From: Ruminococcus sp. | GTDB taxonomy: Bacteria; Bacillota; Clostridia; Oscillospirales; Ruminococcaceae | Length of the DNA stretch: 47,636 nucleotides | Assembly (NCBI GenBank): GCA_015066975.1 | Contig: SVNI01000008.1 | Location: 1-47,636, forward strand | Direction of reading: 5' to 3' | Position numbers and translations under genes: made by a program | In this document: piece after piece, positions 1-47,636 of the stretch | How positions within the stretch are numbered: the first letter of the stretch is position 1 | How the letters are laid out: every line of letters begins with the position of its first letter | The notes under the pieces: generated by a model | Seen by the model: the letters and a program-made list of their open reading frames with translations, nothing else | What the model was told of the DNA's origin: nothing | Database searches by the model: none

Positions 1-157
1 TTTCCGGAAGTATATCTTCAAGTGTATGTGTTTCCTCTTTGCTATGCAACTGAAAGGCCAGCAGGATTCCGGCTGTAAGAGCAGTTAATACAGAAACTGC
101 CAGTACCAGAATCATTTTCTTTTTTTCTGATGATGCTGTATTTTTATTTTGATTCAT
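1..157 (-). CDS. N-terminal part of a membrane-anchored protein (cut by window edge)
   Basis: The first 52 codons of a minus-strand gene are present; the rest lies beyond the window edge. The start begins MNQNKNTASSEKKK and is preceded by a good ribosome site (AAGGGA, 6 bases upstream). A short charged cytoplasmic stretch precedes a hydrophobic segment at about residues 15-36, which would be an uncleaved signal anchor or a signal peptide. No family can be named from this fragment. It lies downstream of the aldolase gene on the same strand but beyond that gene's terminator, so it is probably a separate transcription unit. Confidence 0.6.
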   Translation of the reverse strand, partial: MNQNKNTASSEKKKMILVLAVSVLTALTAGILLAFQLHSKEETHTLEDILPE

Positions 158-257
158 ACCTAATCCCTTCTTACTAGTAACACCCTTTATATCTCTCCGG
201 GCTTACTTAACTATAGCACATTTCATTGCATTTGTCAAGCGAGGGAAACATAATTCA

Positions 258-298
258 GAAAAAATTAAAAAAATCCCCTGCTGTTTTCCACACAGCAG
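258..298 (-). terminator. Rho-independent terminator of the aldolase gene
   Basis: On the minus strand a CTGCTGT/ACAGCAG stem (arms 292-298 and 278-284) is followed by GGGG and a long T-rich run, about 57 bases after the aldolase stop codon. Confidence 0.8.
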
Positions 299-354
299 AG
301 GATTCTTGTGAAAATATACAAATTTCAAATTTCACTGTTGCACAAGGCAATTTC

Positions 355-1236
355 TCAAGCCTTGCCGACAGAGCCGAACAGTTCCATCTTTTCCTTAACC
401 TTAGCCTTGATAGCCTCGAAGCCAGGAGCAAGCAGTTTTCTGGGGTCGAAGCCCTTACCCTGCTGGTCTTTGCCTTCTTCGATGTACTTTCTGGTAGCTT
501 CCTGGAAAGCCCACTGGCATTCTGTATTCACGTTGATTTTTGCAACGCCGAGAGAGATAGCCTTCTTAATCTGGTCATCCGGGATGCCTGTACCGCCGTG
601 CAGTACCAGAGGCATGGGAATTTCTCTGCCTTCGTTGACTCTCTTGTTGATAGCATCGAGAGTTTCAAAGCTCAGGCCTTCCCAGTTTTCGGGATATGCG
701 CCGTGAATGTTGCCGATACCGGCAGCCAGCATGGTAACACCGAGGTCAGCAACGGTCTTGCATTCTTCGGGGTCAGCACATTCGCCCTTGCCGATAACGC
801 CGTCTTCTTCGCCGCCGATTGCGCCGACTTCAGCTTCGAGGGAAATACCCAGAACGTCGCAGGTATTTCTGAGAATTGTAGTTTTTTCCACATTTTCTTC
901 AAACGGCAGATGAGAACCGTCAAACATGATGGAAGAAAAACCAGCCAGAATGCACTTCTGTGCGCCTTCAAATGTACCGTGGTCGAGGTGCAGAGCAACC
1001 GGAACTGTGATATTCAGTTCTTCAATCATGCCCTTTACCATGCCGACAACTGTCTTGTAGCCACACATGTACTTGCCTGCGCCTTCAGAAACGCCCAGAA
1101 TTACGGGAGACTGGAGTTCCTGTGCAGTCAGCAGGATTGCCTTTGTCCATTCGAGATTGTTGATGTTGAACTGACCGACAGCATATTTGCCGGCTCTTGC
1201 CTTGTTCAGCATATCCTTAGCGGAAACTAATGCCAT
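355..1236 (-). CDS. fba: class II fructose-1,6-bisphosphate aldolase
   Basis: This is a zinc-dependent aldolase that reversibly splits fructose-1,6-bisphosphate into dihydroxyacetone phosphate and glyceraldehyde-3-phosphate in glycolysis and gluconeogenesis (cytosolic). It has 293 residues, about the family length. Visible motifs are ALHLDHG (catalytic Asp85 and zinc-ligand His86), EAEVG around residue 135, GIGNIHGAYP with a zinc-ligand His around 180, LVLHGGTG with a zinc-ligand His around 210, and the phosphate-binding INVNTE segment. The start has an AGGAGG ribosome site. The gene is monocistronic, with its own consensus promoter upstream and a terminator downstream. A related tagatose-bisphosphate aldolase is the main alternative, but the sequence reads as Fba. 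Confidence 0.95.
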   Translation of the reverse strand: MALVSAKDMLNKARAGKYAVGQFNINNLEWTKAILLTAQELQSPVILGVSEGAGKYMCGYKTVVGMVKGMIEELNITVPVALHLDHGTFEGAQKCILAGFSSIMFDGSHLPFEENVEKTTILRNTCDVLGISLEAEVGAIGGEEDGVIGKGECADPEECKTVADLGVTMLAAGIGNIHGAYPENWEGLSFETLDAINKRVNEGREIPMPLVLHGGTGIPDDQIKKAISLGVAKINVNTECQWAFQEATRKYIEEGKDQQGKGFDPRKLLAPGFEAIKAKVKEKMELFGSVGKA

Positions 1237-1305
1237 AATAAAATTCCTCCTATTTGAATTACGCAGGGAAAACTTTAGTTATCCTCCACGAACTTTAACA
1301 ATTTT

Positions 1306-1334
1306 AGTATAACATATTTTCTGAATTTTGTCAA
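1306..1334 (-). promoter_or_regulatory. sigma-A promoter of fba
   Basis: Minus strand: TTGACA (1334-1329), a 17-base spacer, and TATACT (1311-1306). It lies about 70 bases upstream of the aldolase start. Confidence 0.85.
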
Positions 1335-1455
1335 TAGACTTTTTTTATTTCAGAAAAATCATTGAAAAAATAAGCCAAATCCATAGCATTTTGCATAAAT
1401 TCACTTTTGAAAACAGGAGGATATTAGTATTTTATGTAAATTTCCGCAGAATCTC

Positions 1456-1484
1456 TTGACAAAAATGTAAATATGGTTTACAAT
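1456..1484 (+). promoter_or_regulatory. sigma-A promoter of the DUF975 gene
   Basis: TTGACA (1456-1461), a 17-base spacer, and TACAAT (1479-1484). It is divergent from the fba promoter. Because the -10 box covers 1479-1484, an upstream in-frame ATG at 1483 cannot be the start of the gene. Confidence 0.85.
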
Positions 1485-1524
1485 GATAATATTAAAAATT
1501 CATGATACAGGAGGTATCTTTATT

Positions 1525-2607
1525 ATGTGGACATCAAGTCTGTTGAAACAGAATGCCAAAAACAATATGCAGCCTTACTTCTGGTCTGCGGTTGGTCTTC
1601 TGGTAATTATGGGAATTATTTCCGGTGCAGTTTCTTATATGGCATCACTTGTTCCCGCGTTCTTCCTTGGTGTGACTGTAGGGTTTTCTAATTTAGACAG
1701 CGCACCGGAAGAATTGGACAACCCAGCAGTCTGGGTTTATTATGTCGTTACTATCCTAATCAGCTTTGCGATTACAATCTTTATTGCAAGCATTCTGGAA
1801 ATCGGCAAATGTCGTTATTTCTATCATGCAAGACAGGGTGATTCCGATTTTGGCAATCTGTTCTGGGCATTTCAGGGCGGACGCTATATGCCATGTGTGA
1901 AAGTCAATCTTCAGAGATATCTTGAAATTTTTCTTTATAGTCTTCTGCTGATTATTCCCGGCTATATCAAACTTCTGGAATATGCGCTTGTGCCTTACCT
2001 GCTGGCAGAGAATCCGAATCTTTCCAGAGAACGCGCCCTGAGCATCTCCAAACAGACAATGTACGGCGAAAAGATGAAATATTTTCTTCTGATATTCTCT
2101 TTTATCGGCTGGTGGTTCTTAGGCGTTATAACATGCTATCTGGGATTTCTTTACGTTGCGCCCTATATGCAGGCAACAGATACAGAATTCTATGCCTGCA
2201 TGAGAGCGAAAATGCTTGCGACAGGCATCACAACTGAAGAAGAACTCACTGGGTATAACAACTTCGGCGGATTCAACGGCGGTTATCCTGAAACCAATCC
2301 TTATAATGCACAGAATCCTTATCAGAATCCCAATCCCTATCAGTCTCAGAATCCTTACCAGAATCCCAACCCTTACGAGTCTCAAAGTCCCTACCAGAAT
2401 CCAAATCCTTATGAACCTCAAAGCCCCTACCAGAATCCAAATCCCTATCAGCCTGACAGTATGCCCGGCATTAATCTGGATAAAACGCCTTATGATACAC
2501 AGGGCTCTGATTTCAATCAGCCTGATAATTCTTCTGCTCCAGACAGCAGACCGCGCGTCAACCTTGACAAAAATCCTTATGATGATAATAATCCAAATCA
2601 TTTCTGA
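1525..2607 (+). CDS. DUF975-family integral membrane protein with NPYQ-repeat tail
   Basis: This is a 360-residue polytopic membrane protein. Hydrophobic segments lie at roughly residues 20-45, 70-95, 130-155 and 180-220, and the pattern fits the DUF975 family, whose function is unknown. After about residue 245 the protein becomes hydrophilic with a tandem repeat built on NPYQ/SPYQ/NPYE units, then an Asp/Asn-rich end. I chose ATG 1525 because it has a GGAGG site 10 bases upstream and the earlier in-frame ATG falls inside the promoter. The repeat tail is probably cytoplasmic or surface-exposed and disordered. It is monocistronic, between its own promoter and a bidirectional terminator. Confidence 0.8.
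   Translation: MWTSSLLKQNAKNNMQPYFWSAVGLLVIMGIISGAVSYMASLVPAFFLGVTVGFSNLDSAPEELDNPAVWVYYVVTILISFAITIFIASILEIGKCRYFYHARQGDSDFGNLFWAFQGGRYMPCVKVNLQRYLEIFLYSLLLIIPGYIKLLEYALVPYLLAENPNLSRERALSISKQTMYGEKMKYFLLIFSFIGWWFLGVITCYLGFLYVAPYMQATDTEFYACMRAKMLATGITTEEELTGYNNFGGFNGGYPETNPYNAQNPYQNPNPYQSQNPYQNPNPYESQSPYQNPNPYEPQSPYQNPNPYQPDSMPGINLDKTPYDTQGSDFNQPDNSSAPDSRPRVNLDKNPYDDNNPNHF
2290..2450 (+). repeat. coding tandem repeat (NPYQ-type)
   Basis: Imperfect tandem repeats of about 24-27 bases encode alternating Asn-Pro-Tyr-Gln/Glu and Ser-Pro-Tyr-Gln units at the C-terminus of the DUF975 protein. The DNA repeats are near-identical, which makes copy number likely to vary between strains. Confidence 0.8.
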
Positions 2608-2611
2608 TAAA

Positions 2612-2641
2612 AATCAGCCCGTCATAACAGACGGGCTGATT
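2612..2641. terminator. bidirectional terminator between convergent genes
   Basis: A perfect 12-bp stem AATCAGCCCGTC/GACGGGCTGATT with a 6-base loop has T-rich sequence on both sides. It lies 4 bases after the DUF975 stop codon on one strand and 3 bases after the lipoprotein stop codon on the other. Confidence 0.9.
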
Positions 2642-2643
2642 TC

Positions 2644-3342
2644 TTATTCCGGAACAGATTCTTCAATTACCGCTGCCGGTTCTGCCGGAATCGGTTCAGG
2701 TATCACAGCTTGTTCTGCCGGAACAGTCTCCGAAACTGGAACTTCTGTTACCAGCGGAAGCGTTTCCGATACTTCCGGTACTATCGTTTCTGATGTATTC
2801 GTTCCCATCTGCTGTGTAAAACTATCAAATACTATCACAACACCATAGCACGGAAGCGAAAATTCTGCCGGAATACCGGCTTCTGTAAAGGTCAGCGTAT
2901 AACTGCCTTCTTCGACAGCACCTTCACAGATGATTTTATTTTCATCTGTTTTTCCGCTTAAATCCGGCGACAAGGCCATATCATCAATGATATTCATCAA
3001 ATCTTCCAGCTCCGTCCGGATAGCCTGCGCTGACTGCGGAACGGAAAATTCCAGCCCCTTATAAGACGCTTTGACCTCATCATCCAGAAAATCAAGCTGA
3101 ACTCCTGCCAATGTCTGCGGTTCACTGAACAGCACACACCATGCATCTGTGCCGTATCTGGTCAGAGTAGCTTTGCTTTCGGAATCCGCATTTGTGATAG
3201 TCACTTCCGCGGTAAATCCCCCTGTCATGGGATTGGCAATCTTTCCGGGAACTGTCTGCACAACAGTACAGCCTGTACTCAGCAATACTGTATTCAGACT
3301 GATGACTGCAAAAATACGTTTCATATGCTTGACATCATACAT
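2644..3342 (-). CDS. lipoprotein of unknown function
   Basis: This 232-residue protein has a short N-terminal hydrophobic stretch ending in the lipobox LSTGC (Cys25), so it should be a lipid-anchored extracytoplasmic protein. The body (about residues 30-185) is rich in beta-forming sequence and contains TLTRYGTDAW and SYTLTFTEAG, resembling a lipoprotein beta-sandwich. I cannot assign a named family. The last 50 residues are a Glu/Pro/Val-rich, probably disordered tail. A GAGGTGA ribosome site precedes the start. It follows nnr on the same strand with a 63-base gap and could be co-transcribed. Confidence 0.75.
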   Translation of the reverse strand: MYDVKHMKRIFAVISLNTVLLSTGCTVVQTVPGKIANPMTGGFTAEVTITNADSESKATLTRYGTDAWCVLFSEPQTLAGVQLDFLDDEVKASYKGLEFSVPQSAQAIRTELEDLMNIIDDMALSPDLSGKTDENKIICEGAVEEGSYTLTFTEAGIPAEFSLPCYGVVIVFDSFTQQMGTNTSETIVPEVSETLPLVTEVPVSETVPAEQAVIPEPIPAEPAAVIEESVPE

Positions 3343-3405
3343 ATAAAAAAATCACCTCAGTAAAATATTTCGCTTGTGATTCCTGTATTTTTGCAGATAA
3401 TAAAA

Positions 3406-4887
3406 TTATAAAATTTCCTGTAAAGAACGAATCAAATCTGAAGGCAACATATAGCGATATGGCAGATGTTTTGCTGCTGCATCACCGGCCGCTGCGTGAA
3501 CTGTCACTGCTGTACATGCCGCTTCATACAGAGAAAGCCCCTGTCCGGCAAAAGATGCCGCAATTCCTGCCAGAACATCACCACTTCCGGCTCTTGCCAT
3601 ACCCGGATTACCCAGATTGCAGACGGCTGTCTGCTTTCCGTCCGTGATAACCGTCCCTGCACCTTTCAGAATAACTACTGCTCCAGTCAGTTCTGCCAGC
3701 TTCTTCGCTGATGAAATCCTATCTTTCTGGATTTCAGATACTTCACATTTCAGAAGTCTTGAAGCTTCTCCGACATGGGGTGTTAAGATAGTTCGTCCTT
3801 TCGGTATTAATTCTATGCAGTCCGATACACAGTTAAGACCATCTGCATCCAAAATTATCGGACAGGAACTCTCCGAAAACAGAAATTTTATCAAATTTCT
3901 TGTCGATTCAGTAACTCCTATACCACAGCCGATTAATAATGCCTGTTTATTTTTCAGTGCCTGCGATAAGATTTCATGATTCCTTCTATCCAAAAAAAAG
4001 CCGTTCTCATCTGCTTTGAGAGGCAGACACATCACCTCCGGCAGATTCACAGAAATTGCCGTCAGTGCCTGTTCTACAGAAGCACAGGTCACAAGTCCTG
4101 CTCCGCTTCGCATGGCCGAAGTCACCGCCAGAATACAAGCTCCTCTCATCCGAGCACTTCCGGCAACTGCCAGCACATGCCCGAACTGATTCTTATAGGC
4201 ATCTGCTGAACGATACGGCAGATTTTCCAGCACTTCCGGGAGTGTCAGCCTGTGAACCAGTTCGATTTGTTGAAATGCCTCCTCCGGAATGCCGATATCT
4301 GCTGTATGAATTTCTCCGCAGAATTTCCTAAGCGGATACTGACTCATGCCGAGCTTTTCTGCGCCGAATGTTACAGTATCATAAGCATTAAACGTTCCGG
4401 GGCTGACTGTTCCGGTTGTGCCATTTCCTCCGCTGGGGATGTCACAGGCGATACAGATTTGTTCTTCATGTCCGGAAAAAAGTTTCTGAATCTTCTCCGG
4501 AAGTTCTCCGCGGAATCCCGTTCCGAAGATGCCGTCGATAAGGACTTCTGCATTATCTAAGAATTCATCCGGCTCGGAAAGTACTGGAATTCCGGCTTTC
4601 ACAGTTCTTTCACGGGCGATTCGGGATATTTCCGTTTTCGGCTCGCCCATCGGTGCGAGAATCCGCACATCTTTATGATAAAAATACAGATAATATCCGG
4701 CAACATAGCAGTCACCGCCGTTGTTGCCGTTTCCTGCCAGAAACAGGAAAGTTTGACAATCGCCGTAATTCTGCATCAGAAATTGCGCAAGAGCATGTCC
4801 GGCACGCTCCATCATCTCGGAATAAGATACACCGGATTCATCGGTTAATTTTTCAAGCATCTGCATTTGTTTCGGGGTTACTAACAT
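3406..4887 (-). CDS. nnr: bifunctional NAD(P)H-hydrate epimerase / ADP-dependent dehydratase
   Basis: This protein repairs damaged NADH and NADPH hydrates. The N-terminal YjeF_N domain (about 1-205) epimerises the hydrates and the C-terminal YjeF_C domain (about 220-493) dehydrates them using ADP. Visible motifs are LAGNGNNGGDCYVAG (epimerase substrate loop), the DIPSG segment, LTPHVGEASRL, VILKGAGTVITDG, and GNPGMARAGSGDVLAG, the dehydratase ADP-binding and catalytic Asp region. The 493-residue length matches the fused bacterial enzyme. The AGGAGG site 8 bases before the start lies inside the downstream end of the upstream interrupted lipoprotein frame, which suggests translational coupling. 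It is a cytosolic housekeeping enzyme. Confidence 0.93.
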   Translation of the reverse strand: MLVTPKQMQMLEKLTDESGVSYSEMMERAGHALAQFLMQNYGDCQTFLFLAGNGNNGGDCYVAGYYLYFYHKDVRILAPMGEPKTEISRIARERTVKAGIPVLSEPDEFLDNAEVLIDGIFGTGFRGELPEKIQKLFSGHEEQICIACDIPSGGNGTTGTVSPGTFNAYDTVTFGAEKLGMSQYPLRKFCGEIHTADIGIPEEAFQQIELVHRLTLPEVLENLPYRSADAYKNQFGHVLAVAGSARMRGACILAVTSAMRSGAGLVTCASVEQALTAISVNLPEVMCLPLKADENGFFLDRRNHEILSQALKNKQALLIGCGIGVTESTRNLIKFLFSESSCPIILDADGLNCVSDCIELIPKGRTILTPHVGEASRLLKCEVSEIQKDRISSAKKLAELTGAVVILKGAGTVITDGKQTAVCNLGNPGMARAGSGDVLAGIAASFAGQGLSLYEAACTAVTVHAAAGDAAAKHLPYRYMLPSDLIRSLQEIL

Positions 4888-5440
4888 AAAAATTATCCTC
4901 CTTTTGGAATAAAGTCATATTTTCAAGAGCAAGTCTGCTGATTTCCGGTACTCCTTCTGTCTGACCGTAAACTGTTTTCTGTACCAGAAGTTTATTATCT
5001 TCCATAAGAAGTCTATAATCATACCTCGTTCTGTCCTATAAAACATATTTTTCATCATGATAATAATCATAAACTTCGATATGCTCGTCACAGAATCCAC
5101 AGCCGAATCCGATATCTGCACAGATTTCCGGATAGCCGTCATAATTCAGGTCTGTAAAATAGGCTGAAAAAATCGGTGTTCCGAAAATAAGCAGTTTTTC
5201 CTCAGCATCTTTTTTCGCTGAGATTTGCTCATCAGACCAGATAAAAATAGTTTCCGGAAATTCTGAAAGTTTCATTTTCAGAGAAAATTCCTCATTTTCC
5301 GAGAGCATCCAGCGTTCTGCCGGGCTGTCCCACTTTATGACAGGAGTGGTTTTCCAATCGTTTCTGAGTGCTTCCGATTTTGCACAGCCTGTACACAGCA
5401 GACAAATCAAAACTGCCCATAATAAGCGTTTTTTCTTCAT
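4853..5440 (-). pseudogene. lipoprotein gene interrupted by an in-frame TAG codon
   Basis: Translation from ATG 5440-5438 gives 134 residues: a lipoprotein signal (LLCTGCAKSE), then an Asp-rich domain with DLNYDGYPEICADIGFG, stopping at TAG (5038-5036). The same frame continues past the TAG as DRTRYDYRLLMEDNKLLVQK and on to a TGA at 4855-4853, where it overlaps the nnr start. The downstream part looks like natural protein sequence, and the family to my memory carries a YxLxDRxxYDY segment exactly here. TAG is one transition from CAG (Gln). So this is either a nonsense-mutated gene, a short truncated protein, or a sequencing error. A good AAGGAG site precedes the start. Function unknown; it would be extracytoplasmic and lipid-anchored. 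Confidence 0.6.
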
Positions 5441-5452
5441 GATGATTCTCCT

Positions 5453-5485
5453 TAAAAATTCAGCCCTCTCTGTTCAGAAAGGGCT
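5453..5485 (-). terminator. terminator after the two-helix membrane protein
   Basis: Minus strand: an AGCCCT/AGGGCT stem (arms 5485-5480 and 5467-5462) with a 12-base loop, followed by GAATTTTT. It lies just after the stop codon of the 5491-6030 gene. Confidence 0.7.
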
Positions 5486-5490
5486 TGTTT

Positions 5491-6030
5491 TCAGCGTTTA
5501 TTCAGCTTTACTTTCATTTCTCTTGAAAGAAACGGTTCAAGAGCTTCTCTGAAATTGGAATCCGGATTAAAGTACAGACAGCATTTTCCATGCTCTGGAT
5601 GCTCGAATTCTGCATAGTATTCTTCTGCATCATCATCCTCGCCCATAAGCGAAATCCCCAGAGCTGAAAATGTCGTAATCGAATCATCAGCCTGTTCTTC
5701 TTCAGGACAAGTTCCAGCCTTTCCATAAACTGTGAATGTCTTGACTTCCACGCTCAGGAGCTGTTTTCTTTTGGACTGTCCGAAAATCTTATCAATATCG
5801 AGAACACCGTTCGTGCAGGAATATTCATATTCCACATTGAGCATTTTCAGGAAATACCATGCACCCCAGATAGCGCATACAGGCAGAACTATCGCCAGTG
5901 CGAACCCCATTGCCACCATCACCAGCGCAACAACCGTGACTGTAATAGTGAGCACTATCACACATGCACGTTTCATGGTATCTTTTGTCGAATCCTGTTT
6001 TTTTACAAGCTGTTCTGCAAACTTATCCAT
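5491..6030 (-). CDS. small membrane protein with two N-terminal helices, possibly DUF6106
   Basis: This 179-residue protein begins MDKFAEQLVKK and has two closely spaced hydrophobic segments (about residues 22-46 and 47-63). A cytoplasmic domain follows with NVEYEYSCTNGVLDIDKI, and the C-terminal half is acidic. The N-terminal phrase and the YEY..NG.LDIDKI pattern remind me of the DUF6106 family of Clostridia, but I cannot confirm it. Its own promoter lies upstream (6089-6117) and its own terminator downstream. The ribosome site is weak (GGGGG about 8 bases upstream). Function unknown. Confidence 0.75.
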   Translation of the reverse strand: MDKFAEQLVKKQDSTKDTMKRACVIVLTITVTVVALVMVAMGFALAIVLPVCAIWGAWYFLKMLNVEYEYSCTNGVLDIDKIFGQSKRKQLLSVEVKTFTVYGKAGTCPEEEQADDSITTFSALGISLMGEDDDAEEYYAEFEHPEHGKCCLYFNPDSNFREALEPFLSREMKVKLNKR

Positions 6031-6088
6031 TCGGAATGCCCCCGGAATTTATGAAGAATTTCCCCTGATTTTCAGAGGGGATATTCTT

Positions 6089-6117
6089 ATTTTAGCACAT
6101 TCTGTCGAAAATAGCAA
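6089..6117 (-). promoter_or_regulatory. promoter of the 5491-6030 gene
   Basis: Minus strand: TTGCTA (6117-6112), a 17-base spacer, and TAAAAT (6094-6089). A CCCCT/AGGGG hairpin at about 6061-6080 lies just after the expected transcription start, in the leader. Confidence 0.65.
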
Positions 6118-6134
6118 GTGTTTCTGAAAAAAAT

Positions 6135-6677
6135 TTAAATCACTTCCATGACTTCAGATAATTCTTTTCTCTTGGGAGCGTTCGGAGATTCATCTGCATA
6201 ACCGACAGCAATCAGGGCGGAAATGCTTTCATTTTCGGGAAGATTCAGAATGTTTTTGATTTTGTCTTCATCATAGATGCCCATAATCAGAGTGCTAATG
6301 CCGATATTATAAGCGGTCAGGCAGAATGTCTGACAAGCAATTCCGGCATCAAATGACTGCCAGTGTGTGCCTTTGGGGGTTGTGAATGTTCCGTCCTTCT
6401 CGTAGCCTGCGATGCCGTCAACCGTAGTCAGAATTACCAGTCCGGATGCGCTCTGAATGTTGAGCTTATTCTTCGAGAAATTACAAGTGCCTTCTTCGGC
6501 GATTCTGTTCTTTAATTCCTGATTCAGAATCACATGAAATCTTGCTGTCTGGGAATTTTTCCAAGTCGGCGCGAATCTTGTCAGTTCGATAATTTTTTCA
6601 ATAGCTTCTTTTGTGACGGGCTTGTCAGCATATTTTCTGATGCTTCTTCTTCCTTTGATAACTTCTGTAAATTCCAT
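6135..6677 (-). CDS. nitroreductase family protein
   Basis: This 180-residue FMN-dependent nitroreductase-fold protein probably reduces nitro compounds, quinones or flavins with NAD(P)H as a homodimer in the cytosol. The family signature is clear: the N-terminal RRSIRKYADKPV (phosphate/FMN-binding Arg pair), then APTWKNSQTARFHVI, and the C-terminal ISALIAVGYADE. The length is typical of compact family members. An AGGAGG site lies about 9 bases upstream. It sits 13 bases after the sugar-kinase gene and forms the last gene of a three-gene operon with the metallophosphoesterase and kinase. The physiological substrate cannot be told. Confidence 0.88.
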   Translation of the reverse strand: MEFTEVIKGRRSIRKYADKPVTKEAIEKIIELTRFAPTWKNSQTARFHVILNQELKNRIAEEGTCNFSKNKLNIQSASGLVILTTVDGIAGYEKDGTFTTPKGTHWQSFDAGIACQTFCLTAYNIGISTLIMGIYDEDKIKNILNLPENESISALIAVGYADESPNAPKRKELSEVMEVI

Positions 6678-6690
6678 AATAAAAATCCTC

Positions 6691-7695
6691 CTAAGATATT
6701 AATTTTTTGATTTCTGATTCGTGTTTCAGAATTTCCTGTGCCAGCCGGATTTGATTCCGTGCCCGGATAAGATTCTGTTCCGGATGGGTGATTCTGAAAT
6801 AGATATTCCCCTGTAAATAATCTGTCAGATACCGGACGGCTAATTCTACAGTCACTGAAAAAACAGCCGGAATCAGCAGATTTCTATCCATCTGCGGACA
6901 TTCTGAAAGCCAGCCGGAAACAAAGGCTTCAAACTTCGACATACTGATGCCGACTCTGGATAAATCCGGTTCTGAGGAACTCACGTTCGAGGCGAACGAA
7001 CGCACTGCATCCCCGAAATCATAAACAGGCATTCCAGACATGACAGTATCCCAGTCGATTACCGCCACGGGCTGATTTGTTTCCCTGTCAAACAGCAGAT
7101 TACTGCATTTCATATCGCCGTGTGTCACCTGAAAGGGCAGTTTCCCTTTCTGATAGCAATCGCAGACAAAACATGCCTGCTCCTGCCAGTTCCGGAGAAT
7201 TTCCATTTCCGGCAAAGAGGATTTCAGATGCAGAAGCTCCTGAAAATAGGCTTTTGTATCGTGAAATCCGGAAATCGTCTGCACCAGACCGGCGGAATCC
7301 ATTCCGGAAACGGCTTTCTGAAACGCTCCGAATGCTTTTCCGGCCTGCTGAATCTGATACAGATTTTCACAGGTTTTCATGCTGTAGCCGTGGATAACAT
7401 CCATCACACGCCAGTTCTGAAATAAATATTCTCCCTGCTCCGTCTGATAAAAATGCAGAACCTGCATTTCCGGAACATATTTTTCCAGATAAGATGCGGT
7501 TCTGACAATGTTCTGCATCACTGCATCGGGATTTTGGAAAACGCTGGTATTCACCTGCTGAAAAATATAGTTTTTCCCTGTTTTCAGCCGGATTTGATAT
7601 GTTCCGTGAATTCCGCCGTCTGTCAGCGGAATGCTTTCCAGAATTTCGCCTTTGAGCCGGAATTTCTTCCGGACAGTGTTCAATACTGCTATCAT
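6691..7695 (-). CDS. aminoglycoside-phosphotransferase-fold kinase, NahK-like
   Basis: This 334-residue protein has the APH/choline-kinase fold. The catalytic loop VTHGDMKCSNLLFD (around residues 184-197) and the metal site VIDWDTVMSGMPVYDFGD are intact. The N-terminal YIFQQVNTSVFQNPDAVMQN closely resembles N-acetylhexosamine 1-kinase (NahK), which phosphorylates GlcNAc or GalNAc at the anomeric carbon. The likely role is therefore salvage of amino sugars in the cytosol (inference). Its start lies 2 bases after the metallophosphoesterase stop codon with no clear ribosome site of its own, so it is probably translationally coupled. Confidence 0.82.
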   Translation of the reverse strand: MIAVLNTVRKKFRLKGEILESIPLTDGGIHGTYQIRLKTGKNYIFQQVNTSVFQNPDAVMQNIVRTASYLEKYVPEMQVLHFYQTEQGEYLFQNWRVMDVIHGYSMKTCENLYQIQQAGKAFGAFQKAVSGMDSAGLVQTISGFHDTKAYFQELLHLKSSLPEMEILRNWQEQACFVCDCYQKGKLPFQVTHGDMKCSNLLFDRETNQPVAVIDWDTVMSGMPVYDFGDAVRSFASNVSSSEPDLSRVGISMSKFEAFVSGWLSECPQMDRNLLIPAVFSVTVELAVRYLTDYLQGNIYFRITHPEQNLIRARNQIRLAQEILKHESEIKKLIS

Positions 7696-7697
7696 GA

Positions 7698-8399
7698 TTA
7701 TAATAACTTTACTTTCTGATAAATAATATGCATTTTGGGGTTAGTGAGCACTGTCCCGTCACGGTGATAATGTCCACAGAACCATTGCTTATAACTCATC
7801 TTCCTGTTGATTTCATCAAAGAAATCTGTCAGGCTGTTATCCGGATACTGACTGTAATCCCCAAATAACTGATGCTGGACGCTGGTCGGCAGACAGTGCG
7901 TTACGACATAATCGACTTTCATGCCCTGTCCGAGCAGATTGGCTCTTGCTTCGCGCATTTCTTTTTCACTGGGAAGTTCCTGCGCCCACCAGCTGATGCC
8001 CGGAATCCGGAACTGCTTGTCATAGCTTTCCGCACCGCCCATAGTAAAAAAGCTTTTTCCGTCAATCTGATAGACCTGCCCCCTCAGTAACTGAATCACA
8101 CTGGGAGAAATCCGGCGAATTTTGCCTCCGCACCAGTTCTGAACAGGATAAAGCAGTTCCAGAAGGTCAAAATTTTCATGGTTGCCATCTATAAAAAGCG
8201 TTGTATAAGGCCGGTCTTCCAGCCATTGCAGAAGTTCTACTTCTTCTTTGGAGCTGTCCCAAACGAGCCCGAAATCTCCTGCAATAATTAAATAGTCTTC
8301 TTTTGTCATCATATTAAATAATTCCTGATGTGCTGTTGAAAGACGCTGAATATCTTCCACACTCCGCAGACCATGAATATCGCCTGTGACTAAAAACAT
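7698..8399 (-). CDS. calcineurin-like metallophosphoesterase
   Basis: This 233-residue protein carries the complete two-metal phosphoesterase signature: GDIHG near the start, IAGDFGLVWD (about residues 39-48), DGNHENFD (about 71-78), THCLP (about 169) and CGHYHRD (about 214). It should hydrolyse a phospho-mono- or diester in the cytosol; the substrate is unknown. A GGAGGT ribosome site and a near-consensus promoter precede it, and it is the first gene of the operon with the NahK-like kinase and the nitroreductase. Related short family members include phage and bacterial Ser/Thr phosphatases and cyclic-nucleotide phosphodiesterases, so no exact activity is claimed. Confidence 0.88.
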   Translation of the reverse strand: MFLVTGDIHGLRSVEDIQRLSTAHQELFNMMTKEDYLIIAGDFGLVWDSSKEEVELLQWLEDRPYTTLFIDGNHENFDLLELLYPVQNWCGGKIRRISPSVIQLLRGQVYQIDGKSFFTMGGAESYDKQFRIPGISWWAQELPSEKEMREARANLLGQGMKVDYVVTHCLPTSVQHQLFGDYSQYPDNSLTDFFDEINRKMSYKQWFCGHYHRDGTVLTNPKMHIIYQKVKLL

Positions 8400-8422
8400 G
8401 TGCGTGACCTCCTTCCAGATTT

Positions 8423-8451
8423 ATTTTACCATTTTATCTAGTTCTTGTCAA
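8423..8451 (-). promoter_or_regulatory. promoter of the phosphoesterase-kinase-nitroreductase operon
   Basis: Minus strand: TTGACA (8451-8446), a 17-base spacer, and TAAAAT (8428-8423), 23 bases before the metallophosphoesterase start. Confidence 0.85.
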
Positions 8452-8490
8452 GGGAATTTGAAAAATCTTGTGCAAAATATTTAGATTATG

Positions 8491-8525
8491 ACAAAAAACC
8501 CCTCTCAGATGCAGTACTGAGAGGG
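8491..8525 (-). terminator. terminator of the binding-protein/GGDEF operon
   Basis: Minus strand: CCCTCTCAG/CTGAGAGGG, a perfect 9-bp stem (arms 8525-8517 and 8508-8500), followed by GTTTTTTG, 30 bases after the GGDEF gene's stop codon. Confidence 0.9.
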
Positions 8526-8554
8526 AATCTTTCATGTAATGCCAAAAATTCAGC

Positions 8555-9799
8555 TTACTGAATCTGATACATACGGTTGCCGCCGTCACGCTTTGCCGCA
8601 TGAAGTGCAGAGTCCATCTTCATCAAAAGGGTGTTTACGTCTAAGTTATCGCTGGGCAGATAGTGGTACAGGCTGGAAGAAACGGTAGTCTGTACCGGAA
8701 TATTGGCAACCAGAGTCGGCTGACCAATGCCCTGACGAATCTGTTCGGCAAGCTGCTGTGCCTGTAAGTCAGATACATGCTCATAGAATACCATACAGAA
8801 CTCATTACCGGAAATATTGAACATTTCAGCATATTCGGAATATTCTTCCTTGAGTCGCTCTGCAACAGTGGCAAGATATTCGTCGCCGAATTCATAGCCG
8901 TACATGTCGTTAATCATACGGAAGTTGTCAATATCAAATACGGCAATATTGAACTGTGCGTTGCCGATAAGCTGGGAAAGGCTTTCGTCGAGGGCATATC
9001 TGTTCTTCATACCGGTGAGAATGTTTGTCATAGCGGAGTCCATGAGTTTCTTCTTGGATTTTGTCAGACGGTTGCCGGCTTCGGTGATTTCCTGTTCCTT
9101 CTGCTTGATTTCAATGAGGGAGTTAATCTGTGTTCTGCCGATGAAGTAGAGCGCAATAATAGTCAGAACCAGCACAATAGTCAGAGCACCTTGTGCAGTA
9201 GCACGCCACCATCTTGCTCTTTGTTCATGCGCTTCGCCCTCTTTTGTAGCTACTTTTACAGTAGCTTCCAGCATTTCAGCAGCAGTCAACTGAAGCGGTG
9301 CAAGTTCCTGATTGTAAATGTTCATACCTTCCTCATGGATTACGGAAGCACTCTTTGTCTGGTTGATTTCCATGATTTTTCTCCGATACGCATTGATAGC
9401 ATATTCAGCGTGTTCAAAACGTCTTTTCAGGCTTTCATCATCGTCATGCAAAGCCTTATACTGTTCGGAAAGTTCTGCAATGTTGCTGAAACAACTTGTG
9501 AGGTTTTCAGCGGCTTCTGCTTCTACTCTTTCAGCTTCCGGTGTACCCATAGAAGCAAAGAGTTTAAGTATATTTTCGTTTGCTTCGGTAAAATTATTAC
9601 GAATATCCGAAATAATCTTAATAGATTCAATATTTTCCTGCAATATATCTCTGGTGCTGACATACACTGCATTCTGCACCAGCATGTTAATCAATGTTAC
9701 CACAGCAATGACAACACCAAGGATACCGTACATTCTGCCGACTCTGCGGATAGTTTTGTCTCGCCTTAAACTAAGGTCAAACGCTTTTCTTTTTGCCAT
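8555..9799 (-). CDS. membrane GGDEF protein with extracytoplasmic four-helix sensor domain
   Basis: This is a 414-residue receptor-like protein. Transmembrane helix 1 is at about residues 22-45. An extracytoplasmic all-helical region (about 46-195) resembles the 4HB_MCP ligand-binding domain of chemoreceptors. Helix 2 is at about 200-220, followed by a short coiled coil and a GGDEF domain (about 250-414). The domain keeps FDIDNFRMINDMYGYEFGD, including the first metal Asp and the base-recognition residues, but its signature reads SGNEF instead of GGDEF, so the second metal-site acid is an Asn. Cyclase activity is therefore doubtful. It is the last gene of an operon behind two sugar-binding lipoproteins, which suggests that those proteins deliver the signal to this receptor (inference). 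Confidence 0.88.
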   Translation of the reverse strand: MAKRKAFDLSLRRDKTIRRVGRMYGILGVVIAVVTLINMLVQNAVYVSTRDILQENIESIKIISDIRNNFTEANENILKLFASMGTPEAERVEAEAAENLTSCFSNIAELSEQYKALHDDDESLKRRFEHAEYAINAYRRKIMEINQTKSASVIHEEGMNIYNQELAPLQLTAAEMLEATVKVATKEGEAHEQRARWWRATAQGALTIVLVLTIIALYFIGRTQINSLIEIKQKEQEITEAGNRLTKSKKKLMDSAMTNILTGMKNRYALDESLSQLIGNAQFNIAVFDIDNFRMINDMYGYEFGDEYLATVAERLKEEYSEYAEMFNISGNEFCMVFYEHVSDLQAQQLAEQIRQGIGQPTLVANIPVQTTVSSSLYHYLPSDNLDVNTLLMKMDSALHAAKRDGGNRMYQIQ

Positions 9800-9823
9800 T
9801 TTTAAATTTCTCCTCTCTGAGAA

Positions 9824-10963
9824 TTAATTATTGATGAGGAACTGCACATCATCATTATTGATATTGTCTTTTGTGACTGTGGTTGCGCCGGAGTCTACCA
9901 GAGACGGAATTGGGTCACCGTGTGCTAAATCAATTGCATAGCTGACACCCAGATAGCCCATGTTGTAAGGATTCTGAATAATAGTAGCATCCAGAATATT
10001 CTGGCTCAGGTACATATCTGCGGACTTGCCTTCGTTCTCGAAATAGTCGAAACCTACGATATGCACTTCACCGGGCTGAATCGTACCGTCAGCAATCAAA
10101 TCAGAAACGGCTTCACAAGCACCCCATGCACCCTTACGGTTAGTTGCGAAAATGAGGTCAACGTGATCCTCTTTAATCAGCTTCAGAGCCTGTTCTTTGG
10201 AAACATCCCAATTGCTTTCGCCGTCGAGGACTTCTGCAATTTTGATATTAGCATAAGAAGCAAATTCATCAGAAGTTTGTGCTGTTTCGGTTTCGGCTTC
10301 GATAATATTGCCGTCTGCATCAGTTTCCGTTTCGGCAGGAAGTGAGTTATTCTGCTTGGAGCTTGCACCAGCAGCCATTTCCTGCGGTTTCTGAACATTT
10401 CCGGAAAGCTGGTTGATAAAACCGTCACGGCGTTCGATTGCAGTAGAAGCCGAGCCATGATAGATAATGCCGATAGTACCTTCATTATTCAGCAAAGTAG
10501 CAGCAGTTCGTGCTGCACCTTCGCCGGCATTTTTATTTAATGTGCCGACATAGCTTGCCTTGCCCTCATAAGTAACATCAGAGTCGATTGTAATAATCGG
10601 GATTCCGGCAGCAGTTGCAGAAGCAAGAGCTTCGTTTTCGGATTCCGGGTCGCAGGCAGCGAGAACGATAACATCTACTTTCTGGGAGATTGCCTGATTG
10701 ATAACAGCAATCTGTTGTTCGGCATCTTCTTCCTCAGGGCCCATGCGGATGATATTGACTTCATCACCGAATTCTTCTTGCAGGTTATCGCAGGCTTTCC
10801 ATACTGGATTCCAGTAGTCAGAATTCATTGTCTTTACAATAACAGCAACATCTACCGTTTCTGTATCTGTACTTTGACTTTGACCGCATCCAGTCAGTGG
10901 CATCATAGATACTGCAAGGATACCTGCAACAACGGCTTTTACGATTCTAGATTTTTTTCTCAT
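9824..10963 (-). CDS. sugar-binding lipoprotein (Peripla_BP_4 type) no. 2
   Basis: This 379-residue lipoprotein has signal and lipobox LTGCG (Cys26). The body is a type I periplasmic-binding fold of the ribose/galactose/autoinducer-2 class: VAVIVKTMNSDYWNPVWKAC, then VDVIVLAACDPESENEAL, GIPIITIDSDV and a C-terminal QNPYNMGYLGVSYAIDLAHG. An acidic low-complexity insertion (about residues 200-235, TETDADGNIIEAETET) is unusual and probably forms a surface loop. Its start lies 39 bases after the first binding-protein gene. No ABC permease or ATPase is adjacent, so it may act as a sensor subunit rather than a transporter component. Confidence 0.87.
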   Translation of the reverse strand: MRKKSRIVKAVVAGILAVSMMPLTGCGQSQSTDTETVDVAVIVKTMNSDYWNPVWKACDNLQEEFGDEVNIIRMGPEEEDAEQQIAVINQAISQKVDVIVLAACDPESENEALASATAAGIPIITIDSDVTYEGKASYVGTLNKNAGEGAARTAATLLNNEGTIGIIYHGSASTAIERRDGFINQLSGNVQKPQEMAAGASSKQNNSLPAETETDADGNIIEAETETAQTSDEFASYANIKIAEVLDGESNWDVSKEQALKLIKEDHVDLIFATNRKGAWGACEAVSDLIADGTIQPGEVHIVGFDYFENEGKSADMYLSQNILDATIIQNPYNMGYLGVSYAIDLAHGDPIPSLVDSGATTVTKDNINNDDVQFLINN

Positions 10964-11002
10964 AGCTTAAATAATTCCTCCTAAAAAATCTCATAGCTTT
11001 TT

Positions 11003-12052
11003 TCAATCCGTTACCGGATTTATCAGAAAACGAATATCTTCGTTATTCAGATTCTCATTCGTTACCAGCGTCACGCTTGTAATCATTTCTGACTGGAGTG
11101 AAGCTGTGTCGCCTTTTATGGCAGCATCTGCGTATTTTATGCCAAGGTATCCCATATTATACGGATTCTGTACAATCGTACCGGCCAATGTACCATCCTG
11201 GATATAGGCGACTTCCTTATCAGATGCATTGAAACCGATAACCCTTACTTCTCCGGCTTTTCCCAGTTCTGCAATGGCATCACAGATACCAGTGGTACTA
11301 TTTTCGTTAGTACCATAAATCAGCTTGATTTCCGGATGATTTTTCAGAATTGCGGTTGTCTGAAGCTTGGCAGTTTCCAAATCGTTATCACAGTACTGTG
11401 TAGCCACAATATGATATTTGGAATCAGAAACTTTTGCATTTTTCTTTTCACCAGTGCCGACCTCGACAGGCACATCAAGCAGCACTTCCTGCCGTGAGAG
11501 TTCCTCTTTGAAGCCGGAAATACGCTCAATTGCAGTCTGAGACTTCTCGACATGTCCGACAATGGCGATTTCGCCGCCCTCGGGAACTTCTTCCATAGCA
11601 GCTCTGGCAGCGACCGCACCGGCAGCGGTATTATCCGAGCCGATATAAGCAAGTCTTCCTTCATAGCTGACATCCGAGTCGATAGTAATCACAGGAATGC
11701 CTTTAGAAACTGCCTTGTCCAAGGTTGTGTTAAGTGCATCTACATCATTTGGAGCAATAATAATTGCATCCGCATTTTGAGAGATTGCCTTCTCCACTAA
11801 TTTAATCTGTTCGCCGAGCATAGTATCATTAGCGGTAGCCTGATAAGAAACTGCATAGTTCAGTTCATTTCCGCCGTCTTCTGCTCCTTTTTTTACAGCA
11901 TCCCAGAATTGTACGCCCTGTGCTTTGCAGATAACAGCGATTTCTCCGTTTTTTTCTTCCTGCTGGGAACAGCCGGCCAAAGAAATGCATAATGACAGTG
12001 CTGCCACCGCGAGTGCTGTCTTACGGAGGCTTTGATACAAATTCTTTCTCAT
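11003..12052 (-). CDS. sugar-binding lipoprotein (Peripla_BP_4 type) no. 1
   Basis: This 349-residue lipoprotein starts MRKNLYQSLRK, with lipobox SLAGC. I chose ATG 12052-12050 because AGGAGGA lies 8 bases upstream; a longer in-frame extension to 12187 crosses the promoter and has no ribosome site. The mature part is a type I periplasmic-binding fold (IAVICKAQGVQFWDAVKKGA, ADAIIIAPNDVDALN, GIPVITIDSDV, QNPYNMGYLGIKYADAAI) and is clearly paralogous to the next gene. The shared motifs suggest related ligands, probably monosaccharides or a small signalling sugar. It is the first gene of the binding-protein/binding-protein/GGDEF operon. Confidence 0.87.
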   Translation of the reverse strand: MRKNLYQSLRKTALAVAALSLCISLAGCSQQEEKNGEIAVICKAQGVQFWDAVKKGAEDGGNELNYAVSYQATANDTMLGEQIKLVEKAISQNADAIIIAPNDVDALNTTLDKAVSKGIPVITIDSDVSYEGRLAYIGSDNTAAGAVAARAAMEEVPEGGEIAIVGHVEKSQTAIERISGFKEELSRQEVLLDVPVEVGTGEKKNAKVSDSKYHIVATQYCDNDLETAKLQTTAILKNHPEIKLIYGTNENSTTGICDAIAELGKAGEVRVIGFNASDKEVAYIQDGTLAGTIVQNPYNMGYLGIKYADAAIKGDTASLQSEMITSVTLVTNENLNNEDIRFLINPVTD

Positions 12053-12158
12053 ATCCGAAATCCTCCTTTCTTTTTCTCTCAAAAAATTAAGTAAAAATAA
12101 GAAATACAAATAAAAATCCACACAAATACTTTTCATTGTGCAGTCATATTCATTGTCT

Positions 12159-12187
12159 ATTATAACATATTTCTCATAGAAATACAA
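12159..12187 (-). promoter_or_regulatory. promoter of the binding-protein/GGDEF operon
   Basis: Minus strand: TTGTAT (12187-12182), a 17-base spacer, and TATAAT (12164-12159), with the transcription start about 100 bases before the first gene. It is divergent from the signalling-operon promoter 150 bases away. Confidence 0.8.
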
Positions 12188-12335
12188 GTGCTAAATATGA
12201 CGAAAATCAAATAAGAATTCTGTCTATTTTTTCCCCTGAAACTTTCAGGCAAATTTTCTTTGGTGCGATATGCAATATTTTAGTTCCGAATTTTTGTGAG
12301 AAACGGAAAATTTCAGAAAATCAATCCAGAATCTA
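12188..12335. other. intergenic region between the two divergent signalling promoters
   Basis: This AT-rich, gene-free stretch holds a small palindrome CCTGAAACTTTCAGG at about 12235-12249. It could be an operator shared by both promoters, but nothing in it matches a known regulator site. Confidence 0.35.
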
Positions 12336-12364
12336 TTGACAATTCGGTGAACACATGCTATAAT
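12336..12364 (+). promoter_or_regulatory. perfect consensus promoter of the 12-gene signalling operon
   Basis: TTGACA (12336-12341), a 17-base spacer ending in TGC, and TATAAT (12359-12364). Both hexamers match the consensus exactly and there is an extended -10 TG. The leader to the first ATG is about 100 bases and contains a GGATTCCA/TGGAGTCC hairpin at roughly 12413-12434 (one G-U pair). Confidence 0.9.
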
Positions 12365-12470
12365 TTTAATAAATGTGTATTAAATATACAGCGAACAGGC
12401 CTAGTGCCTTTCTGGATTCCATTTTTCTGGAGTCCTGCTCTGCAAAAAACTGAATGGGAGGATATATCTT

Positions 12471-13589
12471 ATGGTCAATGTAGCAGGCTTTGAAAACACA
12501 ATCGCTGTCAGTCAGAAACTCAAAGGCATGGTTCAGCAGTTCGGAGACGATATTCTGAACAATCCTGACAAGTTCGTTTCTCTGATGAATGACTTTATTC
12601 CGGAGTATGAAAAAGAACGCCGTCTTCTGAAAAATGTAGTCAAGAGTGATGTGCTGACAAAAATGAAAAGAAGCGATAATCAGAATATCGCCATTATGAA
12701 GTCAAAAGAATATATGATGAACGAAATGTTCCTGTCAGAAGGTGCAGTAGAGTTTGTCATGGTATGCTTTACGTATCTGCTTGACTGGAATTATGAAACC
12801 ACAATGCCGGAACAGGGAGCTATGGCTGCTCCTGCACAGGCATTCCAGCCACAGCCGCAGTACACTGCTGCACCGAATCCGTATGGTGGCGCGCCGATGG
12901 CAGGTTTTGCACCGCCCCCGATACAGCAGCAGCCAGTTATTCCGCAGCCGGTCATCCCGCAGCCTGCCGCCGCACCGCAGATTCAGGCCGCTGCTGCCGC
13001 TGCTTCTGCACCGGTTTCCGCACAGCCGGAAGAAAATCCGGTTATCTTTGCAGCATCTGATGCAGCTCGTTCCAGACTGCGCGGCAATGTCAAAGTAGCT
13101 CCCGGCTATACTACACTGGACAATTTCTGCTTCGACGGTTTCAGCTTTATGAAATCTATCGAACTTCCGGCAACACTGATTACTATCGGCGACTATGCAT
13201 TCTCTGAGTGCAAGCGTCTGAAGACCATCACAATTCCGCCAAGTGTACGCATCATCCGTCAGGGCGCATTCAGCTCCTGCGGAAAGCTGACGAGAATCAA
13301 TATTCCTTCCGGTGTGACAGAAATTGCAGACAATACGTTTGAATTCTGCCATAATCTGGAAATTGTGGAACTGCCCAACACGCTCCAGAGCATTGGAAAC
13401 GGTGCATTCCAGGGCTGTGAAAGTCTGAGGAAGCTCTTTATTCCAGAGAGCGTGAAGCATATTGCAGATGATGCATTCAAACAGTGCGCTTACTTAACTG
13501 TCAAGTGCTATGACAAATCTTATGCATACAAATTCTGTTCAGAAAATGGCATCAAGACAGAACTTATCAGCAAGGGCGGTTTGTTCTGA
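12471..13589 (+). CDS. cytosolic BspA-type leucine-rich-repeat protein, first gene of signalling operon
   Basis: The protein has 372 residues and no signal peptide. Residues 1 to about 110 form an all-helical domain with ILNNPDKFVSLMNDFIPEYE and ERRLLKNVV. This resembles the short helical domains found N-terminal to other bacterial signalling and chaperone-like modules, but I cannot name it. An Ala/Pro/Gln-rich linker follows (about 115-190), then five BspA-type (LRR_5) repeats (about 195-360), each with the IxxIGDYAFSxCxxLxxIxIP pattern. The start has a GGGAGGA site 8 bases upstream. BspA repeats are usually secreted, so a cytosolic one opening a kinase/phosphatase operon suggests a protein-interaction adaptor. 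Confidence 0.85.
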   Translation: MVNVAGFENTIAVSQKLKGMVQQFGDDILNNPDKFVSLMNDFIPEYEKERRLLKNVVKSDVLTKMKRSDNQNIAIMKSKEYMMNEMFLSEGAVEFVMVCFTYLLDWNYETTMPEQGAMAAPAQAFQPQPQYTAAPNPYGGAPMAGFAPPPIQQQPVIPQPVIPQPAAAPQIQAAAAAASAPVSAQPEENPVIFAASDAARSRLRGNVKVAPGYTTLDNFCFDGFSFMKSIELPATLITIGDYAFSECKRLKTITIPPSVRIIRQGAFSSCGKLTRINIPSGVTEIADNTFEFCHNLEIVELPNTLQSIGNGAFQGCESLRKLFIPESVKHIADDAFKQCAYLTVKCYDKSYAYKFCSENGIKTELISKGGLF

Positions 13590-13625
13590 TTGATTCTGAT
13601 TAAAACTTTTCAGCTTGAATCAATC
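13588..13625 (+). other. intra-operon hairpin
   Basis: GATTGATT/AATCAATC, an 8-bp stem overlapping the stop codon of the leucine-rich gene. There is no T-run after it, so it is more likely an mRNA-processing or stability element than a terminator. Confidence 0.4.
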
Positions 13626-13682
13626 TGATAAAAATCACTGTGCTGTTTATAATTTTAGTTTCAGAAAGGGATGAGTTCAAAT

Positions 13683-15044
13683 ATGGTTGAACTGCAAATC
13701 GGGCAGTATGTCGAAATGGAATACGGCGGTGCTGCCAGAGTCAAGAAAGTTCTCGGTCAAGGCGGTCAGGGTATTGTCTATCTGGTGGAATTCAACAATA
13801 TGGACTACGCGCTGAAATGGTATGACATTGACAAGATGCGTAATCCGAAGGCATTCCGTCAGAACATTGCAAGCAATATCAACGACGGCGCACCGAGTAA
13901 AAAATTCCTGTGGCCGAAATATCTGACCAAACAGATTCCCGGAACGGATACGTTTGGTTATCTGATGGATTTGCGTCCGCAGGGCTACGATTCATTTGTA
14001 GACATTCTCAACACTTACAAGCTGGATGTTGACCCGCTTACCGGCAAGGCCATCAAAGTACCTGTACAGTTCAAGAGTCTGTATGCCATGGTAACAGCAG
14101 TCATCAACATTGTCAATGCATTCCGTCAGCTTCACAGAGCCGGAAAGAGCTATCAGGATTTGAATGACGGTGGTTTCTTTATCAATATCAAAACCGGTGA
14201 TATTCTGGTCTGTGACTGCGACAATATCGCACCGGACGGCAGCAACTTTGGTATCGGCGGCAAGCCGGGCTATATGGCACCGGAAGTTGTTCGCGGACTC
14301 AAGAAGCCTGACGTTCAGACCGATAAATATTCTCTTGCAGTCGTTCTGTTCAAACTCCTGTTCAGAGGCGACCCAATGGAAGGCGAAAAAGTAGTAAAGG
14401 ACATTTGTCTGACAGAAACTTCCGAGCTGAAACATTACGGCTCAAATGCGGTTTTTGTCTATGACCCGAATGATACTTCCAACAGACCTGTGCGTGGCAT
14501 TCATGACAATGTTATCAAATTCTGGAAAATCTATCCGCCGTATGTGCGTGAAGCATTTATCCATTCGTTTACAGTCGGTATTTCCGACCCGAACAAGAGA
14601 ATTATCGAAAACGAATGGCAGAGATTATTCATCCGCCTGCGTTCTGAAATTGTCTCCTGCACCTGTGGCAGAACCAATTTCACGACCATGTTCCGCAAGG
14701 CCGAGGACAACCCCAATTTCTTCATGTGTCCCAGATGCGGAAACTACATCGCAAGCCTCCAGTTCAACAACCGGGACTACCGTGTGCCGCTGTACCTGGG
14801 CTACAAATTCTATGCCTGTGAAACTGTCAAAAATTCTGACGACTTTGAAACCGTGACCGGTGAAGTAGTAGAAAACAAGCTTCGCCCCGGCATGATGGGT
14901 GTCAAGAACAGTTCCGGCAAATCGTGGCGTGTCAAGATGCCTGACGGCAACTTCTACGCTGCACCGTCCGGTAAGGGCTTCCCGTTATGGGAAAAGCTGG
15001 AAATCGACTTTGGTGACGGCATTACTGCCAAAATCGAAGATTAA
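13683..15044 (+). CDS. atypical Ser/Thr protein kinase with C-terminal zinc ribbon (TerY-P triad kinase)
   Basis: This cytosolic kinase has 453 residues from ATG 13683. An ATG at 13671 directly abuts the AAAGGG site and leaves no spacing, so I preferred the second. The glycine loop is GQGGQGIVYLV, and the ATP Lys sits in YALKWYD. The catalytic loop is unusual (SYQDLNDGGFF): the Asp is kept but HRD has become YQD. The metal motif is VCDCDNIA in place of DFG, followed by GYMAPEVVRG. This combination is characteristic of the kinases in TerY-P triads. After about residue 325 a CxC...CPRC zinc ribbon follows, then a C-terminal beta-rich domain. The next two genes encode the VWA and PP2C partners. 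Confidence 0.9.
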   Translation: MVELQIGQYVEMEYGGAARVKKVLGQGGQGIVYLVEFNNMDYALKWYDIDKMRNPKAFRQNIASNINDGAPSKKFLWPKYLTKQIPGTDTFGYLMDLRPQGYDSFVDILNTYKLDVDPLTGKAIKVPVQFKSLYAMVTAVINIVNAFRQLHRAGKSYQDLNDGGFFINIKTGDILVCDCDNIAPDGSNFGIGGKPGYMAPEVVRGLKKPDVQTDKYSLAVVLFKLLFRGDPMEGEKVVKDICLTETSELKHYGSNAVFVYDPNDTSNRPVRGIHDNVIKFWKIYPPYVREAFIHSFTVGISDPNKRIIENEWQRLFIRLRSEIVSCTCGRTNFTTMFRKAEDNPNFFMCPRCGNYIASLQFNNRDYRVPLYLGYKFYACETVKNSDDFETVTGEVVENKLRPGMMGVKNSSGKSWRVKMPDGNFYAAPSGKGFPLWEKLEIDFGDGITAKIED

Positions 15045-15083
15045 TTCTCCGGCAAAAAATAAGCATAAGAAAAGGTGAAAACT

Positions 15084-15950
15084 ATGAATGAAGAAATGGA
15101 AAACAACCTGGACTTCGACGACGACCTCGGCGGCGGCGGTTTCGGCGGCGGTGGTTTCGGCGACGGGCTTGATGATTTTGATGATTTCATGAACTTCGAT
15201 GATGATGACCCGCTGAACGCAACGGGTGTATCCCGAAAAAGTCTGGTCATCTTCTTCCTGATTGACACTTCCGGCAGTATGAAAGGCACTAAAATGGGCG
15301 AACTTAACGCTGTTATGGAAGAGCTGATTCCGGAAATCCGGCGCGTCGGTGAGGCAGATACCGATGTCAAAATTGCGGTTCTGACATTCTCTACTTCTGT
15401 GATGTGGATGTACTCAGAACCTATCTCGATTGAGGAATTTGAATGGACAAGACTCCGTGCAGATGGTGTCACCAGCATGGGTGCGGCATTCAAGGAACTG
15501 AATATCAGAATGTCAAGAAACAGCTTCCTGAATTCCCCGTCCCTGTCCTTTGCGCCTGTTATCTTTCTGATGACAGACGGCTATCCCTCAGACGATTATA
15601 AAGAAGGTCTGGCAGCACTTCAGCAGAACAGCTGGTACAAATACGGTCTGAAAACTGCTCTTGGTATTGGCAAAGAAGCAGACGACGATATGCTTGCAGA
15701 ATTCACAGGCACAAAAGACACTGTAGTTCATGCCTATTCCGGCGGACAGCTTGCACATCTGATTAAAGTGATTGCTGTAACGTCCTCACAGATAGGCAGT
15801 AAGAGTATGACGCTCTCTGACGATTCCGGCCATGAACTGGGCATGGAAGACGTATTTGAAACCAAGCAGAAAATGCTGGGTCAGCAGATTCAGGAAATCA
15901 TCAAATCCGAAGGCTATGGCGACAATGTTCCCTTTGATGCCGGATGGTAA
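15084..15950 (+). CDS. von Willebrand factor A (TerY-like) protein
   Basis: This 288-residue cytosolic protein begins with an acidic, Gly-rich segment (about residues 1-45, including GGGGFGGGGFGDG and many Asp residues). A VWA domain follows with an intact metal-ion-dependent adhesion site: DTSGSMKG, a Thr in DGVTSMGAA, and the Asp of LMTDGYPSDD. I chose ATG 15084 for its spacing from AAAGGTG; an in-frame GTG at 15075 lies within that site. TerY-type VWA proteins are proposed to scaffold metal-dependent complexes with a kinase and a PP2C phosphatase, and both flank it here. There are no TerC or TerD genes in the window. Confidence 0.92.
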   Translation: MNEEMENNLDFDDDLGGGGFGGGGFGDGLDDFDDFMNFDDDDPLNATGVSRKSLVIFFLIDTSGSMKGTKMGELNAVMEELIPEIRRVGEADTDVKIAVLTFSTSVMWMYSEPISIEEFEWTRLRADGVTSMGAAFKELNIRMSRNSFLNSPSLSFAPVIFLMTDGYPSDDYKEGLAALQQNSWYKYGLKTALGIGKEADDDMLAEFTGTKDTVVHAYSGGQLAHLIKVIAVTSSQIGSKSMTLSDDSGHELGMEDVFETKQKMLGQQIQEIIKSEGYGDNVPFDAGW

Positions 15951-15988
15951 GATGCAAATGGTAACGAAAGGGAAAGGAGGTGTTCGCT

Positions 15989-16945
15989 ATGTATGAAGGA
16001 TTTTGTCATTCCGTCATTGGCGCAAGCCACGTAGCGAAAGGTACAGTCTGCCAGGACTTTTCTAATTTTCAGTCAACCGAATCCTATTCGATTGCTGTTG
16101 TAGCAGATGGTCACGGCAGCAAAAAACATTTCAGAAGCGATGTCGGCTCACGACTCGCAGTCAGAGCAACTCTGCGTACTGTGCGTAATTTCTACAGAGA
16201 CCCGGAGGAGTTTGAAGAAAGCTTTATGGAGAACCCCAAGGATGTTATCCGCAAGATTGAAAAGCAGATTATTTCCAGATGGAACCGTGAAGTTTCAAAG
16301 CATTACCGTAAAAATCCTGTTACTGATGAGGAACGTGCGCCGTTCACGGATGAACAGCTTGAAGCTATCAAGATGGAGTCTATCTATGGTACAACGCTGA
16401 TTGCAGTTGTCATGGGCAAGGACTATGTTTTTGGTATGCAGATTGGCGACGGAAGCCTTGTCGTTCTGGATGAAGACGGAGAATCAGAAATGCCGATTGT
16501 AGATGATGAATCTGCACCGGCCAACATGACCGCATCTATGAGCAACTCGAACGCAATTGACATGTTTAACTGTTTCTACATGATGGAAATTCCGATGGCG
16601 GTATTTGTCTCGACTGACGGATTATTCACATCATTCCGGAGCAGTGAAGATTTTCTGGACTATCATACTATTATTGCCAGTCATCTGGAGCATATGCCCG
16701 ATTTTGACAAGATAGTAGTCCGTAATCTGACAAAGCGTACTAATTTCGGCACACAGGATGATATTTCACTGTCTTGTATTTTCGACAAACAACTTGTTAA
16801 GGATGGTGCAGAAGCCCTCAAGAGACAAGTAGAGAAGAACAAGGCGCGTGCAGAAATGCGCAAGGCAGAGCAACAAGCAAAGCTTGCAAAGCAGAGACTG
16901 AAGAACAAGCTTCGCCGGAATCCGAATCTGGCTGTTGAAGAATAA
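15989..16945 (+). CDS. PP2C-family protein phosphatase
   Basis: This 318-residue cytosolic, metal-dependent Ser/Thr phosphatase shows VVADGHGSKKHFRSDVGSRLA (metal Asp and Gly), YGTTLIAVVMG, QIGDGSLVV, VFVSTDGLFTSF and TQDDISLSCIF (metal Asp pair). The C-terminal 50 residues form a basic Lys/Arg/Ala-rich helix. ATG 15989 has AGGAGG 8 bases upstream; the longer GTG start overlaps that site. Following the kinase and VWA genes, it completes the triad and is expected to reverse the kinase's phosphorylation. The next gene begins 31 bases later. Confidence 0.93.
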   Translation: MYEGFCHSVIGASHVAKGTVCQDFSNFQSTESYSIAVVADGHGSKKHFRSDVGSRLAVRATLRTVRNFYRDPEEFEESFMENPKDVIRKIEKQIISRWNREVSKHYRKNPVTDEERAPFTDEQLEAIKMESIYGTTLIAVVMGKDYVFGMQIGDGSLVVLDEDGESEMPIVDDESAPANMTASMSNSNAIDMFNCFYMMEIPMAVFVSTDGLFTSFRSSEDFLDYHTIIASHLEHMPDFDKIVVRNLTKRTNFGTQDDISLSCIFDKQLVKDGAEALKRQVEKNKARAEMRKAEQQAKLAKQRLKNKLRRNPNLAVEE

Positions 16946-16976
16946 CTGAGTTCCGCTCAAAATTGAGGATATTACT

Positions 16977-17900
16977 ATGAAAGAGAATCAAGAGAAGAAT
17001 AAGGGAACACATATTTTAATTCTGGTTATCTGCATTGCTGTTTATATAGTATTTATGCTTTTGACAGGACCTATTCAAATTCCTCAGCTCAGCCTGTTTA
17101 ATGGTGTATTTGCACAGATTAACGTACTGATGGCTATCATCATGGTAGTGTCAAATCGCAAGCGCGGTTTTATCTCTGCCGTTTCGCTGAATGCAATTTC
17201 CTGTGTCCTGACACTGATGCGCTATCTTCAGGAGGTTGAATCAAGAGCACTGCCGGGGGTCTTTGTTCCGATAGTCTCTATTGTTTCCCTGTCCATCATT
17301 TATGGAAATCTGTACCAGAACCAAGCGATGCAGGAAGAACTGAATGAACAGTATGAAAAAATCATGGATTCCAACAGAATCATGCAGGAAAAAGACGACG
17401 CACTGAAAATGCTTGCATACAGTGACCGTCTGACCGGAATGCAGAATATGCAGTACTTCCGTGAACAAATGGAAGAAGCTGTGAAACTGGAAATGCCTTT
17501 CACTATGATTTATATTGATATCGATAACTTCAAGGGTATCAACGATACATTTGGCCCAAAAACTGGTGATACTGCACTGATTGCCTATGCAGAACGCCTT
17601 TCCAGCTACTGTGGCCGCAAATATATCTGTGCCAGAACCAATGGTGACGAATTCGGTGTTATTTTAACAGGAGAACAGACTGAAGCTGATGTTCTGAATA
17701 TTATTGAACAGCTCCGCCGTCTATTTGGTGAGCAAATCACTGTACAGGGGGCAAAGCTTTCTGTTACTGCCAGCTACGGTATTGTTTCCCATCCGCGTGA
17801 TGGCAGAAATGATGAAACACTTCTGGACAGTGCCATTATGGCAGTATACAATGCCAAGGCAAACGGCAAAGACAGAGCCTGCTTTTTCAGCCAGGGTTAA
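16977..17900 (+). CDS. GGDEF membrane protein, paralogue 1 of 7 (NGDEF)
   Basis: The protein has 307 residues. Four predicted transmembrane helices (about residues 12-30, 42-60, 65-83 and 93-110) form a small N-terminal membrane module. A coiled coil (about 115-140, EQYEKIMDSNRIMQEKDD) leads into a GGDEF domain (about 145-305). The domain has SDRLTGMQN, YIDIDNFKGINDTFGPKTGD and the signature RTNGDEFGV. The first Gly is Asn, but the D-E-F part and the metal Asp are intact, so diguanylate-cyclase or related activity is plausible. No RxxD inhibitory site precedes the motif. The His usual after the YG of the family is Pro here, a change shared by all seven paralogues. Confidence 0.9.
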   Translation: MKENQEKNKGTHILILVICIAVYIVFMLLTGPIQIPQLSLFNGVFAQINVLMAIIMVVSNRKRGFISAVSLNAISCVLTLMRYLQEVESRALPGVFVPIVSIVSLSIIYGNLYQNQAMQEELNEQYEKIMDSNRIMQEKDDALKMLAYSDRLTGMQNMQYFREQMEEAVKLEMPFTMIYIDIDNFKGINDTFGPKTGDTALIAYAERLSSYCGRKYICARTNGDEFGVILTGEQTEADVLNIIEQLRRLFGEQITVQGAKLSVTASYGIVSHPRDGRNDETLLDSAIMAVYNAKANGKDRACFFSQG

Positions 17901-17940
17901 GCCGTTCTGCAACATCCGCAAACACATGGTTTTTATTTTT

Positions 17941-17974
17941 CGCAGTGTCCGGCTGTTTTATGCCGGATACTGCG
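17941..17974 (+). other. strong intra-operon hairpin
   Basis: CGCAGTGTCCGGC/GCCGGATACTGCG forms a 13-bp stem with one G-U pair and an 8-base loop, in the 105-base gap between GGDEF paralogues 1 and 2. It lacks a following T-run, so it may be a stability, processing or attenuation element that sets the ratio of triad to GGDEF expression. Confidence 0.6.
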
Positions 17975-18005
17975 TTACAGGATATTTACGGGAGGAGAGA
18001 TACAA

Positions 18006-18989
18006 TTGCATCAGGAGAAAAATAACGTGCGGAACATTGCTGTTTTAGTAATTGGAATTATTCTGTATGTATTAATTATTATACTTCAGGGTCCGCTAAG
18101 AGAAGTTATATCAAGTTTTATAGGTGTACTGACCGGACTGCAAGTTCTCATTGCAACCATGATTGTCATTACTAATTATAAGAGAGGCTTTATTGTTTCA
18201 GTGGTTTTATGCGTTCTCAGCATGATGGGTGCAGTGATTGCCCTGTTGCGGTCACATTCCATCGGGTCGCTTCCGGGCATACTTTTACCGATTATCACCA
18301 TTATCACGACTGCAATTATACTGGCATACATGAATCTCAGCAAAGCACAGGCAGCAGAACTTTCTGAGCAGTATGAAAAAATCATGGATTCCAACAGAAT
18401 CATGCACGAACAAGAAGAAGCCCTTCGTATGCTGGCTTACACTGACCGTATGACGGGAATAAAGAATATCCAGTATTTCCTGGAAAAGATAGACGAACTT
18501 ATCAAAGAAAACGCTAAATTCATGGTTATCTATATTGATATCGACAATTTCAAGGGAATCAATGATTCATTCGGCCCCAGAACCGGTGATGCCGCTCTTT
18601 CTACTTACGCAAAGCGTTTTTCTGATTTTTGCGGAAACAAGTACATCTATGCAAGAACGACTGGTGATGAATTTGCTTTTATTCTGACAGGAGAACAGGC
18701 AGAAACAGAAACTCTCAGCATTATTGAAAACCTCCGCAAGCTGTTCAATGAGCCGTTTACAGTACAGGGTACACAGATTTCTACTACTGCAAGCTATGGC
18801 ATTGCAACTTATCCTCTTGACGGCAGAACTTCGGAAATTTTGATAGACAGTGCCATTATGGCAGTTTACAATGCCAAAGCCAATGGCAAGGACAGACCTT
18901 ACTTCTTCTCTAAAATTACAGCAAATCAGTCTGTTTATGTCAATCGGTCTGTATATATTCCTGAATCACGCTATTATCCTACAGAGTAA
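18006..18989 (+). CDS. GGDEF membrane protein, paralogue 2 of 7 (TGDEF)
   Basis: The protein has 327 residues and the same architecture as the preceding gene: four N-terminal helices, a coiled coil (SEQYEKIMDSNRIMHEQEE) and a GGDEF domain. The start codon is TTG with a strong GGGAGGAG site 8 bases upstream. Key motifs are TDRMTGIKN, YIDIDNFKGINDSFGPRTGD and the signature RTTGDEFAF, so the catalytic DEF is intact with Thr for the first Gly. It has a unique 25-residue polar tail (SVYVNRSVYIPESRYY) not found in the other copies. A 105-base gap with a strong hairpin separates it from paralogue 1. Confidence 0.88.
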   Translation: MHQEKNNVRNIAVLVIGIILYVLIIILQGPLREVISSFIGVLTGLQVLIATMIVITNYKRGFIVSVVLCVLSMMGAVIALLRSHSIGSLPGILLPIITIITTAIILAYMNLSKAQAAELSEQYEKIMDSNRIMHEQEEALRMLAYTDRMTGIKNIQYFLEKIDELIKENAKFMVIYIDIDNFKGINDSFGPRTGDAALSTYAKRFSDFCGNKYIYARTTGDEFAFILTGEQAETETLSIIENLRKLFNEPFTVQGTQISTTASYGIATYPLDGRTSEILIDSAIMAVYNAKANGKDRPYFFSKITANQSVYVNRSVYIPESRYYPTE

Positions 18990-19058
18990 TAACAGCATTT
19001 CAACAGTTGAGTTTTTTGATGTATTATCAATTATTTCAATGAGAAGAAGGGTTTTATT

Positions 19059-19970
19059 ATGAAAGAGAAGAAAACAGCAACACAAATTGTAATTCTGGTA
19101 ATCGGAATTATTTTGTATCTGATTGTATGGCTGCTTATGGGTCCGATGCTGACAGATGCCATGCGGCCTTATGTTGGTATCGGCTCAGAAATACAGATTG
19201 TCATCTGTACTGTGCTGGTTGTAACAAACCGAAAAGCAGGCTTTATTGCAAGCTGTATTCTGAATGTATTCGGAATCTTTAATGCTTTTCTTGGATACAT
19301 ACACGGCCAAACCTCAGCTATTACAGGCGTAGTCATTGATATTATTGCTGTTGTGACAATGTATATTATTTACTACTTCTTGGAAAGAAGCGAAAATCAG
19401 CGTACAGAACTTTCCAAGCAGTATGAACAGATTATGGATGCCAACCGCAAACTAAGCGAAAAAGATGAAGCACTCCAAACATTTGCTTATACTGATATTC
19501 TGACAGGCATGCACAATCTGCGCTATTTCCGTGAACAGATGGAAGAAGCTATCAGGATTCAGTCCAAATTTTCGCTGATTTATATTGATATTGATAATTT
19601 TAAAGGAGTCAACGATACATTCGGCCCTAAAACCGGAGACTCCGCTTTGGTTGCCTATGCAAAACGCATTTCTGACTACTGCGGAAACAGGTATGTCTGC
19701 GCAAGAACCGCCGGTGACGAATTCGGAATTCTTCTTATTGGAGAATATACGGAAGCAGATATCCTGAACATGATTGAACAGTTCCGCCGTTTATTTGGTG
19801 AACCTATCACTGTACAGGGCGCAAATCTTTCTATGACTGCCAGCTATGGTGTTGCAACGCATCCGCGTGACGGCAGAAATTCCGAAACGCTGCTTGACAG
19901 CATTATTATGGCCACTTATACCGCTAAGGCGAACGGCAAGGACAGACCCTGCTTCTTCAGCCAGGCATAA
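19059..19970 (+). CDS. GGDEF membrane protein, paralogue 3 of 7 (AGDEF)
   Basis: The protein has 303 residues, with four N-terminal membrane helices, a coiled coil (SKQYEQIMDANRKLSEKDE) and a GGDEF domain. Motifs are TDILTGMHN, YIDIDNFKGVNDTFGPKTGD and signature RTAGDEFGI. AGDEF is a substitution tolerated in known active diguanylate cyclases, so this copy is one of the better candidates for activity. It ends with the family's conserved ANGKDRPCFFSQ. It is preceded by a GAAGGG ribosome site and a 69-base gap. Confidence 0.9.
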   Translation: MKEKKTATQIVILVIGIILYLIVWLLMGPMLTDAMRPYVGIGSEIQIVICTVLVVTNRKAGFIASCILNVFGIFNAFLGYIHGQTSAITGVVIDIIAVVTMYIIYYFLERSENQRTELSKQYEQIMDANRKLSEKDEALQTFAYTDILTGMHNLRYFREQMEEAIRIQSKFSLIYIDIDNFKGVNDTFGPKTGDSALVAYAKRISDYCGNRYVCARTAGDEFGILLIGEYTEADILNMIEQFRRLFGEPITVQGANLSMTASYGVATHPRDGRNSETLLDSIIMATYTAKANGKDRPCFFSQA

Positions 19971-20002
19971 GAAATAAAAAATAATTAAGGATTGAGGTTT
20001 TT

Positions 20003-20926
20003 ATGAACAGTAAAGAAAATGAGCAGAAAAATCTGCTGATACTTGTAGTTTGTATTATTATCAACATTCTGACGTATATTCTTGCACGAGGTGTAATAGC
20101 ACCGCAGATTTTCAGACCGTTCTCCGGTGTGCTTGCCCAGATTGGACTTAGCTGTTCCGTGATTGCGGTACTTACCAATAAAAAACGCGGATTCGTTTCA
20201 TTTATGGTTGTGTGGGGCATTGTTATCGGGTCAACACTTATTGGTTTGATAAGTTCTTCATTTAATCTTGCACTTTTGCCCAGTATTGGTCTTGCCGTTT
20301 TATCCATCATTATTGATTATATCATTTATTCCAATATCCTGCAAAGCGATACCATGCAAAAAGAACTGAACGTGCAGAACAGCAAACTGATGGAATCCAA
20401 CAAGCTGATGGAAGAAAAAGACGAATCACTTAGAATTCTTGCTTATAAAGACCAGCTCACAGGCATGAACAACAAGACATATTTCTGTGAACAGATAGAC
20501 GAAGCTATCAAGCAGAAGAAACCGTTCACTGTCGTTTATTCTGACCTGGACAACTTCAAAGGCATCAATGATAGCTTTGGGCCGGAAATCGGTGATTCTG
20601 TTGTTCTTGCTTATGCTGAACGCTTTTCATCATTCTGCGGAAATAAATACCCCTGTGCCAGAACCAGCGGTGACGACTTCGCTCTGCTGATTACTGGTGA
20701 ACATTCTGAATCTGAACTGACGAATATCATAGAACAGCTTCGCAGCACAATGACTTCCCCAATGAACATTCGTGGCAGAGCTCTCGCAATTACTGCCAGT
20801 TATGGTGTTGCTTCCTATTCGAATGCCGGAGGCGACACAGCCACTTTGCTCAATAACGCGATTATTTCAGTATACAGAGCTAAGGCCGGCGGCAAGAACA
20901 GAATCAATTTCTATAGCAATTCATGA
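20003..20926 (+). CDS. GGDEF membrane protein, paralogue 4 of 7 (SGDDF)
   Basis: The protein has 307 residues and the same four-helix/coiled-coil/GGDEF plan. The domain shows KDQLTGMNN, YSDLDNFKGINDSFGPEIGD and signature RTSGDDFAL. Here the Glu of the signature has become Asp (DDF), which shortens a side chain needed for metal binding in canonical cyclases, so activity is uncertain. The C-terminus (KAGGKNRINFYSNS) has diverged from the ANGKDRPCFFSQ ending of its neighbours. A GAGG ribosome site precedes the start, and there are 32 bases between genes. Confidence 0.9.
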   Translation: MNSKENEQKNLLILVVCIIINILTYILARGVIAPQIFRPFSGVLAQIGLSCSVIAVLTNKKRGFVSFMVVWGIVIGSTLIGLISSSFNLALLPSIGLAVLSIIIDYIIYSNILQSDTMQKELNVQNSKLMESNKLMEEKDESLRILAYKDQLTGMNNKTYFCEQIDEAIKQKKPFTVVYSDLDNFKGINDSFGPEIGDSVVLAYAERFSSFCGNKYPCARTSGDDFALLITGEHSESELTNIIEQLRSTMTSPMNIRGRALAITASYGVASYSNAGGDTATLLNNAIISVYRAKAGGKNRINFYSNS

Positions 20927-20957
20927 ACAGAAAAATAAATAAGGACTGAGGTATTTT

Positions 20958-21875
20958 ATGAACACGAAAGAAAATAATCAAAAGAATCTTGTGATTCTTA
21001 TTGTTTGTACAATTGTAAGTGCGATTGGCTTTCTTATGACAGGTCCGTTTTTTACAGACAGTATTAGACCGCTGGCAGGACTGCTTGCGCAGACATCCAT
21101 TCTTGCGATTGTCATTATGGTAATTACCAATAAAAAAAGAGGATTTTATACAGCACTCGGCATCACGGCCATTCTCTTTCTCATGGTACTTTGCATGATA
21201 ATTTTTGCTCATAACATGGCAATTTTTGCAAACCTGATTATAGCAGTTGTTACTTCTATTTTAGTATGCATTCTCTATAATTATCTGAAAAAAAATGATG
21301 ACCTGCATCAGGAACTGAACCAGCAGTATGAACAGCTTATGGATACCAACAGAGAACTGGAAAGAAAAGATACTATGTTAAGAGAACTTGCTTATAAAGA
21401 CCAGTTGACAGGACTGTATAACAAAGCATATTTTTCTGAACAGATGGACGAAGCTATCCGTCAGAATGTGCCTTTTACAGTAATCTATGCTGATATGGAC
21501 AATTTCAAAGTTGTGGATGATACATTTGGACCAGAAGTCGGCGACTCTGTTCTTGTTGCTTATGCGCAAAGATTTTCTGCCTACTGCGGCAAAAGATACA
21601 TCTGTGCAAGAACCAGCGGTGATGATTTCGCCATGCTTCTGACAGGGCAACAGAATCAAGCAGAAATTCTGAATGTTGTGGAACAGCTTCGCCGTACACT
21701 GGGTGAACCACTCAACATACAGGGGCAGGTACTTTCCATTACATCCAGTTATGGCATTGCTTCCTATCCGCAGGACAGCAGAAACGCTGCCAACCTGCTG
21801 AATTGTTCTGTGATGGCTGTTTACCGTGCAAAGGCAAACGGAAAAGACAGGCCGTGTTTCTTCAGCCAGACATAA
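20958..21875 (+). CDS. GGDEF membrane protein, paralogue 5 of 7 (SGDDF)
   Basis: The protein has 305 residues: four N-terminal helices, a coiled coil (NQQYEQLMDTNRELERKDT) and a GGDEF domain with KDQLTGLYN, YADMDNFKVVDDTFGPEVGD and signature RTSGDDFAM. Besides the DDF change, the family Asn in the I/VND segment is Asp. It is closest in sequence to paralogue 4 (shared KDQLTG and SGDDF), which suggests these two arose by a recent duplication. Its start follows a GAGG ribosome site 31 bases after paralogue 4. Confidence 0.9.
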   Translation: MNTKENNQKNLVILIVCTIVSAIGFLMTGPFFTDSIRPLAGLLAQTSILAIVIMVITNKKRGFYTALGITAILFLMVLCMIIFAHNMAIFANLIIAVVTSILVCILYNYLKKNDDLHQELNQQYEQLMDTNRELERKDTMLRELAYKDQLTGLYNKAYFSEQMDEAIRQNVPFTVIYADMDNFKVVDDTFGPEVGDSVLVAYAQRFSAYCGKRYICARTSGDDFAMLLTGQQNQAEILNVVEQLRRTLGEPLNIQGQVLSITSSYGIASYPQDSRNAANLLNCSVMAVYRAKANGKDRPCFFSQT

Positions 21876-21903
21876 GAATAATGATATTGAGGTTGATAGT
21901 AAA

Positions 21904-22800
21904 ATGAAAAATAAAACATTGCAGACTGTAATTTTAGTGATTTGCAGCATATTGTTTGTGGGAGTTTTCGTCATGTCCCTTTCCACAAGCGTTACCATGT
22001 ACAGAGGTTTGATTTCAGAAGTACAGGTTGCTCTTTGTGTTATGATAATTCTTACCAACCCCAACAGAGCAGGCTATATCAGCAGTATCGTTTTGAATGC
22101 CTTTTCACTCATCTATAAACTTGTAGATATGATTCATTCCCACAGAATTTCTATCGGATTTGTAATTTATATCACAACAATTATTTTAATATCTATTCTT
22201 TATTTTTACATGAAAACAAGCCAGAGTCAGCATGACGAACTCCAGCAGCAGTATGAAGAACTGATAACTACCAAACAGATCCTTCAGGAAAAAGATGACA
22301 TATTGAGAACGCTTGCCTATGACGATAAGCAGACAGGGATGCGTAATGCACATTATATGCACCTGAAAATAAATGAAGCCATTCAGGCAGGCAAACCGTT
22401 TCAGATAATTTATTTTGATATTGATAATTTTAAACAGATTGATGATATTCACGGGCCAAAAGCCGGAGACCAGGCGATTATGATTTATGCAGAGCGTCTC
22501 TGTACTGCTTTCCAGAATCGTTATCTCTGTACTCGTATGAAGAGTGATAAATTTGCTGTATTTCTTGACGGCGAACGCTCGGAAGAAGAACTTTCTGCTG
22601 TGATTGAACAGTTCCGTGCTGTCATCAACAAACCTATAGCTCTCCAGATGCAGAGTTATCATTTATCTGCCAGCTATGGTATTGTTTCCTTCCCCCGTGA
22701 CGGTGGTACAGCAGATACACTGCTTAGACATGCCATCATGGCAGTATACAGAGCCAAAGGCAGCGGAAAAAATACTTCCTGTTTCTTCAGTCGTGCGTAA
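21904..22800 (+). CDS. GGDEF-fold membrane protein, paralogue 6 of 7 (signature lost: KSDKF)
   Basis: The protein has 298 residues from ATG 21904, which is preceded by GAGGTTGA. A longer in-frame start at 21826 lies inside the preceding gene. The architecture is the same, but this is the most decayed copy: DDKQTGMRN in place of the D-x-LTG motif, YFDIDNFKQIDDIHGPKAGD, and RMKSDKFAV in place of GGDEF. The signature Gly-Gly and the Glu are both gone, so it should be catalytically dead and is more likely a nucleotide-binding or heterodimer partner. The reading frame is intact and the structural core is kept, which argues for selection rather than a pseudogene. Confidence 0.87.
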   Translation: MKNKTLQTVILVICSILFVGVFVMSLSTSVTMYRGLISEVQVALCVMIILTNPNRAGYISSIVLNAFSLIYKLVDMIHSHRISIGFVIYITTIILISILYFYMKTSQSQHDELQQQYEELITTKQILQEKDDILRTLAYDDKQTGMRNAHYMHLKINEAIQAGKPFQIIYFDIDNFKQIDDIHGPKAGDQAIMIYAERLCTAFQNRYLCTRMKSDKFAVFLDGERSEEELSAVIEQFRAVINKPIALQMQSYHLSASYGIVSFPRDGGTADTLLRHAIMAVYRAKGSGKNTSCFFSRA

Positions 22801-22832
22801 ATAAAATTTAAAATATCGAGGTAATTATTTTT

Positions 22833-23735
22833 ATGAAAGAAAAAAACAAAAGCCTGAATATGCCTGTTCTGGTGATTGGAATCTTAATCTTTCTGGCTTT
22901 AGCTACTGCTATACAGCAGATTCCTCAGAGTGTGCAGGGAATTATCACACAGATAGAAGTAATTGTTGCCACAATTATTGTAATCACAAACAAGAAAATC
23001 GGCATTATTACTGCTATGGTACTTTTTGCTTATGTTATCTTTGGTGCTGCGCTCAGTCTGCAAGCCGGAAATAAAATGGGAATTGTCGCGATACTGACTT
23101 CTGTTGTCACAATTATCATCTTAAACCTTATTTATTTCTTCCTTCACAAAAACGAACAGCAACACGCACAGCTCCTGAAACAATATGAAGAAATGATGGA
23201 TTCCAACCGCCTGATGCAGGAAAAAGACGAGGCCTTGCAGACACTTGCATACCAGGACGAAATGACCGATATGCATAATTTTGTCTATTTCCGTGAACAG
23301 ATTGAAAATGCCATCCGGCAGAATACAGACTTTGCCCTGATTTATATGGATTTAGATAATTTCAAGGCGGTCAATGACAAGTTTGGTCCCGAAGTCGGTG
23401 ACGAGGCTCTGAAAATCTATGCCAGCAGACTCAAAGCCTACTGCGGAACAAAATATCTCTGTGCCAGAACAAGCGGTGATGACTTCGCCCTTTTGCTGAG
23501 CGGAACGCCTGCACAAGCAGAGATTCTGCATTTGGTCGAACAGCTTCGGAAAGTTCTGGGCGAACCTGTTTCAGCACAGGGAGTCAGCAATATCACCACT
23601 ACGGCCAGCTATGGCATTGTGGTATCTCCCCGTGATGGCAAAGACACAGATACTCTGCTTGACAATGCCATCTTTGCGGTTTACAATGCCAAAGCCAACG
23701 GCAAGGACAGACCATGTTTCTTCAGTCAAATTTAA
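22833..23735 (+). CDS. GGDEF membrane protein, paralogue 7 of 7 (SGDDF)
   Basis: The protein has 300 residues: four membrane helices, a coiled coil (LKQYEEMMDSNRLMQEKDE) and a GGDEF domain with QDEMTDMHN (the usual LTG is MTD), YMDLDNFKAVNDKFGPEVGD and signature RTSGDDFAL. It ends with ANGKDRPCFFSQ like copies 1, 3 and 5. A GAGG ribosome site precedes the start, 33 bases after the previous gene. The deaminase-fold gene follows 32 bases later. Confidence 0.9.
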   Translation: MKEKNKSLNMPVLVIGILIFLALATAIQQIPQSVQGIITQIEVIVATIIVITNKKIGIITAMVLFAYVIFGAALSLQAGNKMGIVAILTSVVTIIILNLIYFFLHKNEQQHAQLLKQYEEMMDSNRLMQEKDEALQTLAYQDEMTDMHNFVYFREQIENAIRQNTDFALIYMDLDNFKAVNDKFGPEVGDEALKIYASRLKAYCGTKYLCARTSGDDFALLLSGTPAQAEILHLVEQLRKVLGEPVSAQGVSNITTTASYGIVVSPRDGKDTDTLLDNAIFAVYNAKANGKDRPCFFSQI

Positions 23736-23767
23736 CTCAGCTTTATTAAGGAAAGGCAGGTAATTTT

Positions 23768-25021
23768 ATGGAAACCAAAGAATTTTACAATCTCGCTGTA
23801 AAATTAATGGAGGATATTAAAATCAAAGAACCTCAGCTTGTATCAGGCAGTGATTCTGAACTCTGTGTGCTGGTAACAGCCGAAAAACAAGCAGTTTACG
23901 CCGGTGTGACAAGTGTGAAGGTGAACGCAGGACAGATTATGCGTTCCTGTCCGGAATTCAATGCGATTATGACAATGATTCCGGAAGGTGAAACTCTGGT
24001 AGAAAAACTGCTGACAGTTTCTTTCAGTACGCTGGAAGTCAGCCAGCCTTGCGCAGAATGCCTGAAGCTTCTGTATCGTGTCAATAAAGACAACAAAGAT
24101 ACAGAAGTATTTGTGGCACAGGATAAGACAACCAAAGCTGCTGAACTGCTTGCACCCGATACTGTAGCAGATACTACACCAGTCACTGTTGGAGAAGCTG
24201 CACCTGCTCCAGTAGAAGTTTCTGCGGAAGCAGCCGGATTTGCAGCAGATGCACCAGCCGCTGCACCGCCGCCGCCTTCTATGAATAAAGCACCGAAGAA
24301 TCCGCTTGCTTCTGCAAATGACTTCAGTGGTTTTTCTGCTGATGGAGATTTTGGATTTGAAGCTGCTGAACCTCCGGAAGAACCGGATGACCAGAATAAC
24401 CAGCAGCCGCAGGCACAGAGTGCGCCGTTCCAGCCTGCTCCCGGAATGCCTGGTGCTCCTCAGACAATGGGTGCACAGCCGTTTCCGCAGGCACAGCCTT
24501 ACGGTTATGCACAGCAGCCGCAGTATGGTTATGCACAGCAGCCGCAGTACGGCTACGCACAGCAACCGCAGTATGGCTACGCACAACAGCCACAGTCGCA
24601 GTACGGTTATGCACAGCAGCCAGGTGCTTACGGCCAGCCGCAAAGCATGTACATGCGCCAGAGCGTTTACATGCAGCCCGGCCAGCAGCCGCAGAGTGTC
24701 TACATGCAGCCCGGTCAGCAGCCGCAGAGCGTTTATATGCAGCCTGGTCAGCAGCCACAGAGTGTCTATGTCAGCCAGCCTGCTGCTCACAGTCAGCAGT
24801 TTTCCGCTTATCAGCAGTCAAACTACTATTCTCAGACTGGTACTGCTCCTGCAAAGAGTGACGGTTCTACATTCAAGAATCGCCTTGCCAACTTCATGGA
24901 TGACGGTGATGATGCTTCTTCCAGCTCCAATAACAGTGTAGATGAAGAAGAACTCATGAAACAGGCAAAAGAAAGAAAAAGAATGGCCAAGCTTGATAAT
25001 AGTTTCAATAGAAACAAGTAA
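23768..25021 (+). CDS. cytidine-deaminase-fold protein with Gln/Tyr/Pro-rich repeat tail
   Basis: This 417-residue cytosolic protein ends the signalling operon. Residues 1 to about 135 resemble cytidine deaminase: QAVYAGVTSVKVNAG, then RSCPEFNAI (zinc-ligand Cys61 and proton-shuttle Glu63 in place of the usual CAE), then SQPCAECLKLL (zinc-ligand Cys95 and Cys98) and a terminal AAELLAPD like the ELLP of free enzymes. The 34-residue spacing between the first and second Cys is close to the 33 I recall for B. subtilis cytidine deaminase. After an Ala/Pro/Glu linker come about five YGYAQQPQ repeats and four QSVYMQPGQQP repeats. A charged C-terminal segment (about 370-417) closes the protein. The substrate is unknown; the family assignment is inferred from motifs. 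Confidence 0.75.
   Translation: METKEFYNLAVKLMEDIKIKEPQLVSGSDSELCVLVTAEKQAVYAGVTSVKVNAGQIMRSCPEFNAIMTMIPEGETLVEKLLTVSFSTLEVSQPCAECLKLLYRVNKDNKDTEVFVAQDKTTKAAELLAPDTVADTTPVTVGEAAPAPVEVSAEAAGFAADAPAAAPPPPSMNKAPKNPLASANDFSGFSADGDFGFEAAEPPEEPDDQNNQQPQAQSAPFQPAPGMPGAPQTMGAQPFPQAQPYGYAQQPQYGYAQQPQYGYAQQPQYGYAQQPQSQYGYAQQPGAYGQPQSMYMRQSVYMQPGQQPQSVYMQPGQQPQSVYMQPGQQPQSVYVSQPAAHSQQFSAYQQSNYYSQTGTAPAKSDGSTFKNRLANFMDDGDDASSSSNNSVDEEELMKQAKERKRMAKLDNSFNRNK
24495..24775 (+). repeat. coding repeats (YGYAQQPQ and QSVYMQPGQQP)
   Basis: Two blocks of near-identical tandem repeats lie inside the deaminase-fold gene: about 24-base units at roughly 24500-24625, then 33-base units at roughly 24650-24775. Synonymous differences between copies show they are under protein-level selection. 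Confidence 0.85.
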
Positions 25022-25058
25022 CGGCTGAGTTGCTCTTTCCGCAAATTAAAAATCCAGA

Positions 25059-25088
25059 AAGCTGTGGCAGTTCTGTCACAGCTTTTTT
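25059..25088 (+). terminator. terminator of the 12-gene signalling operon
   Basis: AAGCTGTG/CACAGCTT, an 8-bp stem followed by TTTTTT, 37 bases after the deaminase-fold gene's stop codon. Confidence 0.9.
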
Positions 25089-25117
25089 GATAATATTACA
25101 GAAAGGAATATGATGTT

Positions 25118-25969
25118 ATGAAAAAAATCAAAAAATCTGTTGTTCTGCTAACGGCTCTGCTATGTGCAGGAATCACAGCCGTTCAGGGAATTCCCGTCAG
25201 GGCAGAGCAGTTATCTGTCAAAGCACTTCAGGATGCTTTGCTGAAACGTTCGGATTCTGTCTCGCTTGCCTATGATATTAATCATGACAATCAGGTAAAT
25301 ATTTACGACTGGATTCTGCTCAAAAAGCGCGGACTGCCCTCGGAAGCAGATATTCTTGAACCAAAAGGTTCGATACATTCCGGAGATGCAACATTCTACG
25401 GGGGCGGTTACGAGGGCGGATGCGCCATGCTTGACCCGATTTCCAAAGATGATTATTGGATTACTGCCATGAATCTGGAGGATTATAATACTGCACAGCT
25501 TGCCGGGGCATATCTGGAAGTGACAGGCGAATCCGGTACAATTCATGTACTTGTCACGGATTTACTCCCCGAAGGCAAAAAAGGGGATTTGGATTTATAT
25601 ACAGATGCCTTTCCGCTGATTGCGCCTGCCGAAAAAGGCCGTGTTCCAGTGACATGGAAGATTATTCCGCTGGACAGTGCTGAAAATGCTCCTGTTTCTT
25701 ATAAATATAAAGAAGGCAGTTCAGAATTCTGGTGCGGTGTGCAGGTCAGAAATCATCGCTATCCCATTACAAAGCTGGAATATCTTGATGCAGACGGCAA
25801 TTTTATCGAAATCCCCAGAAGAAATTATAATTACTTTGAAAGCATGAATCTTGGCACAGGGCCTTTCACTTTCCGGATTACAGATATTTATGGTGATGTC
25901 ATTATTGATTATGATATTCCGCTCACACCGGATGAAATTCAGCAGGGACATGTGCAGTTTCCGGAATAA
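25118..25969 (+). CDS. secreted expansin-like protein with a half-dockerin
   Basis: This 283-residue secreted protein has a signal peptide (about 1-28). A single dockerin repeat (about 32-72, AYDINHDNQVNIYDWILLKK) has the calcium loop D-x-N-x-D-x-x-x-x-x-D; canonical dockerins have two such repeats. The rest is a bacterial expansin like B. subtilis YoaJ. The D1 domain has GDATFYGGGYEGGCAML, AMNLEDYNTAQLAGAYLEV and TDLLPEG with its catalytic-type Asp. The D2 domain has EGSSEFWCGVQVRNHRYPI and ends GHVQFPE. Expansins loosen cellulose/xyloglucan networks without hydrolysis. I see no clear promoter in the 30 bases after the upstream terminator. Confidence 0.9.
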   Translation: MKKIKKSVVLLTALLCAGITAVQGIPVRAEQLSVKALQDALLKRSDSVSLAYDINHDNQVNIYDWILLKKRGLPSEADILEPKGSIHSGDATFYGGGYEGGCAMLDPISKDDYWITAMNLEDYNTAQLAGAYLEVTGESGTIHVLVTDLLPEGKKGDLDLYTDAFPLIAPAEKGRVPVTWKIIPLDSAENAPVSYKYKEGSSEFWCGVQVRNHRYPITKLEYLDADGNFIEIPRRNYNYFESMNLGTGPFTFRITDIYGDVIIDYDIPLTPDEIQQGHVQFPE

Positions 25970-25973
25970 GCTC

Positions 25974-26002
25974 TTGCTTTTCCGGAACTTTTATGCTATA
26001 AT
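25974..26002 (+). promoter_or_regulatory. promoter of the TetM-like/NYN gene
   Basis: TTGCTT (25974-25979), a 17-base spacer ending in TGC, and TATAAT (25997-26002), in the gap after the expansin gene. Confidence 0.8.
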
Positions 26003-26038
26003 GATAATAATCCAAAATTTTTAAGGGGGTTTTCTTCG

Positions 26039-28612
26039 TTGAAAAAACTGACACTCGGAATTCTGGCACATGCCGACTCCGGAAAAACAACACTTTCCGA
26101 AGCACTGCTCTATCATGCCAAAGTCCTGCGGAAACTCGGAAGAGTTGATCACAAGGATACATTTCTTGATACGGATGAACTGGAGCGCGAACGCGGAATT
26201 ACTATTTTCTCAAAACAAGCGCGTCTGCCTTTGTCGGATGATGTGGATTTTACTCTGCTGGATACCCCCGGTCATGTAGATTTTTCCGCAGAAATGGAAC
26301 GAACTCTGCAAGTAATAGATTATGCCATTCTGGTTATCAGTGGTTCGGAAGGCATCCAGAGCCACACAGAAACACTCTGGAAGCTCCTGCATCACAGTCA
26401 CAGACCTGTTTTTATTTTTATCAACAAGATGGATTTAGCAAGACAATCCCGTGCAGAAATTCTTTCAGAACTCCAGGTACATTTACATAAGAACTGTATT
26501 GATTTTTCAGAACAGAATTCTGATTTCTATGAAGCACTTGCTACCTGTGATGAAGCACTCATGAACCAGGTGCTGGAAACGGAAAAAGCAGAAACTTCTG
26601 CTATTGCACAGGCAATTCTGCAAAGACATGTATTTCCGTGCCTGTTCGGTTCCGCATTGAAAGATAATGGAATAGAAAAATTTCTCGGTCTTCTGAAAAA
26701 ATATACCCTTCCTCTCCCCGACTGCACGGAATTCGGCGCAAAAGTCTACAAGATTACAGAAGATGAGCAGGGCAAACGTCTGACACATCTCAAAATCACA
26801 GGAGGTGTGCTCAAAGTCCGTGATATTCTGGAAGGCACTGACCGGAACGGCGAAGCATGGCAGGAAAAAATCAGTCAGATAAGACTGTATTCTGGTGCAA
26901 AATTCCAGCCTGTGGATGAAGTCTTTCAAGGGATGACCTGCGCTGTGACCGGACTTTCTCAGACTTATGCAGGCGAAGGGTTAGGCATAGAACAGAATTC
27001 TGAAACTCCGCTTCTTGAACCCATTCTGCAATATGATGTGCTTCTTCCGGAACAGATTCCTGTGCATCATGCGCTGATGGCTTTCCGGAAACTTGAACAG
27101 GAAGACCCTCAGCTTCATGTCAGCTTCTCTAAACAGCTACAGAAAATTCATGTGCTCCTGATGGGCGAAATCCAGCTTGATGTTATCCAGCATATTCTGA
27201 AAGAAAGATTTGATATTCCGGCTGAATTTGAATCCGCTGGTGTTGCCTACAAGGAAACTATTCGGAATACTGTCGAAGGCATGGGACATTATGAACCGCT
27301 GCGGCATTATGCCGAAGTGCGCCTTCTGTTAGAACCCGGCAAGCCTGGTTCAGGTCTTCAGTTTTCGAGCATCTGCCGGGAAGATGAGCTAGACCGCAAC
27401 TGGCAGAGATTAATTCTGACACATCTGGCAGAAAAACAGCATCTTGGTGTGCTGACAGGTTCACCCATCACTGATATGAAAATTACCCTCACCGCGGGAA
27501 AAGCTCATAAAAAACATACCGAAGGCGGTGACTTCCGTCAGGCGACTTACAGAGCCGTCAGACAGGGACTAATGCAGGCAGAATCGGTTCTGTTAGAGCC
27601 TTATTATCAGTTTACACTGAAACTTCCGGCAGACTGTATTGGCAGAGCTGTCACGGATTTACAGCTTAAAGGTGCAAAATTACAGTCTCCTGAAACATTC
27701 GGCGAATTCTCAGTTTTAGAGGGCACTGCCCCTGCCTCTGTCATGATGACTTACCGGACGAATGTTATGGAATATACCCGTGGCAGAGGTTCTCTTTCCT
27801 GTATGCCGTCCGGCTATGCACCGTGCGCCAATCCTGAAGAAGTCATCCAGAAATTCGCTTACCAGCCGGAAGCCGATTTAGAGAACTCTCCGGATTCGGT
27901 TTTCTGTTCTCACGGTTCGGGCAGTCTCGTCAAGTGGATGGATGTGGAAAATTATATGCATACAGAAAGCTATCTGAAATCTGCACCGAAAATCCAGCCG
28001 GAACAGGTTTCCCGGCCTGTCCGTCAGACCTATACCGGAAGTATTGCCCAGGATGAAGAACTTATGAAAATTTTCGAGCAGACTTACGGAAAAATCCAGC
28101 ATGATAAACGTGATAAGGCTCATGTTCTGCATACGGAAAAGCAAGTCGGGCACAAAGCACAGTCGATTCCAAAAGGAGAAGAATACCTGCTTGTTGACGG
28201 CTATAATATTATCTTCTCCTGGGAGAATCTCAAGAAAATTTCAGAAGAAAGTCTCGATTCCGCAAGAACTGAACTGATTCATAAATTAAGCAACTATCAG
28301 GGAATGCGCCAATGCAGAATGATTATTGTCTTTGATGCCTATAAAGTCAAGGGCAATCCCGGAAGCATTGAAGAAATCAACAGAAATATTCATGTTGTCT
28401 ATACCAAAGAAGCCGAAACAGCCGATACTTATATCGAACGCATTTCCCATGACCTCAGCCGTGAACATCGTGTCCGGGTTGCCACTTCTGACGGCACGGA
28501 ACAGATGATTATCCTCGGAAACGGTGCTTATCGCATGTCTGCCGAAGAACTCCGGCAGGAGGTTCTGAACGCTGAAAACCAAATTCAGGAATATCTGAAT
28601 GCCAATCACTGA
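26039..28612 (+). CDS. TetM/EF-G-like translational GTPase fused to a YacP/Rae1-type NYN nuclease domain
   Basis: This 857-residue cytosolic protein starts at TTG with an AAGGGGG ribosome site. Residues 1 to about 650 match ribosomal-protection GTPases of the TetM/TetW group: G1 AHADSGKT, G2 RERGIT, G3 DTPGHVDF, G4 NKMD, then EF-G domains II-V. From about 713 to the end it carries an NYN/YacP domain: [33 protein letters not shown] and VATSDGTEQ, supplying the acidic metal-binding residues. In B. subtilis the free YacP homologue (Rae1) is a ribosome-dependent endoribonuclease. The fusion suggests a factor that loads onto the ribosomal A site and cuts mRNA there (inference). Tetracycline resistance is possible but should not be assumed. 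Confidence 0.88.
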
Positions 28613-28646
28613 TATTATTGTTATCTGTCACAAGGAGGTTATTTTT

Positions 28647-29027
28647 ATGATATGCAATCACTGCGGGGCAAATCTCAGCCCGGAAGAAAAAATCTGTTCC
28701 TACTGCCGATGTCAGGTAGAAGAAATTCCTGCGCCCCAGCAGATACAGAATATTCAGCCACAAGTTCCATCTTATACAGGGAATTCTGCCTATAACAGAA
28801 TTATGCCTCCCGGCCAGGCAGTTCCGCATCATAAGAAGCCGGCTTTGATAATGTGTCTGCTTGGATTTATCGGACTGGGCGGACTGCATCGGCTTTATTC
28901 CGGAAAAATCGGCACAGGTCTGCTGTGGCTGTGTACAGGCGGACTGTTCGGGCTGGGCACTCTTATTGATTTGATTCTGATTCTGATGAATTCGTTCTAT
29001 GATAAAGACGGCAATCCTCTGCAATAA
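28647..29027 (+). CDS. zinc-ribbon plus TM2-domain membrane protein
   Basis: This 126-residue protein begins [20 protein letters not shown], a CxxC...CxxC zinc ribbon, followed by a Pro/Gln-rich linker. A TM2 domain follows (about 65-120): two membrane helices around [23 protein letters not shown] chose ATG 28647 because AAGGAGG lies 9 bases upstream; an earlier in-frame ATG at 28599 overlaps the preceding gene. It is probably co-transcribed with the TetM-like gene (34-base gap). Function unknown; TM2 proteins are often linked to stress or envelope processes. Confidence 0.88.
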
Positions 29028-29066
29028 AAAAACAGTACAGAAGCCTGAAACTTCTGTACTGTTTTT
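29028..29066 (+). terminator. terminator of the TM2-protein gene
   Basis: AACAGTACAGAAG/CTTCTGTACTGTT, a 13-bp stem (arms 29031-29043 and 29051-29063) followed by TTT, directly after the stop codon. It faces the terminator of the minus-strand RNA gene. Confidence 0.9.
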
Positions 29067-29070
29067 TCAA

Positions 29071-29265
29071 AGCAAAAGGCCGGCGAAACTGCCGGCCTGA
29101 ATCTGCAAAATAAACCGCCTTGCCGTCATATAGAGAATAAAACCAAGCGTCTCCGCAAGGTGGGTATCCGCCTGAAATTCTCTCGCTCCCAACGTCCGCA
29201 CGGGCTGTTGTCCGCACAGGAGGTCTGCAATCCTAAGTCAGAGCATGGGATTCCCGAAAAATAAG
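29071..29265 (-). ncRNA. ssrS: structured RNA of about 195 nt, probable 6S RNA
   Basis: No convincing ORF is present, yet the segment has its own minus-strand promoter and ends in a terminator hairpin AGGCCGGC/GCCGGCCT (29098-29077) followed by TTTT. The predicted length fits 6S RNA (about 180-200 nt). The minus strand contains an AGAGAAT/ATTCTCT terminal stem (around 29168 and 29131) enclosing GGCGGATACCCACCTTGCGG, and an imperfect closing stem pairing ACCTCCTGTGC with GCAAGGCGGT around a large internal bubble. This is the long irregular hairpin with a central bubble that 6S uses to mimic an open promoter and sequester sigma-A RNA polymerase. The family assignment is from architecture and remembered clostridial sequence, not from a model search. 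Confidence 0.6.
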
Positions 29266-29271
29266 TGTTGG

Positions 29272-29299
29272 ATTATAATAGCTATATTTACCCGTACAA
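29272..29299 (-). promoter_or_regulatory. promoter of the structured RNA
   Basis: Minus strand: TTGTAC (29299-29294), a 16-base spacer, and TATAAT (29277-29272), giving a start near 29265. Confidence 0.75.
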
Positions 29300-29317
29300 G
29301 GCAGTAAATTATTGAAT

Positions 29318-29635
29318 TTATGCTTGGGCTTCTTCTTCGTCCTCGTCGCCTTCAAGCATTTCGCTGATACGCTGGATAAACAGCTGACCGATGCGTTCAT
29401 ATTCTTCGTCGTTGTCGATAGTTGCGAGGAATTCTTCTCCGTTTTCTTCACCGACTTTCAGAACAACAAGTTCTGTATCTTCTTCAATCATGGCATCAGG
29501 GTCTTCCATATAGGGGACAAGAGCATAGTAGACAGTATCATTTTCTTCCATGATGTCCATGAGTTCAAATTCTTGTTCGTTGCCCTCTTCATCTGTGAGG
29601 GTGAAAATTTCTGGAGTATAATCTTTTTCTTCCAT
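29318..29635 (-). CDS. DUF1292 (UPF0473, YrzB-like) protein
   Basis: This 105-residue, very acidic cytosolic protein has the family core EIFTLTDEEGNEQEFELMDI, YYALVPY and ELVVLKVGEENGEEFLATIDNDEEYERI. DUF1292 proteins are widespread in Firmicutes, often near yrrK/alaS, and have no established function. Here it is monocistronic with its own promoter and a GAAAGG ribosome site. The structured RNA starts about 50 bases downstream on the same strand with no clear terminator between, so read-through is possible. Confidence 0.9.
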   Translation of the reverse strand: MEEKDYTPEIFTLTDEEGNEQEFELMDIMEENDTVYYALVPYMEDPDAMIEEDTELVVLKVGEENGEEFLATIDNDEEYERIGQLFIQRISEMLEGDEDEEEAQA

Positions 29636-29674
29636 AGAATATTCCTTTCCGGATTTGATTTTCTGTTTTTTTAT

Positions 29675-29703
29675 ATTATACTATAGAATCAAAGAAAAAT
29701 CAA
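29675..29703 (-). promoter_or_regulatory. promoter of the DUF1292 gene
   Basis: Minus strand: TTGATT (29703-29698), a 17-base spacer, and TATAAT (29680-29675). Confidence 0.75.
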
Positions 29704-29713
29704 TAGGTTATCT

Positions 29714-29740
29714 GAAATTTGTACACATATGACAAATTTC
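29714..29740 (-). other. inverted repeat between two minus-strand genes
   Basis: GAAATTTGT/ACAAATTTC, a perfect 9-bp inverted repeat, 11 bases downstream of the peptide-binding gene's stop codon and just upstream of the DUF1292 promoter. It could be a weak terminator or an operator; there is no strong T-run. Confidence 0.4.
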
Positions 29741-29751
29741 GGACGGATAAT

Positions 29752-31392
29752 TCAGGCAAAATGCCTAGCTTTCCGAAAATCTATCGAATGTGTAAACGGT
29801 TTGGGATAAATATCTGTATTGTCAGAAGTATAAATCAGATAGAGATTCTGATAAAACAGAGGGATAAAAGCATTATTTTCCAGAAGTTTTTTTTCTGCTT
29901 CGCCGTAAAGAGAAACTTTTTCGGAAAGGGGTTCTTTTCCGGAGAGCGTATCCAGAACGGCTTCTGCATCCGGAATGCCGAATAATTCTGCCTGTTCGCA
30001 GAAACTTTGCAGAGAAGCATAGCAACTGTTGCGCGGTGTGTCCAGTGTATACAGGGCAATGCTGTATTCACCTGATTCAAGCCTTTCCTGATATTCTTTC
30101 AGGGAAACGCTTTCAATGCCGATATAATGGCCGGAAAGATTCTGCCATTCCTGACATACAGAAAGCAATGCCTGTGTTTCTGTAAAAGAATCCGGAAGCA
30201 GAATCTTCAAAGCATTGATTTCGTTCATAGAAGCAGATTCCAGTGCTTTTTCAAATAATGATGCGGATTCTTCCGGCGCATAGGACATGGAAAGAGGTTC
30301 ATCTGCATATAATTCACGATACGGACGGCCGAGTATCTGCACGGCCGGGGGGATAATTCCGCTGGCTGGCTGAAGGCTTCCGTTCAGAAGTTCCTCGTAG
30401 TGTTCCCTGCTGATGCCGGATGCCAAAGCTTTCCGGAAATCCGGATTTTTCAGAATTTCATTTTCCGGATTGAAAATCAGTCCCAGCGTTTTGGTACAGC
30501 TATTTCTGATAACATATTTTTTAGAATTCAGATAGCTGACAGGTTCGTTATCTGTCAGAATGACATCAGAATTTCCCTGCGAGAAATCCTCATCAGCTTC
30601 TCTCTGGGAACGCATGATAGTAAATTGCAGACTGCTGGGAGAAATATTATCTGCGTCGTAATACATGCTGTTTTTCCGGAAAGTCAGAAAATTTCCGCTT
30701 CCGTAAGCATCATAAGCCCATTTGGTCAGGCAGAATGCGCCGTTGCAGAGGACTGACCTGTCATCAAGGCCGTATCTGCCGTTGGTGGACAGAAAGAAAT
30801 CTTCATTACAGGGAACAGCACAGTTCTGCGCCAGAAGATAGAGAAAATCCGTTTCGGGAGACTCCAGCTCAAAGATAACAGTTGCGCCGTCCGGAGCAGA
30901 AATGCCTAATTTTTCCGGCTTGAGCTGGCCGTGATACACAGCAGAAGCATTTTTCAGGCAGAAATATTCTGAAGCGTGGGGGGAATCTGTTTCCGGACTC
31001 AGCAGTCTGCGGAATGCGAATACATAATCCAGCGAAGTGACAGGTTTGGCATCTTTCTGTTCTGTTCCGGCACTGAACCAGTAGCAGTCATTCCGGAGAT
31101 GGAATTCATAGAACAAGCCGTCATCCGAAACAGAATAGCTTTCCGCACCAGCGGGCACGAGGTTTCCTGTTTCATCCAGGCGAAGCAGACCTTCCATAAT
31201 GGTTTCAATCACAATTTGTGCGTTCTGATTATCGGTATACTGGGGGTCGAGGCATTCCGGATTGCCCGGAATGGTACAGGTAAACAGGTAGCCTGTGCCG
31301 TCATCTTCCTGACGGGAACAGCCTGAAAGCATTGCAAGCAGTCCTACTGTCAGCACAATGCTCACAAATCTGCAAAGCCATAATCTCATCAT
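29752..31392 (-). CDS. oligopeptide-type ABC transporter substrate-binding lipoprotein
   Basis: This 546-residue lipoprotein has a signal and lipobox LSGC (Cys25). The body is the SBP_bac_5 (OppA/DppA) fold: NPECLDPQYTDNQNAQIVIETIMEGL near the start, then YEFHLRNDCYWF, VTSLDYVFAFRRLL and the C-terminal lobe with FIPLFYQNLYLIY. It should bind peptides or nickel-type ligands outside the membrane. No Opp permease or ATPase genes are adjacent, so it either serves a transporter encoded elsewhere or is an orphan receptor. It is monocistronic with a good promoter, and an AAAGGAG site precedes tandem ATG codons. Confidence 0.9.
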   Translation of the reverse strand: MMRLWLCRFVSIVLTVGLLAMLSGCSRQEDDGTGYLFTCTIPGNPECLDPQYTDNQNAQIVIETIMEGLLRLDETGNLVPAGAESYSVSDDGLFYEFHLRNDCYWFSAGTEQKDAKPVTSLDYVFAFRRLLSPETDSPHASEYFCLKNASAVYHGQLKPEKLGISAPDGATVIFELESPETDFLYLLAQNCAVPCNEDFFLSTNGRYGLDDRSVLCNGAFCLTKWAYDAYGSGNFLTFRKNSMYYDADNISPSSLQFTIMRSQREADEDFSQGNSDVILTDNEPVSYLNSKKYVIRNSCTKTLGLIFNPENEILKNPDFRKALASGISREHYEELLNGSLQPASGIIPPAVQILGRPYRELYADEPLSMSYAPEESASLFEKALESASMNEINALKILLPDSFTETQALLSVCQEWQNLSGHYIGIESVSLKEYQERLESGEYSIALYTLDTPRNSCYASLQSFCEQAELFGIPDAEAVLDTLSGKEPLSEKVSLYGEAEKKLLENNAFIPLFYQNLYLIYTSDNTDIYPKPFTHSIDFRKARHFA

Positions 31393-31424
31393 GTTTTTAT
31401 CTCCTTTATATCTATCTATTATTT

Positions 31425-31453
31425 ATTATAGCATTACAAAACAGGATTCGCAA
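31425..31453 (-). promoter_or_regulatory. promoter of the oligopeptide-binding gene
   Basis: Minus strand: TTGCGA (31453-31448), a 17-base spacer ending TGC, and TATAAT (31430-31425). Confidence 0.75.
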
Positions 31454-31495
31454 CTGTTTTTGAAATTGTTTTTTGATATTTTTTTAAAAAAACTA

Positions 31496-31524
31496 TTGAC
31501 AAATTATGAACTTCATGTTATAAT
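31496..31524 (+). promoter_or_regulatory. distal promoter upstream of the pilin-like gene
   Basis: TTGACA (31496-31501), a 17-base spacer, and TATAAT (31519-31524): a perfect consensus, about 200 bases before the pilin start. The roughly 110 bases between it and the second promoter hold no ORF I trust, only small hairpins (for example GCGG/CCGC near 31610-31625). Confidence 0.8.
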
Positions 31525-31635
31525 ATATCATGAAATAGTTGTCTGCTTTCGTCGGAACAGATACAGTCTAAAATATGAACAAAAAAACATAATGATTTTT
31601 GTCAATAATGCGGCTGAAAAAAACCGCGGAACAGG

Positions 31636-31664
31636 TTGACTTTTTTCATCATAAATGTTATAAT
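31636..31664 (+). promoter_or_regulatory. proximal promoter of the pilin-like gene
   Basis: TTGACT (31636-31641), a 17-base spacer, and TATAAT (31659-31664), about 60 bases before the start codon. Confidence 0.8.
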
Positions 31665-31728
31665 TAATTTATAAATTCATGAACGGAATATGAAATAAAA
31701 ATTTTTTCAGAGAAAAGGGTGTGTTGCT

Positions 31729-32361
31729 ATGAAAACGTTAAACCGCAGAGTAAAAGGTTTTACTCTTACAGAAATGATTGTTGTAATTGCCATTATCGGC
31801 GTACTTCTAGGAATACTCGCGCCTACTATGTCGGCTTACTACTGGAAATCCCGTGTAAAGTCTGCCAATGCAGATGCTAAAATGATTTATAATGCTGCAC
31901 AGACCGAAGTGCAAAAATATATTTCTTTTGACCGTATGAACCCTTCTGATTCAAGCGGACTCAACGGAACAATGCTTATCTCTTACTCTAATCAGTCAGG
32001 CGGTAATTTCAGATATGTTTTGACTGAGGACGGTCATGCACTTGCAAGCAGTACACCGATAGCCATTTCCGGCGCACATGCATCTTCTGACGAAGAAGCG
32101 GCTGCTTCTGTTGCAGATGCTGTCAACAAAACAGTATCTGGTGCTGATACAAAATGCTGGGCTGTCTACATCAATAACTATATTGTAAAAGCAAGTATCG
32201 CAGCCGACAATAACAGTACATTCTATGTCGGACACTATTCCACAGGAAAAATTATTGTTCCTGACAGCCGTCCCAATGTTTCTTATGCTTCCTGGCTGAC
32301 TGGCAATGGAGCAGATAACTCCCTGATTGGCATCGCCTCGAAATATGATACTATTTCCTGA
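31729..32361 (+). CDS. orphan type IV pilin-like (prepilin) protein
   Basis: This 210-residue protein has a class III signal: RRVKG|FTLTEMIVVIAIIGV, with the prepilin peptidase site after Gly10 and the conserved Glu at +5. The long N-terminal helix is followed by a small beta-type domain rich in Ser/Asn/Ala. It resembles PilA and pseudopilins (ComGC, type II secretion). No pilus assembly ATPase, platform protein or peptidase gene is in the window, so the assembly machinery must be elsewhere. An AAAAGGG ribosome site lies 9 bases upstream. It is transcribed alone, between two tandem promoters and a terminator. Confidence 0.9.
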   Translation: MKTLNRRVKGFTLTEMIVVIAIIGVLLGILAPTMSAYYWKSRVKSANADAKMIYNAAQTEVQKYISFDRMNPSDSSGLNGTMLISYSNQSGGNFRYVLTEDGHALASSTPIAISGAHASSDEEAAASVADAVNKTVSGADTKCWAVYINNYIVKASIAADNNSTFYVGHYSTGKIIVPDSRPNVSYASWLTGNGADNSLIGIASKYDTIS

Positions 32362-32388
32362 TATTCCGCATTTAAAAACAAAATCTAA

Positions 32389-32418
32389 AAAGCTGGTAAT
32401 TTTTTACCGGCTTTTTTC
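32389..32418 (+). terminator. terminator of the pilin-like gene
   Basis: AAGCTGGTAA/TTACCGGCTT stem (one G-U pair) followed by TTTTTT. Confidence 0.85.
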
Positions 32419-32495
32419 TGCTATATCCTGCATAATCTGTAAACTTCTGCCCATGCTTTCACTATCAGATACAGAAAGGCAGGGTGCATTTGCTT

Positions 32496-32744
32496 ATGAT
32501 TAAAGGCGTAAATAAAAAGGTAATCGAAATCAATCATCCGGACAGCGCATATTTCGAGAGAGCTGTGCTGTATCTCAAGCCGGATGTCAAAGACATTCCC
32601 CCTCACGCGGCACAGATGGAAACCCTTGACTACTTTCCTCCCGACCCGAAACAGAAAAAAACTGTCCGCGGATGGATGCTGTTTCTGCTGGGAATGGCAG
32701 TCTCTGCCGGAGGATGCTGGATATGGGTGCATTTCTGTCCGTAA
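32496..32744 (+). CDS. small membrane protein of unknown function
   Basis: This 82-residue protein has a hydrophilic N-terminal part (MIKGVNKKVIEINHPDSAYF, then LKPDVKDIPPHAAQMETLDYF) and one C-terminal transmembrane helix (about 60-80, RGWMLFLLGMAVSAGGCWIW). I chose ATG 32496, downstream of AAAGGCAGG; a GTG four codons earlier is possible. It lies between the pilin terminator and the rlmB promoter. I do not recognise the family. Confidence 0.65.
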   Translation: MIKGVNKKVIEINHPDSAYFERAVLYLKPDVKDIPPHAAQMETLDYFPPDPKQKKTVRGWMLFLLGMAVSAGGCWIWVHFCP

Positions 32745-32780
32745 AATGACAAATTTTTTTCTCATAACCGCAAAAAATAC

Positions 32781-32809
32781 TTGTAATTTTTCTGTAACCA
32801 TGTTATAAT
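32781..32809 (+). promoter_or_regulatory. promoter of the rlmB operon
   Basis: TTGTAA (32781-32786), a 17-base spacer, and TATAAT (32804-32809). Confidence 0.8.
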
Positions 32810-32846
32810 ATTAATAAAATCACAAGTCTACAGAAAGGTGAATCTT

Positions 32847-33587
32847 ATGCCCGAAAAAGAAAACATGATTATCGGCCGGAATCCCGTCCGCGAAGCCCTT
32901 CTCAGTGGCCAGCCGATTGATACTGTCTACCTCAGCGGAAACGGCGGAAGCCTGAAAGAAATCCGGGAACTTGCCGTACAAGCCGGAGCGGTCATCAAAA
33001 CTGTCAATGAACAAAAATTATCTCAGCTTGCCGAGGGCGGTGTGCATCAGGGCGTTGTCGCCTTTGGTGCATGTGCGTCCTATGTTACACTGGAAGACCT
33101 GCTTGCTGTCTCAGAAAAAAAAGGCACAAAGCCGTTTTTGATTATCTGCGACGAAATCGAAGACCCCCACAACCTGGGGGCAATCATCCGGACAGCGGAA
33201 ACTGCCGGCGCAGACGGTGTTATCATTCCCAAACGCCGGAGTGCTATGCTAACCCCTACGGTATACAAAACTTCCGCAGGTGCGGCAAGCTGGCTTCCTG
33301 TTGCAAGAGTTTCCAATCTTGCCTCTGCTATTGATAAGCTCAAACAAAACGGTGTTTGGATTTATGGCACAGATATGAACGGTCAATTATACACCGAAAC
33401 TTCTTTTGACGGTGCTGCCGCACTCGTCATTGGTTCAGAAGGGTTCGGCATGAGCCGTCTGATTCGGGAAAAATGCGATTTTCTTGTTAAACTCCCTATG
33501 ATGGGAAAAATTACCTCCCTGAACGCTTCCGTTGCCGCCGGCATTTTTATGTATGAAATCGTAAGACAGAGAACTAACAACAGATAG
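32847..33587 (+). CDS. rlmB: 23S rRNA (guanosine-2'-O-)-methyltransferase RlmB-like
   Basis: This 246-residue SPOUT-class methyltransferase methylates the ribose 2'-O of an rRNA (or tRNA) guanosine using S-adenosylmethionine. It has the N-terminal substrate-binding domain (IIGRNPVREAL, EGGVHQGVVA), then the SpoU motifs CDEIEDPHNLGAIIRTAE, ALVIGSEGFGMSRL and ITSLNASVAAGIFMYE, which form the knotted cofactor site. ATG 32847 lies 9 bases after AAAGG; an in-frame GTG at 32838 overlaps that site. It is the first gene of the operon with the P-type-ATPase-like, LCP and TPM genes, and its stop codon is a rare TAG. Confidence 0.92.
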   Translation: MPEKENMIIGRNPVREALLSGQPIDTVYLSGNGGSLKEIRELAVQAGAVIKTVNEQKLSQLAEGGVHQGVVAFGACASYVTLEDLLAVSEKKGTKPFLIICDEIEDPHNLGAIIRTAETAGADGVIIPKRRSAMLTPTVYKTSAGAASWLPVARVSNLASAIDKLKQNGVWIYGTDMNGQLYTETSFDGAAALVIGSEGFGMSRLIREKCDFLVKLPMMGKITSLNASVAAGIFMYEIVRQRTNNR

Positions 33588-33600
33588 GAGACTCCCATAC

Positions 33601-35955
33601 ATGAAAAAAGAAAGAGAGCATACTGAAACAACAGAACAGCCTGTAAAAGAACAGCTCATTTTCCGGAAACCTTCTGATTCTCCCCGGAACGAGCTGGAAT
33701 CCAGCCGGACAACAGTTTCTTTTATCGAATCCGGCACACCTGCGAGAGATGCAAATGCATCCGGTCAGCCTCCGGAAAAAAAAGACACAGAACCTGTTTA
33801 TGACAGCACTCCCAAAATCCGCAGAATGAGCGATTCGACCAGAGCCAGAGAAGCCGAAAAAAACAGAAAAAAACAGAAAAAAACCCGGGCTTCCGAAGAA
33901 AATTATACTTACGAAAGAGAACGTCCCGACGGCGAATATGCTTACACCCAAATCCATGATGCAAAAAAATATAAAAAGCGCAAACGTTTCTCACGACAGA
34001 CTGATGTCACTGCCATGGCAACAGAAACCCTTCAGCTTGATTTGCGTGATATCATCCCTGTTGCCGTTCCACAGCAAGACCCCGTCAAGCCTGTAGATGT
34101 TAAGCCTGCTCCCAGAGCACAGAGAACCAGTATGAACCTGAGTGCATCCGACAGAGGTGCTCTGACAGCAGATTCCCTTGATGTCACCATCCGGCGGACT
34201 CCCGAAGAAGCTGCCGAAGAAACGCGCCGCCGTCAGCAGATTTCCGATATGATGAAGCTTGAAAATACTGCTGATATCCGCTCTGATATCGCAGAACTGC
34301 GCAGTGCTGTGGCATTCCGTGCAGGCGGTCTGATGCTGGCAGTTATCATCAGTGCGTATCTGGCTGTCAGATATGCATTTCCCTTCACATGGCTGAACAG
34401 CATTCCAGAGAATCTGATTTGTTTGATGCAGCTTCTGCTTGGCTTTGCTTCAGCATCTGTCTGTGTTCCGGCTCTCCGGAACGGGCTGACTCGTCTGGTA
34501 CAGTTCCGTGCTGATACCGACAGTTTCGCAGCTGTGGCATGGCTTGCCTGCATACTGGATTCTTTTTTTGGCATCTTCGGAATCAATCATAACGGACTGG
34601 CGAGCCATTTTATGCCTTGTGCCATTTTCATTCTGCTTCTGCACACTATCGGAAAACTGCTTATTATTGACCGTGAAGAAACCAATCTGAAAGCCATCAG
34701 CATACATTCCGACTGCTTCGGCCTGCATATTATTGAAAATGAAAGCAATGCCGAAACACTTGCAAGAGGTGTTATGAATGATTTTCCCATTACGGCGGCT
34801 CTGCGGAAAACTGATTCACTGAAAGACTTCCGCAAATATACTTATTCTGCGGATTTGGCAGACCATTTCAGCCATTATGCCGCACCTGCAAGCTGTATTT
34901 TCTCTCTGATTGTCTCTCTCGTCCTGACGCTGTTCAAAGGCGGCGGGCTTGGTTACATGCTGGGTTTATTCTCCATGTTTTCGGTTGCTTCCGGATGTGC
35001 CGCAATTACTTTTGTAGTAAATCTGCCTTTATTCAAAGCCTCCCGGAAGCTTTCCAAATTCGGTGCACTGCTTCTGGGCTATCAAAGTGTAGATGATTTC
35101 TATGATACCAATTCTCTGGTACTGGATGCTTCCGCGATGTTTCCGGAAGGTGCGATTCAGCTCCGCGGTGTCAAGATGTATTCCAATGTCAAGACAGAAG
35201 AAACCCTTCTGGCAGCGGCAAGTCTTGCACGTTATGCCGGAAGCGCATTCAGCCATATCTTCAACGAAGTCCTGCAGGGTAAAGAACACCGTCTCTACCC
35301 TATCGAAAATTATGTCTATGAAGATGGTCTGGGTTTATGCGGCTGGATTCATAATCAAAGAGTTTTGCTCGGCAACCGGGAACTCATGATTAGCCACCGT
35401 ATTGAAGGCGTACCTTCCAAAACCAAAGAAGCGGAACTCACCGGAGAGGACAGAGAAGCTGTTTATCTCTCTATCTCCGGCAATCTTTCTGCGCTTTTCG
35501 TGGTAGAACTTCAGGCAGACAAAGTAGTTAAATTCTGGGTTCAGCAGGCCATGAAACGCAATATCTGTCTGATTATCCACAGTGTTGACCCGATTATCAC
35601 ACTTTACAGAATCGCCGCTTTATTTGAAATTCCACAAGAAATGATTAAAATCATCCCTTCCAAAATGCAGGAAATCTATCAGGAAGAAACATCTCCTGTC
35701 AAGGAAATGAGTGCTTCTGTAGCCTGCACCAACAGTTTCAGCAGTGTCATGAGACTGATAACCTGTTCCAAAGTCGTCAGAAATGCCGCTACTGCTGGAA
35801 TTTTCCTGCAAGCTGTCAGCATTTTGATTGGTCTTGTGCTGGTGCTGATGGAATCACTTCTGCATGTAGGTGTCACACCGGGTTGGATGATTATTCTGCA
35901 ATGCGTAACTTCTTTCATCACAATTCTGTGCGTGAATATCCGGCGCATATTCTGA
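33601..35955 (+). CDS. catalytically degenerate P-type-ATPase-like membrane protein
   Basis: The protein has 784 residues. Residues 1 to about 235 are cytoplasmic, charged and probably disordered (Glu/Lys/Arg-rich). Membrane helix groups follow at about 240-345 and 415-475, and again near the C-terminus. Between them lies a region like the P and N domains of heavy-metal P-type ATPases: LLAAASLARYAGSAFSH and GLGLCGWIHNQRVLLGNREL. The phosphorylation motif DKTGTLT is replaced by DASAMFP at Asp509, the hinge TGDN region reads IHSVDP, and no GDGxND is visible. It should not pump ions. It is 14 bases from rlmB and followed by an LCP gene, suggesting a structural or regulatory role at the envelope (inference). 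Confidence 0.8.
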   Translation: MKKEREHTETTEQPVKEQLIFRKPSDSPRNELESSRTTVSFIESGTPARDANASGQPPEKKDTEPVYDSTPKIRRMSDSTRAREAEKNRKKQKKTRASEENYTYERERPDGEYAYTQIHDAKKYKKRKRFSRQTDVTAMATETLQLDLRDIIPVAVPQQDPVKPVDVKPAPRAQRTSMNLSASDRGALTADSLDVTIRRTPEEAAEETRRRQQISDMMKLENTADIRSDIAELRSAVAFRAGGLMLAVIISAYLAVRYAFPFTWLNSIPENLICLMQLLLGFASASVCVPALRNGLTRLVQFRADTDSFAAVAWLACILDSFFGIFGINHNGLASHFMPCAIFILLLHTIGKLLIIDREETNLKAISIHSDCFGLHIIENESNAETLARGVMNDFPITAALRKTDSLKDFRKYTYSADLADHFSHYAAPASCIFSLIVSLVLTLFKGGGLGYMLGLFSMFSVASGCAAITFVVNLPLFKASRKLSKFGALLLGYQSVDDFYDTNSLVLDASAMFPEGAIQLRGVKMYSNVKTEETLLAAASLARYAGSAFSHIFNEVLQGKEHRLYPIENYVYEDGLGLCGWIHNQRVLLGNRELMISHRIEGVPSKTKEAELTGEDREAVYLSISGNLSALFVVELQADKVVKFWVQQAMKRNICLIIHSVDPIITLYRIAALFEIPQEMIKIIPSKMQEIYQEETSPVKEMSASVACTNSFSSVMRLITCSKVVRNAATAGIFLQAVSILIGLVLVLMESLLHVGVTPGWMIILQCVTSFITILCVNIRRIF

Positions 35956-35974
35956 GAGGAGGCAAATCATTATC

Positions 35975-37402
35975 ATGAACGATACTCCAGAAAATCAACA
36001 CAATGCGGATTTGCCCCGTCCCCGGCAATTTACAGAAGATGCCTATGATTACTACCGTGACCAGCTTCCTCCGCTGAAACGGACTGATGAACCGGGACAG
36101 TCTTCTTCTCCGGTACATACACAGGAATTCCGGATTTCCAAACGTCCGAAAACTTCTGACGAACTCCAGACACAGGAAATTGAAATTCCTTCTGTTCCGG
36201 ATGTCACAGAAGAAGACCAGAATTATTCTGAGGAAGATTTGGACTATGGTGCTTATGAAGAATATGACCGTCCCCGGAACAGCCATTCTTCTAAAAAACA
36301 GCATAAAAGCACAAATCTGGATACTTCTAAAAAAACTAAGAAATCAAATACACATCATTCAACTGCTCCCAAAAAACAGACTTCGCGGAATCAACCTAAA
36401 AAATCAGCTAAGAAAGCACATTCACACTCTTACGGAGGCGGTTTCTTGAAAAGCATTATCCGGCATATTATCGTTTTTGCAGTGATTATTTTTGCGATTT
36501 ATTCGGCCGCAGCATTTCTTCTGATTCGTCAGCTTGAAAAACTGCCCCGCGGAGAACGTTCCGTTACTTCCGGCACGCTGGATGCCGGATATGTACGGAG
36601 TGTTCTGCTTATCGGAACAGATGCGCGTGATGTCGGCTCGGAACGCGGACGTTCTGACACTATGATTCTGTTATCACTCAATTCCAGAACACAGAATATT
36701 TATCTGACTTCTTTTATGCGTGATGCCTATGTCAATATTCCGGATTATGGATATAACAAGCTCAATGCAGCATATTCGCTTGGCGGTGCTGAACTGCTGA
36801 TGGATACACTCGAACAGAACTATCAAGTCAGCATTGATGATTACTGTGTTGTCAGTTTTATGGGATTTGCCGGCATTATTGATGCCTTCGGAGGGGTAAA
36901 AATCAGTCTTTCTGATGCCGAAGCCAATGCTTTGAATGTAATTTTACAGAGCGAAGTGAATGCACTTGCCGGAGATGACCCGCTGTCTGATTTTATCGAA
37001 AAAGGGGGGACTTATATCCTGAACGGCAAGCAGGCACTTTCTTATGCTAGAATACGCTATGTCGGAAATGCGGATTTTGAGCGCACATCCCGTCAGCGCG
37101 AAGTCATGACACAGCTTTTGCAGAATGCCAAATCCAAAGCTGTCACGGCCGTTCCGGAACTGATTTCTTCTGCCATGCCACACCTTGGAACGAACATGTC
37201 AGATGCAGAATTATATCTTCTGTCTCTGCGTGTGCCATTCGTGCTTCGTTATGATATCACACAGATACAGATTCCCGCTGACGGTACTTACACGCCTGCG
37301 GATATTGACGGGCAGTCCGTACTTCAGGTAGATTTTGATGCCAATATTCAGGCCTTGAAAGATTCTGTCTATTCTGCTCCGGAAGTTACTCCAGTACAGT
37401 AA
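35975..37402 (+). CDS. LytR-CpsA-Psr (LCP) family cell-wall polymer ligase
   Basis: This 475-residue membrane protein has a long cytoplasmic disordered region (about 1-155, acidic then Lys/Ser/His-rich), one membrane helix (about 163-187) and an extracytoplasmic LCP domain (about 205-400). LCP landmarks are VLLIGTDARD, RSDTMILLSL, TSFMRDAYVNIP, KLNAAYSLGG, DAFGGVKISL, LNGKQALSYARIR and FERTSRQREVM; these include the Arg and Asp residues that bind the polyprenyl diphosphate. LCP proteins transfer teichoic acid or polysaccharide from lipid carrier to peptidoglycan. An AGGAGG site precedes the start. The long cytoplasmic extension parallels that of the preceding P-type-ATPase-like gene. Confidence 0.92.
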   Translation: MNDTPENQHNADLPRPRQFTEDAYDYYRDQLPPLKRTDEPGQSSSPVHTQEFRISKRPKTSDELQTQEIEIPSVPDVTEEDQNYSEEDLDYGAYEEYDRPRNSHSSKKQHKSTNLDTSKKTKKSNTHHSTAPKKQTSRNQPKKSAKKAHSHSYGGGFLKSIIRHIIVFAVIIFAIYSAAAFLLIRQLEKLPRGERSVTSGTLDAGYVRSVLLIGTDARDVGSERGRSDTMILLSLNSRTQNIYLTSFMRDAYVNIPDYGYNKLNAAYSLGGAELLMDTLEQNYQVSIDDYCVVSFMGFAGIIDAFGGVKISLSDAEANALNVILQSEVNALAGDDPLSDFIEKGGTYILNGKQALSYARIRYVGNADFERTSRQREVMTQLLQNAKSKAVTAVPELISSAMPHLGTNMSDAELYLLSLRVPFVLRYDITQIQIPADGTYTPADIDGQSVLQVDFDANIQALKDSVYSAPEVTPVQ

Positions 37403-37414
37403 GGAGGAATTTTG

Positions 37415-38281
37415 ATGCGAAACTTCTTCTGGATGCTTTGTCTGTCAGCAGTTTTCCTGACCGGATGCCAGAAAGCAGAAACAATTGCGGTTTCTAAGCA
37501 GGTTTCTGCTGAGAAAGAAACCATTCTGGAAACAGAACCGGAAATTCTCTCTATTGAAGAACGTGCTTCTCTGTTCAGAACTTCTGAAAATCAGCATATC
37601 TATGACGAATGCTCTGTCCTGACGGAAGAAGAATTCACCCTGCATAATGACTATCTGGAATGGATTGCTTCTACCCGGCTGGTAAATGCCTTTCTTGTCA
37701 TCACAGACAATCTGAACGGCAATTCGCCGGAACAGTTCGCTGAATCTTATTATCAGACAGTTTCCGATGCACAGAATCCGGATGGTTTTCTTGTCTTAAT
37801 CAATAATGACACGAACCGGGATTATATTTTCACTTCCGGAAGATGTCAGCATGATATGCCACAGTCAGAAATTTCCGTTCTGATTTCCGGCGCGACCCGT
37901 GACCTGATAGAAGGCGACTATACAGATGCATTTAGTTTGATTCTGCCGTTAAGCGAACAGATTCCGGCTTATCTCGCTGACAGAACCGATACCCTGACAG
38001 AAGCTGAAATTCAGGAATTTTCTGAAAAAATCCATTCTGTTCAGGAAGATTCCGGTATACAGTGTGCGTTGCTTTTGCTTTCCTTTCCGGAAGCAGACGA
38101 ACCGGATGCAGATGCTTATCGGCAGCAGTTCGGCTGTGATGTGCTTCTTGTCATTGACCCTGTGCAGAAAAAATGTCTTATTTCCGGAAATACTGCGGAT
38201 TCTCTTACTGAAGAAATCCTTCAAATCTGGAATGAACAGAGTCTGCCTTGGGCAGTGAGATATTTTTTTGAAACTATTTAA
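37415..38281 (+). CDS. TPM-domain lipoprotein
   Basis: This 288-residue lipoprotein has lipobox FLTGC. The core (about residues 60-190) matches the TPM (TLP18.3/Psb32/MOLO-1) domain: IYDECSVLTEEEFTLHNDYL, VNAFLVITDNLNG, NPDGFLVLINNDTNRDYIFT and VLISGATRDLIEGDYTDAF. These domains sit outside the membrane and are linked to membrane-protein or envelope upkeep. A second Asp/Glu-rich segment follows. There is no C-terminal membrane helix; the lipid is the anchor. ATG 37415 has AAGGAGG 8 bases upstream. It is the last gene of the rlmB operon, and very AT-rich sequence follows. Confidence 0.85.
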   Translation: MRNFFWMLCLSAVFLTGCQKAETIAVSKQVSAEKETILETEPEILSIEERASLFRTSENQHIYDECSVLTEEEFTLHNDYLEWIASTRLVNAFLVITDNLNGNSPEQFAESYYQTVSDAQNPDGFLVLINNDTNRDYIFTSGRCQHDMPQSEISVLISGATRDLIEGDYTDAFSLILPLSEQIPAYLADRTDTLTEAEIQEFSEKIHSVQEDSGIQCALLLLSFPEADEPDADAYRQQFGCDVLLVIDPVQKKCLISGNTADSLTEEILQIWNEQSLPWAVRYFFETI

Positions 38282-38332
38282 AAAAATTTTTGAAAAAATT
38301 CAAAAAAAATTAATTTTTTTATTCAAATTCAC

Positions 38333-38361
38333 TGTACAAATTCAGAAATTTGTGCTATAAT
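38333..38361 (+). promoter_or_regulatory. probable promoter of the MoxR operon
   Basis: TGTACA (38333-38338), a 17-base spacer ending TGC, and TATAAT (38356-38361). The -35 is imperfect but the -10 is extended. The upstream 50 bases are almost pure A/T and may act as an UP element. Confidence 0.65.
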
Positions 38362-38389
38362 ATAAAAAACAGAGGAGGATTTTTATCAC

Positions 38390-39325
38390 ATGCAAAAAGA
38401 TGTGCAAGAAATTTTACAAAGTGTCGGCAAAGTCATCATCGGCAAGAATGAAACTGTCTTACAGACGATTATCGCCATGCTGTGTGGTGGTCATGTTCTG
38501 CTGGAAGATGTTCCGGGAGTCGGTAAAACACAGCTTGCAGCAGCACTTTCACGCTCTGTCGGCGGTGAATTCCACAGAATTCAGCTAACTCCTGATATTA
38601 TGCCTTCTGATATTACCGGCTATTCAGTTGTCAATCAAAAAGATGGTTCTCTGGAATATCGTCCTGGTGCAGCAGTCTGCAATTTTCTTCTTGCTGACGA
38701 AATCAACCGTGCTTCCCCGAAAGTGCAGTCTGCACTGCTTGAAATCATGGAAGAACACCAGATAAGCCTTGACGGACAGACGCACATCCTGCCTTCTCCG
38801 TTTATGGTTATCGCTACACAGAATCCTGTGGAAACTTACGGTACTTATCATCTTCCTGAAGCGCAGATGGACAGATTCTTCATGAAAATTTCGATGGGTT
38901 ACCCTACATTGCAGGAAGAACTGGCCATTCTGGAACGCAACGGCGAAGGCAACCCCATCACAAATATTTCCGAAGCCGTGATTTCCACACAGGAAGTCAG
39001 CACTTTACAGCAGAAAGTCAATACTGTTCAGGTTTCTGACAGAGTAAAAAATTATATTCTTGCGCTTGTCAGAGCGACCAGAGAAAGTGATTTTTCTGCC
39101 CTCGGTGTCAGCCCGCGAGGCAGTATTTCCTGCTATAAGGCTGTCCGTGCGGCAGCGTTTGTTCACGGCAGAGGTTTCGCCACGCCGGATGATGTCAAGG
39201 AACTGGCTGTTCCGGTACTGGCACACAGAATTCTGCTTTCTCCGAAAGGGCGCAACAGTCTGGGGACTTCCGAAGCACTGGTACAGCATCTTCTGGAAAC
39301 GCTTCCTGTTCCGCCGGAAACGTGA
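38390..39325 (+). CDS. MoxR-family AAA+ ATPase
   Basis: This 311-residue cytosolic AAA+ ATPase of the MoxR type is a chaperone-like factor that usually works with DUF58/VWA proteins. Walker A is DVPGVGKTQLAAA, Walker B is FLLADEINRA, sensor 1 is VIATQNPVE, and the arginine-finger region has LPEAQMDRFFM. The C-terminal lid contains the family's GVSPRGSISCYKAVRAAAF. The gene order MoxR, DUF58, transglutaminase follows immediately with 13- and 27-base gaps, the classic arrangement. An AGGAGG site precedes the ATG. Confidence 0.94.
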   Translation: MQKDVQEILQSVGKVIIGKNETVLQTIIAMLCGGHVLLEDVPGVGKTQLAAALSRSVGGEFHRIQLTPDIMPSDITGYSVVNQKDGSLEYRPGAAVCNFLLADEINRASPKVQSALLEIMEEHQISLDGQTHILPSPFMVIATQNPVETYGTYHLPEAQMDRFFMKISMGYPTLQEELAILERNGEGNPITNISEAVISTQEVSTLQQKVNTVQVSDRVKNYILALVRATRESDFSALGVSPRGSISCYKAVRAAAFVHGRGFATPDDVKELAVPVLAHRILLSPKGRNSLGTSEALVQHLLETLPVPPET

Positions 39326-39338
39326 GGTTTTTTCTGTT

Positions 39339-40529
39339 ATGAAAAGAATTTCTGCACTGCTGGAACATGCTAAATTTTATTTCGGACTGCTCCTCATGCT
39401 GGGCATGGCTTATATTTTTACACATTATCTGGATGGTGATATTGGCGTTGTTGTATGGAGTTTTCTGCTTCTTGCGCCGATAATTTCGGTTTTGCTGAGT
39501 TATCGTGCCTGCCGGCAGATTACGGCTAAACTGGAAGCACCTGCTTATCTTGCAAAGGGTCGGCATTTCACAGCAAGTGTCACACTGACAGCAGATGGGA
39601 AACTGCCTGTACCGTTTGTGCGCTGCCGAATCCGCACAGATTTGAATCTTGTTCAAGATGACGCAAGAGCCGTACAAAGTGCTATGACTTCGGAAGAACC
39701 GCTTTCACTTCCCTCCAGCATGACTGCCCGGTTTGCCGGATGCGGTGAAATTTCGATTCAGGAACTTGCTGTTTATGATTATCTGGGCTGGTTCAAATTT
39801 CCGGTGAAATCACTGCCCTCTCCTGTAAAAGTCGGTGTCATTCCGGAAATTCCGTCTTTAAGCAATGCCGGTATTATGCTTCACACTGTCAGTGATATTG
39901 TCCTGACACAAGACGAGGAAGAAGAAGAAACAGCCTCGGCATTTTCCGCACAATCCACACCGGGTTACATTCACCGGGAGTACATTCCGGGCGACAATCT
40001 CAGGCGAATCAACTGGAAAATGTCTGCCAAGCGTCAGAAACTTATGGTTCGTACGGATGAAGCTTCTGCAACTGTCCGTCCGGCAGTGATTCTGGACTTA
40101 CAGCCGGAAACTACAGAAACCGCTCTGCAATATCGTGAAACCATGCTGGAAGGTGCGCTTGGTTTTCTGATTCTGCTTGTTCGTCAGGGAATTCCCTGTA
40201 GTATCCGTTTTGCTTCTGAAACTGTGTGGAAAACCCTCGTTCTGGAAAATGAAGATGATGTGCGCAATGCTGCTGTAGAAATTGCTTCTGCTGATTTTGT
40301 CAATGACGGAAACCGGATTGATATCAGCACCGCGCATGAAAAAACCGCTGTTTGTCTGATTTACACATCCAGACCGGACGAAACACTTGCTTCACAGGCT
40401 TCTACTCTGAAAGACAACGGATATGTCTGTGCTGTTTCTCCTGCCGGAGCAGATGCTGCTGCACTTTCCGGGCTGGATGCTCTCTGGACACTGAGTGAAG
40501 ATTTTACAATGCAGAATCTGAAAAAATAA
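39339..40529 (+). CDS. DUF58 membrane protein
   Basis: This 396-residue protein has two N-terminal membrane helices (about 15-52), then a beta-rich region with SMTARFAGCGEISIQELAVYD. The DUF58 signature is YIHREYIPGDNLRRINWKMSAKRQKLMVR in the middle of the protein (positions approximately 212-240). A VWA-like C-terminal half follows (VILDLQPE as an MIDAS-like Asp). I chose ATG 39339 with a GTGAGGT site 10 bases before; a longer in-frame extension to 39060 overlaps the moxR gene. DUF58 proteins are partners of MoxR ATPases. Confidence 0.9.
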   Translation: MKRISALLEHAKFYFGLLLMLGMAYIFTHYLDGDIGVVVWSFLLLAPIISVLLSYRACRQITAKLEAPAYLAKGRHFTASVTLTADGKLPVPFVRCRIRTDLNLVQDDARAVQSAMTSEEPLSLPSSMTARFAGCGEISIQELAVYDYLGWFKFPVKSLPSPVKVGVIPEIPSLSNAGIMLHTVSDIVLTQDEEEEETASAFSAQSTPGYIHREYIPGDNLRRINWKMSAKRQKLMVRTDEASATVRPAVILDLQPETTETALQYRETMLEGALGFLILLVRQGIPCSIRFASETVWKTLVLENEDDVRNAAVEIASADFVNDGNRIDISTAHEKTAVCLIYTSRPDETLASQASTLKDNGYVCAVSPAGADAAALSGLDALWTLSEDFTMQNLKK

Positions 40530-40556
40530 AAATTGAAATAAAATGAGGTGATACCG

Positions 40557-42812
40557 TTGTGGAATCAATTGCAGGAGCTGACGCGGCATCCGGCGGCAGT
40601 TTTCCTGAAAAAGATAATCGGCGACCCTGTACAGCTCTATGCTGTTTTTCTTGTGACTACTGTCATGTATTATTATCACAGCGGTATGGTTTGGATGTAC
40701 ACTGTGATAGCTGTCTTTGTTAGCTGGCTGATGATGCGTTTCTATGATTTTGTCGCTCGTCACAAATGGATAGGCCCTCTGACATATCTGGTTTACATGT
40801 TTGCAGGGATAGAAATCGTAGGTATGATAACCAGATTGGGACAGCAGAGCTATCCTATCAGCTTTATGGTCTGGTTTCTGACACCGCAGAACGTTGTGAC
40901 TTTCTCAGGATGGTATACTGCTTCGATTTATCTGCTGATGCTGGGCTTTCTGACCAGTACGGTGTATTATTTTTCCAAAATCAGATACAGAATGAGTATG
41001 CAGTTCTTAATCATGCTGATTCCTCTGAGCTTATATGCCAAAGAAGGCCTTCAGATGCCAGCTGTTCTTGTGATTATCCTGCTGGCGAGCTATTTTCTTC
41101 TGATGATTTACTGCCGTCAAATGCATAATCAAACAGAAATCCGCTATCTGCCAAGTTTTCACGGCAGCATGTCGATTGCTGTCTATGTACTGGGCTTTTC
41201 TATCATTGCAGCAATTGTACCGAAGCCGACAGTTACAGCAGACCGTGAATTTATCGAAAATGCAATGTCTTACAGTACATGGTCTGATGTGCTCATGAAC
41301 GCTATCAGCATGTTTACAGACACAACAGATAATTCTGTCGGCACGTCGAATAATACCAGAACGATTTATTATGTAGCTTCTCCTGAACCGCTCCGGCTGA
41401 GAACCCAGACTTATTCCTATTATCAGTCTGATGATAGTTGGAATGTTATCCGTGAATATGATTATCCGTCTCAGGATTATCATACAGGCAGCGAGTTGAC
41501 CTACCGTCCGCAGGATGTTTTACAGGCTATTCTGGATGCTGCTTCTCAGGATGCGGATTTTGCTGAAACTTATCAGCTTTCCGACCTGACGGCTACCGTA
41601 CTGCCTGAACAGAATCTGCGGTCTGTTGCACTATGCTGTGTATATTACCCTGTGCAGGTGCTTCCCTCACCAACAAGAAGCTTTTCTACTGTGACAGCAA
41701 ACTACCTGACGATTTCCAAAACGAACACATTCGGCGGCAGTATCGGCGACTGGGTTGATGTGCAGTATTATTCCGACACTTACGCAAGATATGAAGCTGT
41801 TATCCCGATTCTGCAAAAATTATCCGGTGCGGAATATGCTTCGCTCTTGCAGGATGCACAGACAGTTCTTTCCCAAACTGCTCCCGAAGAAGCCACTCTG
41901 CTGGGCGAAATCCAGGAAGAATATCAGGAAGCCTATGCTTATCTGGATACGATACAAAAACAGGATTTCGACAGCGAAATTATCCGGAATCTTGCAAAAC
42001 AGATAACATCCGGCCTGACTTCCGATTTTGACAAAGCCAATGCCATTCAGAATTATTTTCTGGAGGCAGGATTTGTTTATGACCAGGCTTATCAGAAACC
42101 ATCCGGCTCGAATGCAGAATATTTCCTGACTGAAAGCAAAACAGGTGTATGCTATGAATATGCCACTGCAATGGTTCTTCTCTGTCGCAGTATCGGTCTT
42201 CCGGCGCGGTATGTGCAGGGTTATAACCTGAATCAGATGTATGACGGCAATTTCCGTTTTCGTGACTGCAATTATCTGATTAAAGTCCGTGATGCGCATG
42301 CTTTTCCGGAAGTCTATATTTCCGGTTACGGCTGGCTCAGCTTTGAGCCGACTGTACCCAGTATGGATATGCTGGAAAATCAGGAAGCGGAAAATAAAAA
42401 TGTTGCCCGCTGGGGATTTGTTCTGCTCGTATTTGCAGGAATTTCCGGAATTATCTATCTGTATCTCCCCCGTATCCGGGAATCCCTGTTCCGAAAGCGG
42501 ATACTCCGGCTTGCGCCTTCTGAAACTGCTGCCGCAGTCTTCCGGCATATGTGCCAGTTGATGCATCTGCCGTCCAGTACAACTGTGAACGAACTCGCAG
42601 TGCAGTCACAGGCATTCTGTTCCGAACGCACTCTGTTTGACCAGATGGATATGCTCTTATATGGTCATGCAGAAGCTCTCACCCCTCAGCAAATTGCCTT
42701 GCTCTATCAGAATTGGCATGACAGCCGTACACAATACCTGAAAGAACAGGCTGAAAAACGCAGACAAGAAGCAAAAACAAAACGAAAAAATCAAAAAACG
42801 CAAAAAGCGTAA
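40557..42812 (+). CDS. transglutaminase-like membrane protein (TgpA type)
   Basis: This protein has 751 residues from TTG 40557 (GAGGTGA 5 bases upstream; a GTG at 40548 overlaps that site). About five membrane helices lie within residues 20-230, followed by an extracytoplasmic region (about 240-615). This holds a transglutaminase core with catalytic Cys in KTGVCYEYATAMVLL, His in VRDAHAFPEVYI and the FEPT strand. A final helix (about 618-640) and a Lys/Arg-rich cytoplasmic tail (TKRKNQKTQKA) follow. It probably acts as a peptidase or crosslinking enzyme at the envelope and is the third member of the MoxR/DUF58/transglutaminase set. Confidence 0.9.
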   Translation: MWNQLQELTRHPAAVFLKKIIGDPVQLYAVFLVTTVMYYYHSGMVWMYTVIAVFVSWLMMRFYDFVARHKWIGPLTYLVYMFAGIEIVGMITRLGQQSYPISFMVWFLTPQNVVTFSGWYTASIYLLMLGFLTSTVYYFSKIRYRMSMQFLIMLIPLSLYAKEGLQMPAVLVIILLASYFLLMIYCRQMHNQTEIRYLPSFHGSMSIAVYVLGFSIIAAIVPKPTVTADREFIENAMSYSTWSDVLMNAISMFTDTTDNSVGTSNNTRTIYYVASPEPLRLRTQTYSYYQSDDSWNVIREYDYPSQDYHTGSELTYRPQDVLQAILDAASQDADFAETYQLSDLTATVLPEQNLRSVALCCVYYPVQVLPSPTRSFSTVTANYLTISKTNTFGGSIGDWVDVQYYSDTYARYEAVIPILQKLSGAEYASLLQDAQTVLSQTAPEEATLLGEIQEEYQEAYAYLDTIQKQDFDSEIIRNLAKQITSGLTSDFDKANAIQNYFLEAGFVYDQAYQKPSGSNAEYFLTESKTGVCYEYATAMVLLCRSIGLPARYVQGYNLNQMYDGNFRFRDCNYLIKVRDAHAFPEVYISGYGWLSFEPTVPSMDMLENQEAENKNVARWGFVLLVFAGISGIIYLYLPRIRESLFRKRILRLAPSETAAAVFRHMCQLMHLPSSTTVNELAVQSQAFCSERTLFDQMDMLLYGHAEALTPQQIALLYQNWHDSRTQYLKEQAEKRRQEAKTKRKNQKTQKA

Positions 42813-42833
42813 CGAAAGGAGTTTTATTATCCA

Positions 42834-44216
42834 ATGTCATTTCTAAAACGCAAACTCGCCATTGCAGGCGCGGTACTATCCGTTGTTATGAGCGCAGCAA
42901 TTCTGGGCAATTCCCTGATTTATGCGTTCAGTGAGGATTATAAAAGCTGGAAACAATACGGCAGTAGCTGGAGTACTATGTATCTGGGAAGCAGTTCCGA
43001 TACTGTCAAAGCAAGCGGATGTGCTGTCACATCTGCGGCAATCCTGATGGTACATTCCGGCTCTGTTACCAGTGATGATTTCAATCCTGGTGTGATTGTA
43101 GACTTTTTGAATCACAACGGCGGATTCAGTTCCAGCGGCCTGCTCAACTGGTGGGCATTGTCCAACTATGCACCTGATTTCAAATATGTAGATACTTACA
43201 ATGTGCTCAAAGGCACAACACAGGCCGAAAAAGCACAGGAAATCAAGAACTATCTTGATGAAGGCTATTATGTCATGGTTCGTATCAGCAATGCCAAGAC
43301 AACACATTTTGTGGCCATTGATTCCGTCAGCGGTTCGAGAGTCACTATGATGGACCCCGGAAGCAGTTCTACTTCTCTGTTCGAGAAGTATGCTGTCAGT
43401 GATGTTACACAAGTGCGCCTGTTCAGAGGCAAAAATTCCTCTGCGGAAATTATTCCTGAAGAAGAAACTCAGCCGATGCCAGAAGCCTGTCTTGATGCAC
43501 CGGAAACTGCTCCGGTTATGCCGGAAACACTTCCTCCGGAAACGACCACTGTGATTGAAACAACAACTCCCATTACAACCACAACAACTGCCTCAACTAC
43601 TACAACTACTTCTGCGGTGATGACGACAACAACTACAACTTCCGCTGTTACGACAACAACTACCACAACCACAGAGACAACAACTTCCGCACTGGTTACT
43701 ACTTCCAGACCCACTGCCACTACCGAAATTATTATTACAACCAAAGCAACCGCTTCTACAGAAGCTCCTGCTTCAACATATCCGGAAACTGTCACTCCTG
43801 CCGGAGGAATTTCCTCAGAAACTATGATTGACCCTGTTTCTAAAGAAATTTCCGAAGAACCTGTTTCCAATACGATAGAATTCGTCATCTTGCAGGATGC
43901 GCCGGAAACCGCTCCCATCAGTGGCGAAGAAGCTCCTGCCGAAAGTCAGAAAACTAAAATTCTCTACATTCCCCAAGAACAGGCTGAGGCAACTCTGGTA
44001 GAAATCAAACAGCAGCACATCTTCATGTCTATCAGATTCACCATCAAAGCTGATTTGAATCTTCGCCAGAATGCCGATATTACTTCTGATGTCCTGACTG
44101 TCATTCCGGCTAACACTTCCCTGAACGTCGTGGAAGTAGACGAGGACTTCAAATGGGGCAGAGTCCTGTATAACGGCTGTGAAGGCTGGATTGCCCTCAA
44201 TTTCACAGAACTGTAA
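42834..44216 (+). CDS. secreted C39-like cysteine peptidase fold with Thr-rich linker and SH3b domain
   Basis: This 460-residue exported protein has a signal peptide or anchor at about 8-32. The C39-like papain-fold domain (about 35-200) has Gln41 (KQYGSSW), catalytic-type Cys63 (SGCAVTSAA), a His in THFVAID and an Asp in MMDPGS. A Pro/Thr/Glu-rich linker follows, including long ETTT/TTTT runs. The C-terminal SH3b domain (about 400-460) reads ADLNLRQNADITSDVLTVI and ends GCEGWIALNF. SH3b modules bind cell wall, so this is probably a wall-associated peptidase or hydrolase. AAAGGAG precedes the start, and it likely belongs to the MoxR operon. Confidence 0.87.
   Translation: MSFLKRKLAIAGAVLSVVMSAAILGNSLIYAFSEDYKSWKQYGSSWSTMYLGSSSDTVKASGCAVTSAAILMVHSGSVTSDDFNPGVIVDFLNHNGGFSSSGLLNWWALSNYAPDFKYVDTYNVLKGTTQAEKAQEIKNYLDEGYYVMVRISNAKTTHFVAIDSVSGSRVTMMDPGSSSTSLFEKYAVSDVTQVRLFRGKNSSAEIIPEEETQPMPEACLDAPETAPVMPETLPPETTTVIETTTPITTTTTASTTTTTSAVMTTTTTTSAVTTTTTTTTETTTSALVTTSRPTATTEIIITTKATASTEAPASTYPETVTPAGGISSETMIDPVSKEISEEPVSNTIEFVILQDAPETAPISGEEAPAESQKTKILYIPQEQAEATLVEIKQQHIFMSIRFTIKADLNLRQNADITSDVLTVIPANTSLNVVEVDEDFKWGRVLYNGCEGWIALNFTEL
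43540..43700 (+). repeat. Thr-codon-rich low-complexity stretch
   Basis: Runs of ACA/ACT/ACC codons encode the Thr-rich linker of the C39-like protein. It is a spacer rather than a mobile or CRISPR repeat, and is prone to length variation. Confidence 0.85.
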
Positions 44217-44237
44217 TTCTTAATCTAAAAAATCTCT

Positions 44238-44267
44238 GAACCGCCGTCCGGCACTGAACGGCGGTTC
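44238..44267 (+). terminator. hairpin between C39-like gene and prmA
   Basis: GAACCGCCGT/ACGGCGGTTC, a perfect 10-bp stem, 21 bases after the stop codon. Only a short T-rich tail follows, so it is a partial terminator or attenuator. Confidence 0.6.
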
Positions 44268-44292
44268 TTATCATGAAAAGGAGTTTATTATC

Positions 44293-45264
44293 ATGAACTG
44301 GATTGAAGTAAAAATCATTACCGAAACACCTGCACTCGAAATTCTCTGCGCTCTGCTGACCGATTCCGGGGTAAAAGGCTTTGTCACACAGGATAAGGAA
44401 AGCTTTCAGGAATTTCTTGACGACAAAGAGGGCAAATGGGACTATATCGACGAGGATTTGATGCAATTATCCGACTGCGATACCAGCGTGACGTTCTATC
44501 TCCCGGATGATGCACAGGGCGCGGAACAGTTTGCCAGCGTCCGGAATCTGATTCAGAATCTCAAATCCCGCGAAGATGCCGATTTCTTTGGCAGCCTCGA
44601 AATTTCCTGCAATAACGTCAAAGAAGATGACTGGGCAAACAACTGGAAACAGTATTTCAAGCCATTTCCTGTCGGAGAAAAATTATTCATCAAGCCGTCA
44701 TGGGAGGAAATTCCCGAAAATAACAGCAGAACTGTCCTTGAAATAGACCCGGCTTCCAGCTTCGGAACAGGTCAGCATCATACAACAAGATTATGCCTTG
44801 AATTATCAGAATCTGTTCTAAAAGACCATGACAAGATTCTGGATTTGGGATGCGGAAGCGGTATTCTCTCGATTGGTGCAATGCTTCTTGGTGCAGATTC
44901 CGCCATTGCTGTTGATATTGTCGATAATTCCGTCAGAACTGCGCTCGAAAATGCTGAAATGAATCATATTAGTTCAGATGTCTATCATGCTTACTGTGGT
45001 GATATTTGCTCTGATACCGCACTCCGTGAGAAAATCGGCACGGGCTACGACCTGATTTATGCCAATATCGTGGCAGATGTACTAATTGCCATGTCCGGAC
45101 TGTTCGGAACATTTCTGAAACCAGACGGGCATCTGATTGTTTCGGGTATCATTATTGAACGGGCTGACGAAGTTCTGAACGAACTCGAAGCACACGGATT
45201 CGAGAAAGTCACCGTCAAGGAGAAAGAAGGCTGGGCGGCGGCACTCCTCAAAGTAAAAGCATAA
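44293..45264 (+). CDS. prmA: ribosomal protein L11 methyltransferase
   Basis: This 323-residue cytosolic enzyme trimethylates lysines of ribosomal protein L11 using S-adenosylmethionine. The N-terminal L11-binding domain starts MNWIEVKIITETPALEIL. The Rossmann methyltransferase domain has EIDPASSFGTGQHHTTRLCL, motif I ILDLGCGSGILSIGAM, the acidic VDIVDNS, and the substrate motif YANIVADVLI in place of NPPY. AAAGGAG lies 9 bases before ATG. The length matches Firmicute PrmA. A perfect terminator follows. Confidence 0.95.
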   Translation: MNWIEVKIITETPALEILCALLTDSGVKGFVTQDKESFQEFLDDKEGKWDYIDEDLMQLSDCDTSVTFYLPDDAQGAEQFASVRNLIQNLKSREDADFFGSLEISCNNVKEDDWANNWKQYFKPFPVGEKLFIKPSWEEIPENNSRTVLEIDPASSFGTGQHHTTRLCLELSESVLKDHDKILDLGCGSGILSIGAMLLGADSAIAVDIVDNSVRTALENAEMNHISSDVYHAYCGDICSDTALREKIGTGYDLIYANIVADVLIAMSGLFGTFLKPDGHLIVSGIIIERADEVLNELEAHGFEKVTVKEKEGWAAALLKVKA

Positions 45265-45269
45265 AAAAT

Positions 45270-45308
45270 ACACAGCATATCTGTACAAAAAGATATGCTG
45301 TGTTTTTC
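45270..45308. terminator. bidirectional terminator
   Basis: ACACAGCATATC/GATATGCTGTGT, a 12-bp stem with T-runs on both strands, ending prmA from one side and the BspA gene with its small downstream ORF from the other. Confidence 0.92.
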
Positions 45309-45311
45309 ATT

Positions 45312-45425
45312 TTATAATACAATAGATTTTGCTGTTATTATGCCGATTATGCTCAATAAAAAAGAAAAAATCACTTTTGCATACAGAACAGTATCAATTT
45401 GCTGTTTCGGCTTTTTAGAATTCAT
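45312..45425 (-). CDS. small membrane protein (37 residues)
   Basis: A short ORF reads MNSKKPKQQIDTVLYAKVIF and ends in a hydrophobic helix (FSFLLSIIGIITAKSIVL). It starts 20 bases after the stop codon of the BspA gene on the same strand, with an AAAAGGA-type site about 11 bases upstream, and ends just before the shared terminator. The charged-then-hydrophobic pattern is typical of real small membrane proteins. No family recognised. Confidence 0.5.
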   Translation of the reverse strand: MNSKKPKQQIDTVLYAKVIFSFLLSIIGIITAKSIVL

Positions 45426-45444
45426 TGTCCATTATTCCTTTTAA

Positions 45445-46083
45445 TTACTTTTCTTCCTGAGATTCTTTCAGGAGGTTCAGAATTTCAGAAGCCTGTTTTT
45501 CGTCCGCATATTTTGTGATGCTTTCGAGATTGCGCTTGTTCACCAGCTTGCTTTCTTTCAGGACTTTTTCAGCAGTCTGCACATCATTTTCATCAATCAG
45601 ATATTTGAACATCTTGACGAAATTCTTCTTGATACCTGCCAGAACGTCCTTATCTTCGGGATTCTGACTGAACATGCCCCATAACAGACTGTATCTCTGG
45701 GCAGATGTCCAGCTTTCCGCAGAAGTGAAATCTTTGGAATCAATCACATGAAAGACTTCTTCCAGCGCAATTTTCGCATCCGGTGCGAACTTTACGCCGT
45801 GATAAGTCACCTGTTTCAGCGCGGTACAGCCGTCAAATGCATGTTTATTGATTTTCTTCACGCTCTCCGGAATCGTGATGCTTGTCAGCTTTCTGCAATT
45901 GCTGAATGCATAGAAGCCGATTCTGTTTACACTGTCCGGAATGGTCACTTCCTGAATGATAGGATGATTCTGAAACGCATTGTCCCCGATTTTCGCTGTT
46001 CCTGCCGGAATCGTGATAGCAGTGTCATAGCCTCTGTAGCCCAGTACAATGCCGTTTCTGATTAAAAAAAACATATCGCTCAT
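45445..46083 (-). CDS. cytosolic BspA-type leucine-rich-repeat protein with helical C-terminus
   Basis: The protein has 212 residues and no signal peptide. Residues 1 to about 100 carry BspA-type repeats (AITIPAGTAKIGDNAFQN, EVTIPDSVNRIGFYAFSN, SITIPESVKKINKHAFDG). The C-terminal half (about 110-212) is all helical, rich in Lys/Glu, and contains SAQRYSLLWGMFSQNPED and KKNFVKMFKYLIDENDVQTA, which looks like an ankyrin-like or other helical-repeat segment. A near-consensus promoter precedes it. It is a probable intracellular protein-interaction adaptor, the second cytosolic BspA-type protein in the window. Confidence 0.85.
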   Translation of the reverse strand: MSDMFFLIRNGIVLGYRGYDTAITIPAGTAKIGDNAFQNHPIIQEVTIPDSVNRIGFYAFSNCRKLTSITIPESVKKINKHAFDGCTALKQVTYHGVKFAPDAKIALEEVFHVIDSKDFTSAESWTSAQRYSLLWGMFSQNPEDKDVLAGIKKNFVKMFKYLIDENDVQTAEKVLKESKLVNKRNLESITKYADEKQASEILNLLKESQEEK

Positions 46084-46120
46084 AATTTTTTACCTCGCAA
46101 TGCTATAGTTATTATGTATT

Positions 46121-46149
46121 ATTCTACCATATTTATGATAATTTGTCAA
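46121..46149 (-). promoter_or_regulatory. promoter of the BspA-type gene
   Basis: Minus strand: TTGACA (46149-46144), a 17-base spacer, and TAGAAT (46126-46121). Confidence 0.8.
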
Positions 46150-46267
46150 GAAAAAACAGTTTCTTTGACAAACGGCAGAAATTCCGGAAATCTGCATTTT
46201 CATTATGCATAATGTACAAAAAAGATTGCCTCTTTCTATAGAATATGTAGAATTTCATCTGTTTGCA

Positions 46268-46296
46268 TTGCAAAATCAGTTTAATAATGCTATAAT
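46268..46296 (+). promoter_or_regulatory. promoter of the EF-G-like gene
   Basis: TTGCAA (46268-46273), a 17-base spacer ending TGC, and TATAAT (46291-46296), about 80 bases before the start. Confidence 0.8.
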
Positions 46297-46376
46297 AAAT
46301 ATTAGTTTATGAATTCCGTAAATCAGCAGGAAACTGCATCAATTATTTTATTACAGCAAAGGAGCGTTATTTTTTT

Positions 46377-47636
46377 ATGAACCAGATTCAGGCAAACAAA
46401 ATCAAAAACATTGCTCTCGCAGGACACCACAGTTCTGGTAAAACAGCATTGGCCGAAGCCCTGCTTTATCGTGCAGGCGCATCCGACAGACACGGAAAAA
46501 TCGCCGAAGGTACAACCGTATGCGATTTCGACCCCGAAGAAATCAAGAGAAAAGCTTCTCTTTCCACAGCTCTGGCTGGTTTCCAGTATGAAGACTACTG
46601 GATGAATCTGCTGGATACTCCCGGTATTCTGGATTTCGCAGGAGAAGAATTATCCGGTATTGCCGCTGCTGATACGGTATTGATTACGGTTTCGGCAAAG
46701 TCCGGTGTGCGTGTTGGCACAAAGAAAGCTTATGCCGCGGCAAAAGCAATGAATAAATCTACAATGTTTGCAGTTACTAAAACAGATGACAAAGATGCCA
46801 ATTTCTATAACGTTCTGACAGAACTTAAAACCGTCTTTGGCCCTACAGTATGCCCGGTTGTTGTTCCGGTGATTAAAGATGCACAGATTGTATCCTATGT
46901 AAATTTAATTGAAATGAAAGCCTATACTTACGATAATAACGGAAAAGCTGTTGAAGCCGAAGTTCCTGATATCGATATGGCCGAAAAAGAATACCGTCTG
47001 GAAGGCTTAGTTGCTGCCGTTTCTGAAGCAGTCGCCGAAACAGATGAAGCACTGATGGAAAAATTCTTCGAGGGTGAAGCATTCACACAGAAAGAACTTA
47101 TCGACGGCATTCACAACGGCATGAACCAAGGCTTGATTACTCCTGTCGTCTGCACATCTGCCCTGACTATGGCAGGCATTGACATGCTTTTGAAAGAATT
47201 TGAATTATTAGTTCCGGCCGCTGATGAAGTACCTTCTGATATCAAGTGTGATGCTTCTGCACCGCTTGCGGCTCTGGTATGCAAGACTGTAGCTGACCCG
47301 TTCGTTGGCAAAATGTCTTATCTGAAAGTGCTCTCCGGAAAAATTTCTTCTGATATGACTGTTATCAATTCCAGAACCGGTGCAGAAGAAAAAATCGGAA
47401 AATTATATACTCTGCTCGGCAAGAAGCAGACAGAAGTCAAATCCGCAGAAGCCGGAGATATTGTTGCTGCTGTGAAGATTTCCGCTTCTACAGGCGATAC
47501 GCTCTGCACTCCCGGAAATGGTGTTGAAGCTGAAATGCCGGAATTTCCGCATCCGTGCTATTCTATGGCTGTCAGAGCAAAGAATCAGGGCGATGAAAGC
47601 AAAATTTCCGGCGGTATGCAGAGACTTGTCGAAGAA
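46377..47636 (+). CDS. elongation factor G-like GTPase (EF-G paralogue), cut by window edge
   Basis: The first 420 codons are present and open to the window end. The start MNQIQANKIKNIALAGHHSS has a GGAG site about 11 bases upstream. G1 is GHHSSGKTALAEALL, G3 is LLDTPGILDF, and G4 is TKTD instead of the usual NKxD. The effector region (GTTVCDFDPEEIKRKASL) differs from true EF-G. This pattern marks the EF-G-like paralogue family common in Firmicutes rather than the housekeeping fusA, which normally lies in the str operon. Domain II begins at about residue 300 (AALVCKTVADPFVGKMSYLK). The exact role of these paralogues is not settled. Confidence 0.87.
   Translation, partial: MNQIQANKIKNIALAGHHSSGKTALAEALLYRAGASDRHGKIAEGTTVCDFDPEEIKRKASLSTALAGFQYEDYWMNLLDTPGILDFAGEELSGIAAADTVLITVSAKSGVRVGTKKAYAAAKAMNKSTMFAVTKTDDKDANFYNVLTELKTVFGPTVCPVVVPVIKDAQIVSYVNLIEMKAYTYDNNGKAVEAEVPDIDMAEKEYRLEGLVAAVSEAVAETDEALMEKFFEGEAFTQKELIDGIHNGMNQGLITPVVCTSALTMAGIDMLLKEFELLVPAADEVPSDIKCDASAPLAALVCKTVADPFVGKMSYLKVLSGKISSDMTVINSRTGAEEKIGKLYTLLGKKQTEVKSAEAGDIVAAVKISASTGDTLCTPGNGVEAEMPEFPHPCYSMAVRAKNQGDESKISGGMQRLVEE

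Follow-up and report, generated by a model that had tools for sequence, protein, structure and literature searches.

A conserved Ruminococcus gene cluster places a TerY-P-like kinase, VWA and PP2C triad beside GGDEF and deaminase-fold proteins

Gene Content and Control Region of the Locus

The window, a stretch of 47,636 nucleotides from contig SVNI01000008.1 of a Ruminococcus sp. genome, contains two divergent operons. Two Peripla_BP_4 proteins, each with a lipobox, and one 4HB_MCP_1-GGDEF protein are encoded on the minus strand; the plus strand encodes an LRR_5 protein, a Pkinase protein, a VWA protein, a PP2C_2 protein, seven GGDEF proteins and a cytidine-deaminase-like protein. All of these genes had been named in a sequence-only reading of the same DNA and lie where that reading had placed them.

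8499..8526, minus: intrinsic-terminator-like hairpin, end of the minus operon
8555..9799, minus: membrane 4HB_MCP_1 sensor with degenerate GGDEF (SGNEF), two TM helices
9824..10963, minus: sugar-type periplasmic-binding lipoprotein 1 (Peripla_BP_4; lipobox LTGC)
11003..12052, minus: sugar-type periplasmic-binding lipoprotein 2 (Peripla_BP_4; lipobox LAGC)
12053..12470, no strand: divergent control region, 418 bases
12336..12364, plus: promoter TTGACA-17-TATAAT, extended -10 TG
12471..13589, plus: helical N-terminal domain and BspA-type LRR_5 protein, putative adaptor
13671..15044, plus: Ser/Thr kinase-like protein, C-terminal zinc ribbon, FHA-like beta domain
15075..15950, plus: VWA protein, MIDAS residues invariant
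15980..16945, plus: PP2C phosphatase, metal-site aspartates invariant
16977..17900, plus: array GGDEF 1, NGDEF, N-terminal multi-TM
18006..18989, plus: array GGDEF 2, TGDEF
19059..19970, plus: array GGDEF 3, AGDEF
20003..20926, plus: array GGDEF 4, SGDDF
20958..21875, plus: array GGDEF 5, SGDDF
21904..22800, plus: array GGDEF 6, KSDKF, probable ATG at 21904
22833..23735, plus: array GGDEF 7, SGDDF
23768..25021, plus: deaminase-fold protein with CDA domain, Q/P/Y-rich tail and conserved basic C-terminus

The earlier estimate of about 420 bases for the divergent region agrees with the 418 bases obtained when lipoprotein 2 starts at ATG 12052. This start is probable, as the TTG at 12187 in the ORF list lies too far upstream; array GGDEF 6 likewise probably begins at ATG 21904 and not at the listed GTG 21826, again too far upstream. 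Inside the divergent gap, the promoter matches the sigma-A-type consensus at 12/12 positions and carries an extended -10, and 75 of 80 loci have a similar one ahead of the LRR gene. Neighbouring genes of the plus operon lie about 28-105 bases apart, and no strong plus-strand terminator was found between 12471 and 25021. No known RNA was found in the window at Rfam thresholds; in the search for the RF01051 riboswitch, the control gave no signal. No ABC permease or ATPase turned up in the window close to the binding proteins, and this fits sensing better than uptake.

Conservation among Relatives

How widely is this arrangement kept? Conservation of gene order had been named beforehand as one of two checks that could refute a single system, and the order LRR-kinase-VWA-PP2C-(GGDEF)n-deaminase is kept in 82 complete mapped loci, nearly all labelled Ruminococcus or Oscillospiraceae. 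The cluster is common to gut and rumen Ruminococcus, and its order is conserved far beyond chance; cultured carriers include R. flavefaciens XPD3002 (L115) and SAb67 (L153). The proposal that the two operons belong together is also upheld. Among the 63 loci with enough upstream sequence to judge, the binding-protein/4HB-GGDEF pair adjoins the triad operon in 47 (45 divergent and two, L065 and L113, flipped to the same strand yet still next to the triad) and is missing in 16; these are raw counts that ignore kinship among loci.

The proteins evolve at very different rates. For the kinase, VWA and PP2C proteins, dN/dS is 0.002-0.028 (about 0.01), which indicates extreme purifying selection, while values are 0.13-0.29 for the GGDEF proteins, 0.08-0.26 for the binding and 4HB proteins and 0.10-0.11 for the deaminase-fold protein. 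Compared with the kinase, VWA and PP2C proteins, those of the GGDEF, deaminase-fold and binding classes evolve 10-30 times faster. Recent transfer was rejected as the cause of the near-identical kinases because dN is tiny although many synonymous substitutions have accumulated (dS about 0.4-4).

The Kinase/VWA/PP2C Triad and the LRR Protein

The three conserved genes had been described as TerY-P-like, and they have the sequence features that define such a triad: a MIDAS VWA, a PP2C and a kinase with a C-terminal zinc ribbon. The VWA protein matches PF00092 (E=1e-8), and its MIDAS residues (DxSxS...T...D; D64, S66, S68, T133, D168) are invariant in 17 sequences. The phosphatase matches PF13672 (E=1.2e-38) with invariant metal-site aspartates D43, D157, D213 and D260/D261. 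The kinase matches Pkinase (E=7.8e-11) and has an invariant CxC...CxxC ribbon (C330, C332, C353, C356), called from its cysteines, with no formal match to a zinc-ribbon profile; its C-terminus gives a weak FHA-like match (E=0.1, probability 1.00).

The leucine-rich adaptor of the sequence-only reading is present as an LRR_5 protein, and its role as an adaptor is putative. The N-terminal zinc ribbon of most LRR orthologues is missing in the window protein, and no Pfam family matched its N-terminal helical domain. Beside the triad, no ter genes or restriction/DNA-processing genes were recognised in the window; the TerD genes of this genome lie on other contigs (C28, C26).

Variable GGDEF Proteins

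The tandem GGDEF array had been taken as a defining feature, and this did not hold. Within the genus, the copy number is 0, 1, 2, 4, 5 or 7, with 0 or 1 GGDEF gene between PP2C and the deaminase in most loci, and the seven-gene array was rejected as a conserved unit. Where the order was scored as complete (82 loci), this interval holds 0, 1 or 7 GGDEF genes. The array is best read as a lineage-specific expansion through tandem duplication and diversification of a GGDEF gene.

Do the array proteins make a cyclic nucleotide? Such an output, suggested earlier, is doubtful for the window array because the motifs are degenerate. The first Gly of GGDEF is replaced and GH is changed to GP in all seven copies, with the metal Asp retained; the E of DEF survives in only three (NGDEF, TGDEF, AGDEF), and the alignment reveals no RxxD inhibitory site. 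No copy combines GG[DE]EF with GHxxGD, the criterion used for an active diguanylate cyclase, and array GGDEF 6 (KSDKF) is very unlikely to be a cyclase. The 4HB-GGDEF family has [TSA]GNEF in most orthologues and SGNEF in the window. Single-copy relatives frequently have the canonical D..GH..GD..GGDEF and could be true cyclases; in some species, the metal Asp is wholly missing (NLDDF). The genome encodes 30 GGDEF and 10 EAL domains, and no PilZ was found in it.

The Deaminase-Fold Protein and a Second Deaminase/GGDEF Pair

The deaminase fold is borne out by an AlphaFold model (mean pLDDT 92), whose best Foldseek matches are cytidine and blasticidin-S deaminases at E about 1e-6 (cytidine deaminase 6kw6, E=2.6e-6). 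NCBIfam TIGR01354 also matches (E=4.6e-5), with a score under the family cut-offs. The window protein retains the [HC]-x-E...PCxxC zinc site (C61-P-E63, P-C95-A-E-C98). About half of the orthologues have lost this site, so catalysis cannot be universal. An intact zinc site is associated with GGDEF presence (28/35 versus 11/44, Fisher p=1.3e-6, kinship ignored); co-evolution of the two is not supported, as a phylogenetic sign test with only 6 independent changes was not significant.

A second deaminase, with HxE...PCxxC intact, directly adjoins a membrane GGDEF protein in 23/23 loci (again a raw count), and the coupling of deaminase fold and GGDEF is therefore recurrent. The GGDEF partner has an altered motif, mostly GSDEF. 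Other cytidine-deaminase-domain genes examined have a GGDEF neighbour in none of 15 cases, and the triad kinase is also present in 17 of the 18 genomes with the stand-alone pair. The recurring pairing suggests an undescribed bacterial signalling partnership; the literature searches brought up no earlier description of it, and nothing directly on point for the combination of triad, GGDEF and deaminase.

A Candidate Signalling System and Its Alternatives

The idea of a single system gains from the operon pairing, the TerY-P-like triad and the deaminase fold, and loses the tandem array as its hallmark. We give about even weight to the proposal that one Ruminococcus signalling system is made up of a TerY-P-type phospho-switch, an envelope sensor that evolves fast, and GGDEF and deaminase-fold proteins as the output. 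A ligand-loaded lipoprotein would act on the four-helix GGDEF membrane protein, while the kinase and PP2C would set the phosphorylation state of the LRR protein and of the deaminase-fold protein's long disordered tail, a state to be read by the VWA protein and by way of the FHA-like domain. For TerY-P, a metal-sensing, phosphorylation-dependent switch has been hypothesised in the literature. The GGDEF proteins of this genome would mostly partner the deaminase-fold protein, as guanine-nucleotide binders or as scaffolds, and would not be active cyclases. A bolder and tentative extension, which we think unlikely, is that the non-cyclase GGDEF proteins may sense nucleotides and regulate a dedicated zinc deaminase, that the substrate or product of this deaminase may be an unrecognised signal, and that this module may take two forms, a stand-alone membrane-GGDEF/deaminase pair or one joined to the TerY-P phospho-switch.

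Could the locus instead be a conventional c-di-GMP input cluster, with phospho-controlled diguanylate cyclases and an incidental deaminase-fold protein? The canonical motifs of single-copy relatives, the DEF part kept in three window copies and the 30 GGDEF and 10 EAL domains are consistent with this, but we consider it improbable: no window copy has the first Gly or the GH histidine and four lack the E, the array has no RxxD site, the 4HB motif is GNEF, the metal Asp is gone in some species and no PilZ was found in the genome. The side-by-side placing of deaminase and GGDEF genes at other loci shows that the deaminase is not incidental.

Triads of the TerY-P and TerY-P-like kinds occur together with restriction and defence systems (PMC11090510), and the fast-evolving accessory genes, with GGDEF copies from 0 to 7, would suit an anti-phage or conflict system in which the deaminase is a nucleotide or nucleic-acid effector and degenerate GGDEF proteins are sensors or decoys. 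However, the core hardly varies and is retained widely across the genus, no defence genes occur among the window neighbours, PADLOC gave only short kinase-domain matches and no sign of mobility was noticed, which leaves this reading with a small probability. An accidental sharing of a promoter region by two unrelated neighbours, the binding-protein/4HB-GGDEF sensor and the kinase operon, could explain the loci that lack the pair, but is highly unlikely given an adjacency that is retained even after a flip in orientation.

Discussion of TerY-P triads has centred on restriction, phage defence and tellurite stress. In many Ruminococcus species of gut and rumen, such a triad forms the almost unvarying core of a putative signalling locus, apparently wired to second-messenger-type proteins, and the deaminase-fold/GGDEF pairing offers a concrete lead to the role of degenerate GGDEF proteins.

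Comparison with Known Systems

As outlined in PMC11090510, the TerY-P triad of Anantharaman et al. (2012) consists of VWA, PP2C and kinase/zinc-ribbon proteins. Compared with that outline, the window locus likewise encodes a MIDAS VWA, a PP2C and a Ser/Thr kinase with a C-terminal zinc ribbon in one operon, but differs in having LRR_5, GGDEF and cytidine-deaminase-fold proteins in place of restriction or ter neighbours. A GAP1-N2-linked set (PMC7159879) also has a kinase/zinc-ribbon/beta-strand-rich fusion beside PP2C and a stand-alone vWA; in contrast to the window locus, where no GAP1-N2 GTPase neighbours were recognised, it is actinobacterial and has such neighbours. Diguanylate cyclases (GGDEF, PF00990) share the domain family and the N-terminal membrane sensor layout, whereas the active-site motif is degenerate in the window array and the 4HB protein. 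With cytidine and blasticidin-S deaminases (TIGR01354, PF00383), the deaminase-fold protein shares the fold and, in the window, the C-x-E...PCxxC zinc residues, which many of its orthologues have lost; it differs from both kinds of deaminase in scoring under the family cut-offs, in its long Q/P/Y-rich tail and in its place beside GGDEF genes.

Locus layout and control signals

The window, contig C163, belongs to a 2.6 Mb genome; its close relatives among GTDB contigs carry the labels Ruminococcus sp. or Oscillospiraceae and come from rumen and gut. The genes and divergent operons described by the sequence-only reading were confirmed, with a control region of 418 bases where 420 had been claimed.

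8555-12052, minus-strand operon: two lipoproteins of the Peripla_BP_4 family and a 4HB_MCP_1-GGDEF membrane protein
12471-25021, plus-strand operon: LRR_5 protein, kinase, VWA protein, PP2C, seven GGDEF proteins and a protein of 417 aa whose N-terminus is cytidine-deaminase-like

Within the divergent gap, a promoter scoring 12/12 with an extended -10 lies upstream of the LRR gene; of 80 loci, 75 have a site of 10/12 or better ahead of this gene. Sequence blocks conserved in the genus (CTTTGGTGCGATATGCAATATTT; TTTTTGTGAGAAACGGAAAA...TCAGAAAA) lie in the same region at 12210-12345 and could be operators. A strong hairpin terminator closes the minus operon, and no strong plus-strand terminator was found within 12471-25021. 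The deaminase gene could have a transcription start of its own, at a promoter-like site (11/12) that lies inside the last of the GGDEF genes (23659-23687).

Two further genes lie downstream in the window.

25118-25969, plus strand: 283-aa protein with a hydrophobic N-terminal segment, matching no Pfam family; its place after the deaminase gene is kept in the closest relatives (83-84% identity)
26039-28612, plus strand: 857-aa protein (70-83% identity across the genus), a tetracycline-protection/EF-G-like GTPase that carries a YacP/Rae1-type NYN domain at its C-terminus

The latter joins a ribosome-binding GTPase to a relative of an A-site mRNA endonuclease.

Conservation and evolutionary rates

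Could these genes be adjacent by accident? A kinase search of 198 family genomes gave 17 at 66% identity or above, and a scan of GTDB contigs gave 215 relatives, the best 80 of which were mapped. Gene order in relatives had been named beforehand as one point on which a single-system view depended; the order LRR-kinase-VWA-PP2C-(GGDEF)n-deaminase is kept in 82 complete loci, with no GGDEF gene in 48, one in 33 and seven in the window. Two relatives (L073, L074) carry two GGDEF genes beside the deaminase gene on the opposite strand, and a second genome, G793, also has seven (L288). The array originated through duplication in the window's lineage, since its copies and those of the nearest relatives fall into a single clade (SH-aLRT 99). 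The single-system view was largely right, but the tandem array is a local expansion, with 0, 1, 2, 4, 5 or 7 copies per locus in the genus. In the triad tree, GGDEF-bearing loci occur on all deep branches, consistent with a single ancestral GGDEF gene and later losses, gain and loss being formally indistinguishable there.

Other genes occur near the system in relatives. In many species, a ferredoxin/iron-hydrogenase-like Fe-S protein and a DivIVA-like coiled-coil protein are encoded together outside the operon (L132:2247-3923 and L132:3993-5090, both minus strand). In L123, the LRR-kinase operon is immediately preceded by genes (L123:3963-8741, plus strand) that encode a DUF2201 VWA protein, a large LRR protein and a MoxR-like AAA ATPase; judged from gene sizes, L071 and L146 are arranged alike.

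Between the window and same-genus relatives, dN/dS is 0.002-0.028 for the kinase, VWA and PP2C genes despite diverged synonymous sites (dS ~0.4-4), 0.06-0.12 for the LRR gene, 0.10-0.11 for the deaminase gene, 0.08-0.26 for the binding-protein and 4HB genes, and 0.13-0.29 for the GGDEF genes. The sixth array copy (KSDKF) gives 0.27 against its L085 counterpart. The kinase/VWA/PP2C switch has thus stayed nearly frozen, while sensors and outputs diversify yet remain under purifying selection, the KSDKF copy included.

GGDEF and deaminase-fold proteins

Each array protein has 3-6 hydrophobic stretches at its N-terminus. Their motifs are, in order, NGDEF, TGDEF, AGDEF, SGDDF, SGDDF, KSDKF and SGDDF, with GH replaced by GP. 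The window 4HB protein has SGNEF; its orthologues have TGNEF in 32/52 and [TSA]GNEF in 40/52. Single-copy GGDEF genes of many relatives keep the canonical motif. Cyclic-nucleotide output or binding had been proposed; given the degenerate motifs and the GH to GP change, cyclase output of the array is doubtful, although copies 1-3 are still possible enzymes, because some known cyclases are active despite first-Gly variants.

An AlphaFold model bears out the proposed deaminase fold (mean pLDDT 92), with Foldseek matches to cytidine and blasticidin-S deaminases (E ~1e-6). The window protein retains C-x-E...PCxxC; among 79 non-redundant loci, 39 have an intact zinc site. The protein's tail is rich in Q, P and Y, and its basic C-terminus is conserved.

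Matches to the deaminase also led to a shorter paralogue (~190-290 aa, HxE...PCxxC intact). The next gene on its strand always encodes a GGDEF-domain protein of 505-550 aa.

L183:3775-6069, L184:6475-8683 and L232-L250: stand-alone zinc deaminase and membrane GGDEF protein (mostly GSDEF)

The partner's first metal Asp is replaced (FNIS...). Its extracytoplasmic part looks Cache-like; in the L183 copy, the one scanned, Pfam found PF00990 (E=8.6e-15) and named no Cache domain. In raw counts that ignore shared ancestry, the pairing occurs in 23/23 loci of 18 genomes and beside 0/15 other cytidine-deaminase-domain genes examined, and 17 of the 18 genomes also carry the triad kinase. The second pair is absent from the window's genome. 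It offers independent support for the view that deaminase-fold and GGDEF proteins may act together, and this pairing is the part most worth experiment.

How might the system work?

Composition, order, conservation, fold and the motifs intact or lost are established. In the proposed scheme, the 4HB-GGDEF protein would be presented with a ligand by the lipoproteins; how far the LRR protein and the tail of the deaminase are phosphorylated would be set by the kinase/PP2C/VWA switch; and the GGDEF proteins, as binders of guanine nucleotides, would control the deaminase-fold protein or determine its location. Three rival explanations stand beside this scheme. Classical c-di-GMP signalling would make the array a source of cyclase output; the genome encodes 30 GGDEF and 10 EAL domains, and no PilZ was detected in it. 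The other two are accidental adjacency, in which the two operons would be unrelated neighbours, and phage defence.

Relation to TerY-P systems

TerY-P systems are defined by a TerY-like VWA protein, PP2C and a kinase fused to a zinc ribbon (PMC11090510), and actinobacteria have a set of kinase/zinc-ribbon/beta-rich protein, PP2C and vWA (PMC7159879). The TerY-P likeness claimed for the triad held up: MIDAS residues, PP2C metal aspartates and the four ribbon cysteines are invariant. In the model, the C-terminus of the kinase combines a ribbon with a beta-sandwich; its best matches include FHA domains (E=0.1), which is only suggestive of an FHA-like nature. Apart from the triad, the genome has a TerD gene cluster (C28:7088-10802). 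More distant triads occur in other Clostridia, some of them accompanied by a helical-domain or LRR protein, and no deaminase or GGDEF genes were detected in the short flanks examined. In the sampling done, the GGDEF-deaminase addition is found within this family only. The window locus thus shares VWA, PP2C and zinc-ribbon kinase with TerY-P but differs from it in this addition, and appears to be a new variant of the system.
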